A stretch of DNA of 64,000 nucleotides, from contig BCHU01000009.1 in the NCBI GenBank assembly GCA_001599715.1, forward strand, positions 1,270,014 through 1,334,013. The letters are read 5' to 3'. Shown here one piece after another: positions 1 to 64,000 of this stretch (positions are counted from its first letter, which is position 1; each line of letters opens with the position of its first letter). Origin of the DNA: Phaeotremella fagi (lineage: Eukaryota; Basidiomycota; Tremellomycetes; Tremellales; Phaeotremellaceae). A program made the position numbers and the translations under genes. Under the pieces are notes generated by a model. It was given only the letters and a program-made list of their open reading frames with translations. It was not told the origin of the DNA and ran no database searches.

Positions 1-1752
1 CCGGTCATCTCAAACATGAATTTGACTACATTTTTGGCCCATCAACCTGGGTTTTCAGTTATTGAGAATTTGTGAGTCAAGGATCTACTTCAGAGACAGT
101 GTTGTAAAGGCTGATCATTCAATCAATAGATATTGGCGAAATTACACCTACATCATAGTCACAGATCAACCTTGGGCCGTACCACGTCTTGATCACGTTG
201 CCAGTTTCTCAACTAACAATGGTAAACCAACTGGCGGTCATATCTCTGCCGCTTTATACTCAATCAGAAACTCTCCAGTCAGTCCTGAAGTCAAAGAGAA
301 GAACCAAGTTGGATCAACCGTCTCTTTAGATGAGGCTTTGGAGATGATCAATTCTGCCGAAGAATTGCCAAGTCCAATGGTATGTGTTTCATGTTATTCT
401 ATATGTGATTGATGGTAACTAATGTTGTAATGCAGATGATCAACAATGATGACAACTGTAAGTGTTTCACGTAGGAAAGTTACGTTTTCGCCATTTACTG
501 ACGATCACCTGTAAATCAAAAGTCGTTAATCATTGTAAGTCTACGATTCATTCAACATTCTTATCTACGATTTCTGACCCCATTTATAGTCTACCATTGG
601 GTTGGTGAAACTTTCCTTGGTGGTTGGAGAGTATGGTCAAATTACGCTTGGAGAACTGGAACTGTACTTCCAAAAGTCAAGACTGTAGCTTTTTTGAAAC
701 AATGGAGAAAAGAAGATGCTCCACCTGGACATGCTGGTGGTGATGTCTGGGAAGATAAACCTGGTGCCAATGAATGGTACACTAAGAAATTCTTGTAAGT
801 GTTAATTTGTCACATACTTTTAGAATGTTGCAATACTCACTCTCAACCCAATTCGTAGCCCCGGTGTAACCATCGAAGATCGAAAGGAATGGCATGCCCG
901 TGCTGCAACTAATAAAATCTATCATATCCCGTTGGCAGTTATTTCAGACAGAGCTGGAGGTCATCGAGGTCCTTCCGCAGCCTGGAAACCATGGGGTGAC
1001 GTTTTACGTCTGCCGGTCTCGCCAGACTGGTTTGTCAATTTACGAGACAGAGTTCTTGATGGTTACAACGGACCTGTTTCTTTGAAACGTGGTAAATTAC
1101 CAAAAGTAATGTACCTATCGAGACAAGATAGTACTAGACGTTTAGTTCATTCTCATCACGATAAATTACTTGAAGCTTTGGAAAATTTGGCTGCCGAGGG
1201 TGTCGTTGATTTTGTTCTCGAGCAATTCGATTCAAAAACTCCTTTCGAGGATCAAGTTGCCAAAGTCTCAACTGTTGATGTAGGTTTTTTTCGTTGTGTT
1301 TTTTACTCAAGGTGGAGGATTTACTGATTTATATTCTCATAGATCTTGATCTCAGTTCATGGCAATGGTCTTACCCACACTCTTTGGATGGATTCGTCAC
1401 CGATCAGTGCGGTTTTCGAAATGCAACCCGAAGATTGTACAATTGTGAGTGTGATTGTTTGACTGCAAGACTCAAATTGTTGATCATAAATTCAGACCGA
1501 CTACAGTCCACTCGCAATCGCAGTTGGAATTCAACACTACATGGTACAAAATAAAGGGTAAGTCAAAAGTGACACTGTGACAACTATAGTCGACTGACTC
1601 TTTATCTCCTTGGAAATAGATTCTGCAAACCAGAAGATTGTGGTCAAAGAGGTTGTACATCAGGCCATCCAAAATCAATCAACAGAGATGATATAGAAGT
1701 GGACCCTCAAATGATTGTTTATGAAATTAAAAAACTCATTGCTCAACGATAA
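1..1752 (+). CDS. GT61-family glycosyltransferase, 5' end outside window
   Basis: C-terminal part of a fungal family-61 (DUF563) glycosyltransferase, a family of ER/Golgi enzymes that transfer xylose or GlcNAc to glycans. Nine exons can be placed from splice sites and frame: 1-71, 130-379, 436-457, 523-534, 590-794, 859-1279, 1343-1444, 1496-1557, 1620-1752. Spliced hallmarks are GFSVIENLYW..NYTYIIVTD at the start, FYHWVGETFLGGW in the middle, and HGNGLTHTLWM near 1358-1390, the typical GT61 block. The C-terminus holds CKPEDCGQRGC, a Cys-rich stretch. Exon 4 is only 12 nt. The N-terminal membrane anchor expected for the family would lie left of the window. It faces the O-FucT-like gene at 2093-4233. 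The acceptor is not known; family assignment is firm, exact sugar is not. Confidence 0.85.
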
Positions 1753-2092
1753 TATGAAACAGGGGTTTCTTATAGATTGAAGATTGATTCGTTGGGTTAA
1801 AATGACCGGTTTCTTATTTTTTCGTGTGGTTAGATACAATATTATTCTTGATTTAGGTTATGCAAGAATTGAGTTATTTGATTGATTGTATCTTTTGTGC
1901 AGATGAACAGGGAGCGAGCCTCCTGTACTGCGAAACCGACTCGTATAAATTCGGCCACCTTTGACAAGCACGAAGAGTAGACCTCAAACAAAAGTCTGAG
2001 GATAGAACATGACGAGTACGGCGGGACAGAAGGGCAACTCAAGGTCGATTTTACTCAATCACGATTCATTCTCTAAGGGATACCAATGATGT
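1753..2092. other. intergenic, convergent 3' ends
   Basis: About 340 bp between the stop codons of two converging genes. I see no coding pattern with family resemblance, no tRNA-like B box and no repeat. A small minus-strand open frame at 1842-2042 has no recognisable features. Confidence 0.6.
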
Positions 2093-4233
2093 TTAATATT
2101 CATCTAAATCCCATGTCCAAGTCCATCCAGTTAAATCTGGTTTATCCCTCTCATAAACCAAACGCATGAGACCCCCGTTCCAATCTATGACTCTTCTTCC
2201 ACCCATGAATGACACTAATAGTAAAAGTAAATCGTCAGTCCTCGCGAGGCTGTTCGCTACGGTTTCAACTCACTTGTACTATCCCCAAGCCCAACAAAGG
2301 CACTTGATTTAGAGAATATTATGGAATCAATCAATGCTGGGAACCTGTTGGTCGATGTTTCAGTGACGAGTCACCATGATTATCTTCTTCTCTCACCATG
2401 GGCCATATTTTTCAACAGTCTTCACTTTATCGTGATCAACGACATGCCAACCCCACTTCTTGAACGGTTGCCTAAAGGCCAGTTCAGTTTCAGCTTTCCC
2501 ATTGAACGATTCCCATCGAAAAACCACTCACAGCCATTGCTGGTTTGTCTCATCTGTGGCCATGATGACGTGACGAATATTTTTTCCTTGGGTATCGGAT
2601 ACATCATTCAAAAGTTCTGATGCAGCGAGACCCCATTCGTCTTGTGTTATTCCAAGACGACCAATGTCTTGGAAGAAAAGAATCAGAAATGGGATTCATA
2701 AAATTCCATAGAAGAAAGCACCACTCACCGGTTCGTCTGATATGGACGGCCATGAACTAAAGAATATAAGTCAGTCTATCGTCATGCTGTAAGATACTTG
2801 ACTCACTGGAGGTATATCCATCTCTGGGGATAAACCAAAAGCGAATCTTAAATAATCTTCAGCTAAAAGAATTAAACCGGGATTGAACTTGAGATGCTTG
2901 CCAACCCTCTGCCAAGTTGGTCCACCTTCCATCCATTCATCCATATTCAGATTACCATCACCGACATCGACATAATTGAACAAAAGGTCGACGCAAGCAA
3001 CATCGTCATCTGGACTACGACTGGCTCTTTCAAGTGAAAATTTCTTGATAATCTCTTCTGACCCTTCTGGGATATCAGGATGATGATAACTTTTTAGGAA
3101 TTTTGAAGTCGCTTGGAGTGATGGTCTTGTGATATCACCTTTGTAAAATGTGCTATATGGGATCGGAGTGTATTCTTGACCTTTTGGGGTTCACATCAAT
3201 TTCTTCATCTTTCAATCAAACGGATCTGAAAGACTTACTTAGGAAATTCATGTGCATACCAAAGTGACCATTACGATTTTCAGGTTGACGCATACTCCAG
3301 CAACTCATTACATCCTCTTTCATCTCGTGATAAGGTGTTGAAATGATTGGATCACCAAGATGTAATTGGCTGCCATCGGGAGTAGATTGTGGGTTTTCAC
3401 CGTCGTATGGACTGATTCTTAAACGTTGAGGTGTTCGACCATTTGCCTTGAGTTCCCATGTTTCAACGATTGGCGTACCAAGTCTTTCAGACAGATATGG
3501 TAAATCAAAAACATCTGACATTGCTATTTCATCACTTTCAGCTCCAAAATGAGTCGAATCAGTGTAGAAGGATGGAACGATAGGGATTCGACCACTGAGC
3601 TGAGCGAGATCGATGACTGAGAGTAGTAGAATTTCGAGCAATTAGCGTGCAATCTAGTTTGGATCCATCTAACTCACGATTAGCCGCACAAATGATTTGG
3701 TTGTGCCAACTATTGTTGTGATCAGTATGATAATTATAATGAACTCATCTCCCTGAGAGGACCTTTACTCACCCAGCAAACAACGAAGAATATAGATATT
3801 TCTTATCATCCCTCAAATTTTCTCTGAAAGAAGGTTTTCCTCCTTGTGACCTCAAAGCCCCCCAACTCGCTCTTTTAGTGTCCCTAATATGTTTATTTGT
3901 TTTTGCGATGTTGGCCCAGATAGTTTCTGGATTCACGTCTTTATAAACTTTCCATACCTGACCGTCGTGTTTCTTACGTCCATGATTGACGGAAACAGGT
4001 GCGTTACCATGACTGACTCTATTCTTTACGATTGGAGTTTCATCCTTTCGCAAATCTTCTATCGAAGTCGTAGCATTTGAACTAATCAAGTCACCTGTCT
4101 CGATAAAGTAGATCGTGATAACTGCTACACCTAGTAAAGCTAACCAAGTAAGTGATCGTGAAAAAGTTCGACGCATTTGAGGCGGTAAGAATAGCCTTCT
4201 ACGACGCGTCTTGTCCTTTTCGCGGAGATTCAT
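2093..4233 (-). CDS. O-fucosyltransferase-like type II membrane protein (subtype A, copy 1)
   Basis: Member of the O-FucT (GT-B, GDP-fucose transferase) superfamily. The protein starts at 4233 with a basic N-terminus and one hydrophobic segment (about residues 28-47), so it is probably a Golgi/ER type II protein. In order: RASWGALRSQGGKPSFRENLRDDKKYLYSSLFAG read in pieces, WHNQIICAAN (nucleotide-binding N-terminal loop), a GRIPIVPSFY strand, MAVHIRRT (the HxRR motif), IMATDE, and GLGDSTMS..GRRVIDWNGG near the C-terminus. At least nine exons splice in frame; the stop is at 2093-2095. Its closest relative in this window is 52495-54360, not its neighbours. It has a 916-bp upstream region shared with HIS7. 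The acceptor and even the donor sugar are inferred from family only. Confidence 0.8.
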
Positions 4234-5149
4234 ATTGCTGTTGTCGAATGGGATCGAGATGTAGGACTAAGAAGAGAGCTCTGATCGGGATTGGACACTG
4301 AGTATGGAAACTTTGTAAGTATGATTCAAGCAGAAAGAAGAACTGGGCGGAAGTTTAGAGTTGTTCAATTGCCTATCGCTGAGAATCAAGATTACGGTAG
4401 TGACAACGTTTGACTGAATTGGTGGCAGGTGGTCCGTGCCTAATTAGAGTTTAATGCCATGAAGTAACTTTTAGCTTGGGCATTTGTGCAAAGTGCGAAT
4501 AGTAGAATAGTATGGACGCTATGTGATGCATCTCATATTTGTGTGCTTCTAAGAATACTGCAATCCACGAAGCTTTCAGACATGACAAGACAATTTGTTG
4601 GCCAAGTGCAGCTAGACCGCTATGTGAAAAGTCATCGTAAACCGCCCAGCTAACCGCTCCCTCGATTCTCATCGTGCGGTCTTGATTTCAAGTCATATTC
4701 GGATGTTGACCTTCGATATGTGTCAGTAAGCGAAGACTGGTTCATTCTTGCTTCATAACCTCTGTTGAGTAGCGAAAAATATCAACCACGGGAAGTTGAC
4801 TAATAAGAACGGATGGTGGTATTGCCCATACGGCTTGCCTGCAAATTCTTCAAGCTGTTCACTTCCTATTACGTCTCTGTGAAAACTTTTCCATCAACTT
4901 CTGATACTTCTCAGCATCCTGTCAAGCAGTTGTTTATGTTTGATATAGACAAAGTAGATGCATGCATGCACACGCATGGCTTTAATTGCTCTATCACTTA
5001 TATCACCTATTAAATGAGTGGATCCAATAATGAGATCTTCGACTCAATCGGAAAATGCAAGTAAAGTAAAAAGTTAAAGTTGGAATTTGAGATTTGACCA
5101 TTTCCTCATCTCTTTCTTTTCACTTTAAGTCCCTTTTCTGCTATTCAGG
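4234..5149. promoter_or_regulatory. shared upstream region of O-FucT-like gene and HIS7
   Basis: A 916-bp divergent intergenic region. Small open frames at 4451-4672 and 4813-5013 lack family features. An alternating ATGCATGCATGC-type stretch occurs near 4958-4978. A pyrimidine-rich run just before 5150 is typical of a leader region. No defined operator can be named. Confidence 0.45.
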
Positions 5150-7118
5150 ATGTCACAACCATCTTCTGAGAATGTGATACCTATCCCTCAAGTCACTCAG
5201 CCAGAGGGTGAAGCTTCAACGTCTTCTTCCAAATCTACATGCAACCTTTATATCTTAGACTACGGAGCTGGTAATGTTAGAAGGTAAGTTGATGTTGAAT
5301 ACTGTAGAAATAGAAACATCGATCCGATCACTGAATCTCTTCTTCAGTCTTGCCAACTCTATCAAATCTTTAGGCTACGAATTCTCCTGGATCAGAGAGG
5401 AAGCAGATTTCGATAAAGCCGATGTAAGTTGATCCAATATATAGATACCTTATCGTTACTGAATCTCACTCTTTCTCCCTCAGAAATTATTTTTTCCAGG
5501 TGTAGGAGCTTTTGGTCAAGCTATCGATTCATTACGAACTTCGGGATTTTTTGAACCACTTTTAAGATACATCAACAGTGGTAAACCATATTTTGGGATC
5601 TGTATAGGAATGCAAGTTCTGTTCGCATCTTCAACCGAATCACCAACTTCAATTGGACTCAACGTCATCCCATTCCCAATAACCAAGTTTACATCGAACG
5701 ATACAACTGGTAGAAAAAGTGTTCCTCAGATTGGTTGGAACGCAGCTTGGAAAGCTAGTTCGACTTCGACATCTGAGGACAAAGGTTTCTCAGAAAATGA
5801 AGATTATTATTTCGTTCATTCTTTTGGTGCAATTCTACCGAAAGATTTTGTCGAAACTTCGTCAGAATCAAGTTCATTCACACCCTTTGTTTACACACTC
5901 TCACAGTATGGTTCAGAAAAGTACGTTTCTGCAGTTAGGAAAGATAACGTTTTCGCTTGTCAATTCCATCCTGAAAAATCTGGTCCTGCCGGTTTAGAAG
6001 TTTTGCGTGGGTGGTTGGACGCGAGTGTTGAATCCGTTTCTTCTTTACCAAAAGGGTCTTCGCCTTGGTTATCTAATCCATTGAAAAGAACAGGAAACGG
6101 TTTAACGAATAGAATAGTCGCTTGCTTGGATGTGAGATCTAACGATAACGGTGATTTAGTGGTCACAAAGGGAGATCAATATGATGTCAGAGAAAAAACT
6201 GAAGGTGGTAACGTGAGAAATCTAGGTAAACCAGTTGAACTGGCTCAAAAATATTACAAGAACGGAGCGGACGAGGTGTGTTTCCTGAACATCACTTCTT
6301 TTAGATCATCGGCTTTGTTGGATCAACCTATGTTGGAAGTTGTTCGGGCAGCTGCTGAAACTGTTTTCGTCCCTTTAACTGTTGGTGGTGGGATCAAAGA
6401 TACCGTTGATCCAGATGGAACGAAAAGGTCAGCTCTCGAAGTTGCTGGAGCGTATTTCAGAAGTGGTGCGGATAAAGTTTCAATTGGTTCTGAAGCTGTT
6501 ATCGCAGTTGAGGAATTGCTAGCAAGAGAAGCAAGAGGTGAACCTTCACTCACTGGAACAACTGGTATTGAAACTATATCAAAAGGTTACGGTTCTCAAG
6601 CAGTTGTCGTATCAATAGATCCAAAACGTGTATATGTCGATACAACCGATCCAAATTGGTTGGAAACATTCCCGAAAGCTCATCTACCATCGTTGATAAT
6701 AGGATCGAAAGCAACCTCAAGAACGGCACCCCAAGAAAAAGATAAAGCATGGTGGTATCAATGTACGATCTCAGGTGGACGTTCGGTGCGAGACATCGAT
6801 GTTGTTCAATTATCCAAAGGAGTTGAAAAATTAGGAGCTGGAGAGATATTATTGAATTCTGTCGATAGAGATGGATCTGGTTTGGGATTCGATTTAGATC
6901 TGATCAAATTGGTTAAATCTGCTGTTGGGATTCCGGTGGTTTCGTCAAGTGGTGCGGGGGCTGCTGAAGATTTTGTAGAGGTTTTTAGAGAGACTGGGAC
7001 TGAAGCTGCGTTGGCGGCTGGGATCTTCCATAGAGGGGAGGTTGGGATTGATGAAGTTAAGGACTGTTTGGATAAAAAGGGTATGAATGTTAGAAGGAGT
7101 CTTTCAAAGGTGTTGTAG
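5150..7118 (+). CDS. HIS7: imidazole glycerol phosphate synthase (bifunctional HisH-HisF)
   Basis: Bifunctional enzyme of histidine biosynthesis. The glutaminase half releases ammonia and the cyclase half converts PRFAR to imidazole glycerol phosphate and AICAR, in the cytosol. Exons 5150-5283, 5348-5423 and 5484-7118 give 614 aa, slightly longer than the yeast enzyme because of a polar N-terminal tail. Glutaminase features: YILDYGAGNVRS, FFPGVGAFG, the nucleophile Cys in GICIGMQ, and His in CQFHPEKSG. Cyclase features: catalytic Asp in IVACLDVR, TVGGGI, GADKVSIGSEAV, LLNSVDRDGSG and VVSSSGAG. The chosen ATG at 5150 precedes the first conserved strand by about 30 residues and is the only good start before it. 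Single-copy housekeeping gene, high certainty. Confidence 0.97.
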
Positions 7119-7459
7119 ATGGTGATGCATAGGAAGAGAGTGTGATATGTTTCAATACGAGAGACAGATGCATAGACCGATGCATAGACAGATATCTGAG
7201 GTGTGGATTTCCATTCCAAGGATGAATGAATGAATTGTAGCCACCTGCGATACAGAGACAGACCTGCCACCAAATCAGTGGCCAGTGGATTAACCTGTCA
7301 ACAACATCTATCAACCAACAATATACATGTACATTATTACATTATCTGATATCAGTTCTCCCATCAGTATCCTCAACTACACCATCCAAATCCTCAGTGA
7401 TACCAAGCCAGAGTCAGAGTCCAAATCTACCAATATTCAGACGATACAACGTACTCTAA
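7119..7459. other. intergenic between HIS7 and SEC5
   Basis: 341 bp between tandem plus-strand genes. It contains a clustered GATGCATAG/GACAGATG-type near-repeat around 7120-7195 and a run of short pyrimidine-rich segments before the SEC5 start. No RNA gene or coding segment recognised. Confidence 0.5.
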
Positions 7460-10400
7460 ATGAGTCGGCGAGATATAGACGAAGCAGCAGGTAAGTTCAA
7501 TTTCAAGTTTTCCGACGGTGCGATTCCTTTAACACAACGCAGTTCTCAAACTCTACGGCATATCTTCATTGGAACCTCAACAATGGGAGGAAGTTGATCA
7601 TGAGAAAGAAGGTCCGTTAGCTGGGACGATGGTTGGTGAAGAGGGTGGAATGTCTGAAGAGATGGATCCGTTGGGTTTGAGGGGGAGGTTATCTGGGTAA
7701 GCTTACGGTATCAACCACGATGTGATCTCTAATATTGGTATAGGTTTCATGATCTGGATATAAAGACTAGTATGTCTTTTGAAGGTTTATTGACTTTGAC
7801 CTTGAATCTGACAATCCTACAGGAACAGCAACAGCACTATCGTCCAAAGCATTTGACCCAAAAGTATTTCTATCTGCCCAGCACCCCGATGCATCCTATC
7901 AGGATCTAAGAAGAGGTATCAATCATTTAGAAAAGGCGATAGAATCACGTTCAGAAGCTGTCAGGATTCTGGTTGAGGAGAACTTCGATAGATTCGTTGC
8001 TGTGAAAGCTTCTTCTGATGGTAGGTCAAGCTACAAAGGCCGTTTAGATGGTGATTCTGGTTCCTGACGTTTTACCCAATTTTCAGTCGTGTTTAGAGAC
8101 ATGAGAGAAGGTTTCTTAGGTGATGACACAGATCATGGAACGAGGGAATTAAGAGAAATCTTTAAAGGTATGTGCTTCGCTCCAGCATCTTGAACGATAT
8201 GGCTAATGACCCACAACAAGTCGCTGGACATAGAGCTGATCAAGTTTTTTTACCCGTCTTGGAGAACGCAGTTAAAGCTCAAAAGTTGAGAACAACTTTA
8301 GGTGTTTTTGAAAAGTCAAAATTTCTTTTCAATCTCCCTGGACAATTAGTGGAATCCATCAACGCTGTGAGTCACCTAAATTTTCAGAACAAAAGCCAGA
8401 ACGAAATGCTGAAGCGGTCTTAGGGAAAATATGACCAAGCTTTGAGAGATTATCGTAGAGGTTCTTTTTTACATTCTTCAAGAACTGGTAATTTAATTCC
8501 AGGAACTTCTGCCAATACTCCACAACAAATCGCCCAGCAGAAAAGAGTCTTTGAAAAAGTTTGGAGTTCAGTTGAGAGTATCATGAGTGAGATGAGGTCA
8601 AAATTGGATTCTGGTTTGAAAGATTCTTCGAGGTCTGTTGAAGATCAGGAGAGGACTATTGAGTGAGTTTCAGTTTGGGGTGTAACCGTTGCTAAACTTG
8701 CAACGTAGGATTCTTATCGAACTCGATCAATCCGATGAACCTGCTTGGTCATATCTTGAATATCAACATGCACATATCTTGGAAACTATGCGAGCGATAT
8801 ATAAGAAAGCACAAGAACGGGTTAAAAGTAAGCAACCGATTGGAATATCAGCTTACAATTCTAGTTGCTTGTCAAGCATGTCCTGCTGGTCATGTATCAT
8901 CTTCAGCAGAACTGTTACGTCGTCAAATAGCTTCACCGCAGTATATCATCAATCTTGCTCAGCGTAAGTGTAGCCTTGACCCTTGGGAGGATATGGATGT
9001 ATGATTGACGATCATTCCCCATTCAGCTATGCCCATCGACGCAGCTTGGATGGCTATCCAGTCACTGGTTAAACATCTTTCTGAATACGTCTCTAGATCT
9101 TTACCGGGGTTCTGGAAGATTGCGAAAGCATGTTTAGATGGGAAATATCGAAAGGTTAGTATATCCTCTGAGTTCGAACTGAAATTTGTAGCGAGACTCA
9201 ACAGGAAACTTTAAAATAACCAACAAACCAAATAATCAATGTCGAAACATGGCATTTGAGATCATAAAACTATATTCATCAATCTTATCCCAATTCTTTA
9301 CTCTTTCAGATATCAACGTTGTCAATTCGACGACGAAAAAGGAAAACGAAGAACCAGCCATACCACCGTTCGTCCCTATGACGACTAGTTCTGTTACGGC
9401 TTGTTATTTCTCTGAGAAGTTGGTCGATGAGATTGCGGAATGCGTTTCTGAATTGTTGGGGGTTGATGTCGGCTCTGAAGCTGTTCAGACACTCAAGTCA
9501 ATGTTGGATTCCGTTCGTTGGAGATTTGGTGAAGTAATCTCAACTACTTGGTCAAGGGGTAAGTCAGAGAGTAATGACCAGAAGAAAAACGTTAGTCTAA
9601 CAACCTCTTGTAGACGCCAAAAATCTATATCTACTAGAGGATTGGCAACCAAGTACAACCTCCCAAGGAGCCACCAGGTTCCTCGCAGTCATGGACGAAT
9701 TTCAAATGAGATTGGTTACAGCTTTCAAAAAAGTCGCTATGAGGAATGGAGAAAAAGAGGTTTTAACCAATGGCTTCAAGAAAAAAATTAAAGAAACTTT
9801 TGTCGATACGCTATGTTTCCTTTTCGATGGGATCTTGAATGTCGCTATTACTGCCCGTGAGGATTCGGCGAGACGACCTTCGAGAGTTGTTTTCGCCAGA
9901 TCGAACAATGGAAAGGATGTGGTGAGTCGCACAATGTTTAAATATATCATCTGACTAATGACTATCTCAGGAAAATCGACTCTTGATAACATTAGCCAAA
10001 TTCCATCATCTCAAATTGACGACCCTGCCATCAATGATTTCCCGTTTAACAACCTTGCTGGATAGTGATCTGACACAAGATCAAGCTACTCTCATGGACG
10101 TCGCTGAACATATGGATGAGATGGTGTTCCAAGATTACATAAAACGCCGATCAACTAATCTAATCCAAATAATCCAAGATGGGATATTGAGAAGTGGGAT
10201 AGATTGGTTAAACACAAGTAAACCAAGTGGTGAGTATTCCTCGTATCAACAATGGATATTGAACTGAGACCGAAACCCCCTCCCCACTTCAGAGGTTAGA
10301 CCTTATATGCATAAAGCGATTCTTTTACTTGTTGAAGTTCATTCCAAGATATCACAAGTTTCAATCATCCTTATACCAAGAATATTAGAAAAGTTGATAG

Positions 10401-10806
10401 AAGGAATCGCAGAAGTCGCTCTGGACAGTTTCCAAAGAATTCAGAATTTCGGTACCGGAGGGATGTTGACTGTAAGTCAATTACTCTGATCAAAGATAAA
10501 TTAAAAAAAAACTAAACAAAACCACAGGCAACGTTAGAGATTGAATTCCTCCATCAATCGATCAATCAATACGTAACGCCCAAAGCCAACGAGACCCTCT
10601 CAAAGATCTATGAAACGATCTCATCGGGATATCGACGACAGAAATCATCAGAAGATTTCCATAGGGAATTGGATTCACTAAAGAAATTGTTGGGGGATAG
10701 TAGGAAATCTACTGGTGTTGAGACGTTGTGTTTTAAAAAGGAGAAAGATAAGGAGGGCAGGAGGGATAGAAGTGGGACTGGTGTTAGTAGTGGTTCTGTT
10801 GGGTAG
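7460..10806 (+). CDS. SEC5: exocyst complex subunit Sec5
   Basis: Subunit of the octameric exocyst, which tethers secretory vesicles to the plasma membrane at sites of growth. The gene is split into about 15 exons by introns mostly of 40-70 nt, starting [10 protein letters not shown] at 7460 and ending at the TAG at 10804-10806. Family features are an N-terminal acidic region with [27 protein letters not shown], the coiled Vps51/Sec5 core with [25 protein letters not shown] in pieces, and [28 protein letters not shown] with FLHSSR, the characteristic Sec5 segment. The C-terminus is basic and low-complexity ([13 protein letters not shown]). Converges with LSC2, 196 bp between stops. No sign of damage. 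Confidence 0.9.
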
Positions 10807-11002
10807 TTGAGATTGTACGATATTATGTGTATTGATTTGTGATCATTGATGATGGCAATTGTAGAATGTAATCCTTTTACCACACTTTCAATGGCCCCAT
10901 TCTCATACCCATAACGTATACAGAACTTGCATAAAGTATTTATTTATTTCATCTCATCTCGTCTCGTCTCAACTCATCCAACATGGGTCTACTGTTGACA
11001 CC

Positions 11003-13086
11003 TTACTTTGCCATCTCAACAGCTTTAGCGGCAGCTTCATCAAGACCATCTAGAAGTCAGGTGTCAGTACCAATGGTATATCAATTGATGTAAGGAACAA
11101 CTGACCGAATGGATAGATTTTTAAACCGGATTCCTTGATCATACTAAGAAATATATCAGCCGACACTCAACGTTCGTTATTGCACCAGGACTTACGCCTT
11201 GGCTTCAGCTTCTTTTGTACCTTGTAAACGGACGATCAATGGGATAGTCAATTGAAGTTCTTTAGTTGCTTTGATGATTCCTTCAGCGATAACGTCGCAT
11301 CTCATGATACCACCGACTGATTTCATTTGAGTCAACATAATAACCTCCCATGCAGAAAGAATAAATCAAATCAACTTACAAATGTTAACAAAGATGGATT
11401 TAACTTTCTTCTCTGATAATAACAGTTCGAAGGCTTTCTTGACAGCTTCAGCTGTTGCACCACCACCGACATCCAACTAAGACAAAATTCGCTTATATCA
11501 GTATAATTCCAAGTCATTGTTCAAAAGGTCTACTCACGAAGTTTGCTGGTGATCCACCGTGAAGATTCAAGACGTCCATCGTAGCCATAGCTAAACCTGC
11601 ACCATTGACCAAACAACCGATATCACCATCGAGTTTGATAAAGTTAAGACCGTACTGTGATGCAGAAGTTGAATGAGCATAGATAGCAGCCTAAAAAGAA
11701 TCTCTTTACCCACCTCGGCAGCTTCAACTTCTTGAGGATCTTCTTGAGTCGTATCTCTCAATTGGAAAACCTCTTTTTGACGGAAATCCGCATTATCATC
11801 GAAACCGAATTTAGCGTCCATACTAAGGTGGTTACATGTATATCAGCTCGATCCAGACATTATCATTTATATGAGAATCCTGGACTCACCATAAGACTTG
11901 ACCATCGGCCATTTCAGCCAAAGGATTAATTTCAATCTGAGTAGCATCCTTCTCTTTGAAGATAGTATAAAGTTTATTGAAAACATCAGCAGCGTTCTTC
12001 TGTGCTCCCTCCTTGAAACCCAATTGTTTAGCTAAAGCTTCTGCGTCAGAAGCTGAAATTCCATTATCGAAATCTAAGGGGGTGGTGATAATAGCTTCTG
12101 GGGTGTTGTGCGCGACATCTTCAATGTTCATACCACCTTGAGAAGAAGTTACTAGGACTGGTGAGCCGGAAGCCCTGTCGTTGAGGACAGCTGCGTAGTA
12201 TTCCTTTTGTGGTGGCATTCTCTCCGCTAACATGACGGCGTTACAGATTCTACCTCCAGCTCCAGTTTGCTTGGTTATCAATTTATGGCCCAACATTTTT
12301 TCAGCGAATTCTTTAGCTTGAGCTGGCCTGTGGGTGGGGTTGATCGGTGGACAGTGTGTCGAGGTTGAGTTAATGATAGATGAGATCGATGCGTGGTATT
12401 GATGGATGAAATATAGAAAATCGGAAGTATAGTCAAGAGAAGGTTGAAGAAAGAGAAAGGAGCATGATCAGTGACCTAATTTTTTAAGAGAGGGAGTACC
12501 CACGAATCAACCATTTGGACACCACCTTGGAATCCAGAATCGAAATGACCTTTACCACGTCCACCAGCGAGGACTTGAGCTTTGATAACGAGTTCGTTGG
12601 GGTTGGCTGGAAAATTGAATCAGTATAAACTATCATTGCTTTAGATTTGGAAATATAAGATCTACCGAATGAATTGGCGACACTCTCAGCTTCTGAAGCT
12701 GTGAATGCTGGTAAAGCTTTAGGGGTTGGGATACCGTACTAATCGTGAGAATTTTGTTAGAACGATGTATTATACTTGTGACATGGTTGACATACGGAAT
12801 TCAACAATTGGACAGATTGATATTCATGGATAGAAAGATTTCTACGTTGGTTTGAAAGAGTTTTTTGGACCTGCGAGTGGGTTAGTGTGGATATCTAATT
12901 TGGCATCTGGTAGCTAGTCTATTGAAGTTGTGTCTGGCATGTAGTCTGACAGTGAAAGGTTGAAAATCATTTAATGAGAAGAGATATAATCTCTGTTTCT
13001 GGTTTTGACAACGGAGTGAAAACAATGACTGGGAGTGAACGACTTACTCTTGATACAGTCCTGGTGGGGATGATAGATCTCAACAT
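11003..13086 (-). CDS. LSC2: succinyl-CoA ligase (ADP-forming) beta subunit, mitochondrial
   Basis: Beta subunit of the TCA-cycle enzyme that makes ATP from succinyl-CoA, in the mitochondrial matrix with the alpha subunit (LSC1). The first exon encodes [13 protein letters not shown], an Arg/Ser/Thr presequence; ATG is at 13086. The spliced protein then reads [15 protein letters not shown], the usual start of the mature protein. ATP-grasp features are [35 protein letters not shown] and FDDNADFRQ. The CoA-ligase domain has [23 protein letters not shown] and [10 protein letters not shown]. The end [16 protein letters not shown] stops at 11003. About eight exons. A longer in-frame start at 13170 would add a hydrophobic, low-complexity extension and is unlikely. 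High certainty. Confidence 0.95.
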
Positions 13087-13549
13087 TGTATAGATGTAGA
13101 TGATGAATGCAGAGTAGATGTAGATGTAAAAGTATAATGATAATGTTATCACAGACAACGTTTTCACCATTCAAATAGTCGTCACCATCACCACCACCAC
13201 CACCATTATCCGCGTTCGGAGTATTACCGATTAATCCCGTCGTGTTGTTCCATATAATGTATTCTATTCGATATTCTGATATCTCATTTGCATGCATGTA
13301 TTCATTCCTTCATACATATATCAAGTATGCTCTTAGATACTATTCTATCCCAAAGATCAGAACGAAAAGAAAAAAGCAAGGAAAGGAAAGGAAACGAAAC
13401 GAAACGAAACGAAACGAAACGAAAGAGGAAAATGGTTAATCTAATTTGGAAGGAGACAATGGTATTGAAGAGATTTGAATATGATATAGATGTAGTGAAC
13501 GATGGATGAATAGCTCGTTAGACAGGATAGCTGGGCACCAACCAAAGCT
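13087..13549. other. upstream region of LSC2
   Basis: 463 bp between tandem minus-strand genes. It holds a CCACCATCACC-type run near 13185-13206 and a GAAAC/GAAAG pentanucleotide array (listed separately). Open frames here are low-complexity and not supported as genes. Confidence 0.5.
13381..13425. repeat. pentanucleotide microsatellite (GAAAC)n
   Basis: Two GAAAG units, six perfect GAAAC units and one GAAAG unit, read directly from the sequence. It lies in the upstream region of LSC2, where purine/pyrimidine-asymmetric tracts are common. Confidence 0.95.
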
Positions 13550-15900
13550 CTATGTTGTGAATCTGAATATATGTTAGTTATAGACATTTGATATCATCTA
13601 CACGTTTCACTTACATTCCCAACATTTTGAAAGGTGGTGAAACAGTTCCAGCTTCACCTTGTAATTGACATTCGACCTAAAGACCGATATATAAGTGATC
13701 AAAATCAACCAACACAGGATGCAGAGAGGACGTACGAAATGAGAACCAGCCGAAACACCTCTATCGATCATGACCAAGCTAAACCACGGCGTCAATAACA
13801 AGAAATTAAGAGCTTGAAAAGGGATACTGGATACTCACGTAGCAATCGGTTCATCGACGTTGGCGGTACCATGTAAATCAACTCCACCACCAACATTATC
13901 GTCTACCCAACAACGAACTATACCCAGTGGTTTATCAGGTGGAGATTGGAGGAAATAAATTCCGACATCGCCAGAACTAAGTTTTATCGGAACTCTTAAT
14001 CTTGAAGTTGGGGCGTCGGCGTACCTAAGAGTAAAAACGTCAACATAACGATGATGACAATATCACTATTGGACTCACCAATTATCCCTGTCCTCAACTT
14101 TGTTCCCCTTTGGTGGATGATATGTCAACCAACCACTTCCATAGAACAAACTTGGCGGTAAAGGATTGATCAAATCACTAGCAGCTACACAGAACGGATT
14201 GACTTCTCTGAATTTAGCAGCGTCGGCTGGTCGATCACTCAATCTCATGAGAGGGACTCTCATATCATGGAAGATATTACTGAGTGAGGACGAATCACCT
14301 GAATCTCCATCACCAGGACTTTGACCTGGCATACCTTTTCTTAATCCTACACCACCGAGTAAAGATGGTCCCTGGTTGGGAGTATCTATTTCTGCACCTC
14401 CAAAGTTTTTCACGGAATATGAATGTCCAAGGAGTGTTGACCAACCTGCACAAATCTGTGACATGAGATAAGAAATCAATACGTCTGCGATAACATCGTG
14501 ACCAGCTGGATTGGCCAATGTTGGATCATGGTAATAATTCGCTCTGGCTTCTTTTGGATCTCTGAGGTAAGCATCGTAAAGTACTCCTTTGGCACTGTAA
14601 GTGGATGGTAAATATTAGTAAGACTTCACGTTGGAAGTTAGATCCAAGACCCACCTGATATGAGGAACATCGTAGAAATGAGCGACAACGTCGTGAAGTA
14701 ATTCAGGACCAGCGAAACCGTTCTGAGCTTGAACCTGAGGACTGAAATGACCGAGAATAATAACAGCCGGCATTTCAGGTCGAAGTAAGATGGATCTGAC
14801 GAGAAGTTCGAAATGAGATAACCATTCTGGGTCACTGTAAGTAAGTGATTAGTACACAGAATTCTATTCGGGGGACACTGGTTATGCGAGATTGTGTACC
14901 CACTTTGGATCTGTCGCATCGAATTCTAAAATAACTAGATCAGTCTTATCAGGTAAATGATGAGCGCTGCAATAAGCGAAATAAGCTGAATCCGTTTTCT
15001 TCATTGCACCGTTTGTCAACTCGTTAGCAGGATGAGGGAAGACTGTATTCCACCAATCGAAAATTTTGGATGGGTAACAAGAGGTTGAAACCAAGTCGTC
15101 GCCTGCGCCAAGACATGCTGAAACTGTTGTAGAGGAGTAAGAATCAGGCCAAAAGACTAAAAAGAAAGGCTTTTCTGTTACTCACCACTCCCACCCAAAA
15201 CACTGATCGTGACTGGCGCCCCACTCATACTTTTCTGAAGTACCCTCTGAACCCTAGCACCAGTACCCATATGTAATCTAGATCTGAGTAACTCGAATTG
15301 ACCACGTCTAGCAGCGACTGCATCACCCGGACCGAAGACTGGACAAAATTCAAAAGGTGCTGGATCACTTCGTGACGAGTTCAAGTAATCTCTTGGAACT
15401 AGCGAATGGGTATCAGGGGAATGATTGTGATTTACAGGTGGAGCGTTGGAGGCTATAGGTCTGGGTAAGGATCAATCTGTAAAAACGACCAAGTCGAACA
15501 CTTACGAAAGAGAGTTTTTGATATTAAAAACAAAAATGCTAAAACTGCCAAAACTGCCCAAGCTTTTGTTGAAAGGCCTAAGGTATTCCAAGTCAACCCA
15601 AGATATCATTTGTGTTAAAAGGAGAAACACACCTAAACGACGTATCTTTCCCGATCGAGGATTAAGCGCTAAAGTAGGTAAACCTCCAGCGACCGTCCCA
15701 GCCCTTCTTGACTGGATCCCACCTCCCATCAGCCCAGTTGAAGTAGAAGACGATTTTTCATCCATGTCGTCACTTCTTGATCTCGTGAACGTGTAATGTG
15801 AATTCGGTGTATCTGGTTCAACAGATTGATTGGGAGGTTGAAGTGATAGGTTTGGTGATGGGTTTGGTGATGATGATGAAGTGTTTCTTGGTCTTAACAT
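13550..15900 (-). CDS. fungal SGNH-hydrolase-like type II membrane protein
   Basis: Starts at 15900 with a Ser/Pro/Asn-rich cytosolic tail of about 85 residues. A hydrophobic segment (KIRRLGVFLLLTQ and beyond) comes before exon 1 ends, so a single-pass secretory-pathway protein is likely. The lumenal part has ISVLGGSVSACLGAGDD, an SGNH block I with the nucleophile Ser. KTDLVILEFD and MPAVIILGHFSP look like blocks II-III. DPTLANPAGHDVIADVL has the Asp/His pair of block V. A second all-beta region follows (YGSGWLTYHPP, LHGTANVDEPIATLVMID, FKMLG). The last exon appears to end a few codons after KMLG, at 13550. About eight exons. The family is known from many fungi but I cannot name a substrate. 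It may be an acyltransferase or esterase on glycans. Confidence 0.75.
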
Positions 15901-16625
15901 TGGGTTGGTGTTGGTGTTTGGATGAAAGATGTTTTCTTTGTTTAGTGGTAAGTGATTGAAAGAAAGCGGTTCACCTGTCCGCTGACTTTGGGTTATGGGG
16001 CTAGATAAGATGAGATGTCGTCGTGGGTGTTGTTATGGCGAACGGATAGATGTAATATGCAATGAATAAATGGTATAAATAAATGTATAAATGATCAGTA
16101 TTAACCTCCTCCCTCTGTAGACGCGATTCTGCTGCTCTTAGCTCTCTCTTCCGCTCAAAGTGGCTGTGGCGCGTAGACAAGATGCTGCATGGTTGATTGC
16201 TGAGGTCCTTCTAATCATTCATTCATCCTTATGCATCCCATACCATCCTATCCCCAGTCCACACGCTTACACCTACACCAGCATTCACTACAAGATGGAT
16301 AGCCTATACAAAGAAAATAAAATTTAGAGTAAAGTGGAAGGCGAAGGTAAAGTCTGAAAGGAGGATCGGAAAGTGAAAATTAAACTATCAAAGTGGAAAT
16401 GGGAATAGAAATGAAATTGAAACGGATTGACACGAAAAAGAAACCAAATGTCAACCCCTACACATAGTCGAGATTGACGACAGAAAGGTAAAATATAAAT
16501 CAATTAGTTGATCAAGATTGAACATAAAATATAGACGATTTCCAAAGAAAAAAAAGTTAGAAAAAGGATATAAGTAGGAAATCAACTCAATCCAACACGA
16601 TTTTCATCCCCCAGTTACCCTCCAA
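15901..16625. other. intergenic between kinase 3' end and SGNH gene
   Basis: 725 bp. It contains the upstream region of the SGNH gene (15.9-16.3 kb, with CCATCCTATCC-type pyrimidine runs) and the AT-rich 3' flank of the kinase gene. No RNA gene, repeat or coding block recognised. Confidence 0.5.
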
Positions 16626-19600
16626 TTAATGGAACAATTTCTTCTTTGGTTTCTCTTCCTGAACGACTTTGATATGAGTATGAGTGATCTTACTACCGGC
16701 ATGTGAACAGCATTCAATAGCTTTAACCCATTCGTCGCCGTCATCCTCAATCCCTTCGTTGGCATCCTTGATTCCCAACAATTCAGGTGGTAAATTACCC
16801 ACACCACCACTACATTCATCACTTCCACATGAACACATCATGTCGTCCTTCCCTTTCCCCACAAGTAGATCTGATAAAGTACATCTAATACTTGGTTCAA
16901 CCGCTAACATCCTCATGATAGCCGATCTAGATTCTCTCGGTAACAATCTGAAAATTGATTCTGCACCTCCAGTTTGGAAAGTTCTAGTTGATGAGATACT
17001 GGCAGCTCTTTCTCTTCTTTGTTGCATCTCAGTTCGAGAGATTGATTGACTAGGTGCTTCAGATGGTGTCATGGGTGAAGTAACTGATCGATTCCTTGTA
17101 CGAGGTGATGAATCAGGTAAAGGAGCCAATCTATCAGTCGTCGTTGAAGTCGAGGTCAAACCTGGTGATCCAGGTGGGGCAGTTTGTTTCCTATCCGAGA
17201 AACCGTTACCGTTGATACCCAATCCACCGGGGAATCTTGACGCAGGTAGAGAAGCTGTTGAATCACCTCGACGTGGGAAATGAAGATCAGATTGATCTTT
17301 GATATCTTTAGGTGATTCTCTCAGTGTTAATTTTTCAATTCCACCACCACCACCAGTTTGAGTTTCTTCAGATGAACTACTGATATTTGAAGGTTCCGAT
17401 ACCAAAGGATTATCACTACCGTTGTTATGAGTTTGAGTTGGTGTTGGTAAAGTCCCACCGACAACTTCGACGGCGGTACTAGTAGTTGAAAGCATTGAAT
17501 TAGATCTGAACGGAATCGTACTTGATCCATCAGCGAGTAAACCATGAGGACCACCGGTTTTATTATGTAAACCTTCAACACCATTCATGACAGAAGGTGC
17601 TGGTGTAGGGATCGAAGGTTTCTTACACAACTCTGGATGGGTGTTGCAGTAAAGTTTGAAACTCATGTCGGTTTTATAATCTGGAATCTTCCATGGGAAT
17701 CTTCTCAAGATCATACACATGAAAATAATAGCGACTGACCAAACATCAGTTAAACGTGGATCATAATGGTCTTTATGTAAAACCTCTGGTGCCAAATATG
17801 GATCAGATCCGACAACACCTGTAGCTGGAATCTGATGTTTACCAGGATAATGGAAAACAGTTGCCGTACCGAAATCGATGAGTTTGACAATGTTCCCAGT
17901 TGTCATGACGCAGTTATCCAATTTGAGATCACGATGAGCGAGACCCATACCATGGAGATAATTAACGCCATCGACGATTTGTCTGAAAACGCAGTAAATC
18001 TCAGGTCTAGCCATTTTACCAGACATGACGACTGAGAATAAATCGTAAGGAGCGTATTCCATAATCTATAACAATGTTAGTACTGAAACCCATTTAGGCT
18101 AAACTTGACGCACCTCATAAAAATGACCATGATCATTAACAATATCAACCGTCTCAATGACATTAACATGACGGAGAGTAACACCAACACAGAATTCAGC
18201 GGTGACCTTCCTTTGATATTCCTTCTCACTTTCACCTTGACGTCTAGGTCTAAACTCCTTGACTGCATAAGTGGTACCACCTTGTTTCTGATTTGCCTTG
18301 ATCAATCTAACGGTACCACCTGCACCTGAACCAAGTACTCTACCCCATTTACCGTATTTTTTGGATAGATGCGCATGAGTAGCTTCGTGTAATGAAGGAT
18401 GGGTTAAGGCGACTACTGGACCTGGAACTCCTGGATATTCAGCGGCGTTTTTAGGAGTCGCATAACCAGGTGTACCACCTGGTGAGCCATTCTGTGAAGA
18501 CGGTGCAGTGGAATGAGCGTGAGAAACTGATTCCACCTCTGTCATATGAAGTGTCGATGTTCTAGATGGTGCAGCTGAAGGAGCAGCTGATGAAACTCTT
18601 GAATCACCCCCGATATGGAAGGACGAAGATTTTTCTTTTTTATGTTTCTCTTTTTCATGTTTGTCATGCGAATGATGACCGAAGAAAGAGGCCAACGACG
18701 AATGTGATTTTTCTCCGTCTTTATCACGATGATGATGTTTCATGAATCCAACGAGATGAGTTGGATGAGCACCGTGATGTTCTTTATCTCTGTCTTTACC
18801 GATACCGTCTAAACCGTGTACGGGGGTAGCGGTACCACTTTGATGAGGTGCGGCAGTGTTGAAGAAACCACTACCTCGTCGTTGCATTCCTGGTGTAGCT
18901 ACTCCAGCAGTTGGTGAACCTGGAGTTGAAGCTGTTGGAGTTTCGTTGAGATGAGTATGAAGAGCTGCAGCAGCGACTGAACCATGATGAGGTGGATGTT
19001 TCTCTTTATGATCGTTATGACCGATATGATGATTCAAGAAACGACGTAGATCATGTAAAGGACCTGTATGATTTTTAGGATGTCTAGTTGAAGTCGGTGA
19101 AGCGTGTGGACTTGATGGTGCAGTTTTGGCACCTAGAATCTGTTTATCCACATGAAGCATGGTATCAGTTTTCGTAGGTGGAAGTGAAGGTGCAGGTGAA
19201 TGTGAAGACACGGGTGGAGTTGCTGGCGTGAAAGATAAACCTGATGGTACGACTGGTTTTCGATGATGGAAGACGTGACCGTCGACCTCTTGAGGTCCAC
19301 TGGAAGGTGTTGCCTAATGTTGAGGTCAGTTTAGGACATTCATTGGAATGGATTCACCACCAAACGAAATGATAGGCTTCTGTCAAGACTAGGTCTAGAT
19401 AACGAAAAGACACGTTTATGTAGAGGGGGTTGACGAGATGCTTTGTGATCCCCTATTCTGCGAACAGAACGACGACGAGTGATCTCTTTTGTCATGAGGG
19501 TGAGGGCAGTGAAGGAGAGAAGAGATAGAATGACTGGAATACACGAAATCAAAGAACACCTTCTACTGCCGACAGATGAAGGGGATTTATGACGATTCCG

Positions 19601-20099
19601 ACAAAATGAAAGGATTATCAATCAGAAGCAGAAGAAGAAAAAGGTTAAGAAACAGTGACACTCCACTGATATCCACCTCGTCTACCCTTCCTACATCAAG
19701 ATGGCCGTGTGTAATGCCGAAATGATCTTGAAACAGAAACAGAACACAGAAACACCAAAGACTTACCTCATCGTGCCAAAGTCCACCACGACTTGGAACT
19801 TTTTTCAAAGAACCACCCAAAGAGTTATCGCCGAAACTATCGTTGAAGACGATATTACCATGATCATCGATAGCCTGATCACTAGGTCGACGACTAATGT
19901 TGGCACTTCCTGGTTGACTGTTTTCTGGTGAACCATCTGCAGGTGTACCACCGATTGGAGTCAAGTGTTCAGGTGAAGGTAAAGCGTCATGAGCTGTTAC
20001 TAATTCTTGTCCATGAGCTGTGACCAATGATAGCCGTCTTCTATCACCTCCTGTGAAGTTTATTGAGGAGAGGGGGATAGCCGGTGAGGAGGATAGCAT
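16626..20099 (-). CDS. HAL/NPR-type Ser/Thr protein kinase (Sat4/Hal4/Hrk1-like)
   Basis: Three exons, 20099-19767, 19313-18114 and 18065-16626, give 990 aa. The long N-terminus is Ser/Thr/Pro- and His-rich, with HHxHD-type runs around residues 180-330. The kinase domain begins near residue 425: [10 protein letters not shown] glycine loop, YAVKEF catalytic Lys, [12 protein letters not shown] hinge, HRDLKLDN catalytic loop, DFGTA and [10 protein letters not shown]. As in other HAL-family kinases, a Ser/Pro-rich insert of roughly 210 residues separates [19 protein letters not shown] from the last helix ([24 protein letters not shown]). HAL kinases regulate plasma-membrane transporters and ion homeostasis. 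The first intron is unusually long (about 450 nt). The family call is firm, the orthologue is not settled. Confidence 0.9.
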
Positions 20100-21842
20100 T
20101 TTGAAGTGGAGTGGAGTGGGATGTGTTGGTGGTTATTTAACGTGATTACGGGGTGGGTTGGGGTGAAAAGATGAACGTTCGCTTGAAGAACTTGATTGAT
20201 TTTCGAAAGATTATGAGGAGCGTGTTGAGATGGTATTTGGGACTGGAGTGGAGTTAGGAGCTGTACATGAAACTGAATCAATCGATCTATTAGAATGAAC
20301 CCGATATTCGTGAGGTATCCAAGTGGTGTGTACTGTGTATTGAAACTGAACTAAGTCTACGATCGTTATCTCCGCATGTACTCAATTATGACCTTTGATT
20401 GTTCTTTGCTGGATATGTTTTTTGACTATATACAGGTAGATTTTGAAGAGACTATATACAAGATATGATGGGGTTGTGAGATGGAGATTGAGAATGAAGA
20501 TGTGGAGAGATGTATGAAAAGAAAATGGTTAATGTGCGGAATGGATGTGAGTGAAAGAGATGGGGAACACCGGTTAAGTGCGATTGGGTGGTACAGTAAG
20601 TTGCAGGTTGGCTTGGATCCACTTGAGAGTGTCCTCAAGCCCTTCTCTTGTGGAGTCAAGTGGGATGAGTTGCGAAGATATGTCAATGGATGTATGGATA
20701 GCTATATACTTATACTAGAACAACACACGGTATAACCATAACCATAACCATACCCAGCGCCCATCTACTTATAGCCCTCATAGCCATCCCACTCCCACTC
20801 CCTCCCACCCATTACGTCGATCACTCCCCCTCTCCTCTCACTCACCGAAGATCGCGCCGGTTGTGGCACTTGTTCTACGGCCGTAAAGGTGTACCAGTGC
20901 CAGTGCTACTGTACAATTACAAGTATCTCCAATTCACCATCTATACACGACCTACTCCTCATCCACTTCATAGACTCATGATCATCCTCTAACGCATACC
21001 TTCTTCAAGCTTCACTCTTCACTCTTCACTCTTCACTCTTCACTCTTCACTCTTCACTCCGTTGAATGTCATTTGTACAGCAACACTTTCTATTGGTCGG
21101 GTGGTTATCATCGGCATCAATCGGTTAAGCGAGGTTTACAGTATATTGTGGCGTGGCATCCATCCATTCTTTGGCCTTTTGGTTTGGTTGCGCTCGTAAA
21201 AGAGTACGAGTACTTGTTGGAGTAAAGACAATGTTCATATTTCCCTGGTATCCTTGATATCCAGTTGATATCCCGATGAACCCATGGATCCCGGAAAATC
21301 TTGAAAATCAATAACAAAGGGGAAAGGGTCTTTGGTGGTTTTTCCAAAACTCCAGGTGTACAAGTATACTAAAACCCTCTCATAAACAGTGTATGATACA
21401 CAGCATCTTCATCCGCACCTCAAAGGATCATTGTATTACTAGTTTTCGCTCGATCCGAATTGTAAAGAGGATTCGGTTGGAGAATGGTATTTTTCCATCG
21501 TTTAGGGAAGAGTTCTGTTGTTCTAAGAATGTTTTCTCTTGGTTCAATGTTATCTTTGTTCACGTATCGAACTGTGTTCAGATAGGATAGATCAATCATA
21601 TCCCAGACGCAACAGAATGTCGCCCTCTCCCTTCCTTGCAATCTGCTCAACAGGACTGAAGGTTCACTAAATCATTCAGTAAGTAAACTCGACTCAAAGC
21701 CTATATAAGACCAAAGAAATGAAATGATATATCATGACGATTCCATAGTAAGAATACAATAGAATGTCAGTAGAGTTAAAAAAAACTCTACCCCTAGCTC
21801 CTAACCCCTTGAACCCCTGATCTGGTTCCTCCAATCCTACAT
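20100..21842. other. long intergenic region upstream of the kinase
   Basis: 1.74 kb. Open frames at 20426-20686, 20481-20735, 21117-21347 and 21393-21650 are short, overlapping and without family signs. It contains a short ACCATA repeat near 20737-20756, C-rich pyrimidine blocks (20795-20850) and a seven-copy heptamer array at 21011. The 5' UTR and promoter of the kinase probably occupy the left part. Confidence 0.5.
21011..21059. repeat. TTCACTC heptamer, seven perfect copies
   Basis: Counted directly: seven head-to-tail TTCACTC units with no mismatch, in the intergenic region between the kinase and RPL31. A length-variable minisatellite; the function, if any, is unknown. Confidence 0.95.
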
Positions 21843-22790
21843 CTACTCTTCGTCAGCTTCAACGTTGACGGTTTGAAGACCCTACAAGAATGAATATTAG
21901 TCATGGAAACTCTCTTCAGTTTGATGAAAAACCAAAACCCACCTTGAAACTGGTAACACCCTCAACGACACTGGCAACAACGTAAAGTTTCTCTTTAGCA
22001 CCTTCATCATCGTTTCTCTTTCTCTCGAATCTAACTCTAACACGTTTAGGTGGTGATCTAACACCTTGAGCCCAGATAGCTTGGTTGAGTCCAGGTGAAA
22101 TTCTAACGTCTTTGACTTGCATGTGTTTTTGAGCGAATGAGATGACGGCTTTGATGGCTTTGGGTGACTCTAAAAGAGTTGGTGTTCACATTAGTATTTT
22201 CTTCTGTACGTTAAGAAATTCCAACCCACTCTTCTTGAATGAACAGTCATGAACCATTTTGTGGAGATGAACGGTGTATTCTCTGGTGACAACGTCCTTT
22301 AAAGCGGAACGTGTCTTTGGGGTCTAAATGGGTCGTCAGTTAGGAATTCCAAATTGTTTCTTCCTTTCCAATGAATCGAGTATGAAGAGAAAAAGTGGGG
22401 ATGGATGATCGTGTTGATATCCAATGATTCGATATGATTTCCCCTCCAAGTCCTAACTCTACTGTATCCATGTTCCTCCAATCCATTTCCATTTCAAGAT
22501 AATCCCCGTGAAATCCTTATCCTCGCCGAGACTCGATGTCGAATAAGTTATCATACGCCATCACCAATCCATCCAATCTAATGGCGATACCCCGCCAACG
22601 CTCCCTTGACCTTCCTTCTGACACAACAATCCATCCGACCAATTGAATGTCCAACGGGAAACGATCCAACCAACTCATAAACAAATCGAAAGAACAACCA
22701 ACTAACCTTCTTATCCTTAGGAGCCTAGTAGGTAGCAAATAGTTAGTATAGGTGTATTGCAACGCAGGATATCAAGTGCCTACTCACCAT
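21843..22790 (-). CDS. RPL31: 60S ribosomal protein eL31
   Basis: Cytosolic large-subunit protein near the polypeptide exit tunnel. The spliced product begins MAPKDKK, then [22 protein letters not shown] and [55 protein letters not shown] and a [17 protein letters not shown] end, all classic eL31. The first coding exon holds only the ATG (22788-22790), and the second intron is long (about 380 nt, near 22325-22706), as often seen in ribosomal protein genes. I looked in that intron for a box C/D snoRNA on the sense strand and saw no C-box match. High certainty. Confidence 0.95.
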
Positions 22791-23286
22791 TTTAAGTGAT
22801 TTATTTAATGGATGGATGGAGATATACTACAAGTTGATGATAATATAACATAGAGAAATTCAGTCCATCGGTGAATTCATATCTCCGAGTGGGAACTCTA
22901 ACGTGGCACATGCAGGTGGATTCTCATACTTCAAGTGTCCCTAGACGTCGGTGTTAACAAGTGCCACATGCTTAAATCCGATTGATACGATTGTCACATC
23001 TTGGGTAGTACAGTGTTACTTCTATTTATTTAGCGGTTATGTTATTCAAGTTATGGTTATATATCTACCCTCTACATCTGGACAAGATAGTTGTCTGACT
23101 AAGACATAATACAAGAATGACGAAAAACATTACAAAACAAAACATGTAATCCCAGTGATGACAACGTCGTTCCGTTCACTAAAAGAGCAAACAATCACAG
23201 CTTCACCTAACTCGTTGACCTGAAGGTCCTGTCGAAAACCGAAGACGATCTCAATTCAATCAACCTCCCAAGACTCCATTCCACTA
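22791..23286. other. RPL31 promoter and 3' flank of next gene
   Basis: 496 bp between RPL31 and the end of the coiled-coil gene. The right half is AT-rich 3' flank. The left half, next to the RPL31 ATG, contains TGTGGCAC/GTGCCAC-like segments (about 22900-22970). No gene seen. Confidence 0.45.
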
Positions 23287-26097
23287 CTATTGCTGAGGCT
23301 GTTGATTCTGAGTGATAAGTCGTTGAGCACCAGGATTTTGTCCAGGTGGAGGTTGAAGAGTTGGACTATTGATGTTGACTGGATTCAACCATAACGTTTG
23401 TTGTTGTTGCTGTTGCTGTTGCTGTTGGGTTGGGTTCTGGGTTTGTATCTGAACCTGTAATTGAGGTTGATGAAGCTGATGATGTGGCTGTGGCTGTGGC
23501 TGTGGCTGCTGAGCCTGAGCGACCCTCTGTTGAAAAGTAAGAATAGCGTTCTTGTGCGCTAACGGTAAATTAGCAAACACGTGAGGGGGCAACGTATCAA
23601 TCGTGAAATTCGTTTTGGTTTGTTGTTGAAGCCATTGATTCATCATGTTCTGCTCGTGTAGAAGAGTATTTTGACCTTGGGCTGGAGTAGGTAGAGGATT
23701 CTGGTTTTGATTGTAATTACGATTCGTCATCAACGACGGTGACATCAACAGATTTTGACCGTTAAGGTGGGTATGCATTGGATTGGCATTTGGATTGAGG
23801 ATTTGGATCTGTTGGTCTGGTTGAATCTGTCCTCCTTGAACCAATTGACCACCTGGAACTAAAGACTTGTTAAGAGGTACTGATGAATTCGGAGGTAAAG
23901 GCGAGAGAGAATCCGGGTTACCGTTATAAAACGACAGAGGGGCCACTGTGGATATCCCCTTGATATTCATGTTGTTAGGTAACGAAGATGGATGAGTCGG
24001 GTTTGAGATCGCCACTGTCCCCAACACCGGTTGAGATGAGTTGGAGGGTGGTGTCGGGCCCTTCGTCTGTGGGTTTGCGGTTGCTGTGGATGGTGAAAGG
24101 ACGGAGGTGGCTCCTCCATTGGTGTTGATGTTGGAGTTGCTATTATCATCTGTCACTGCGGCAAGGGTGGGGAGGATATCCTTGATAGCCTGGATCTGAG
24201 TAGCGGAAACAGTTGCAGACGGTAAACAATTTGCCGCTCTTTTCATCAAAACCTGAACCTCCTTGGAGATATATATCATCAGCTGGTGTCTTTTTTCAAA
24301 ATACAAAGAAAACCCTACATCATGCAACGCTTTGTTCAAGTCATCCCGCATATTCTTGATAGCAGCTTCGGCAGCTTGTTTGACCCAGTCATCCTTTTCT
24401 TTACGAAGTTCAGCGACTTCCGTCCTCAGAGATTTGATTTCTTCCAGTAGACTTTGATTCGGTAGGGTTTGTGTTACGTTGTTAGATTCGTCAAGGTTGT
24501 TGGTTTGATCGTTTGCAGGAACACTCTCTTCCAATTCAACGATCTTGGCTTCCTCATCTTCACCTCGAAGTCTCCTCTTTGGATCTCTTTGATTCTCCAA
24601 TTCATCCCACGAACTAATGACGATTTGTTCCCTTTCCTTCTTCGATGTAGATACGGACGGATCGGTTATGATACTTTCAATTTCTTCAAATCGAAACTCG
24701 ACATCGTTTTTGAATTCCTCTATCACACCCAATCTTTCAAGTATACCGTCAAGAAGTTTACCTGCACGTTTTCGTTTAAATTGATTATCATTTGTTGATT
24801 GATTCGTGGTTGGTGTAATGGCCGTCGTTTCATTCGATTGGATTTTTATTCCACCCTGCGTACTGGGTCCAGGATCGTCAGGAAGTGGAGGTGGTGGTGC
24901 TGAAGGAGATCTAACAATTCTCGGTGTGTTAATCTGCCCTTGTTCCAGTTTCAACATTCTATCCTGGATATCGTCGTATTGAAATTTTGTCATCCCATCA
25001 CCACCGGTCAATGTAAATCCGCCGATAGTGCCTTTAACCAGCTGAGCGAAAGAATCATTTAAACGGATTAGTTGATCTTTGAGATTTTTTTCCAGATTTT
25101 CTATCTTGTCCTCAGCTTCTCTAAGTAGAAATTGATCTTCGACCTTGAAAGATATCAATCTCTTTTGATTATTTTCAGCGAGTTCTTTGGCTGATATTTG
25201 GAGTAGGACTGAGTGTAGGTTTCTATGGTTGAGAGTGTCAGTTATTTTTGGGAAAACAGTTGAATCTGACTTGTATGACATACCTCGAGAATTCATCCAA
25301 TTTTTTTGGGTTGGGGGATTCACTTCGTCCTCGAGATGGACCTGCATGTGAAGACCCAGGTCGAGATGGTGCGCCCCGGTTATCGATCCAAGTATCTCTT
25401 CTACTGAAATCTCTTTCCCTCCTCTCTTTATCTCTAGGTCTGTCTCCTTCCCTGTCTTTATCCCTCTCTCTTTCTCTATCAGTTGCACGATCCCTGTCCT
25501 CTATTGATCGACGATCATCAGCATAACCATCATCTCTGGACCCTCTATACCTAAAACGAGTACAGTCAGTGTCAATGTCACTCAATACCCCAAAAAGCCA
25601 AAAAGTCCATGAACATACCTGGAAGGACTGTTACCTCTTTCACGATATCGGTTAGAAGTAGAAGGAGGATTAGGATTGAATCTACTACTCGAGGTCGAAG
25701 AGTTGTTATCATATGTTTCACCAGGTTCAACACTCCTTCGTCTTGGACTTAATGATCTCTGTTGATTTTGGTCCCTATCTCGTCTATATCCATTTGGATA
25801 CGGCTTGGACGGAAGCGGGAGAGCGTTTGCACCTTTCCCATACGATCTATCACTCATGATTTTACCTTCTTCTCGGGTAGTGTTAGAGTTATCGTTGTTG
25901 TTCTTGGTGACACGATCTTCCGATGTAGATGCTGATTCTACAGGATGTCTGTTGATTGTTGTCAGAAGATTCGGTTTGGGGAACAGATTGAAATCATTGA
26001 CGAAATTGGATGTAGAAGTTGATTTCAGTGAAGACGAAGATGAAGATGGAAATGAAGGTGTCAACAACGATGGATTGAAAGTTGATTTTAAGGGCAT
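23287..26097 (-). CDS. unrecognised Arg/Asp-rich, coiled-coil, polyQ protein
   Basis: Three exons, 26097-25619, 25550-25284 and 25222-23287, give 893 aa in frame. Residues 1-250 are disordered and rich in Ser, then in alternating Arg/Asp/Glu (ERERDKDRE type), reminiscent of RNA-processing proteins. A short ordered helix region follows (NLHSVLLQISAKELAENNQK, then KVEDQFLLREAEDKIENLEK). A second coiled-coil sits around SLRTEVAELRKEKDDW. The last 300 residues are Asn/Pro/Gln-rich with an uninterrupted Gln run near 23400-23428. I do not recognise the family. A nuclear or RNA-related role is only a guess from composition. Confidence 0.7.
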
Positions 26098-28320
26098 CTT
26101 TTAGACCAGATTTCAGTGGCGAGTGGCGATCAACAATTAATCTCCTTGGAGTTTATTGGTCGTGGCTTGATCTTTAATGCTGGTCTTGGTACTGATACAG
26201 ATATACAAGTCCGCTGGTATATAAACTCAAGTGCTGCTGAAGGAGCAGTAGAAAAAGGAAATGAAAGGATAAAAAGAGTGTATGGACAACGGAGCACGAC
26301 ACATTTAGCATGTGTATCCTTTGTTATGATGACGCTACTTGGTAGACTATAGAGAGTACGATATTATCTTTAACGTGATATAGTCATATGTGATTCAGAT
26401 CCAGACTGTGGGGTGTGAAAACAATCATAAACTGAGTTGAACAAGACTCAAAGGAGACACGAAAAAGGAGGGATGTTTTGTGAATTGAGTGTTTCAGCCG
26501 GTCTAGTAAAATGACCAAGTACAGAAGGACGACAATGATGAAGATATCTAATTTATTGTAGTCATGATAACCTATATTGTCTGCTACTTCTTCTTACTTT
26601 GGTTGTTCCTTTTCATGTCTCACGTCAAAGCACAAGTTCATTCCATCTCTCACATCTTTCAGACCATGAAAACTGTTACAATGAAGTTTTCGTAAATGAG
26701 GAGGGATACTGGAAGTTCCAAGGAGTCGATCTCTGAGAATGATTCTGCCAAAGACCCCATTGAGGTGCTTAAGCCGTAGCATCAAAACTGCACCTCCAAA
26801 GCTGTTAGAATGGCCCCTTTGGTAACTACTCAAACTATATAAAAGACTTTGGATAAACTTACTCGACCGGTGAGTTGTATATCTGTGTGAGTTCTGTACC
26901 ATAGTGGTCGGCAGAGAAGTTTGTATTACAACTTCATGTGAGGATCAGACACTGCACAGTATCAGCGTTTACATATAACCTACAAGACTGACTTTTCAAT
27001 CAACATATGCTACACAGTGAATCTGTATGAAAATTCCAACAGGCAACGACATCATCAACGAACTATGGCTATTTGAGAAATGTAGGAAGGTTCTTGTACG
27101 ATTTGGAAGTCTCCGATGTTCAGATAAATCATCAAGAACCCAATGCAACGAGCTCACATCTTCAAATTATGATCTTTAAACTTTGACGACTTTGGTTAAC
27201 AGGTCATCCCAATATTCTTGGCATGTGCTTTTCAAGTTGAAATTGAACAAACACTGTGTGAACAAAGCTACAGTTTTATTTGGCACTGCGTTGACTTTTG
27301 CTGAGTACAAGATTACTAACCGCATGGCTATTTCTTGTCTCTATTGACTGAACAATAACTGCGTCATGAGGTCTCCTGAAAACTTTTCTGGACAGCGTGG
27401 CTTTGGTCAACTAAGCTATATAACCTTTTCAAACTAACACCTTCTCCAAACGGGTTATGATGCCTTGCTCATTGATCTTATGCTTCGACTCCATCTACAA
27501 TCTGTTTCTCGGCACTGAAAAGTTCTCACCTTGGAGTTATTTATTCACTTTACAATCTCTCATTTTAGCAGGTTCCATCAAGGTTAGTTCCAATTCTCTC
27601 CTTATTCAACGAGTCGCGCTGGAACGATACATCGTTAGGAAGAAACAAGATATCAGCAGCAATCTTTACATAAAGGTTCATTAACATGTATCGTATGACT
27701 CTCTGAAAAGCCAAACTGGTATAATCAAAGCAAACTGCCACGGAGAATCAACACCATGACTGCAGATCGCAATGAGTAGTCGGCAAAGGCAAATGCTATG
27801 GTGAGCTTGATATCTGGAAACAATGAAGACTAACGACACTCTGGGTTTGTTGCTCTTTCAATCAATCACAAGATCACATCAATGCAGGGTTCAACCAAAT
27901 AAAATGGTGACGAGTAAAAGAGTGGACAAGTAAAATAGTCTGTTGAAGTTGAATTGATTAATCTTGATTTTAACTTAGGGTAAATCGGACGCGTCGAGAA
28001 AAGCTTAGTTTCACGCTCTTCATGGATCCAAAGTGTTCTCCCGCTTGCGATTGAGACTGTCTTGCATGAAGGATAACAGTTGGGTGTGGTCTGTGACCAG
28101 GCTCATATTTCACATTGTCTACTCCCGACCAACATGCATATCACCTAATAGTGAATGCAGTCACGGTGAAAAATCCAAAATTCAAAATTCGAAGCTGGAC
28201 CCTGAGCTAGAACCTGGATCTGAAATGTCAGCCTTGCTATTACGACCAACTTGACTAATTGTACTTCGTTAACAACATCGCAAAAACACAAATCATCATC
28301 TGCTCTACCTTCAATCAGTC
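26098..28320. other. 2.2-kb gene-poor boundary region
   Basis: This stretch separates the housekeeping block from the glycan block. Open frames are short: 26116-26352 (+), 26594-26902 (-, 102 codons) and 27457-27684 (+). None joins to neighbours through plausible splice sites, and none carries a family motif I know. The minus-strand frame at 26594-26902 looks somewhat protein-like (GHSNSFGGAVLMLRL) and could be a gene relic. No tRNA or repeat array found. Confidence 0.45.
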
Positions 28321-30159
28321 ATGGTTCAACCAGCATGGTACAAGCTCATGTATGTTGGAAGGAATGCTGGGCGAATATTCCGATCGCGAGTGATACTGCT
28401 TATCCTACTACCTGTATTTGCATTCTTGCTGTACAACGATTTCTTTTCAGGTTTCTTGGACCGAGTGCATGGCATGGCATTGTTTTCATCCCAGCCTCGA
28501 CCGCTATACGCTGGTGCTTTGAAATCTCTGGGTAGGAAAGCGCATCTCAGAGGTAAGTAGATTGTCCCCATCTCATTGTGTTGAAGATGGATTATTGATC
28601 GGTGTATGAACAGATAATCTGGATCCCAAAAAGAAATATCTCATGGCCTTCTACGGTGGTGGTTTCACAAACCAAAACATCATGCTAGATAATCGTAAGC
28701 CCAACGTCTACAAACTGAAGGGCGACTAATGGATTATAGACTTGCACGCAGCTTTACGAAGCTCTCGAATTCCCATCGTACCGATTTTCCTTCCAAATTC
28801 TCATATGAGAGGCGGAGGACAACTAGACCATGGCCTTCATCCTTTCGACGTTTTCGATTTCGAACTGTTCCGTGAATTAACAGGTATCCCCATTGTCCAA
28901 TACGATGATTTGAAATATAACGTCAACTCTGGAGAAGATCTTTTGCCAACCGATGAAGCTCCTGTCAAAGAAGATATCCCATGTTGGGGTGCCATTCAGG
29001 CCAAAAACTCGCAAGGTGATCAGTATTTCTTCCACCAACTGTGCAAGAACTACATGTTTGGTGAGTATGATCTCCAATGTTTGACAAACTGTACTTACAT
29101 TCAATCCTTGCAGAACTTATTCGATGGCCAGTACCGCTAAGCACGATGCACAACGGTCTCAACTCTGAAGCTAGTTACGGCGAACTGGTTGAGCTACTCG
29201 ATCCCAAGTCAGAAAAATCGGCTGCTTGGATGACTGGAGACTTTATTTCTCAGGAAATGCAAGACCTGTTCACTTCTTGGGGTTCTAAACTTCCCGTTGG
29301 ACCTCAACCTGATATGAAGAACGATCCCTTAGGTTGTGTCGACGAATTCTACTACTTTTCGGAACGAAAGGGAACAATCGTCGGTGATGCTCTTATCAGT
29401 GAATACCTCGAAGCTCCACCAGATGGTGCATGGGCCAGCGTTGGTGTCAAGCTGAGGTGGCACCCAAGACTTCACGAAGAAGCACGAGTTTTCCTTAGAA
29501 CTTTGTTGGGCCTTGCACCAGGCGCAGAGGTACCTCCTTACTTTGCGATCCATATTCGCCGAACAGGTATGTTGCTTTAGACTGCAGTGTGTTTCTGACA
29601 TTCTTGCAGATCAGCAACCTAAAAAATGCTTGGATTTCTTGGCAACGATAGACGACATCGAGTGTCAACCTCCTTCAAAATATATCAATGCCATGAATGA
29701 AGTCAGAGAAGAAGCATTGGCTAAAGGGGTAATCACTGAAGATCAAGAAATCAAAACTTTGATCATGACCGATGAGACGAACAAGGAGTTCATGTGAGCA
29801 CCCATCAAGTGTATAAATACTGAACCCCTTACAGACAGTATTTCCGTAACAAGGGATACATTGTCATCGATCACACTGAGCTCAACACTGATGAGGTGAC
29901 GGACAACGGATGGTAAGTGGAGATTGATCTTTCTGTAATCTGATACTCATACTTCTTCAAAGGAAACAACTTCTATGGGATACCATTCTGATGGGTGATG
30001 CAATCGGTTTCGTTGGATTCGCTGGATCTACAAGTATGTTTCCCTTACTCCTAACGTCTGTTTCTTGCTAACACTCTCACAGTGAGCGTGTTCGCAGCCC
30101 GTCGAGTAGCCGATTGGCATGGGGGGGTATATAAACTGATTTGGCGAGAATGGGCCTGA
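28321..30159 (+). CDS. O-fucosyltransferase-like type II membrane protein (subtype B, copy 1)
   Basis: About 490 aa in eight exons. ATG at 28321 is followed by a basic stretch and a hydrophobic anchor (VILLILLPVFAFLLY). Then come YLMAFYGGGFTNQNIML (N-terminal nucleotide-binding loop), SSRIPIVPIF, WASVGVKLRWHPRLHEEAR, YFAIHIRRTD (HxRR motif), IMTDETN and GFVGFAGSTMSVFAARRVADWHGG (C-terminal GDP-sugar loop). These are the O-FucT-superfamily landmarks. Splice sites fall at the same places as in 54486-56004, its closest relative here. It opens the glycan block and is followed in tandem by a PC-esterase gene at 318 bp. It probably acts in the Golgi; acceptor unknown. Confidence 0.82.
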
Positions 30160-30477
30160 TTGTATACGTTGGAATTTCGTTTTCGTTTCAGGGGTCGACA
30201 GGAGAAGCATTGTGTCGAGATGATTTTTTTATCAGAAAGATTGAATATCTAGTCACCAGTATAACATCTCTTTTCATTGGTTGTGGTCATATGAATCGAT
30301 ACTAGTGTCAGTTGCAGAGTGATGCATTCAGTCTATGAAGTCAAAGTCATAAAGATCCAGGGAAGAAATGCGTACTCGTAGCGCGCCACAAGAATTCAAT
30401 AGGTTCGCGCTTCAACGCGATAGGATTTCGCTATCCCAACTTTTCTCTTCTACATCTTAACACGAAGCACAAGGAAA
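30160..30477. other. intergenic between O-FucT-like and PC-esterase genes
   Basis: 318 bp between tandem genes. It includes a palindromic GCGC-rich spot around 30378-30385. No coding or RNA feature seen. Confidence 0.45.
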
Positions 30478-32155
30478 ATGGGTAATCTTCATCGTCGAAC
30501 TTTGCTGCTTGTAGGAGGGACGGTGATACTAGCATGTTTCTGGTTGAAGGATGCTACTCATAAGTCGTCCTTACCTCTCGCAGAAGATGTCTTCAAAACT
30601 CCAATTGTGAGTAATTCGGTGATACACAGACGTACTAATCTCAAATACAGCCACCACGCCCAGATGCCTGCTCCCCAGCCGAATTTGCTGCTCTTGATTG
30701 GGAGATGCCCGCCAAACCAGCGACCACTATTCCCGAGTTGCTTGAAGAATGGAATCTGGGTGTGAGTGTTGTGTTGTGTTTCATCGGAAGCCCTGTATTC
30801 ATACGAGTTCCTAGCAACACGGGATTTGGAACGACTGTCCCTCTTTCCCACCCACCCCACCACAATACACTCCTGAATATGACGCTTGGTTTTCAGGAAG
30901 GTTGGTAGAGGTCGGGCAATACAGAAGAGTGCGCCCGTCGTGTAGAATCTATGAGCCTTTTGCTCGTGTCATGATCAAAAGACTTTTGAGGTCCAAGGCT
31001 GGTCTAGTGTGAGTTTAAGCTGTTGAACCCGTAGCAAAATGCTGACCCTGCCGTTAGCACCATTGGAGGTTGGTGACATCATTCACAAAGTGCTGACCAT
31101 TCAGATTCGTTAAACACCCACTACTATAACGTCCTTCGGAATGTTCTTCTCGCTGCTAACGGGCTCGTCCAGGAGAGATGGACAGAGTCCCAATGGCGAG
31201 GAGTTTTCTTAGACATGAACCATCCTGACGCCCGTGTGTTGTTAAAGGAAGCTGGTGTTCCAGAATCTAGGGCGAAACAACCACTTGTGACCGACTTTCG
31301 TGTGTTCTACTTGTTGGAACCTCAAGAGGTCAGATCAATCTTTGGTTCCAAATATCGTCATCGATCGCAGCAAACGCAATCCTTGTGGCCGTTCTACTCT
31401 GAGCTAATGCTCGGAGCGGACGCAGAGATTGAAGAATCGCTGGATGCTAAATGGGAGAAGAATGTTGTCGTGGCCAACGGCGGGGCTCATTGGAATTATG
31501 TAGAGCTAGGGTTTGGGCTCACCGACGAAGACTTGCTCTCATCGTATCAATCAATGGTACGTTGGCTTCTGTTGATGACGCTGTGTTTCTGACTTGGCCT
31601 TGTAGTCGGAGATCATGATCCACAAATTCCGCTCGCTAGAAACCACGACTCCTATCCAGTATTATTGGCGAGCTACTTCGGCCGCTCACACCAACTGTGA
31701 ACTCTTCAATAAACGTGAGTTCACGCGAGTCACCGGGAACTGACTGGCGAAGCGAACAACACTCGAACGTCTGGTAGTGATCCAGCGAATCCCGACGATA
31801 AGCCGTATCAATGGTGAGCAGTCTTGTAAAGGCATTTGGACCGTATCTGATTTCTCTAGGCATCTTTTCACTGACTTCAACGACATCATGCAATCTGTCA
31901 TTCGCAAAAGCGCTCGATCATGGACGTCTTATCGACATCCACCAGTCAAGTATCTCGACGTTTGGCATGTAGGAGTCACGCGACCTGACGCTCACATGCA
32001 ACCGTTGAACGACTGTCTCCACTACTGCTCGGTGGGTGTCATGAATGAATGGATCAGAGTGAGTTCCCCAATCTTTTATTCAGGGCTACCAACTGAGTCT
32101 TCAGCAATTATGGCATATGATCATCTTGGATTCTCACTTTGACGATTATTACTAG
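30478..32155 (+). CDS. PC-esterase/GDSL acyltransferase-like membrane protein (copy 1)
   Basis: ATG at 30478 with a short N-terminal anchor (LLLVGGTVILACFWL). The spliced lumenal region holds RPSCRIYEPFAR, then VTIGDSLNTHYYN, a GDSL block I. This block is created only when a 34-38-nt intron near 31071 is removed. Near the end, DVWHVGVTRPDAHMQPLNDCLHYC is the Asp/His block that defines PMR5/TBL/CAS1-type PC-esterases, which O-acetylate cell-wall or capsule polysaccharides. The last exon ends WHMIILDSHFDDYY, stop at 32153-32155. Exons are small and introns 38-60 nt. It converges with a paralogue at 32530. The catalytic Ser, Asp and His are all present, so it is probably active. The acetyl acceptor is unknown. 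Confidence 0.8.
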
Positions 32156-32529
32156 CGGTTCTGGGTTTCAAGTTAGATCATTACATCGGATCAAGGAGTT
32201 GTGTGTCTAGGGCAAAACATGCTCCGGTGTTTCAGCTTATTGATGAGATGTACCAGGAATGCTACTTGTCGATAGACATACTATCAACATTCTTCATTTA
32301 GCAGTTGTCTTGGGTCAGCAGCGTTACTTTTCGTTCAAAGTCCCTTCTGTGAAACGTTTAGACGTTTAGTCAGAGTGTTCACTCATTTGAACTCGGTTTC
32401 AAGAGGGAGCAACATGGCCAAGGGTGAATGAAGGGTCACCTTTAATTACAAGCAAATTGTAAAAAATTACATCTCAGGAAATCTATAGCTGGGAATTTAT
32501 ACCACCAAGTCTCTCAGTAGTCGTGATTT
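32156..32529. other. intergenic between convergent PC-esterase genes
   Basis: 374 bp of AT-rich 3' flank shared by two converging paralogues. A short near-repeat ACGTTTAGACGTTTAG lies near 32354-32369. Otherwise I see nothing. Confidence 0.45.
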
Positions 32530-34290
32530 CTACTCTCTTGGATGATTTGATGCCAAAGCAGCTGTAACCATGTCAGCGCTTGCGAAAATTCGTTTCCCGT
32601 TATTCAGACAACCTACCGTTTGCCATGCGTTTTGTACACCAGGTTGACACCAATGGAGACAATCTCCAGCAGGTGTGAGATGAGCTTCAGGTCGTTTCAC
32701 TGACATTGCCCAAACATCAGTAATCCTGTAAGGGGGGTTAGGTCCGGTACCGGCGAATATTTCGTCGAATGCGGCAGGGGAGCGTTCAGCCGAGTGATCT
32801 TTCATAGCGAAGCCATTCATCCAAGGGAAATGTCGACTGTGTGGGGTCAGATCAATTTTCATAAATAACAGTCCTCCGCCCTACTGGTTGTATGGTCCTC
32901 GATCGTATTGGACTGGTGACAAGTAGTCGGTTCTGTCATTGTCGACTACAAAATGAGTTACGTCCAACTTTGCACACTTACATTCTTCGTGAACTTCGCA
33001 ATCAAAATGACCAGGAGCTGTAGTTCTCCAAAACGCCGCCATGGGGTAAGGCATTTTTAAAATCTTCCTGTGGAAAAATTGCATCTACTCTCTTCAGTAT
33101 ATGTTGTATCACTAAGAGGCACTCACGATTTTTCGATAAGATATGTAGACATCTGCAGCGATGACGGAACCTTGCTCCTTGTAATGCGCTCCCATGTTCG
33201 CAACAAAAACGGTTGGTTCCTCCAATCCGTTACTGACTCTATGATTGGGAACCATGGCCATCAGTTCATCGACGATAGGATCCCATGGTGGGAAATCGGC
33301 GGGTAGATCACTCTTGTAACGACCGTTGGTGAAATTGAAGACTTCGTCAAGTTCCGGAACGTCAAGCAGCATATGATGACGGTAATATGTGAAAATCGGA
33401 GCTGCAGCTCGAACCATATCTACACCTGCTTCCTCGATTATACCAGGAACGTCTGGATGATCCAAGTTGAGAGAAATAGTGACAGCACCACCCCATCCTC
33501 CGTCATGAAGGAGACCATCACCCATAAGGGTGGAAATCACAACGTAAGAATGGTGCTGAGTGAGCGAGTCTGATTGTTGTTAATAAACGACAACGTCAAC
33601 TGGGAATTTCAACTGACCTCCGACGAATCTAACCAAAGTGTCAGTTCATGAAGATCGCACATCATCCATTCACTCACATGATACCTCCCCTAGCACGTAA
33701 AGACCGCTTGATAAAGGCACGACGAGACTCTCTGTGAACTTTACAGCCAGGCCGTGAAGGTACGAAACGATGGGACGCCGTGTAACGCATTCGTTCTTTC
33801 CCCAAAGTTATCCATTCTGGATGTTCAGCCCAATGAGCGTTGTAGATGACACGATCTTGATCAAGATTGCAGAAGAGATCATGGGGATTCTTCAGAGGTG
33901 TCAGCTGGTGATTGACAACGAAACCTACCAGGTAGTTGTACATTTCCATGACTTCCTCATCGGTTTCTGGGACCGGTCCACGAACCCAGTGACCATTGAC
34001 AATCTCGTCAACGGTGCAGACGCCAGGTCGAGATGTGAACACTTCAGCGACTCGCGACATGTGAGCTTGAGAAAGGGTCAGATCAATGGGACGGAGTGAA
34101 TGATCGTATTGAAATCGTCCGACTCACCTGCTGCAGTTGAGTTGGTCTCATGTAGGATAGCCGTGCCAAAGATTACAACGGCGACAGAAGCTAACCCGAC
34201 GTAGAGTTTGTTTCGAACAGCCATTTTGCTCATTCTATTCGCCTGAACAGAGAAATTGTCAACGAGGTGGTACACCGCTTCGCTGGGCAT
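32530..34290 (-). CDS. PC-esterase/GDSL acyltransferase-like membrane protein (copy 2)
   Basis: Paralogue of the convergent neighbour. The N-terminal anchor is KLYVGLASVAVVIFGTAILH. Lumenal blocks: SRPGCKVHRESRRAFIKRSLRARGG, then MFVGDSLTQHHSYVV (GDSL block I), TVFVANMGAHY, MAAFWRTTAPGHFDCEVHE, HFPWMNGFAM and TDVWAMSVKRPEAHLTPAGDCLHWCQPG, the PMR5/CAS1-type Asp/His block. Stop at 32530. The first Met at 34290 is 18 codons before MSKMAVRNK. A TATAAAA on the minus strand lies only about 22 bp upstream of 34290, so the real start may be Met at 34236 or 34227. It probably modifies a glycan with acyl groups in the Golgi. Confidence 0.82.
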
Positions 34291-35507
34291 TGTTGATATA
34301 AAAGAGATGTTTTATAATGGAGGTGTAAGTAGAAAAAAGAGGAAAGACAGACAACCTTGTCGCGAAAGCTTCAGGCATAAAGCCACGAGAGGGAAGATCT
34401 GGAAATTGGAACCCTGAGTGGACGCGAAATGGTTTGGTGGCAGTTACTTACTGGTAGTCCTTGTAGCAAAGTGCTAGTAAAGTGCATGGATTGGAGTCTT
34501 CCTAAATAGCTATGGTCTGAATGGTCAAGAAGTCAAAGACCATGATGTCAATCTTTTCAATATTTTCCGTCCTGTTAGTCTTTTGCGATAGAATGTCTAT
34601 GAATCTGTCAAGAGGACGAAATTGTCTTACCTTACCTTAGCTTTGTTGAATGATCTTGTGTGATGATCCAGCAGAACAGCATTCGAAGAATGAAAGGATT
34701 GCAAAGGTTGGAATCACTTCAAGCAATAAAACACTGGGCTGGATCAAGACGATCAAAGTGAAGGAAAGTAACATCGAGGATTTCATCGAATGCTTTCGCT
34801 ACGTCCCGTTGATAAAGCTGAAAGTTGAGCAGTTGCTTGATCCTATCATACTAGGGTAGTACATCGCCATCACAATGAACATTTTCAATTCCATCAAGCG
34901 GCTCGGTAGACCTCCAAGAGTCCTGAAATTCGAAACATCAAGTGTTTCATGGTCAAAACCCGATCATCTCTGTGCCGATCTGTGATGAGGAACACAATGT
35001 CAGCATCGACTTAAGGTTAAATCACGAATTGCGAGATGTTGCTGTCTTCAAAATCATCCACCGAATTTGCAAACCATCAAATGGATCTTAAACCAAGTCC
35101 AGAGGATGTTAATCATTAACGAAGACTTTGTGTGCTTAGTGTGTATTTTGAGATCTTAGCGTATCAATGCAAGTACTCTGAATAGAGATCGCAATTGCGA
35201 CTCTGTTCCATTTAGATATACTAGCGCAAGATACACCGTTGAGACCATGCGGGCTAGGTTGCACACCATCCAACTACTTGCAACTGAGCATTCTCCACCT
35301 TCCATGCTGTCTTTCAACGCACTCATGGGATGAACAATAGATCCAACTCACTCGAACTTCAATACCGTGTCTGGAGGCGGGAGCGCGACGCGTTTTTTGG
35401 GTAGTTTTACAGGGTGCCATACGACCCTGAGTCAGAGCTATTTTCCAACCTAAGCAAAATCCATAATCTCTTTCACTTTCATCTCTCTCATATCACAAAT
35501 ATTCACA
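34291..35507. promoter_or_regulatory. divergent upstream region, PC-esterase 2 / GT18-like 1
   Basis: 1.2 kb between divergent genes. A TATA-like TTTTATAAT (TATAAAA on the minus strand) at about 34310-34318 serves the leftward gene. A GCGACGCG-containing spot near 35383 and a TTTTCCAACC stretch lie before the rightward gene. The frame at 34650-34859 shows no protein features. No RNA gene seen. Confidence 0.45.
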
Positions 35508-37562
35508 ATGACCAGTGCCATATCTATGTTGGATGGATGGGTTGATCGTTTCTCTTCTTCATATCCCCTCGCCTCGGCACCGATCGTTTGGTTTCGTCGT
35601 GTTGCCAGGCAACAACGAAGACGTACCGTTGTAATGGCTACTGTCTTTTCACTCTTGATATCGTTAACGACAGCACACCACATGGAGCTTGTCACTGTTG
35701 ATGACATACGCTCAGTCGCTTCCTACACCTCCTGGGGTAAACCTGGTATAGATCCTGGCCTTCGTGAAAGGCAAAGGAGTCAATTCAATCTTTTGAAGGA
35801 GAATGATTTTGATCTGACGTGAGCTGGCTATCACTTTCCTGTATGCCAGATGCTGACTTGGATAGACACGTTTGGGGTGCTTGGCACAACGCAGAGACAA
35901 TGATCAAACTAGAAGCTTGCATGAACGGTACGACAACTTGTCCAGAACGTCCAGTGATCTTGTCAAACTACATCTACATCGGTGCCCTCTGGGAAGGTCA
36001 CATGCCCGGAGGTGAAGTAATTTGGGTTACCAGTATTGTACGTGATGAAACTTGGCGTAACTAACTCACTCTAGATCGAAGCGTTGGAAGAAGCTGGATA
36101 CTTCATCTTGAACGTACAGAACATGCCAAATTTCCTGACTACGACAAAACTCATCCCAGATCTGGTGCACATGTATTGGACAGACGAGAAACGCATTTTG
36201 TTCTGTTTGTTCGATCCTCGTTGTATCTCTAAAGAGGACTATGTTCCAAATATCGGCGGGGAAGATTTGAGTATAGGTGTCCCCGATGACGAACGAGGTA
36301 CCGTTCAACTTTCAAGACTGTTCTGTACGACGTGGTGGGGGAATTTCCCTCAATCTTGGGGCAACGGTTTCTCTGGTCTACTTGGACAAAACATCGAAGA
36401 CGACAATTGGAGTTGGAGTCCGTTAGGACGAGCCTGGTCTTTAACGTAGGTGGAAACTGATACAACGTCACTGATCAAGCAGCCCGTACGCTTATCCCAA
36501 CAACACTTTTATGCCAATGTCAGTGGAGAAAGTTTGCATGCAATCGCCTTACACTCCATATGGTCAACGAGACAACGTCGCCCTCGTTTACGCCAAACAC
36601 TCTGGTCAAATCAGAAATTCTCGTATTCCTCCAGGATTCTGGGAGTCCCCACTAGCCAAATTTTTACCATTTGATTTCCTCTCTACCGCTGAAGATCAAG
36701 GACCAGACGATCACCTCCCCCCAGGATTGAAAACTATAGGTCACATGAATAGAACCGACTATGATCATCTGTTAGGCAGAGTCAGAGCTGTCATTGGTAC
36801 TGGACAACCTACGGTCAGTCCGACGGTCTACGCAGCGTTGTAAGTTGTCGTGTTTTATTTTGGATATCACTAACGACCACAGGTGCCAAGGGACGCCAGT
36901 GGTTCTACCAGCATGGTGTGAAATGAATGGAGATCCTAAGACGTTATGGGGACTGTAAGTGGTCGTAAGCATACCTCACTCATTCTTTCAGTGCCTGTTC
37001 CCAACATGCTATGGCCATAGCTCTTGGAGAACCTTATGTTTATGCTTACCAGGCGGACAACGAAACGTCTTTAGCTCAGGCAGTGGCCAAAGCTGTTCAA
37101 CAAGATATCGGTCGATAGTGAGTTCACCAATGACTGGCCAGTTTCTAAACCACGATTAGCATCCCACCTGATATGAAATATGACTTTACTGCCAAGCAAG
37201 TCCGAAAAGTTCTCGAATGGGACTTTGTTGGAGATGCGGCAAAAGTTATCAAAGCGAATGGAGGTAAAATTCCTGCACACCCTGATAAATATTTCAAAGA
37301 GTTGGTCAAATCCAACCTAGGCCAGATCGAAAAGGCAGAACCAGGACCTGTTCTTCGATGGACGCCTGAGATGATGAAGCAAAAAGTGTTTATCAACAAG
37401 GTTGAAGAAAGACATGCGAAGAAAAGTCAAGTGATCGAAACCTCGGAATTGGATCGACCTCTTCCTTGGCCACATGGATCAGATCAAATGTTCTTCGGTA
37501 ACGTCGAAGATCGTGGTGGATTGAACGATGTTCTCAGTGGATCGGTGGTCTTGTCTCGTTAG
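35508..37562 (+). CDS. GT18 (MGAT5-like) glycosyltransferase (copy 1)
   Basis: About 600 aa over seven or so exons, with a type II anchor around residues 44-62. The C-terminal half resembles alpha-1,6-mannosyl-glycoprotein 6-beta-GlcNAc transferases (GT18). RVRAVIGTGQPTVSPTVYAAL followed by CQGTPVVLPAWCEM matches the family's nucleotide-sugar block, and SQHAMAIALGEPYVYAYQADN then IPPDMKYD matches the last block. The N-terminal half has THVWGAWHNAETM, a MPGGEVIWVTSI element also present in copy 2 (as TTGEVIWQTSL), and CLFDPRCISKEDYVP. The first intron (51 nt) joins FDLT to HVWG. Stop at 37560-37562. It is likely a Golgi transferase that adds GlcNAc or a related sugar. Acceptor unknown. Confidence 0.75.
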
Positions 37563-37742
37563 GTATGCTAGTGATTTTAGATTTGTGTCAAATAGATAAT
37601 TCGGATGCATGATTGTATCGTGCGTTGAGTCCTGGGCCAAAATCAGGATCAAATGCATAAGGACATTAGGAGTCTTGTCATATATAATAATACAATCAAT
37701 TTTAGCTACAAACAACACCTAAACCCAAAACTTTGGTTCAAA

Positions 37743-39370
37743 TCACACAGGTATCATGTCTAGAATCCGCCCAAAAGCCTGAGCATTGGCGTCGTTAAGG
37801 TCTGTGCGGTACTTTGACCAAGACCAATTGTTTCTCACGCTGTCACCATAGAAGGGATCCGTTGGGGCTTGTCTGTTTGGCCAAAGTTCGTGACCAAGTC
37901 GAAGACGGTTGATGGTTTCGATTTCAGAAAGTGTCGGGGGTTGACTGATGTAGGATGGTTGTCCCAAATACGGATAAGCTTCTAACACGTCTGCGTCCAC
38001 TAGAATCGAAGTTTGCGCAATGACCGCAGCGGGTACTGCAGCAGACGAGCGATGCTCTATATAACTGTCTCCGGAAAATGCAGGTAGGATAATGTCCTGA
38101 ATGTTAAGATAACTCTAACACGTTACTCACCATGTCCCCAATCAACCGATAGAAGCCTTCGTAATCTTCGTCGACGTGTTTGACGACAATTGGTGAACCT
38201 CCGTCTACAGAGTGTAAAAGTTCAGGGGGTGTAACGACCAAACCTTCGTCGTAACCGATGAGATGGAGGGTGAAGGGAGGGAATTCTGAATCCACCAGTG
38301 GGATAAATCTGTTCAACGCGGTGGATCCAACGCCTTCTGATTTTTCGATACGATAACCCCAGGATTTTGGATCGGCTAGAGGTTAGATTGATCGTCATCA
38401 AACTTACCTAGAATTGCCTTGTGCAGTTGTCCAATGATTCGATCGTATTGTCTACCTTGATGCATTCGACCTAGGATGGCAGCCTTTGATATCATTTGTC
38501 GCGGGTTATATTTTCGAGGTGGAACACCTGATATTGGAAAGACCTAAAGTGAGCCAAAAACCTCCACCCGACTTACTGGTGCAATGTCCATCACTTGGAC
38601 TTTGTTCCATTTCGCTTCACCTTTCTCCTTCCATCCTTGGATGCTGTTTTGTAACGATGTGGTCGAATGCGATGACAGGGTGAGGAAAGTGAGACGTTCT
38701 TCTGCGGCTGGAACAGCAACCATTGAACGTGAATTGTCGTCGTCATTTCTGTAATGTTCAATCTCGTGCAGTAGGCAAACCACACGAAGATCTTTGCGAG
38801 TTGAAAAGGCGGTGATAACGTCTTGACGATGACCCCAGAATTTCGCGTCACCTGGGATGTAAGCACTAGCAATGGATTTAAACCTACAGGTGACTAGAAC
38901 AATAACGTCAAAGCTTCCTGCGGTGATGTCTGTAGCAAATTGATTTGGATGCCTTGGAGGGTTACTCTTGACGTCCCAGGTTTCTTCAATGACATTCTCG
39001 AAACCTCGACGAAGTTGTTCGCCTACGGGTCAGCGCCATCAATACTCTGATACCTACGATAGAACGAAGTGTTGACTTGTAGATCTTGCATAATGTTCAA
39101 GACTCCCCCAATGACCTCTGACATCAGTGACGTTCAATTTCCATACTCACCATCATGATAGAACGTATCCTCAAAGACACCGACGCGTAAGTGACCATAC
39201 TTGGGTACTGGTGGGGTGAAGACTGATTGAAGTGGTAGTTCCAGATTGCGACTATCGTTCAAATTGCGACTGTCGTTGTTGAGAACCGGTTGGACACTGT
39301 ATGAGCTGATGAAATGTACGCCTACAACACCAAGCACAAGTGTCACAAGCCTACGGTAAATTCGTAGCAT
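37743..39370 (-). CDS. orphan GT-B-like glycosyltransferase, type II membrane protein
   Basis: ATG at 39370 with a hydrophobic anchor (LVTLVLGVVGVHFI). The body is split by introns into eight or so exons. Features suggesting a GT-B fold are YGHLRVGVFEDTFYHDG at the start, DLRVVCLLHEIEHY, ISKAAILGRMHQGRQYDRI, FTLHLIGYDEG and, close to the end, DIILPAFSGDSYIEHRSSAAVPAAVIAQ. The last has the Gly/Ser/Ala-rich acceptor-loop style of retaining GT-B enzymes. Stop at 37743. I recognise the pattern from fungal genomes but cannot assign a CAZy family. Convergent with GT18-like copy 1 (180 bp) and divergent from copy 2. Confidence 0.6.
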
Positions 39371-40136
39371 TTTGAAGTGGAAAATTTGTACAAGTCAGAA
39401 GCAAAACGAATTGAAGTTTGATTAAGTCAATGATTTGAATTCCACTGGATTTTACATAATGACGAATGCCTTGCCGTACAAAGCAGTGACATCCAGCAAA
39501 CGAATAAGCAATGGACGAAAGCAAGCTTTTGTTTTTCCAAGACACCTTTTTCTGAATAGATGGCCGTTTCGGGTAATTTCCCTGATACTCCGACACTCTC
39601 GTTACTCACTCATTAATCGTTACCTAAGTCTCAGTCCAGGGTGCGGGATCTTTTAGAATCTCTAGGAAAGTCTTGCTGCGATCGTTCGCAGGGTCCAGAA
39701 TCAGAGCCGGAAGCCGGATTCGGACGTTCCTGAATGTCGGGAGTGAAACGCTTATTCTGTTGGTGAACTTTGTCGTCCTAGACACAGCTTAATTGTTAAT
39801 TGTCTACTTTACTTTCCTTGGCTATCAGTCGGGACTGAAACTCGCGGGAAACAGTCACGAGTGACATGACACTGATCGTCTCCTCCAGAGTCCAGGGAGT
39901 CGAAAATAAGCTTAAAACGTTTATTTTGGTCTCGATAATGTCAATTCTTGTTTGTTTACGGGACTGAAACTAACGGGAGTGATTCTCACATTCTCAGTCA
40001 AAACCAACGGGGAGACTAAGTTATTCTTGGTTTTTTCGCAATAGGAATGACTACGTTGACAGGATGGTTCTGGGGAGGTATAAGTAGGACGAGGATGCAA
40101 AAACCAAACCCCCATTCCACTTCATAACCATTTACG
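39371..40136. promoter_or_regulatory. divergent upstream region with repeated CGGGACTGAAAC motif
   Basis: 766 bp between the orphan GT gene and GT18-like copy 2. Two 21-nt elements, at 39829-39849 and 39958-39978, match at 19 of 21 positions (core CGGGACTGAAACT..CGGGA). A third partial copy, CGGGAGTGAAAC, is at 39738-39749. Several CGG triplets lie nearby (39700-39730). This looks like a repeated binding site, perhaps for a zinc-cluster factor. Confidence 0.5.
40079..40086 (+). promoter_or_regulatory. TATA-like box of GT18-like copy 2
   Basis: TATAAGTA about 50 bp before the ATG at 40137, in a position compatible with a TATA element and a short leader. Confidence 0.4.
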
Positions 40137-42317
40137 ATGAGCAACTTTGTCTACATCAACAAACAAACCTTTGAAAGAGATTCCTTTGAATCATCTTCTT
40201 CAAGACGAGGAAGTTTCACCATTCCAAGCTCACCCATTTTGGTCGCTTCTTCAGTCCTATCACCAAGACTGCCTTCGAGACCAATGTCACCTGCATTCCA
40301 CCCATCATCACCTCATTTTTCAGAAAAGATCAATCTCAACGACGACTTTGAAAGCGAACCTGCTCCTCGAAGAAGGCGATTACACATTTTCAACCCATAC
40401 GTTCCAACACGTTTCAACGTCGGTGTGCTTCTCGCCTCGGTCGCTCTTCTAGTCATCTTCCTTTCTCAAAATTCTCGTTTAGCTTCTCTTCGCCCCACAT
40501 CAATCTCTCCACCGATCGCCTGGATGGAAAGAGGTGGTTCGTTAGCTGCTAAAAGTTGGAGAGCAAAGGAACAGGAACAACTTGCTTTCAACTCTATCGA
40601 AATGCAAAGTCAAGAATACAAATGTCGTAACTGGGACCCAGAACAACCTGAAGAGATGGATCCTCGTGAATGTCTTAAAGCCAGACAATATCGACAAGTC
40701 ACGAGGATGCTCAGACGTGAAGAGCTCAGTGAACAGTGAGTAATCAAGTCGAGCCACTTCTGACCTCGTAGTGAACATTTCGACTTTGCCAAGGAGCACA
40801 ATCTCGCTGTCTTTAGAAATATCACTGGATGCTTTTTACCGACATCTCACCCAGATTACAAGATCTGTCCTGAGAAACCATTGGTCGTCAGTGGATGGTG
40901 GTACTCGGCTGAAGTCACCAAGGGAACTGTTACCACTGGTGAAGTCATCTGGCAAACGTCATTGGTGAGTTATGAGTATCATGCAGTCCTAATCCGTCAG
41001 TTTAAACAACTTCAATCTTTGGACATCTCTGTCGCCTGTTTAGGACCTTACAGCAACTGGGTCGAAGCCGCTGAAATGATGCCAGATGTATAGTGAGTTA
41101 ATCTCCAAGGCCACAACTAACCTACAGTCGATTCCTTTGGAACAGTGACGGAGAGACAGTTTCTTGTATCACCGATCCAAGATGTATCGCAAAGGAACAT
41201 TACATGCCCCCCATGGATAGCGAAGATCTCAGTATCGGTGTCCCAGATGAAGAAAGAGGTGTCATTCCAATCTGGCAGTTGCAAGTAGTCGACTACTGGG
41301 GTACGAAACCAATCAACATCTCTGGTAACCGAGAGTTCTGGGGGATTCAAGAAGAGGGTGACTGGACTTATCAACCTCTTGGTCACGAATGGATCGCTAC
41401 TCCATGGCCCTTGCCAAACGGTCTTGTTCATTTACCATATTCCATCGAAGAAGAATGTCTCGCCAACCCGTATATCCCAGCCGAAGAGAGAAGCGACGCT
41501 GCGTTGGTATTCACCAAAAAATCCGAACACTTCCATTACGGTTATGTCCCACCTAAGGAGTTCTGGTCACAACTCAACAACGATTCAACCATTGAACTCA
41601 AGCTCACTGCTGATATCGAGGAAGGTTACCCCTTGCCAGAAGGTTTAGAATCAATGGGACGTCAATCCAGAGAAGGGTTCGAAGAGCTCTTGGGCAGTGT
41701 TAAAATGATGATCGGAATGGGTGCACCAGCAGTCAGCCCTTCGGTTTACTCTTCATTGTGAGTAGAGTGTTTTGAGTGTCGAAGCTTTTCTGACCCAACT
41801 TAGATGCCAAGGAACACCTGTTTTACTTCCAATCCTTACCGAAAACGAATACGACACTGAAGGCTGGAACCTTTACTCTGAGTAAGTTTATGAAAAGATT
41901 TGATTGCTTGACGCTAACAAACACCTTAGCTTCTCTCAACACGGTCCAGCCGCTGTCATCGGGGCTCCCTACGTCTACTCTTACCAAAGAAGCAACTACA
42001 CTTCTCTTTTGGAAGCTGTCGAGCTTGCCAGAGTCACCCCAATCGAACGATACATCCCCGAGGACATGAAACTCGAAAACATCCTTCCTGCTCTTCAAAC
42101 CTATCTCGATCGTGACCTGGAGGCCATGTTCGACAACGTCATCGCTTCCAACGACGGAAAGATCCCAGCTTTACGAAAGGGCATGAGAGAGGCTTGTTAC
42201 AGAATGGGAGGTTGTAAAACAGTTCATCCAGCTGGAAGAACTCCCAAAACACCTTCAAACTTGGCCAAACAAGTTCTTGCTGAGAAGATGACAATCATCG
42301 TGGATGACACTATGTAG
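40137..42317 (+). CDS. GT18 (MGAT5-like) glycosyltransferase (copy 2)
   Basis: Around 670 aa in about six exons. A Ser/Pro-rich cytosolic tail of about 95 residues precedes the anchor FNVGVLLASVALLVIFL. The catalytic part follows copy 1: VSGWWYSAEVTKGTV then GEVIWQTSL, CITDPRCIAKEHYMP, EDLSIGVPDEERG, MMIGMGAPAVSPSVYSSL, CQGTPVLLPILTE, FSQHGPAAVIGAPYVYSYQ and YIPEDMKLENIL. These are the GT18 C-terminal blocks. The end is basic (TPSNLAKQVLAEKMT). The shared phrase DLSIGVPD(D/E)ERG with copy 1 shows recent common origin. Likely Golgi-resident; the substrate is unknown. Confidence 0.77.
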
Positions 42318-42580
42318 TTTATTTACAGATTTGTATTACGACTTAACGAATTATGTATGACTTTTATGTTCTTACCAGCGTTTTATCTAGCAAGGTAGTG
42401 ATGTCATAAGCAACAATTTATACAGGTGCGACACAAGAGAAACCGGTTTCCATGTTATCTGGTGGCTAGTGCTTACATGGACCTGACGTACTTCAACGTT
42501 CAATAGGCGGGGCTAGCCGTTGGGCAATTCGTAACATTACATCTAATACATAAACCCGAAAACCTATAAACAAATCTAAT

Positions 42581-43909
42581 CTACACCGAAGCCACAAGTT
42601 TCTTGTAAACTTCTACGTCGTTGGGACCAAGATATGGCCTTACCAGCTTGAAAAAACTTGCTTCCGTGTTGAGAATGTCGAGTGGAGTCATTCGATCATA
42701 GATATCAGAAGCACCAGCCATTCGATGCCAAGCGTGGTAGCTACATGTCAGTGATGTACAGGTAGCAAACTCACGTGTATTGCCCTGTTGCGTGGAAATC
42801 GTAATAATCCTCCTTCAACAACCTTTCAGCGTCTCCCCAAGGTGGCCAGAAGAAAGCTAATCCGTTCAAAGCTTGGATGTCGTCTGGGTACGCTCTAGCA
42901 ATTTCCTAACGAGGTCAGTTGTTGTCAAACAGATGCTTACCATTGGCTTCCCACCACTGTTGTAATCCCAAGCGTCGACGTCGAAATGTTCATAACTCTG
43001 CCACCATAAATCCAAGAATCGAGATCGAGGTTCAGCCAGGAAACATCCGTTCTAGGTGTCAGCAGTGTCATTCTAGGAACATACGGCAAATTGATTCTCT
43101 GGTCTGAGTTGGAATGCCATTGTCGCTGGTGCATACATGAGTTCATCGAATGAACGGACACTAATGGTCAGCGAGTTTCAACCTAGACACCTACGCAAAT
43201 TGATCAAGATCCATGTAGATCCCACCGTAATGTCTCATTGCCAACAACCGAATGACATCTGATTTATGCGCCAGAAGGTCAATTTTCTTCCCAAAGATGG
43301 TTTCTGGGAGATGGACTTTGTTCAACGTAAAGTAAGGCGCGATCTCATCCCACCATGGTCCATGAGGTAGAGCGTTGTAGTGGCTAGTCGTTAGCGTGTA
43401 CCACAATCACAACTTACAGCATCAAGACGTCAGGTTTTAGAACTTCAATCGTGGATCGCATCCCTAGATAGTACAGATATTGAAGAGGTTCGTTGTGAGG
43501 GACATCATCCGCTGGTGTCAAGTAGGTGTAATGAACTATGTTGGGTACCTTCATGCCTTTGGCTTTTGTTTTGACGGTGATGTTGGGGAAAACTGGCATT
43601 TTGTCGTAGGCGTGAACGAGTGACAGACGAACGTCTGGAGGAAAGTCGGCAACGTCCATGCGGAATTGTGACACTGGAATTTCGAAATGTTCTTGTGAGT
43701 GGTCTTCGTGACTGGGGGAATCATAGTCGTACTCTGAGTAAGAGTCTGAAAACAGTGACGATGTTGATATCGAAGTGCGATTCGATGTCATGAAGAGGAA
43801 GGTGACTACACAGATCATGACGATCCAGGTGAATCTTACAGACCCTCGATTCATGTTGACTCCCTGGTAGTTGTGAGTTAAAATCAAGTCAAGGTAGGTT
43901 ACTTACCAT
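42581..43909 (-). CDS. GT32-family DXD glycosyltransferase
   Basis: A glycosyltransferase of the DXD sugar-binding class (Och1/IPT-like GT32, or alpha-1,4-GlcNAc transferase-like). The key block is LLAHKSDVIRLLAMRHYGGIYMDLDQF, with the metal-binding DLD. It is preceded by VPNIVHYTYL and YYLGMRSTIEVLKPDVLMLH, where GT32 proteins bind the nucleotide. Later pieces read RSFDELMYAPATMAFQ, NGCFLAEPRSRFLDLWWQSY and HATGQYTWYHAWHRMAG. The N-terminus has one anchor (FTWIVMICVVTFLFM). The start is probably the ATG at 43907-43909, followed at once by a 45-nt intron and GVNMNRG. The Met at 43852 is the alternative. Stop at 42581. Divergent from the transporter gene. Confidence 0.8.
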
Positions 43910-44089
43910 ATTGATTGACGATTTGTGGTTGAAAAAGTTTACAAAACAAAATCAAAGTGTTGGTGGAAATCATGCTCGTCCAGCACTTTACGTAAGACCA
44001 GTATGAGACAACGTTTGCTTTTGGTATGGGTCTAATTGCCTCTTTCGGAATGTTTGCAAGCGAACAAAAACCACAGAATTGATCCTCCC

Positions 44090-44110
44090 GAAACCCTGTT
44101 TAAGGGTTTC
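44090..44110. promoter_or_regulatory. perfect 8-bp inverted repeat, candidate operator
   Basis: GAAACCCT and AGGGTTTC separated by GTTTA, halfway between the divergent GT32 and transporter genes. Symmetry suits a dimeric regulator. Confidence 0.35.
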
Positions 44111-44271
44111 TTGGCTGTCGGGCCAGGCACTGACATACTCTGCTAGTGTTCCCGGACATTTCATACCTAATGCATAACATTTGATGACTCACTTTGTGGT
44201 TTCTTGGTTTTTCAATAACGGGAGAGGTGACAACCTTTATTTTTGAGGCGAGAGGTGATGTCTGCGTAGAC

Positions 44272-44277
44272 TATATA
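44272..44277 (+). promoter_or_regulatory. TATA box of transporter gene
   Basis: TATATA about 56 bp upstream of the ATG at 44333, in the expected position relative to a short leader. Confidence 0.4.
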
Positions 44278-44332
44278 CATTGGATCAAAAGTACGTGAAA
44301 TTTAACTTTATCATCATCGCCAAATATTCAAC

Positions 44333-46146
44333 ATGACTGAATCCAAAGCTACAGGACTTGGTTTATTGTTATCTCCAAGATCGTCTACTTCGAATGAAGA
44401 TTTGGAAGCTGGTGAAAAGGGTTACAACGTTTCGGTTTCTTTGAACGATGGTGTTGATGAGGAACCAGAAGTTTTAGTCGCACCTTCGACTTTACCACAG
44501 GTGTCACCGTATATTATCAGTGAGTTGTGACGTGAAGACGGAACTAACTCTTAGTTCCTATATGGGTAAGTTAGATCGTCACAATAGAAACACCCTCTAA
44601 ACCTGAACAGATCAGTCTAAGCGGTGGTTTAATCATCTTCAACAAATGGATTCTCACCTCAAAGGGTTTCTCATTCGTGAGTCAGACTTTAAGGCAGGTA
44701 GACTAACGTGTAGCCAATTTTCTTGACCGCTTTCCACATGGTCGTTGCTGTAGGTTTTTATGAAGGACCCAACTCATTCGTTTAGATCATCGGAACAAAC
44801 ATTTTGAGATACACCACGAATCTTTTGGAGTCGGCAAAAACACCTTTACCTGTGAGTTAGGATCGTCGCACAGGTGCATCTCGCTGACCTGTCGCTAGAC
44901 ACGAATCTGGACTCGCACAATTATCCCCACAGCATTGCTCTACGCCTTCTCTTTGGTCCTTAGCAACATTGCCTACGTTCATCTCAGTGTTCCGTTTATC
45001 CAAATGATCAAAGCCTCAACCCCTGTGCTTTTGCAACTGATCTCTTTCGCTACTGGACTGGCAAGTAGGTTATCATCCGTGAACCCTACTGACGACAGAA
45101 ATGGACAAAGTCATGGGTGTCATCCTCATCGCCATCAGTGTCGGTTGCGCTATTGCTACCAGTGGAGAGCTTTGGTATGACACGATCGGTTTGACTTGTC
45201 AAATGGGTGCTGTAGTCGTGAGTAACTAACAGCTTCAAAGCTGACGTTCAGGCCGAAGCATCTCGTCTCCTTGTCATGCAAGTCATGTTGAGAGATATCA
45301 AACTCAACCCTCTTGTCAGTCTCTATTACTATGCACCTGTGAGTATGAGTTTGTGACAAACGCTGACAGTCAGACCTGCCTTGTTTTCATCGTCGCTGTT
45401 TTACCTTTCCTAGAAGGTGCTGAGCCATTCATGGCAATTCAAACCCTCGGATGGCCAATTTTGTTGATCAACGGGTTGATGGCGTTTGCATTGAATGTCT
45501 CGTCTGTCCTTTTGATCAGTTCTTCCGGTTCAATGGTTTCGACTTTGAGTGGGGTTGTCAAGGTAAGCTTCGGACATGGACACTGCTAACGTCAGGACAT
45601 CATCTTGATCGTTGTCTCTGTTGCAGTTCTCGGTGCAGTCATCACTGGCCAACAGGTGTTTGGTAGGTTTACTATAGTTAGCAAACTAACGTCAGGTTAT
45701 GGCATCGCACTCTTGGGCTTGGTCGCTTTCCGAAACAAGGACAAGATCGAAGCATGGTTGAAGAGCATGAAACCAGAATCTGGCATCCTTTTGACTGAAA
45801 ACAACGTTTCTGTAGGTGTCACATCCCTTCTAAGCTAACCTCACAGCTACCCTCACCTTTGATCAACTCTCGATCTCTCTTTTCGCCACTACTCTTTTCT
45901 CCCAAAGTCAGTATGGACGAAGAGGATCTTGACCTCCCGCTTTCCAAACGTCAAATGAACGAAGAACCCGAAAGAAATTGGCGCCCAGTAAATCGTCGTA
46001 CTGTCCTGCTCCTTGCCAAGAGAGTCGGGATCTTTGCAATCTTCCTGGCACTCATGTTAGTGGGACATCGATTTCTTTCACAATACGAAGTGCAGTGGAG
46101 CTCAGGGATTGGTTTGAATTCAGGCAGTGAAGCTGTGGTTTCGTGA
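44333..46146 (+). CDS. TPT/DMT-type nucleotide-sugar transporter with extra C-terminal segment
   Basis: Member of the triose-phosphate-translocator/nucleotide-sugar transporter family (Golgi antiporters bringing GDP- or UDP-sugars into the lumen). The spliced protein has an acidic cytosolic tail, then IPIWISLSGGLIIFNKWILT, PIFLTAFHMVVA, a middle pair with LLYAFSLVLSNIAYVHLS, MIKASTPVLLQLISFATG (the KxSTPV signature), GVILIAISVGCAIATSGE, EASRLLVMQVMLRD, LNPLVSLYYYAP, LISSSGSMVSTLSGVVKD and GYGIALLGLVAF. About twelve short exons, several introns only 35-40 nt. After the last family helix, a 35-nt intron joins a 110-residue tail with one more hydrophobic segment (VGIFAIFLALMLVGHRF), which the family lacks. 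The substrate is not readable. Confidence 0.82.
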
Positions 46147-46582
46147 AGATTTTTTAGAAACTATTTTGGACACTTTGATAGTTATTTTTGGGCACGATTT
46201 CGTAGTTTCGCAGTAATTTGTATCCGACACGACATAGATGCAACGTTTTAACGTTTTAACTTTCCCAAGATAATCTTGTCTTACAGCATTCAGGGCCTTC
46301 TTCGCTTCCGCCACAGGGAAAGACGGGACGGGTTGAACCTTGTTTTTCCCACTTCCGGTATAAATTACGATCAGGTTGACGACGTTTTTCAGGGCTTGGC
46401 ACTTTCCAGGTTCGGGAAAAATTGTTTAAAGACAATAGAATACGAGTTGGGCGAAAAAGAGGTCTGGCTGCGGTGTCTCACATTAATTATTACGAAGGTG
46501 GTGAATTTTTATGCCTAGTCAGTCACCATTAGTGTTCTATTTCATCTTGAATACAACCATCTACTTTTACTTTTGATCTAAA
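46147..46582. other. intergenic between transporter and PIG-L gene
   Basis: 436 bp between tandem genes. A short direct repeat AACGTTTTAACGTTTTAAC lies near 46242-46261. The small open frame at 46276-46518 is not supported as a gene. Confidence 0.5.
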
Positions 46583-49500
46583 ATGATCAATTTTTCGATG
46601 TCGCTCAGAGCGCTAGCGACAAGAGCGATAGCTCTAGCACTTTGCTTTCAAGTAACAACAGTTGCTGCAGCTACATTCCCATGTACCGGGTGAGTAAGGA
46701 TTTGCTCGAGGTGTTCACTACTGACTAATCTACAGAGGTTCAGTCTGTATGTCCCAACAGTGTTCCCCACTAACAACCTAGACGTCGTGGCCCATCCTGA
46801 CGACGATCTGTTATTCCAGAGTCCTACACTCGTTCATGAAATCACAGCCAACAGATGTTTCACCACCATCTTTTTGACTTCTGGAGATGCAGGTGCTGGT
46901 TTGGCCTACGCAGAAAGTAGAGAACTTGGAAACGTCTACGCCTACGCAAACATGTTGGGAGTCAACGCAACTTACACAGATACGTATCAGATCATAGGAG
47001 GACAACCTGTTTTGGTGCGAACTTTGAATGACGCTCCGACTGTTCAAAGAATTCATTTCAGATTTCCAGACGGAGATTTAGACGCTAACGGTTATCAAGC
47101 CACAGAGTAGGTGCTTCGCAGTGACACGGCTGATTGTAGTTACGAATCGTTACGTCGATTGTATTTTGGAGATATCAGTACCATTTCTTCTATCGATGAC
47201 ACGGCAACCTTCACGCTTGCTGGACTCAAAGGTGCTATCACAGAAATCTTGACAGCTCGTGCACCGACCAACGTCCGAACACTCGATTATCTCAGTGATT
47301 ACGATGGAGGAGATCATCCTGATCATCTTACAGCGGCGAGGATAACAGCAGGACTTGTTGGAAATGCAAATTTCGCAGGGTACATGGGTTATCCAAATGA
47401 GGTAGGTTGTTTGTCGATTCAAAGCTGATCAGTAGAATCTCCCTGCTACCATGTCAACCACTTCAACCGATTATATCAACAAAACCAACGCGTTCTATGC
47501 CTACACCCCGTATGATTATGTAAGTAAAGTTGGTGATCAGGCTAACCGTTAGATGGTGTGTCAAACTCCTTCCGTCTGTAACAGTCAAGGTTATGGTCAA
47601 TGGTTGCAGAGAGAGTACATCATTACCGCAGCTTTGGCCACTCATTCGAACGCTGGGTTCGCCCAAACACCAGCAGTTCTTCCAGATGGATTGAATCTTG
47701 CTTTGCAAGCCACTGTCACTGCTAGTAGTGCCGCTGGAGGTCAACCAGCAAGCAAAGCAATCGACAACATCATCGGTGGTTACCCAGGAGATTCTAGTGT
47801 TGAATGGTCTTCTAACGGTGAAAAAGTTGGAGCTTGGATTACACTTACTTGGAATCAAACCGTTGCCGTCACGGCAGTGGTGTTATACGATCGGTAGGGA
47901 AGCTATGAGAGTTGTACTGATGTTTAGACCCAACACCAACGATTGGCTTCAAACAGGAACACTCACGTTTGACGATGGAACAACACAATCGTTCAGTGGT
48001 GTTTTCAACGACGGTACCGCGTCTGTCTTTTACTTGTCCCAAACACGTACCACCAAGTCAATCAAGCTCACTGTCAGTACCGTATCGTCAGCCACCAGCA
48101 ACATCGGTCTCTCAGAATTCCAAGTTTACGGTGCATTCGGTACCAGCGCAAACACCACCAACACCACCACCCCAACAACACCCCCCGTCATTGTTAGTTC
48201 AGTGGATCTCGCCATGCTCGGGACTGCAGATGCGTCAAGTTCGGCTGAGAGCACTGATCAAACCCCTGACAAGGCGATTGATGGTATCATCGACGGATAT
48301 CCAGGGGATTACACCAAAGAATGGTCCAGTAACGGCGAAGGTGTTGGAGCTTGGTGGGCACTGTCTTGGGCGCAACCTGTTTCGATCAATCAAGTTGTCT
48401 TGTATGATCGTCCAAACCTTAACGATCAAGTGAGTTGGAGTGATGATTGGAGCTGACGACTAGATCACTTCCGGTGTTATTGCCTTTTCTGACGGTTCCA
48501 CGTTACCTATTACTACACTTGATAACGCTGGTGGTGCTACGATCTTCAATTTCACAATGAAAATGGTCGACGCGTTGATGCTTACTGTCACTGGGGTTAG
48601 TTCTACCACAGGGAATGTTGGTTTGAGCGAATTCCAGGCGTACTATATCTACAGTACAGTTCCAAAGTAGGTTAATGGTAGAATCTCACTGACAGCTAGC
48701 GTCTCGGTGGCTGACAACACCACCACAACAACTTCAACTTCTGCTTTGCCAACGGCGACGGTGAACGTGACCTCATCAACAGCCGTGGCCAATCTCACTT
48801 CTGCAATTTCGGCATCGATAACGCAGAGTATGAATTTGACGACAAGCGTTGGACCCACGAACGTGTCTTCATCGTCGACCGCTTCGATTACCAAGAGTGC
48901 AAATCTGACGTCTAGTATCTCTCCTTCTAACGTCACCTCGTCAATCGCGTCAGTGACCCAGAGTGCCAATGTTACATCGACTTTGTCCTCCAACACATCT
49001 TCAACAGCTTCAGCTACCCCAAGTGCCAACGTTACATCCAGTGTTGCAGCATCCAATGTGTCATCAACGGTTTCATCGACACGAATCAGTTCTGCCTCGA
49101 GCTCTGCCTCGAGTTCTGGGGTTTCAAATTCAACGGTATCGAAAGCTAGTTCCACTAGTAGTTCGTCTGGTTCGTCATCAGGAGTCAGCTCGTCATCAGG
49201 TGTCAGCTCTTCAAAGGCTTCCAGTGCAAGCTCTGGTTCCAGTACCGCCAGTGGTTCCAGCGCCAGTTCCAGCTCTGGTGCAAGTTCCTCGACACCCTCA
49301 TCCTCTAAATCCTCTTCTTCAGTTTCGAGTTCAAGCCCAAGCTCAAGCTCTGGTTCGACTTCGAAATCGAGTTCGAGCGTTAGTTCATCTGCATCCTCTT
49401 CGTCCTCCAAGGCTTCGTCAAGTTCCGCTTCCTCTTCAAGTTCTGCATCCTCTTCCAAAGCTTCATCATCATCTGCTTCATCGTCGGGTTCATCTTCCTC

Positions 49501-50323
49501 TTCCAAAGCGGCGTCCTCGTCCTCGTCTTCATCCTCATCTTCGGCGTCGTCAACCAAGGCCTCAAGCTCCAGCTCCTCTTCCAGCTCCAGCAGCAAAGCG
49601 TCTTCTTCCAGCTCTAGCTCAAGTTCGAGTTCATCCAAACCAGCGTCGAGTAGCACCATTTCATCAAGCTCAAGCTCAAGCTCAAGCTCAAGCACCAAAG
49701 CTAGTTCAACTTCGAGTTCCAGCTCGAGTTCCAGCTCCAGCTCAAGCTCCAGTAGCTCTTCCAAGGCTTCCTCGAGTAGTGTCGCGTCCAGCTCATCGAC
49801 ATCGACATCAAAGACCAGCAGCTCCACTTCCAGCTCGGCATCACCATCAGCATCCGCTGTTGACTTGGCTCTGTCCGGTTCAGCCAGTTCTTCGACATAC
49901 AGTGTGTCAACTGGCCAAACAGCTGCCAAAGCGATCGACGGTATTATAGGTGGATATCCAGGTGACTACACGACTGAATGGGCGTCAAACGGACAAGGTT
50001 TAGGTGCTTGGTGGGCTGTTCAATGGACTTCAGCAACCACTCTCAACCAAATCGTTCTCTACGATCGACCAAATCTCAATGACCAGGTAAGTGCTTTGTG
50101 CAGATGGAAGATTTTTGCTGACATTGCGTAGATCACTGCAGGTATACTCTACTTCTCGGACGGCTCGTTCTTAACTGTCCCTGCACTGGATAACGCAGGT
50201 GGAGCCACGACTATCAACTTTACCGCTAGATCTGTCACTTCAGTGTTACTTTTGGTTACAGGTGTTAGCAGTACGACGAGTAACGTTGGGTTGAGCGAGT
50301 TCCAGGCGTACTACGTGAAATGA
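46583..50323 (+). CDS. secreted PIG-L deacetylase with three discoidin-like modules and Ser-rich stalk
   Basis: Nine exons (46583-46689, 46744-47106, 47140-47401, 47436-47519, 47553-47893, 47928-48429, 48464-48666, 48700-50086, 50132-50323) give 1146 aa. An N-terminal signal peptide (ATRAIALALCFQVTTVAAA) means entry to the secretory pathway. Residues 48-300 are a PIG-L/LmbE zinc deacetylase domain with AHPDDD at 52-57 and HPDH at 216-219. These enzymes remove acetyl groups from GlcNAc. Three galactose-binding, discoidin-like modules follow at about 318-455, 480-615 and 1006-1146, each with K/AAIDxIIxGYPGD, EW.SNG...GAW and LSEFQ. Modules 2 and 3 are separated by about 380 residues of nearly pure Ser/Ala with Thr/Lys, probably heavily O-glycosylated. 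Sits between transporter and GT18-like copy 3. Confidence 0.85.
48700..49860 (+). repeat. serine-codon-rich low-complexity coding tract
   Basis: Part of exon 8 of the PIG-L gene. It is an irregular run of AGC/AGT/TCN serine codons with Ala, Thr and Lys, encoding the stalk between discoidin-like modules 2 and 3. The reverse strand is by consequence free of stops and gives a false Glu/Leu-rich frame. Confidence 0.9.
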
Positions 50324-50811
50324 GAGGTTACGGAGGTTTGCATGATCTGTTTTGGGATTACGTTGTATCTTTCACATTCCTACTAAAGTCCGTTCCTATT
50401 TCGATGTGTATCATACGATAGATGGGATGTATTCCTTACCCCACGTTGCTGGGCACTACTCGGAGCCCTATGCCAAGGAACATTTTAAAGGGTTCCACCA
50501 AAAACACGTGAAAATTCCTGGAGTAATTGCAGAGCGGGACAGGCACTTTCGTAGATCAATTGAATTTTACGTTATCTTTCAAGAGTCGTATTTCGACAAT
50601 ACAGGCGATCTCAAGACTGTAACTCAACGGGGAAAGGAGATGACGAGATGAGGACGGGTTTTCTTTAACGGGGGATTGACACTCTCCTGTACAGATCAGG
50701 TAGTCAGAACGGAAATCCAGGGGTCTTCAAAATGAGTAGATCTTTCCACTCTTTACTTTGTCATCTATCACCTTCTCACTACACTACAACCTACGACTTG
50801 GAAAAACTAGA
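50324..50811. other. intergenic between PIG-L gene and GT18-like copy 3
   Basis: 488 bp. A 99-codon open frame at 50352-50651 has no recognised motif and no plausible splice partners. I treat it as chance or a relic. Pyrimidine-rich leader sequence precedes the ATG at 50812. Confidence 0.45.
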
Positions 50812-52371
50812 ATGGGTCAAAATTCATTATGGTCAGCAAGAATAACTCGATATTTCAGTGCATTCATTGCATTGTATATCATTATTTTCTTATCGTCATT
50901 GAATAAAGTGAATGACATTCTGATACACTTTATTAAAACACCGGGATCGTTATTAGATCTCACGCAAATCGATGTCAACCTTTCAGCTGATCAACCTGTT
51001 GGATCAATCTACATGAACACAATGCGAGGTGGAGTGGTCTCGAAAAACATTTTGACAGAACAGAAACTTCAACTAGAGCTCCGAACCGCCAAGTGTGGGG
51101 AGCAAAGGTCGACCCAAATGATCATGATTGGAAGTCGTTGGATCGAAGAACAATTCAACGGAAGGGCAAACGGAGAGGCTTATGGGTAAGAAACATTTCG
51201 GCGTAAGACATGTAAACTTCGACTGACCAACCGTCACAGGCTGATGTCAATCACAAGAGCAGCAGAACGATTGGGTCATCCAGTATTTTTCGTGCCGCCC
51301 TCAGATGACGGAGTTATGCATTTGGCCAGAGAATACAATCAGCGCTATCCAGGTTGTTTGAAACTAGTGCTTTCCGATGATCAACTTTCAACCAACGAAT
51401 TTCAAAACCCATCTCAATCAGGATCTGATCATCTTCCAGCCCATCTTTTGATAACTTTTGATTATTTCGGAGAGTGAGTGATAAGACAGAAGGCAGAGTC
51501 ATTCAACTGATCACTCAACGACTAGTCCATGGTTCCTTGAACAAGCCTATGGACCAGGAGGTGGTGATGTACATTCACCCCTTGGACCCAGTGGTGTCTT
51601 GGCGGTCAATCCCTATCCAAAGGTGGAAGGATTTCACGGTATACCATTTTCTATCGAGGGTTCTGTCATCGGGCAACATCCCATTGCTCTTTCTGAACGA
51701 CCTGGTGCTTCCCTGACCGCTGGGGATCTACCGCGAGTATACATATTTGGAAAATTCACGTCATATCTCATCGAAGGAGCCTGGTCGATACAAGAGTTGG
51801 CAGAAGCTGCTAAAGAAGTTGGTGTGGAAATCTTCCTTGCGATGGAGGACAACGCAGGTATCGGTGATCAATTGGTCGAATTGGGGATACATAACCACGG
51901 CAGATTGAGTCCTTCACAGTTTTATCAAGAACTCGCCAAGAGTAGAGCTTTGATAGGGTTGAAGAAACCATACGTCTCGCCGACGCCGTACGAGGCTTTG
52001 TTCTTGGGTGTTCCGGTAAGTTTCATGGTTTGAGCCAAGCTAAATGTTTAGTTCCTCAATCCTATCGTCAAATGGGACGAAGAAAATCCACAAGACGAAA
52101 CCAAATGGACCATGCAACATCCATGGTTGCACGAATCCAAGGCGTAAGTGAAGCCTTGTGAAGGTGTCTGACTCCCAGTCCACACGTCTACAACGTCTTC
52201 TCGCACGATTTGGAGGGGTTGAAAAGGAATTTGATACAAGCCATCGATGAGGAGTTCGACAGCTTCATCTTACCAGACATGACACCGTCAGCTGTTGATC
52301 GTCGAGTTGCAGAGTTTATAGATACCGATTGGGAAGCCGAAGCTCAGAGTTATCTGAGTGCGAGGGGTTAA
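50812..52371 (+). CDS. GT18 (MGAT5-like) glycosyltransferase (copy 3)
   Basis: About 470 aa in five exons, start at 50812, N-terminal anchor FIALYIIIFLSSL. This copy is shorter and the most similar to animal MGAT5 in its last 250 residues: PYPKVEGFHGIPFSIEGS then VIGQHPIAL, RVYIFGKFTSYL, HNHGRLSPSQFYQELAKSRALIG, then KKPYVSPTPYEALFLGVPFLNPI, QHPWLHESKAPHVYNVF and FILPDM. The Gly-hydrophobic-Pro-Tyr then Glu-Ala block and the QHP block are diagnostic of GT18. It lacks the EDLSIGVPD segment shared by copies 1 and 2, so it is a separate subfamily. It ends 123 bp before the next gene on the same strand. Confidence 0.78.
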
Positions 52372-52494
52372 ACTGTCATTTAGAATGTAGATTGTGTATG
52401 TATCTTGTTTCCCTTGAGGAGGAGGAGCGGGATCAATTAAAATCCGATCAATTAATACGCGATCAAAGTAAAGTTCCTTCTCTACCAACATCTC

Positions 52495-54360
52495 ATGCTT
52501 CGCGTCAAAGCTCGTCATGGGGCTATCGCTGGTGTTGCCTTGTGTGTCTTGTTCTTCCTCATCCACCCTTTACTCAGAGATTCCGTTACACCTGATACCC
52601 CTTTCCCTACCAATCCTGGCGTTTACCCAATCGATTTTTATCGCAAAGATAGAAAGCTCCCCCAGTATCTCGACGATCTTGAACCAGTTGGTATATGGAC
52701 TTCCTTTCCCAACGCTACAAAATCTACTGTCTGGAGTGATATTAAAGCAGTGAAGCCAGTGAGAAAAGATGGCGTAGAAACTAGACGAGCCAGCTGGGGT
52801 GCGTTGAAAGAACTCGGTGCTAAACCGTCGTTGAGGGATAACCTAAGGGACGATAAACAGTATCTGTTTTCTCAATTATTTGCTGGGTAGGTCGATGTCA
52901 AAGATCTCACTGACTTTAGGTGGACTAATCAACTGATATCTACCATAAACAGTGAGTGCAAACTCTCCTTACGCTAACCTTCAGTCATCGATATCGCCGT
53001 CTTGGCTGGAAGAATCCCCATCGTCGAATCGTTCTACGCCGACACTGGACATCTCGAGGACGCAGATGAGGAAGTTGCTGTATCTGAAGTGTTCGATTTA
53101 CCCTGGCTCAGCTTACAAATCAACTCTCCCATCGTCGAGGATTACGAGCTAAAGTTGAACTCTCACACGCCTGAACGGTTGCAAAAAGTGGTTTACGACG
53201 GTGAACACAAGCAGAGATACAACGGGAAACGTCTCAAAATTGGTCAACAGATCAACGCGTCCAGTACCATCAAATACGACCAGTTGACATGTTGGAGCTA
53301 CAGACAACCAAGAGGTGAATCTGGTCAAAGTGCAGGTCATGTCGGTTATAGATGTAAGTTTGACGTAAACAACACTAACCTCAGTTCTCTCATTCACGCC
53401 CCTTCCGTTTTCCGAGATTTTCTACAACGAAGACATTTGGCAACCGTCTTCAATATGGACCGCAGAGTTTTTGAGGGAATACGCCTATCCAGATATTCCT
53501 CAAGAATCGCTGGAGACCATTGCTGATAATTGGTTCCCTGTTCCTCACGATTTTCCAGAAAACCAACTGGCTTGTATCGATTTTGTCTACCACTTTATCG
53601 ACACCAACGCTATACGGAAAGATATCATTCAAGAATACGCACAAGGAGTAGGCGCGTGGAGCAGGGTAGGGAAGCATATGAGATTCACGGCAGGGATGCA
53701 TTCGATGGCGGATGATTATTTGAGGTTTGCCTTTGGATTGGAGCGAGGAGAGAACATCCCATTGGTACGACGCTAAGTGACAAGGCTGACTGTAGTTCCT
53801 CTCCGTTCACATTCGGCGAACAGGTGGGTAATGTTATGAATGTTACTGATAGCTAGATATCGGTTGGCACGAAATAACTCAACGCCATTGGGGAGTAGCC
53901 GTGGAAAATCTTCTTCACCGGTTGAAGCTGGAACAAGGGATCGAGATTCAACATGTGGTCATGGCGTCCGACGAGCCTAGTGCTCAATGGCTGTAAGTTG
54001 TTATAAAATCAAGGCTGACCCCAAGGGAACCTTTCCACGATTGGGGCTGGCACGTCGTCAACCATCGAGTACCTAACGTAGAAACGTCAAGACGATTCGG
54101 TGTATGGTGGGTGCCAACGTTGACACTCCTAACGACAGGTTCCCCACGTTGATCGATTCCGTCTTGTTCTCAAAAGGCAAGGCCTTTGTTGGTCTCGGTG
54201 GGAGCACTAGTAGGTGTCTGGGGTGATACGATACTGATCTACAGTGTCCACCGTTGCTGCGAGACGTGTTCAAGATTGGAACCAAGGTATAGTTACGCTG
54301 TTGGATGGGTCGAGCGAAGTGGCAGCTGATTGGTCATGGACGTGGAAGCTGAAGCGGTAG
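52495..54360 (+). CDS. O-fucosyltransferase-like type II membrane protein (subtype A, copy 2)
   Basis: ATG at 52495, anchor AIAGVALCVLFFLIHPLL. The sequence tracks copy 1 at 2093-4233 closely: ETRRASWGALKELGAKPSLRD, then NLRDDKQYLFSQLFAGWTNQ, VLAGRIPIVESFYAD, SEVFDLPWLS, WSRVGKHMRFTAG, LSVHIRRTD, VVMASDE, DWGWHVVNHRVPNVET and AFVGLGGSTMSTVAARRVQDWN. The HxRR and C-terminal GDP-sugar loops are intact and all frames join through 35-60-nt introns. It ends DWSWTWKLKR at 54360, only 126 bp from the stop of the convergent subtype-B gene. Likely Golgi protein; acceptor unknown. Confidence 0.82.
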
Positions 54361-54485
54361 CTAATACGTAGTATATCAGGTCATTGTTGTAACCGTAGAT
54401 GTGCGCTAGACTTTGAAGGTCAAGATGGTAGATCACCTGTTAATAAACTCGGACTGTTGCCAATGCCCAAAACTATATCCTAATA

Positions 54486-56004
54486 TCACCTTCTTCCCCA
54501 GATAATCCTGACCACCCCGTTATGCCAATCAGCTACTCGACGAGCTGCGACGACGCTCACTACAGATTTAGCTCAATGCCGTGAAATGACTCACTGATGG
54601 ACTCGCCGAAACCCACGAAACCAGTTGCATCACCCATGATGATGGAGTTTCGCAAGTGCCTTGTTGGTGATCAGCTGGAGATTGAAGAGAACCTACTTGT
54701 CTTCCTGCTCATACTCGATCACGATGAAACCTCGTTGCCTGAAATAATGACTACGTCTCAGTGCTGCCTTCCCACGACCTACATGAAATCCTTATCCGTC
54801 TCATCCGTCACAACAACCGTTTTCACCTTTTGATGACGCGAAATGAGACCTTTTCCAATGGCCTCCTTTTCAACTTCAGCCAGTGCGTCGAGATACGGTT
54901 GACAAGGTGGATCGTTTAAGCGACACTCGTGTTGATCTACCATCAGTAAAGTCCTTGACACCACCTACCCTTCCGCCTGATGTGAATCACAAAATACGGA
55001 GGTATTCTGGCACCAGGATTCAGCCCCATGAGTTCTCTCTGAAACACCCTGGCCTCTTCTAGAAGCACCGAATGCCATCGAAGATGAACCCCAACATTTC
55101 TCCACGCTCCATCAGGTGGACCTTCGAGATACTCGCTAATGACTGCGTCGTCAAAAATCGTCCCCGGACGTTCAGACGCGTGATACAAGTCGTCGAAACA
55201 GGCTATCGAATCGTTTTCCATGTCTGGGAGTTTCCCCTGAGGAAGAGGTGATTGCCAATTGTCGAGGAGTGTTCTCATGGCTTTGGACACCACCCAATCA
55301 GGCTTCACCCATGATTGGTACCTTGCAGACGTGGGATCAAGTAGTGCGGAGAGTTCTCCAAAGCTGGCTGTCGAGTTTTCGTGATTGTGGAATGCTCGTA
55401 GATACACTGGGAATCGAACAACCTCTGTAGGTTAGTGAGAGTCATAAGTTGACGTACCTAGTTGAAAAGACTCTGTCGTCGGATGAAGGAATTTGTCGAT
55501 ACCCAGTTTGTTCTTGGTCTGAAGCAGACCCCAACATGCGAGGGTTTCTTTTTCAGAAGCCGTGCAAGATTGATCATGTTTCAATTCGTCGTATCGAACA
55601 AGGCCTCGACCGGTTACACGGCGATATTGGGTAAAGTCAAAGACGTTTATCGGGTGAACACTACCAAAAGGTGGAACAATCGATGTACGATTAGATTTCG
55701 CTGCTAGATGTAGATCTGGGGTTAGACTGCGATTACGCCAACTTACGATTACACATCGTGACAAACTGGTCAGTGAATCCACCGCTATAAAAGCCAGCTA
55801 AGAATCTCTGCGACGGGTCCAAGTTGTCTATAATCAGGACCAAACATTCCAGAACCCACCTCGCAGTCTTGGCTTTTGGCCAGTTGAAACCAAGACATCA
55901 GCGCTCAGTGGACCATCATTGTACTTGTCGATGGTTGGTCGTGAGATAGAGTAGACAAAATACAACACGATGACAACTAGCACCCATCTTCGAAGACGGA
56001 TCAT
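54486..56004 (-). CDS. O-fucosyltransferase-like type II membrane protein (subtype B, copy 2)
   Basis: Paralogue of 28321-30159. ATG at 56004 followed by the anchor WVLVVIVLYFVYS. Landmarks: DNLDPSQRFLAGFYSGGFTDQ (nucleotide loop, with TDQ where copy 1 has TNQ), SNRTSIVPPFGSVHPINVFDF, WRNVGVHLRWHSVLLEEAR, YFVIHIRRKD, VVVTDETDKDF, then HYFRQRGFIVIEYEQ, and GFVGFGESIMSVVAARRVADWHNG. Two differences from copy 1 stand out: RRK for RRT in the HxRR block, and GES for AGS in the C-terminal loop. One intron (near 54947-54978) is only about 32 nt. The stop is at 54486. Frames join without a break, so it is intact, but substrate preference may have shifted. Confidence 0.8.
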
Positions 56005-56064
56005 GATTGTAGAACATTAAATGGCTGCGCGTCGATTTCAGGGCTTCTACGCGTTTACATAACA

Positions 56065-57659
56065 CTACTGACACGCTCCCAGTTTATCCAAAACATCATC
56101 GATCACAGCGTCCAACCCATCCGTATGGAAATAATGAGCCATGTCGGTCTTCAACGGATGCAGGTTGAACGGTAGGAGATGGGTAAATTGATCAACCAAC
56201 TTCCAATTCGCTGTAGCTTCCACCCTCGCAACGACAATATCTCTCCACCAAGCTAAACGGGGGATCGTTCGATGATCTTTATAAGCCATAATATACGTGT
56301 CATCTCTCGGAGGTGGAGGAGGAGCTGTAGCAAAGACAACAGGAGGGAGATTCGGACAGTTGTCAATCTTTTCCAGAAAATCAAGATCGGACATGAACCG
56401 TAACGTCGTGTTGGAAATAGCTGGATGTTGTCCAAACGAAACAACGACTCCGTCGTATTTCAAGATCTCGGTGCAGTTCAGAGCCTGGTCCATATTTTTG
56501 GCGAAAGAATCCCACACATATGTCCAGCGTGTTTTGCCAAAAGTCACGTTCCGTTCGCCGTATTTTTCCTAACGTCAGGATATGCTTATTGAGTTACTCA
56601 CAACATCGCCCAGTTGGCTCAAACTACCGTTCAGGCGATTGATCAACCCCTCGTAAAGTATTCGTCCATGGGAATCCCCAGTAAAGTAGTAATGTCGATC
56701 CTTGACCCCCTCACACGCCGAGTGATCTGCGAATCTCACACCAGCATGGCGATACACACAGCCGTCTGGATGAAATCCGTAGATTCCTGAAAACCCTGCC
56801 CTCGCCAAATCGTCGTGATCCCTGAGGACGTGACTTGGATGTCTTGGCAAGAAAGCACCAGGTGTTGGATGTCGAGATGTGCTGCAAGGTGGTGTGGTAT
56901 CGGGTACAGGCCAATCCTCCACAGCGATTGCAGTTGGACGTAGCAATTCGTGGATCGATTTTGAATCCTCTGAAGGAGCTAGATGCATTGGGCAGTCCTT
57001 GCATTGTGGTAGGACGTAGGGAGTGGATAGCAACGGTTCTTTGAGGACATTGGGCCAAGTCGGTGTCAATTCGTCCAACCCTTTGTAGTCCTAACATGAG
57101 CGTTGAACGCCCCACGACCCACCTCGTACATCAAGAACATTTCCAAAGCAGCACCCCCACCGTTCTGCAAAGCAACGTCAAACCGGTATTGACACTTTCC
57201 TCTATCATAGGCGTCCGCATTAACGCTGGTAAACTTCTCTGCCCCGTTGATCATCAGCATAAAGTCAAAAGGGCCGTGGGTAAGTGTTTTGACCTTTTGT
57301 TGTTCCAACGACTTTAGGTATTGCCTAGGCTCCCTCCTACAGATATCTACATCCCTTGCTTTTATATACACCGTGAAAGCGTTGCAGCGATCTTGCTGGT
57401 GACAGATGGCGACATCAAAGTGAGGTATCGACGTTGACCCAACGGGTTTTGGTCGTGAACAGGTGACGGATGAAAACGGTGAAGGCGGGTAGGAAAAGGT
57501 TGAGTACCGGGGGGTTTGAGGGGAGGGGCAGTAGGTTTTGGTGTTGTAGTTGACGCTGGAGTGTCGTCGGTAGATGAAGCCAAGAAGTAGAAGTAACAGG
57601 ACGAGTCTGATACGTTTAGATCTAGGAATGAGGGTAGAAAACCGCTTTCGAGCGGCCAT
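56065..57659 (-). CDS. NXPE/PC-esterase-like SGNH protein with N-terminal Ig-like domain
   Basis: ATG at 57659, anchor IRLVLLLLLLGFIYRR. Residues about 100-190 look like the filamin/Ig-type domain that precedes the esterase domain in NXPE proteins (HGPFDFMLMINGAEKFTSV, YDRGKCQYRFDVAL, ALEMFLMYE). A Cys-containing linker then leads to a C-terminal SGNH domain with HYYFTGDSHGRILYEGL (block I, Ser nucleophile), YDGVVVSFGQHPAI (block III style), and DMAHYFHTDGLDAVIDDVL, where Asp and His of the catalytic pair sit. Only two introns, near 57085 and 56578. It is the last glycan-related gene before the telomere-proximal region. A role as a glycan acyltransferase or esterase is likely; the acceptor is unknown. 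Confidence 0.7.
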
Positions 57660-58086
57660 TGGTGTGTGGAGAATTATAGAGTGGACAAGCGTTGACTAAA
57701 CGCGACGTCAATCCTGCGGGTCAACCTTTACCGAAGAGCCGAGGTGAATAACCGTTTGTCTTTGTGCAATGATGCTGTTTTCATTTGGAAGTCGACGATT
57801 AGATAAAGATCATAAGATATCATAAGATATCATTGCTCGACAATGTCAAAGTTAAAGTTGAAAACATATGACGCTATGACACCATCATCTGTGCGCACGA
57901 GGTCAAAGCGTTTCAGCCTCCATCAATCTCATCTTGCTTTCCATCCAACTTCATCCATTCATCTCTGTTATAAATCAATCCAATCGAACCACTATCATTC
58001 ACCCAGCTAACAAGGTTTAAACCAGTCCTCAAATCTGATCCTTAACCTCTTTACGCACCTTATCAGACCCGTTTGACACTTTCATC
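57660..58086. promoter_or_regulatory. divergent upstream region, NXPE-like / two-domain gene
   Basis: 427 bp between divergent genes. A direct repeat CATAAGATATCATAAGATATCAT lies near 57809-57832, and a pyrimidine-rich CATCCAACTTCATCC-type leader precedes the ATG at 58087. No gene seen. Confidence 0.45.
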
Positions 58087-61000
58087 ATGCTCTCTTCCCT
58101 TGAAACCGTCCACGACCTCAACCTTCCATCCATCAAACCACCTCCCAGCTTTCCCGGTCTCAACGCTCAACATTGGAGAACCAAGTCTCAAGCAAACGAT
58201 CCTGCTCTGGCGACTCCCAAATCCCTTCGAGCAGCACAATTCAAACTCCGCATCATCATTCAACCACCTGAACATTGTTCAGATTACTATTTCCCTTCAG
58301 CAATTGATGGTTTTGGTCTGATACAAGTTTATCACGACGAATCCATTACCGAGCTCTCTCGGTACTTCAAGCACGATCCTGTTTGCTATAAAGATGGAGC
58401 TAGAGCAGAGTGTGATCATTCAACTCAAGACCGAAACTGTGTGCACACTTTTATCTACAAGTGAGTCAACGACGATGGCTAGAATTGACAATGCAGACCA
58501 GACCCTTTAACATACGGAGACCTTTTAGTCTGTCCAGCTGCTACAGCAGCTAACCAACCTACACTGTTTGCTGAAATGATCCATTCGACATATCGGGGTC
58601 AATCAACGATCATACTTCGATCGTGTTTGTTTTGTAACGGTCAAGGATTGACAGGGTGCGTTGGTGCTAACAAGAGACTGTATATGGTTGATGGATTGGG
58701 TGGAGTGGATGGGATCGGTGGGGTTGGAGAGATTGGTGGTGTTACGCTTGGGGTTGGGATGAAGGAAGCGAGTGATGTGGATCGACAACAGGACAATCAT
58801 CAAATTCAATCGTCAACAGAGGGCACCCAACCACTTGATCCCAAATCCAAATCTAAATCCAAGTCCAAATCCAAACCTAAACTCTCAACTTTGGTATCTA
58901 AACCCTCCACGTCTCAGTTCAAAGTTCCTATAACAAAAAGTAGAGGGGAGGTCTTTGAACCACCTGATGAGTATGACGAAGACAACATTGTCGTCGACAT
59001 CGCCAACGATACTCCACCATCAGGTTCAACAAGTTCAAAGGCGTCCAAAGCTGACACCCACGTCATATCACACCCAGGTGAAAATGTTGATACCCCTGTT
59101 CTTCAAAAATCTCATCTCATTGGATCTACCAAACGCGTCAGGTTCCCTCCCCGATCTGCCAAATTATCTTCCAAGTCATCGTTCATGAAGATAGGTAACG
59201 GAGAGACATTTCAACCCCAAGAATATGTACCCGCTGCTGACAACGACGATAACGGCGATAGTGACAATCTATTCCAGGATGTCAAACTTTCAAACCAACC
59301 ATACAGCGGTATCGAGGAATCAGATCAAGTATACAGGTCTGTCCAACCCTGTCGGATGTCTACACGAGCGCAGAAGCGACAGGAAAGTCCTGAACCAGAA
59401 CCAATTTTGCAACACGATTCACCGAGTTCCGAGCCGACTATCGAGTCACCAGTAACACCTCAAATTGAATCTGATTTATTTCCTTCACCAGACTCTCAGC
59501 AAGAGAACCAACTATCAACTTCCCCGAAGTCTGCGTCAGTGACAAACACGGAATATCCCACAGATCTCATCAACCCGCTACTCAGCTTGCCCAACGACGG
59601 TAGAACGTATGTCAGGGAAGCCAGAAGACTAAGATGGAGAGTGAAGATAAAAGAGTACTCCCCCGACAATGAAAGTGATAACGAAAATGACAGTAATCTT
59701 CAAAGTCTAGAAGGGCAGGTTGAGAATCCCGACGATGAGGAATTTCAGTCGAAATATCCGACAGTCCCAACTTCACATCCACCATTTCACCTACATTCGA
59801 ACATCAAACATAAAATCAATTCTAAAGTCAAACCAAACATCAATACCAACAACGCGACCCTTCCTGGCGAAAGAGTCAAGAAATATCCTAGAATCCCACC
59901 TGTTCCAGCTCACCCAGGAGATCACGCCAAGTCGTGGATCATCAAAGTCAAAGCCACAGATCCAGTCTTCGCCAATGAAAAGGTCCAAAAGGCTCTAGAA
60001 AAGCGTCTAGGCATCTCCATCCAACCCCCAGAACATTGTCCAGATTACTTTCATCCGAGTGCTGCGTCTGAATTTGGGTTAATTAGAGTCGTTCCGACAG
60101 AAGAGATTGTCAAGATGATCAAGGGAGCAACGAAACGTCCGGTTTGCTACGTCAACGGTGTCAGGCAAGATGCCTGCCATCATGGTGATTCCGCTGAACT
60201 CTGTGTCAACGCTTTTATCTACAAGTGAGTGGTGGTGTTGGAATGCACTGACACTCTTAGACTCGATCCAGATGTCGTCGCTGAAGATCGATTGCTCAAG
60301 TGTTCCACCGCTGAGAAAGCTGGTTTCGACACTCTGTTCGTCTCCTGGATTCCGTTCACAAAGAAAGGTCAATCCAAAGCGGTCACCAAGTCGTGCTTGT
60401 TCTGCTTATGCAGAGATGGAAGGAGTTGCGACGTCAACAGGAGAGTTTTAGAGATGATTGGGAATGATGAAAGTGGGGTTGAAGGGAAAGGTGGGAACGT
60501 TGAGAACGAGGGAGGCGGTGAAAGTGAGGAAGAAGTCCTTCCTGCAGCTGGTCGAGAATCTAAATCACACTCAACATCGAGAGCGACTACTGCGACTGTT
60601 GCTAAAACTTCAACTTCTGCAGCGACATCGACATCGACGTCAAAATCGAAATCAAAATCGAAATCAGTACCTCCATCTAAATCAGTCCTTTCTAAATCAG
60701 CCCCATCTAAATCAGTCCTTTCTAAATCAGCCCCATCTAAATCGTCCAAACAACGTGCCCAGTCTGAAAAGAAGACTGGCAGCGACGACATTGTGTCTGG
60801 TTCAACGTCAGGTGGTCAATCCCTTCTACCCCCTCTCGCCTCTCAAAAACGTTCCAATCCAGTCGGTACATTCTTCAAAACCGATGGATCGACATCATCG
60901 TTATCCGCTGCAGGTAAAGAATCGTCTGGTGATGGTATCGACAACGACAGCGTCGACAAACCTACGGAAGCCAAGGTTATCGACAAAAGTACAACAAAAG

Positions 61001-61968
61001 GTCAACCTAAACCGAAAATTGACCTACCGGGTAAAACTCAACCCCCCAAGGCTCCATCCCAACCTCCCAAAACGCAACTTCCCGTTACAACTAAACGCGC
61101 TAAAGTTGTCCTACGAAAGGTTGATTCTTCAGCTTCAACCACTTTTGTCCCTCCCAAAACGGTCCAACCAAAATCACTACCTCTACGTAAAAAGAAAACC
61201 CCTTCACCTGCCATTGAGCCGGAGATCCAACCTGAGACTCTATCGCCGTATCAACCCTCTATCGACATGGACGAGGATGAAATCGAACGTGGTGATGGGA
61301 AATCAGATGGAGGTCATGAAAGTGATGACAAGTTAGGTGGAACTGTTAGTTCCGATGTTGAAATGAAGAATGCTATCGATTCGGAGAATGACGAGGGTGG
61401 TTCTGACGACGAGGAGAGTGATTCTGACGACGAGAGTAGTGAGTCGGACGACGAGGGAAATGAGTCCAAGGTTATCAAGAAGGAGGAGGGGGAGGAGGAT
61501 GATTCTTTGGGGTCAGAAAACGAGAGTAGTGGGTCGGACGATGACGAGGATGACAAAACCAAGGTTATCAAGGAGGAGGAGGATGAGGATATGGGGTCAG
61601 AAGATGAGAGTAGTGAGCCGGACGAAGAGGACTCAACCAATGGGCAACAAGAAAAGGGTAATATAGAAGTGATCAAGGAAACTGCCCTGTCACATTCCCA
61701 AAAACATCCACGCGACGACTCCTCTGTCGACTCCCAACTTGAACGTCATGTCACCCAAGGTCCGCCTCCGAAACGTCGACAAATCAAGCAGTCATCTCCA
61801 AAGACTGAACCAACAACTCAGCTCTCCCAAATCAAATACATCTCTCAATACGATAACTTCTTTGGGTTCAAGGGAGCCGATTCGTACAAACTAAATCAGA
61901 GCGAGGTCGATCGACAATTCCAATCCAGCGACTTTCCCTCTCGAGACAAACCAACATATGAAGATTAA
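58087..61968 (+). CDS. unknown protein with two tandem Cys/His domains and long acidic tail
   Basis: Exons 58087-58460, 58497-60224 and 60261-61968 give 1269 aa. Two homologous domains, at about residues 45-200 and 600-780, share IQPPEHC.DY..PSA...FGLI.V, PVCY..G.R..C.H, C(V)(H/N).FIYK, then .DP.....LLxC and SCLFC......C. Each domain is interrupted by one intron at the identical codon, the Lys of FIYK. Between them lie about 400 disordered residues including a Lys-Ser repeat (KSKSKSKSK). The C-terminal 400 residues start with Ser/Lys-rich repeats, then an Asp/Glu/Ser-rich stretch, and close with YISQYDNFFGFKGAD. No signal peptide. The Cys/His spacing would suit metal binding. Composition suggests a nuclear or chromatin role, which is a guess. 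I do not recognise the family. Confidence 0.75.
60676..60735 (+). repeat. two tandem 30-bp coding repeats
   Basis: Two identical adjacent 30-nt units inside exon 3 of the two-domain gene, each encoding SKSVLSKSAP. A further partial unit follows. This is a recent in-frame duplication in a Lys/Ser tract. Confidence 0.9.
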
Positions 61969-61987
61969 GGGGGTTACATACTCATCT

Positions 61988-62006
61988 GGGGGTGGGGGGG
62001 GGAGGG
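61988..62006. repeat. G-tract at start of subtelomeric repeat block
   Basis: Nineteen bases containing only G apart from one T and one A, directly after the end of the two-domain gene and before the first 166-bp repeat. It may be a degenerate telomere-like remnant or simple polymorphic G-run. Confidence 0.7.
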
Positions 62007-62017
62007 TTTTCAGAATC

Positions 62018-62694
62018 TGACCCCTAAGCCATGACTTAGAAAATAATTTTTAACTTGAGATAGAACTTGTTTTGCATGATGAATAGAATGTTACTAGAGG
62101 TAATTGGATGTGCTGAATCCATATCTGAAATCAGAATTGAGTTATCTTTTGAACTCACAAAGTTATTAAAAATTTTCAGTTTTGACCCCTAAGACTTTGA
62201 GTTTGAAAATAATTTCTAAGTTGAGAATGAACTTGATTCAGATGATCAATGGAGTTGTCCTAGAGGTAATTAGATGTGCTGAATCCATATCTGAAATCAG
62301 AATTGAGTTATCTTTTGAACTCACAAAGTTATTCAAGATTTTCATTTTTGACCCCTAAGCCTTTGACTTAGAAAAAAAAATCTGAGTTGAGAATGAACTT
62401 GATTCAGATGATCATTTCAATTGTCCTAGGGGTAATTAGATGTGCTGAATCCATATCTGAAATCAGAATTGAGTTATCTTCTGAACTCACAAAGTTATTC
62501 AAGATTTTCAGATTTGACCCCTAAGACTTTGAACTCTTAATTATTTTTTAACTTGAGATTCAACTTGACTTCAATGGTTGATTGAGAGTTCATAAAGGTA
62601 ATTGATGGTGCTGAATTGATATCTGAAATCAGAATTGAATTATCTTTAGAACTCACAAAGTTATTCAAGATCTTGAAGTTTGACCCCTCAACAA
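62018..62694. repeat. subtelomeric tandem repeat, four ~166-bp units
   Basis: The phrase TGACCCCT occurs at 62018, 62183, 62349, 62515 and 62681, so the unit is 165-166 bp, with four full copies plus the start of a fifth. Shared blocks include GTGCTGAAT..ATATCTGAAATCAGAATTGA in two pieces and GAACTCACAAAGTTATT. Copies 2 and 3 are the closest to each other. Copies 1-4 contain CCCCTAAG, i.e. a C-strand telomere-like heptamer, and the fifth start reads CCCCTCAA. The array abuts the stop codon of the telomere-proximal ORF at 62695. Confidence 0.93.
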
Positions 62695-63966
62695 CTAATC
62701 CTCTTCTACAGCCTCTTCCAACTCATCTCTCAAAATATCCCAATCAATCTCTTTCTCAATTATCAAGTCTGCAATCCACTTGATTACTGCAGCACCTTGA
62801 AGCTTGTTGTAGCATCCTGGCATACAGCATCTAATCCTGAATGGATTCTGATTGTTGACTTGATATCTATGAGTTTGATCTTCAGGTTGAGCTTTACATG
62901 GAACAGTACCCAGCTCTTCTCTGATCTTGAGGAATAAACCTTTGATTTGAGAAGGAGATTGATGTGTTGAGCTGAGGTATTGGAATACTGTAGTGATTCC
63001 ATGATGAGTTGAAGTTGAAGAAGGATCATTCCACCAAACCTCTTCCTTCAAAGATTTACTAGGATCCCTAAGACCAATATTCCAACCCAAAGCATTCAAT
63101 ACATCTGTTAGAGCTTGAATCTGAACCCTAGTTGGCTTTGAGTTGTTATCACCTTGAAAGATATTGAGATCTTGAGATTGTTGATAAACCCAAGTAGCAT
63201 TATCAAGGAAGTCTTTCCTAGTAACCAATCTTGAATGAAGTTGAAGAGGACAAGCTGGAGATACCCAGAATTCAGGATCCAAGTATCCAGTAGCAACCAC
63301 CAGTCTTCTAGCTTCTCTAAGAGTAGAAGCTTTACAAGTAACTTCAATTCTAAAACCACCAAGATAATCATCATCCTTTTCAGTTAGACTGTGAATCATT
63401 CTAAGAGCACTGTTGATTTGATTCTTTAAACCACCTAGAGTCTTTGGAACTCCACCTTGTAGGTGACTGTTGATTGATTTGATTACATGAACAATCTTTG
63501 GGTAAACCTTGATAGAGAAGTTTCTCTGATGATGCTGAAGTTTAGCATTGACAGTACCAAAGTCTCTTGATCCAGGAACTATCATAGGATAGTGAGTTAA
63601 ACCATGTCTTCTACCAGTAGCTGATCTGAATAACCAAATGTAAGATGACTTGAAGGTTCTACCAATATCCCAATCATTATGAATAGACCATTTGTGTTCA
63701 ACTTGAGCTGGTTCTGATGTGATGAATGGTTGGATCTGAAGTTTCTGACCATAAGCTTTGATCCTGATAGTTTCACATCTAGCAGTGGTAAGACATTGAA
63801 CAAAGACTACAGTTGGTATTGTAGCATGACCAGTACTTGATTGAAGAGGGAATCTACCAGGTTGAACAATTTGATATTGATTGAGAGCTTCAAAGAACTG
63901 ATCCTTGTACTTGGGAGAGATCCAGATTTGATGAATAGAATCAGCCAAGAACAACCACTTGTCAAA
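62695..63966 (-). CDS. telomere-truncated ORF of unknown family (5' end lost)
   Basis: An uninterrupted frame of 424 codons, reading from the telomere toward the centromere. It is open up to the telomere repeat, whose TAA at 63970-63972 gives the first in-frame stop, so the true N-terminus is missing. No introns are needed, in sharp contrast to the other genes in this window. Recognisable surface features are EHKWSIHNDWDIGRTFKSSY, GSRDFGTVNAKLQHHQRN, EKDDDYLGGFRIEVTCKAST and, near the C-terminus, a Cys cluster RCCMPGC. I looked for reverse transcriptase (YxDD), helicase (Walker A/DExH), integrase and HUH motifs and saw none. It is likely part of a telomere-associated mobile element or multicopy subtelomeric gene, class unknown. 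Confidence 0.6.
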   Translation of the reverse strand, partial: FDKWLFLADSIHQIWISPKYKDQFFEALNQYQIVQPGRFPLQSSTGHATIPTVVFVQCLTTARCETIRIKAYGQKLQIQPFITSEPAQVEHKWSIHNDWDIGRTFKSSYIWLFRSATGRRHGLTHYPMIVPGSRDFGTVNAKLQHHQRNFSIKVYPKIVHVIKSINSHLQGGVPKTLGGLKNQINSALRMIHSLTEKDDDYLGGFRIEVTCKASTLREARRLVVATGYLDPEFWVSPACPLQLHSRLVTRKDFLDNATWVYQQSQDLNIFQGDNNSKPTRVQIQALTDVLNALGWNIGLRDPSKSLKEEVWWNDPSSTSTHHGITTVFQYLSSTHQSPSQIKGLFLKIREELGTVPCKAQPEDQTHRYQVNNQNPFRIRCCMPGCYNKLQGAAVIKWIADLIIEKEIDWDILRDELEEAVEED

Positions 63967-64000
63967 GGGTTAGGGGGGTTAGGGGGTTAGGGGGTTAGGG
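63967..64000 (+). repeat. telomere repeats (TTAGGGGG type)
   Basis: GGG then TTA-G6, TTA-G5, TTA-G5 and a final TTAGGG at the window end. The G-strand runs 5'->3' to the right, so this is the true right end of a chromosome. Five-G units are the form reported for Cryptococcus and relatives. Confidence 0.95.

What the first reader, a model, noticed from the sequence alone, without database searches (positions are those of the whole stretch)
28321..57659. Thirteen-gene subtelomeric glycan assembly and modification cluster
Every gene I can support from 28.3 to 57.7 kb has a glycan or acyl-transfer signature plus a membrane anchor or signal peptide: O-FucT-like (three), PC-esterase (two), GT18-like (three), orphan GT-B-like, GT32, nucleotide-sugar transporter, PIG-L deacetylase and NXPE-like. 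No unrelated gene interrupts them. Glycosylation genes are usually scattered in fungi, so a run of this length with importer, transferases, deacetylase and acyl-modifying enzymes looks like a biosynthetic cluster for a surface or secreted glycan. The families are seen in the sequence; the shared pathway is inference.
Basis: partly seen in the sequence, partly recalled or inferred. Interest (0 to 1): 0.9.

Follow-up and report, generated by a model that had tools for sequence, protein, structure and literature searches.

The report
Chromosome-end sugar-chain gene cluster
Near one chromosome end of an unnamed fungus, thirteen intact genes in a row look mostly like the parts for building and decorating an unknown, possibly fucose-containing sugar chain, a kind of gene grouping that is seldom reported in fungi.

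Summary
I built 13 complete spliced gene models (A-M) at 28321-57659 with no other gene between them. Ten of 13 match a glycan-related Pfam family at E <= 1e-3, six above the curated cut-off; K is a homologue of A. E and M match no family, so 'GT-B-like' and 'NXPE-like' stay unproven.

Two results favour a shared pathway. The genome's only over-cut-off GDP-mannose 4,6-dehydratase (GDP-fucose synthesis) lies 7 kb left of the window, between further O-FucT-like genes.

Best reading (inference): a Golgi route to a fucosylated, GlcNAc-containing, O-acetylated glycan, partly de-N-acetylated by a secreted PIG-L enzyme. Product and co-expression are untested; no shared promoter motif was found. The locus extends left (GT61, O-FucT at 16-4233), with housekeeping genes between. 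Short introns and raised GC3 also mark a telomere-side gene without any Pfam match, so they are not specific to glycan genes. Ten paper searches listed no description. New variant of a known kind.

The parts
28321..30159 (+). A: O-FucT-like type II membrane protein, 498 aa, 7 introns, HIRRTD motif
   Evidence: Model; PF10250 E 5e-6, 26.7 bits, cut-off 31.5; motif
30478..32155 (+). B: PC-Esterase/TBL-like SGNH protein, 438 aa, GDS and DCLH motifs
   Evidence: Model; PF13839 24.5 bits, cut-off 27; 30% identical to C
32514..34224 (-). C: PC-Esterase/TBL-like SGNH protein, 436 aa, GDS and DCLH motifs
   Evidence: Model; PF13839 26.8 bits, cut-off 27; B+C profile weakly matches ESKIMO 1, E 0.009
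35508..37562 (+). D: GT18-like glycosyltransferase, 603 aa
   Evidence: Model; PF15024 31.8 bits, cut-off 28; D/F/J profile matches MGAT5 structures E 2e-19
37743..39370 (-).
   Evidence: Model; no family; two homologues, both Naematelia encephala
40137..42317 (+). F: GT18-like glycosyltransferase, 659 aa
   Evidence: Model; PF15024 29.9 bits; 54% identical to a Kwoniella heveanensis protein
42581..43854 (-). G: GT32-type DXD glycosyltransferase, 367 aa
   Evidence: Model; PF04488 38.8 bits, cut-off 23
44333..46146 (+). H: TPT-family transporter (nucleotide-sugar transporter class), 469 aa, 11 introns
   Evidence: Model; PF03151 74.4 bits, cut-off 30; no PDB sequence match
46583..50323 (+). 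I: secreted PIG-L-type deacetylase with three DUF7402/F5-8C domains and a Ser-rich linker, 1137 aa
   Evidence: Model; PF02585 38.2, PF24135 483.7, PF00754 58.5 bits, over cut-off; HPDDD and HPDH motifs
50812..52371 (+). J: GT18-like glycosyltransferase, 460 aa
   Evidence: Model; PF15024 41.9 bits
52495..54360 (+). K: O-FucT-like type II membrane protein, 534 aa, HIRRTD motif
   Evidence: Model; no Pfam hit; 28% identical to A, E 1.4e-36
54486..56004 (-). L: O-FucT-like protein, 424 aa, HIRRKD motif
   Evidence: Model; PF10250 20.5 bits, E 4e-4, cut-off 31.5; 47% identical to A
56065..57659 (-). M: orphan, 509 aa, GDSH motif, SGNH-like at most
   Evidence: Model; no family; hhalign to B/C probability 0.8%
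16..1752 (+). GT61 gene, 420 aa predicted (may be cut by the window edge); left group of the locus
   Evidence: Automatic model; PF04577 42.2 bits, cut-off 27
2093..4233 (-). K-type O-FucT gene, 558 aa predicted; left group of the locus
   Evidence: Automatic model; PF10250 31.8 bits, cut-off 31.5

Best explanation
A chromosome-end gene cluster encodes a large part of a secretory-pathway route to a fucosylated, GlcNAc-containing, O-acetylated surface or secreted glycan. Proposed order: GDP-mannose 4,6-dehydratase (just left of the window) starts GDP-fucose synthesis; H brings a nucleotide sugar into the Golgi; type II transferases (O-FucT-like A, K, L; GT18-like D, F, J; GT32-type G; perhaps E; GT61 further left) build and branch the chain; SGNH-type B and C, perhaps M, add acetyl groups; the secreted PIG-L enzyme I, bound to glycan through its DUF7402/F5-8C domains, removes N-acetyl groups outside the cell. 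Shown: intact genes, most families, co-location, linkage of the dehydratase. Inferred: the shared pathway, the order of steps, fucose and GlcNAc as donors, acetylation, extracellular deacetylation. No known integral-membrane polysaccharide synthase family was recognised among the 13, so Golgi assembly on a carrier is more likely than polymerisation at the plasma membrane.
For: 13 intact genes with no recognised unrelated gene among them; 11 of 13 assigned to glycan-related families; 0 of 30 control exon pieces hit such a transferase. The single over-cut-off GMD of the genome is at C9:1261746-1262870 between O-FucT-like genes; the stretch C9:1250093-1327672 is about 0.34% of the genome. Six of the seven loci matched by the O-FucT query lie in the last 84 kb of C9. 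GT18-like D/F/J resemble MGAT5, a GlcNAc transferase, which fits a GlcNAc-type deacetylase.
Against: No shared promoter motif (26 of 300 random control sets as good). No expression data. Housekeeping genes separate the GMD/left O-FucT/GT61 group from A-M. GDP-fucose synthase was not searched for. A, B, C, L score under Pfam cut-offs, K, E and M have no Pfam hit. Tandem duplication explains part of the run. Other O-FucT-superfamily members lie elsewhere (C1, C6), as do relatives of D and G.
Confidence: 0.57

Rival explanations
1. A subtelomeric collection without a common pathway: fast-evolving, lineage-restricted glycosylation genes were duplicated and kept near a chromosome end, each acting on different glycans or proteins.
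For: Paralogue pairs A/L, B/C, D/F; very few relatives for A and E; no shared promoter motif; the compositional signature is shared with a telomere-side gene that has no Pfam match.
Against: Duplication does not explain six recognised families plus a transporter and a deacetylase side by side, the GMD linkage or the apparent D-E linkage in N. encephala.
Confidence: 0.25
2. The cluster serves the known tremellalean capsule (GXM-type polysaccharide) as an accessory decoration set rather than a glycan of its own.
For: A study of lichen-associated genomes describes a fucose-containing GXM-like polysaccharide in Tremella and a putative GER1 in its Tremella genome (PMC8355462, passages).
Against: None of the 13 showed a Pfam match to a GT69 or GT90 family, the families that paper gives for CAP59/CAP60 and CAP10. 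GT18 and a GlcNAc-type deacetylase suggest amino sugars, which GXM lacks (recalled).
Confidence: 0.12
3. About the origin, not the function, and compatible with the others: the distal block was acquired or moved as a unit from a fungus with shorter introns and higher GC3.
For: Cluster introns: median 36 nt, 62% of 86 at or below 37 nt, against 54 nt and 7% of 419 in control genes. GC3 0.427-0.508 in the 13 genes against 0.368 +- 0.045 in 75 control genes. Left GT61 and O-FucT genes look ordinary.
Against: Genes A-C have near-normal introns (gene medians 46-49 nt); intron GC is also raised, as regional drift near a telomere would give; the control GC3 maximum is 0.467 and 3 of 62 control genes have a median intron of 40 nt or less. 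The GT18 tree does not resolve a donor.
Confidence: 0.3

Closest known systems
Galactosaminogalactan (GAG) cluster of Aspergillus and other Pezizomycotina (uge3, gtb3, agd3, ega3, sph3)
   Same: Clustered fungal glycan genes with a sugar-nucleotide enzyme nearby and an extracellular deacetylase that acts after assembly (PMC4817252: abstract, sections 6 and 14).
   Different: Five genes with a transmembrane glycosyltransferase, epimerase, hydrolases and another deacetylase family; here 13 genes, and no Pfam match to those functions among them.
Cryptococcus/Tremella capsule (GXM) genes CAP10, CAP59, CAP60, CAP64
   Same: Enzymes for a surface glycan in the same order of fungi; a fucose-containing form is described for Tremella (PMC8355462, passages).
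   Different: No GT69 or GT90 match here. That capsule genes are scattered in Cryptococcus is recalled.
Fungal O-FucT (PF10250) subfamilies described in PMC10481521
   Same: Same superfamily; the arginine the paper finds conserved may correspond to the HIRR motif of A, K and L (inference).
   Different: A and L score under the Pfam cut-off and K not at all; the paper's section 8 describes secondary-metabolism or housekeeping neighbourhoods, not a glycan cluster.
MGAT5 (GT18) N-glycan GlcNAc branching enzyme
   Same: D, F, J pass the GT18 cut-off and the profile matches MGAT5 structures at E 2e-19.
   Different: Donor and acceptor untested; 250-residue similarity only.

Membership tests
Fungal biosynthetic gene cluster (glycan type) | Several distinct families of one pathway side by side | tested here: met
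   Six recognised families plus two orphans in 29 kb
Fungal biosynthetic gene cluster (glycan type) | Co-regulation | tested here: inconclusive
   No shared promoter motif in 11 unique upstream regions; expression not testable here
Fungal biosynthetic gene cluster (glycan type) | Conserved neighbourhood in relatives | tested here: inconclusive
GAG cluster | uge3/gtb3/agd3/ega3/sph3 families | tested here: not met
   No Pfam match to an epimerase, a polysaccharide deacetylase of another family than PIG-L or a glycoside hydrolase among the 13
GT18 (D, F, J) | PF15024 over curated cut-off | tested here: met
   31.8, 29.9, 41.9 bits against 28
GT18 (D, F, J) | GlcNAc transfer activity | not testable with these tools
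   Needs an enzyme assay
O-FucT superfamily (A, K, L) | PF10250 over curated cut-off | tested here: not met
   26.7, no hit, 20.5 bits against 31.5; relative at 2093-4233 has 31.8
O-FucT superfamily (A, K, L) | Conserved arginine motif | tested here: inconclusive
   HIRRTD in A and K, HIRRKD in L; equivalence to the POFUT arginine assumed
PC-Esterase / TBL acyltransferases (B, C) | PF13839 over curated cut-off | tested here: not met
   24.5 and 26.8 bits against 27
PC-Esterase / TBL acyltransferases (B, C) | GDS and DxxH motifs | tested here: met
   GDSL and DCLH in both; that these define the family is recalled
PIG-L deacetylase (I) | PF02585 over cut-off | tested here: met
   38.2 bits against 28.2, HPDDD and HPDH
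NXPE-like (M) | Family match | tested here: inconclusive
   No Pfam or NCBIfam family; only a GDSH motif
GT-B glycosyltransferase (E) | GT-B fold or family match | tested here: inconclusive
   No match; AlphaFold2 model of a homologue had mean pLDDT 39.5 and its fold search gave nothing usable

The most novel reading that the evidence does not exclude
The last 84 kb of this chromosome hold a nearly complete fucose-glycan programme: GDP-mannose dehydratase, transporter, six O-FucT-like enzymes, three GT18-like, one GT32-type and one GT61 transferase, an orphan, SGNH acyltransferases and an extracellular deacetylase with lectin-like domains. It would make a surface glycan class not yet described in fungi, and its distal block would have moved as one unit, as its short introns and codon composition suggest.
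Probability: 0.27. Interest if true: 0.82.

Novelty: new variant of a known kind. Interest (0 to 1): 0.6.

Why it matters
Few fungal polysaccharide clusters are known (recalled); the GAG cluster has five genes (PMC4817252). A cluster of this size with a link to GDP-fucose would give a genetic handle on an unknown glycan of Tremellales-like fungi, on what fungal GT18 and O-FucT-like enzymes do (a search for GT18, Tremellomycetes and glycosyltransferase together found 0 papers), and on how glycan pathways assemble near telomeres.

Tried and rejected
Shared promoter motif: an early k-mer count looked significant but counted the shared E/F and G/H upstream regions twice. With 11 unique regions and 66 control regions the best 6-mer was matched or beaten by 26 of 300 random control sets, the best 7- and 8-mers by 184 and 90 of 300. 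Rejected.

Fold of E: AlphaFold2 of its Naematelia homologue (two-row alignment) had mean pLDDT 39.5 and the Foldseek hits are not usable. Profile comparison of the E family with the GT18 and O-FucT alignments found nothing.

M as a relative of B and C: hhalign put GDS on GDS at probability 0.8%. Left open.

Horizontal origin from Mycena: D is 48% identical to Mycena proteins and 46% to Tremellales ones, but the GT18 tree leaves them unresolved. The tree was built with gapped rows and is discarded.

Gene finder: early settings split or joined genes wrongly. The 13 final models are curated by hand from finder output, splice signals and paralogue intron positions. Control and flank genes come from the automatic finder alone.

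Literature: 10 searches were answered. None listed a paper that I recognised, by title and abstract start, as describing such a cluster. The library holds open-licence papers only, and I read passages or sections of five.
Full report
Where it is. The window is the last 64 kb of contig C9 (1,334,013 bases) of a 22.6-Mb, 24-contig assembly and ends in telomere-type repeats. Best protein matches in Kwoniella, Kockovaella, Naematelia and an unnamed Tremellales species fit a Tremellales fungus; this is inference, and some best matches are in Mycena.

Gene models. The genes are rich in introns, so plain ORF listing shows little. I wrote a splice-aware finder trained on the window and 20 control loci, then curated 13 models by hand. 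All 13 (A-M) run from ATG to stop: 86 introns of 31-63 nt, median 36. Gaps between neighbours are 60-1283 bp.

Families. Pfam gives GT18 for D, F and J, DXD/GT32-type for G, TPT transporter for H, and PIG-L with F5/8C and three DUF7402 domains for I, all over cut-off. A and L match O-FucT, and B and C match PC-Esterase, at E <= 1e-3 but under cut-off. K is a homologue of A (28%, E 1.4e-36). E and M match nothing in Pfam or NCBIfam; E has no PDB sequence match, even as a three-row profile, and M only one short irrelevant hit at E 0.02. A profile of D, F and J matches MGAT5 structures at E 2e-19. A profile of B and C matches ESKIMO 1 weakly (E 0.009). Motifs: HPDDD and HPDH in I, GDS and DCLH in B and C, HIRRTD in A and K, HIRRKD in L, GDSH in M; the plain string GDS also occurs in E and I, presumably by chance. 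The roles of these motifs are recalled. A hydropathy scan finds an N-terminal hydrophobic segment in most (B, D and M are borderline).

Chance. Thirty exon pieces from 20 loci elsewhere in the genome gave 7 with any Pfam domain at 1e-3, one of them a glycoside hydrolase and none a transferase of these kinds. Between 5 and 26 kb of the window the finder predicts eight genes; seven were scanned: HIS7, SEC5, a succinate-CoA ligase subunit, a kinase, ribosomal L31, a membrane protein without a family and a low-complexity protein with one sub-threshold hit. Part of the A-M run is duplication, but six recognised families plus two orphans remain.

The locus is larger. GT61 and a K-type O-FucT lie at 16-4233. 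A whole-genome search with the latter matched seven loci: six in the last 84 kb of C9 (near 1250k, 1258k, 1273k, and A, K, L) and one on C1. A family search also found PF10250 matches on C6, one over cut-off. The only GDP-mannose 4,6-dehydratase over its cut-off (469.7 bits, 513.6 with its neighbour; cut-off 415) lies at C9:1261746-1262870, 7 kb left of the window and between two O-FucT-like loci; seven further pieces matched, most of them weak relatives under the cut-off and two of them pieces of the same gene. GMD with GER turns GDP-mannose into GDP-fucose (PMC8092308, passages). This is the strongest sign that the O-FucT-like enzymes use fucose. Housekeeping genes do lie between this left group and A-M. 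The sequence between C9:1250k and the window could not be read.

Relatives. D has seven database homologues at E <= 1e-3: two Mycena, four Tremellales, and one unnamed. E has two, both N. encephala. The best E homologue (tag 513001) and the N. encephala D homologue (513030) both carry contig length 1,646,047; the second E homologue lies on another contig. That fits one contig, perhaps close neighbours, but it is not a map. A has one distant homologue at E <= 1e-8, 26% identical, in Mrakia. Each search scored only about 8,000 candidates, so weak relatives may be missed. F is 54% identical to a K. heveanensis protein. In this genome D has relatives on C2 and C3, and G on C8 and C2 with weaker ones elsewhere. 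E, M, PC-Esterase and DUF7402 were found only here; these six-frame searches give lower bounds.

Compositional signature. Cluster introns are short (62% of 86 at or below 37 nt) against 7% of 419 control introns with median 54. GC3 is 0.427-0.508 in all 13 genes against 0.368 +- 0.045, maximum 0.467, in 75 control genes. The left GT61 and O-FucT genes look ordinary (introns about 60 nt, GC3 0.33-0.35). The gene at 58087-61968, without a Pfam match, shares the signature (two 36-nt introns, GC3 0.420), so it marks the terminal block rather than glycan genes. A-C have nearly normal introns. Drift near the telomere and acquisition as a block both remain possible. Cluster models were hand-curated and control models automatic, which may add some bias.

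Mechanism. The parts fit a Golgi route: sugar nucleotide made in the cytosol, transported by H, chain built by type II transferases, acetyl groups added by SGNH enzymes, N-acetyl groups removed outside the cell by I. In the GAG pathway deacetylation makes the polymer cationic and adhesive and appears to be extracellular (PMC4817252: abstract, sections 6 and 14). I could act alike here, by analogy only.

Against a shared pathway: no expression data, no shared promoter motif, no product, GDP-fucose synthase not searched, conservation tested on two genes only.

Novelty. Ten paper searches listed no paper that I recognised as describing such a cluster. The closest system, the five-gene GAG cluster, shares no family that I found. 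I rate it a new variant of a known kind.

Noticed in passing
35508-61968: Many very short introns (31-37 nt) against a control median of 54 nt, with raised GC3 and intron GC; shared by the gene at 58087-61968 that has no Pfam match.
   Followed up: partly
G000:C9:1261746-1262870 (left of the window): The only over-cut-off GDP-mannose 4,6-dehydratase of the genome, between O-FucT-like loci.
   Followed up: partly
13550-15900: Predicted membrane protein with a GGS motif reminiscent of SGNH enzymes, no Pfam family; it might be another acyl-modifying enzyme.
   Followed up: no
58087-61968: Large low-complexity protein with a duplicated Cys/His-containing segment and no Pfam match.
   Followed up: partly
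62018-62688: Four copies of a 166-bp tandem repeat just inside the telomere.
   Followed up: no
G000:C2:941907-943605 and C3:1633008-1634243: Further GT18-like genes related to D elsewhere in the genome; their neighbourhoods were not read.
   Followed up: no
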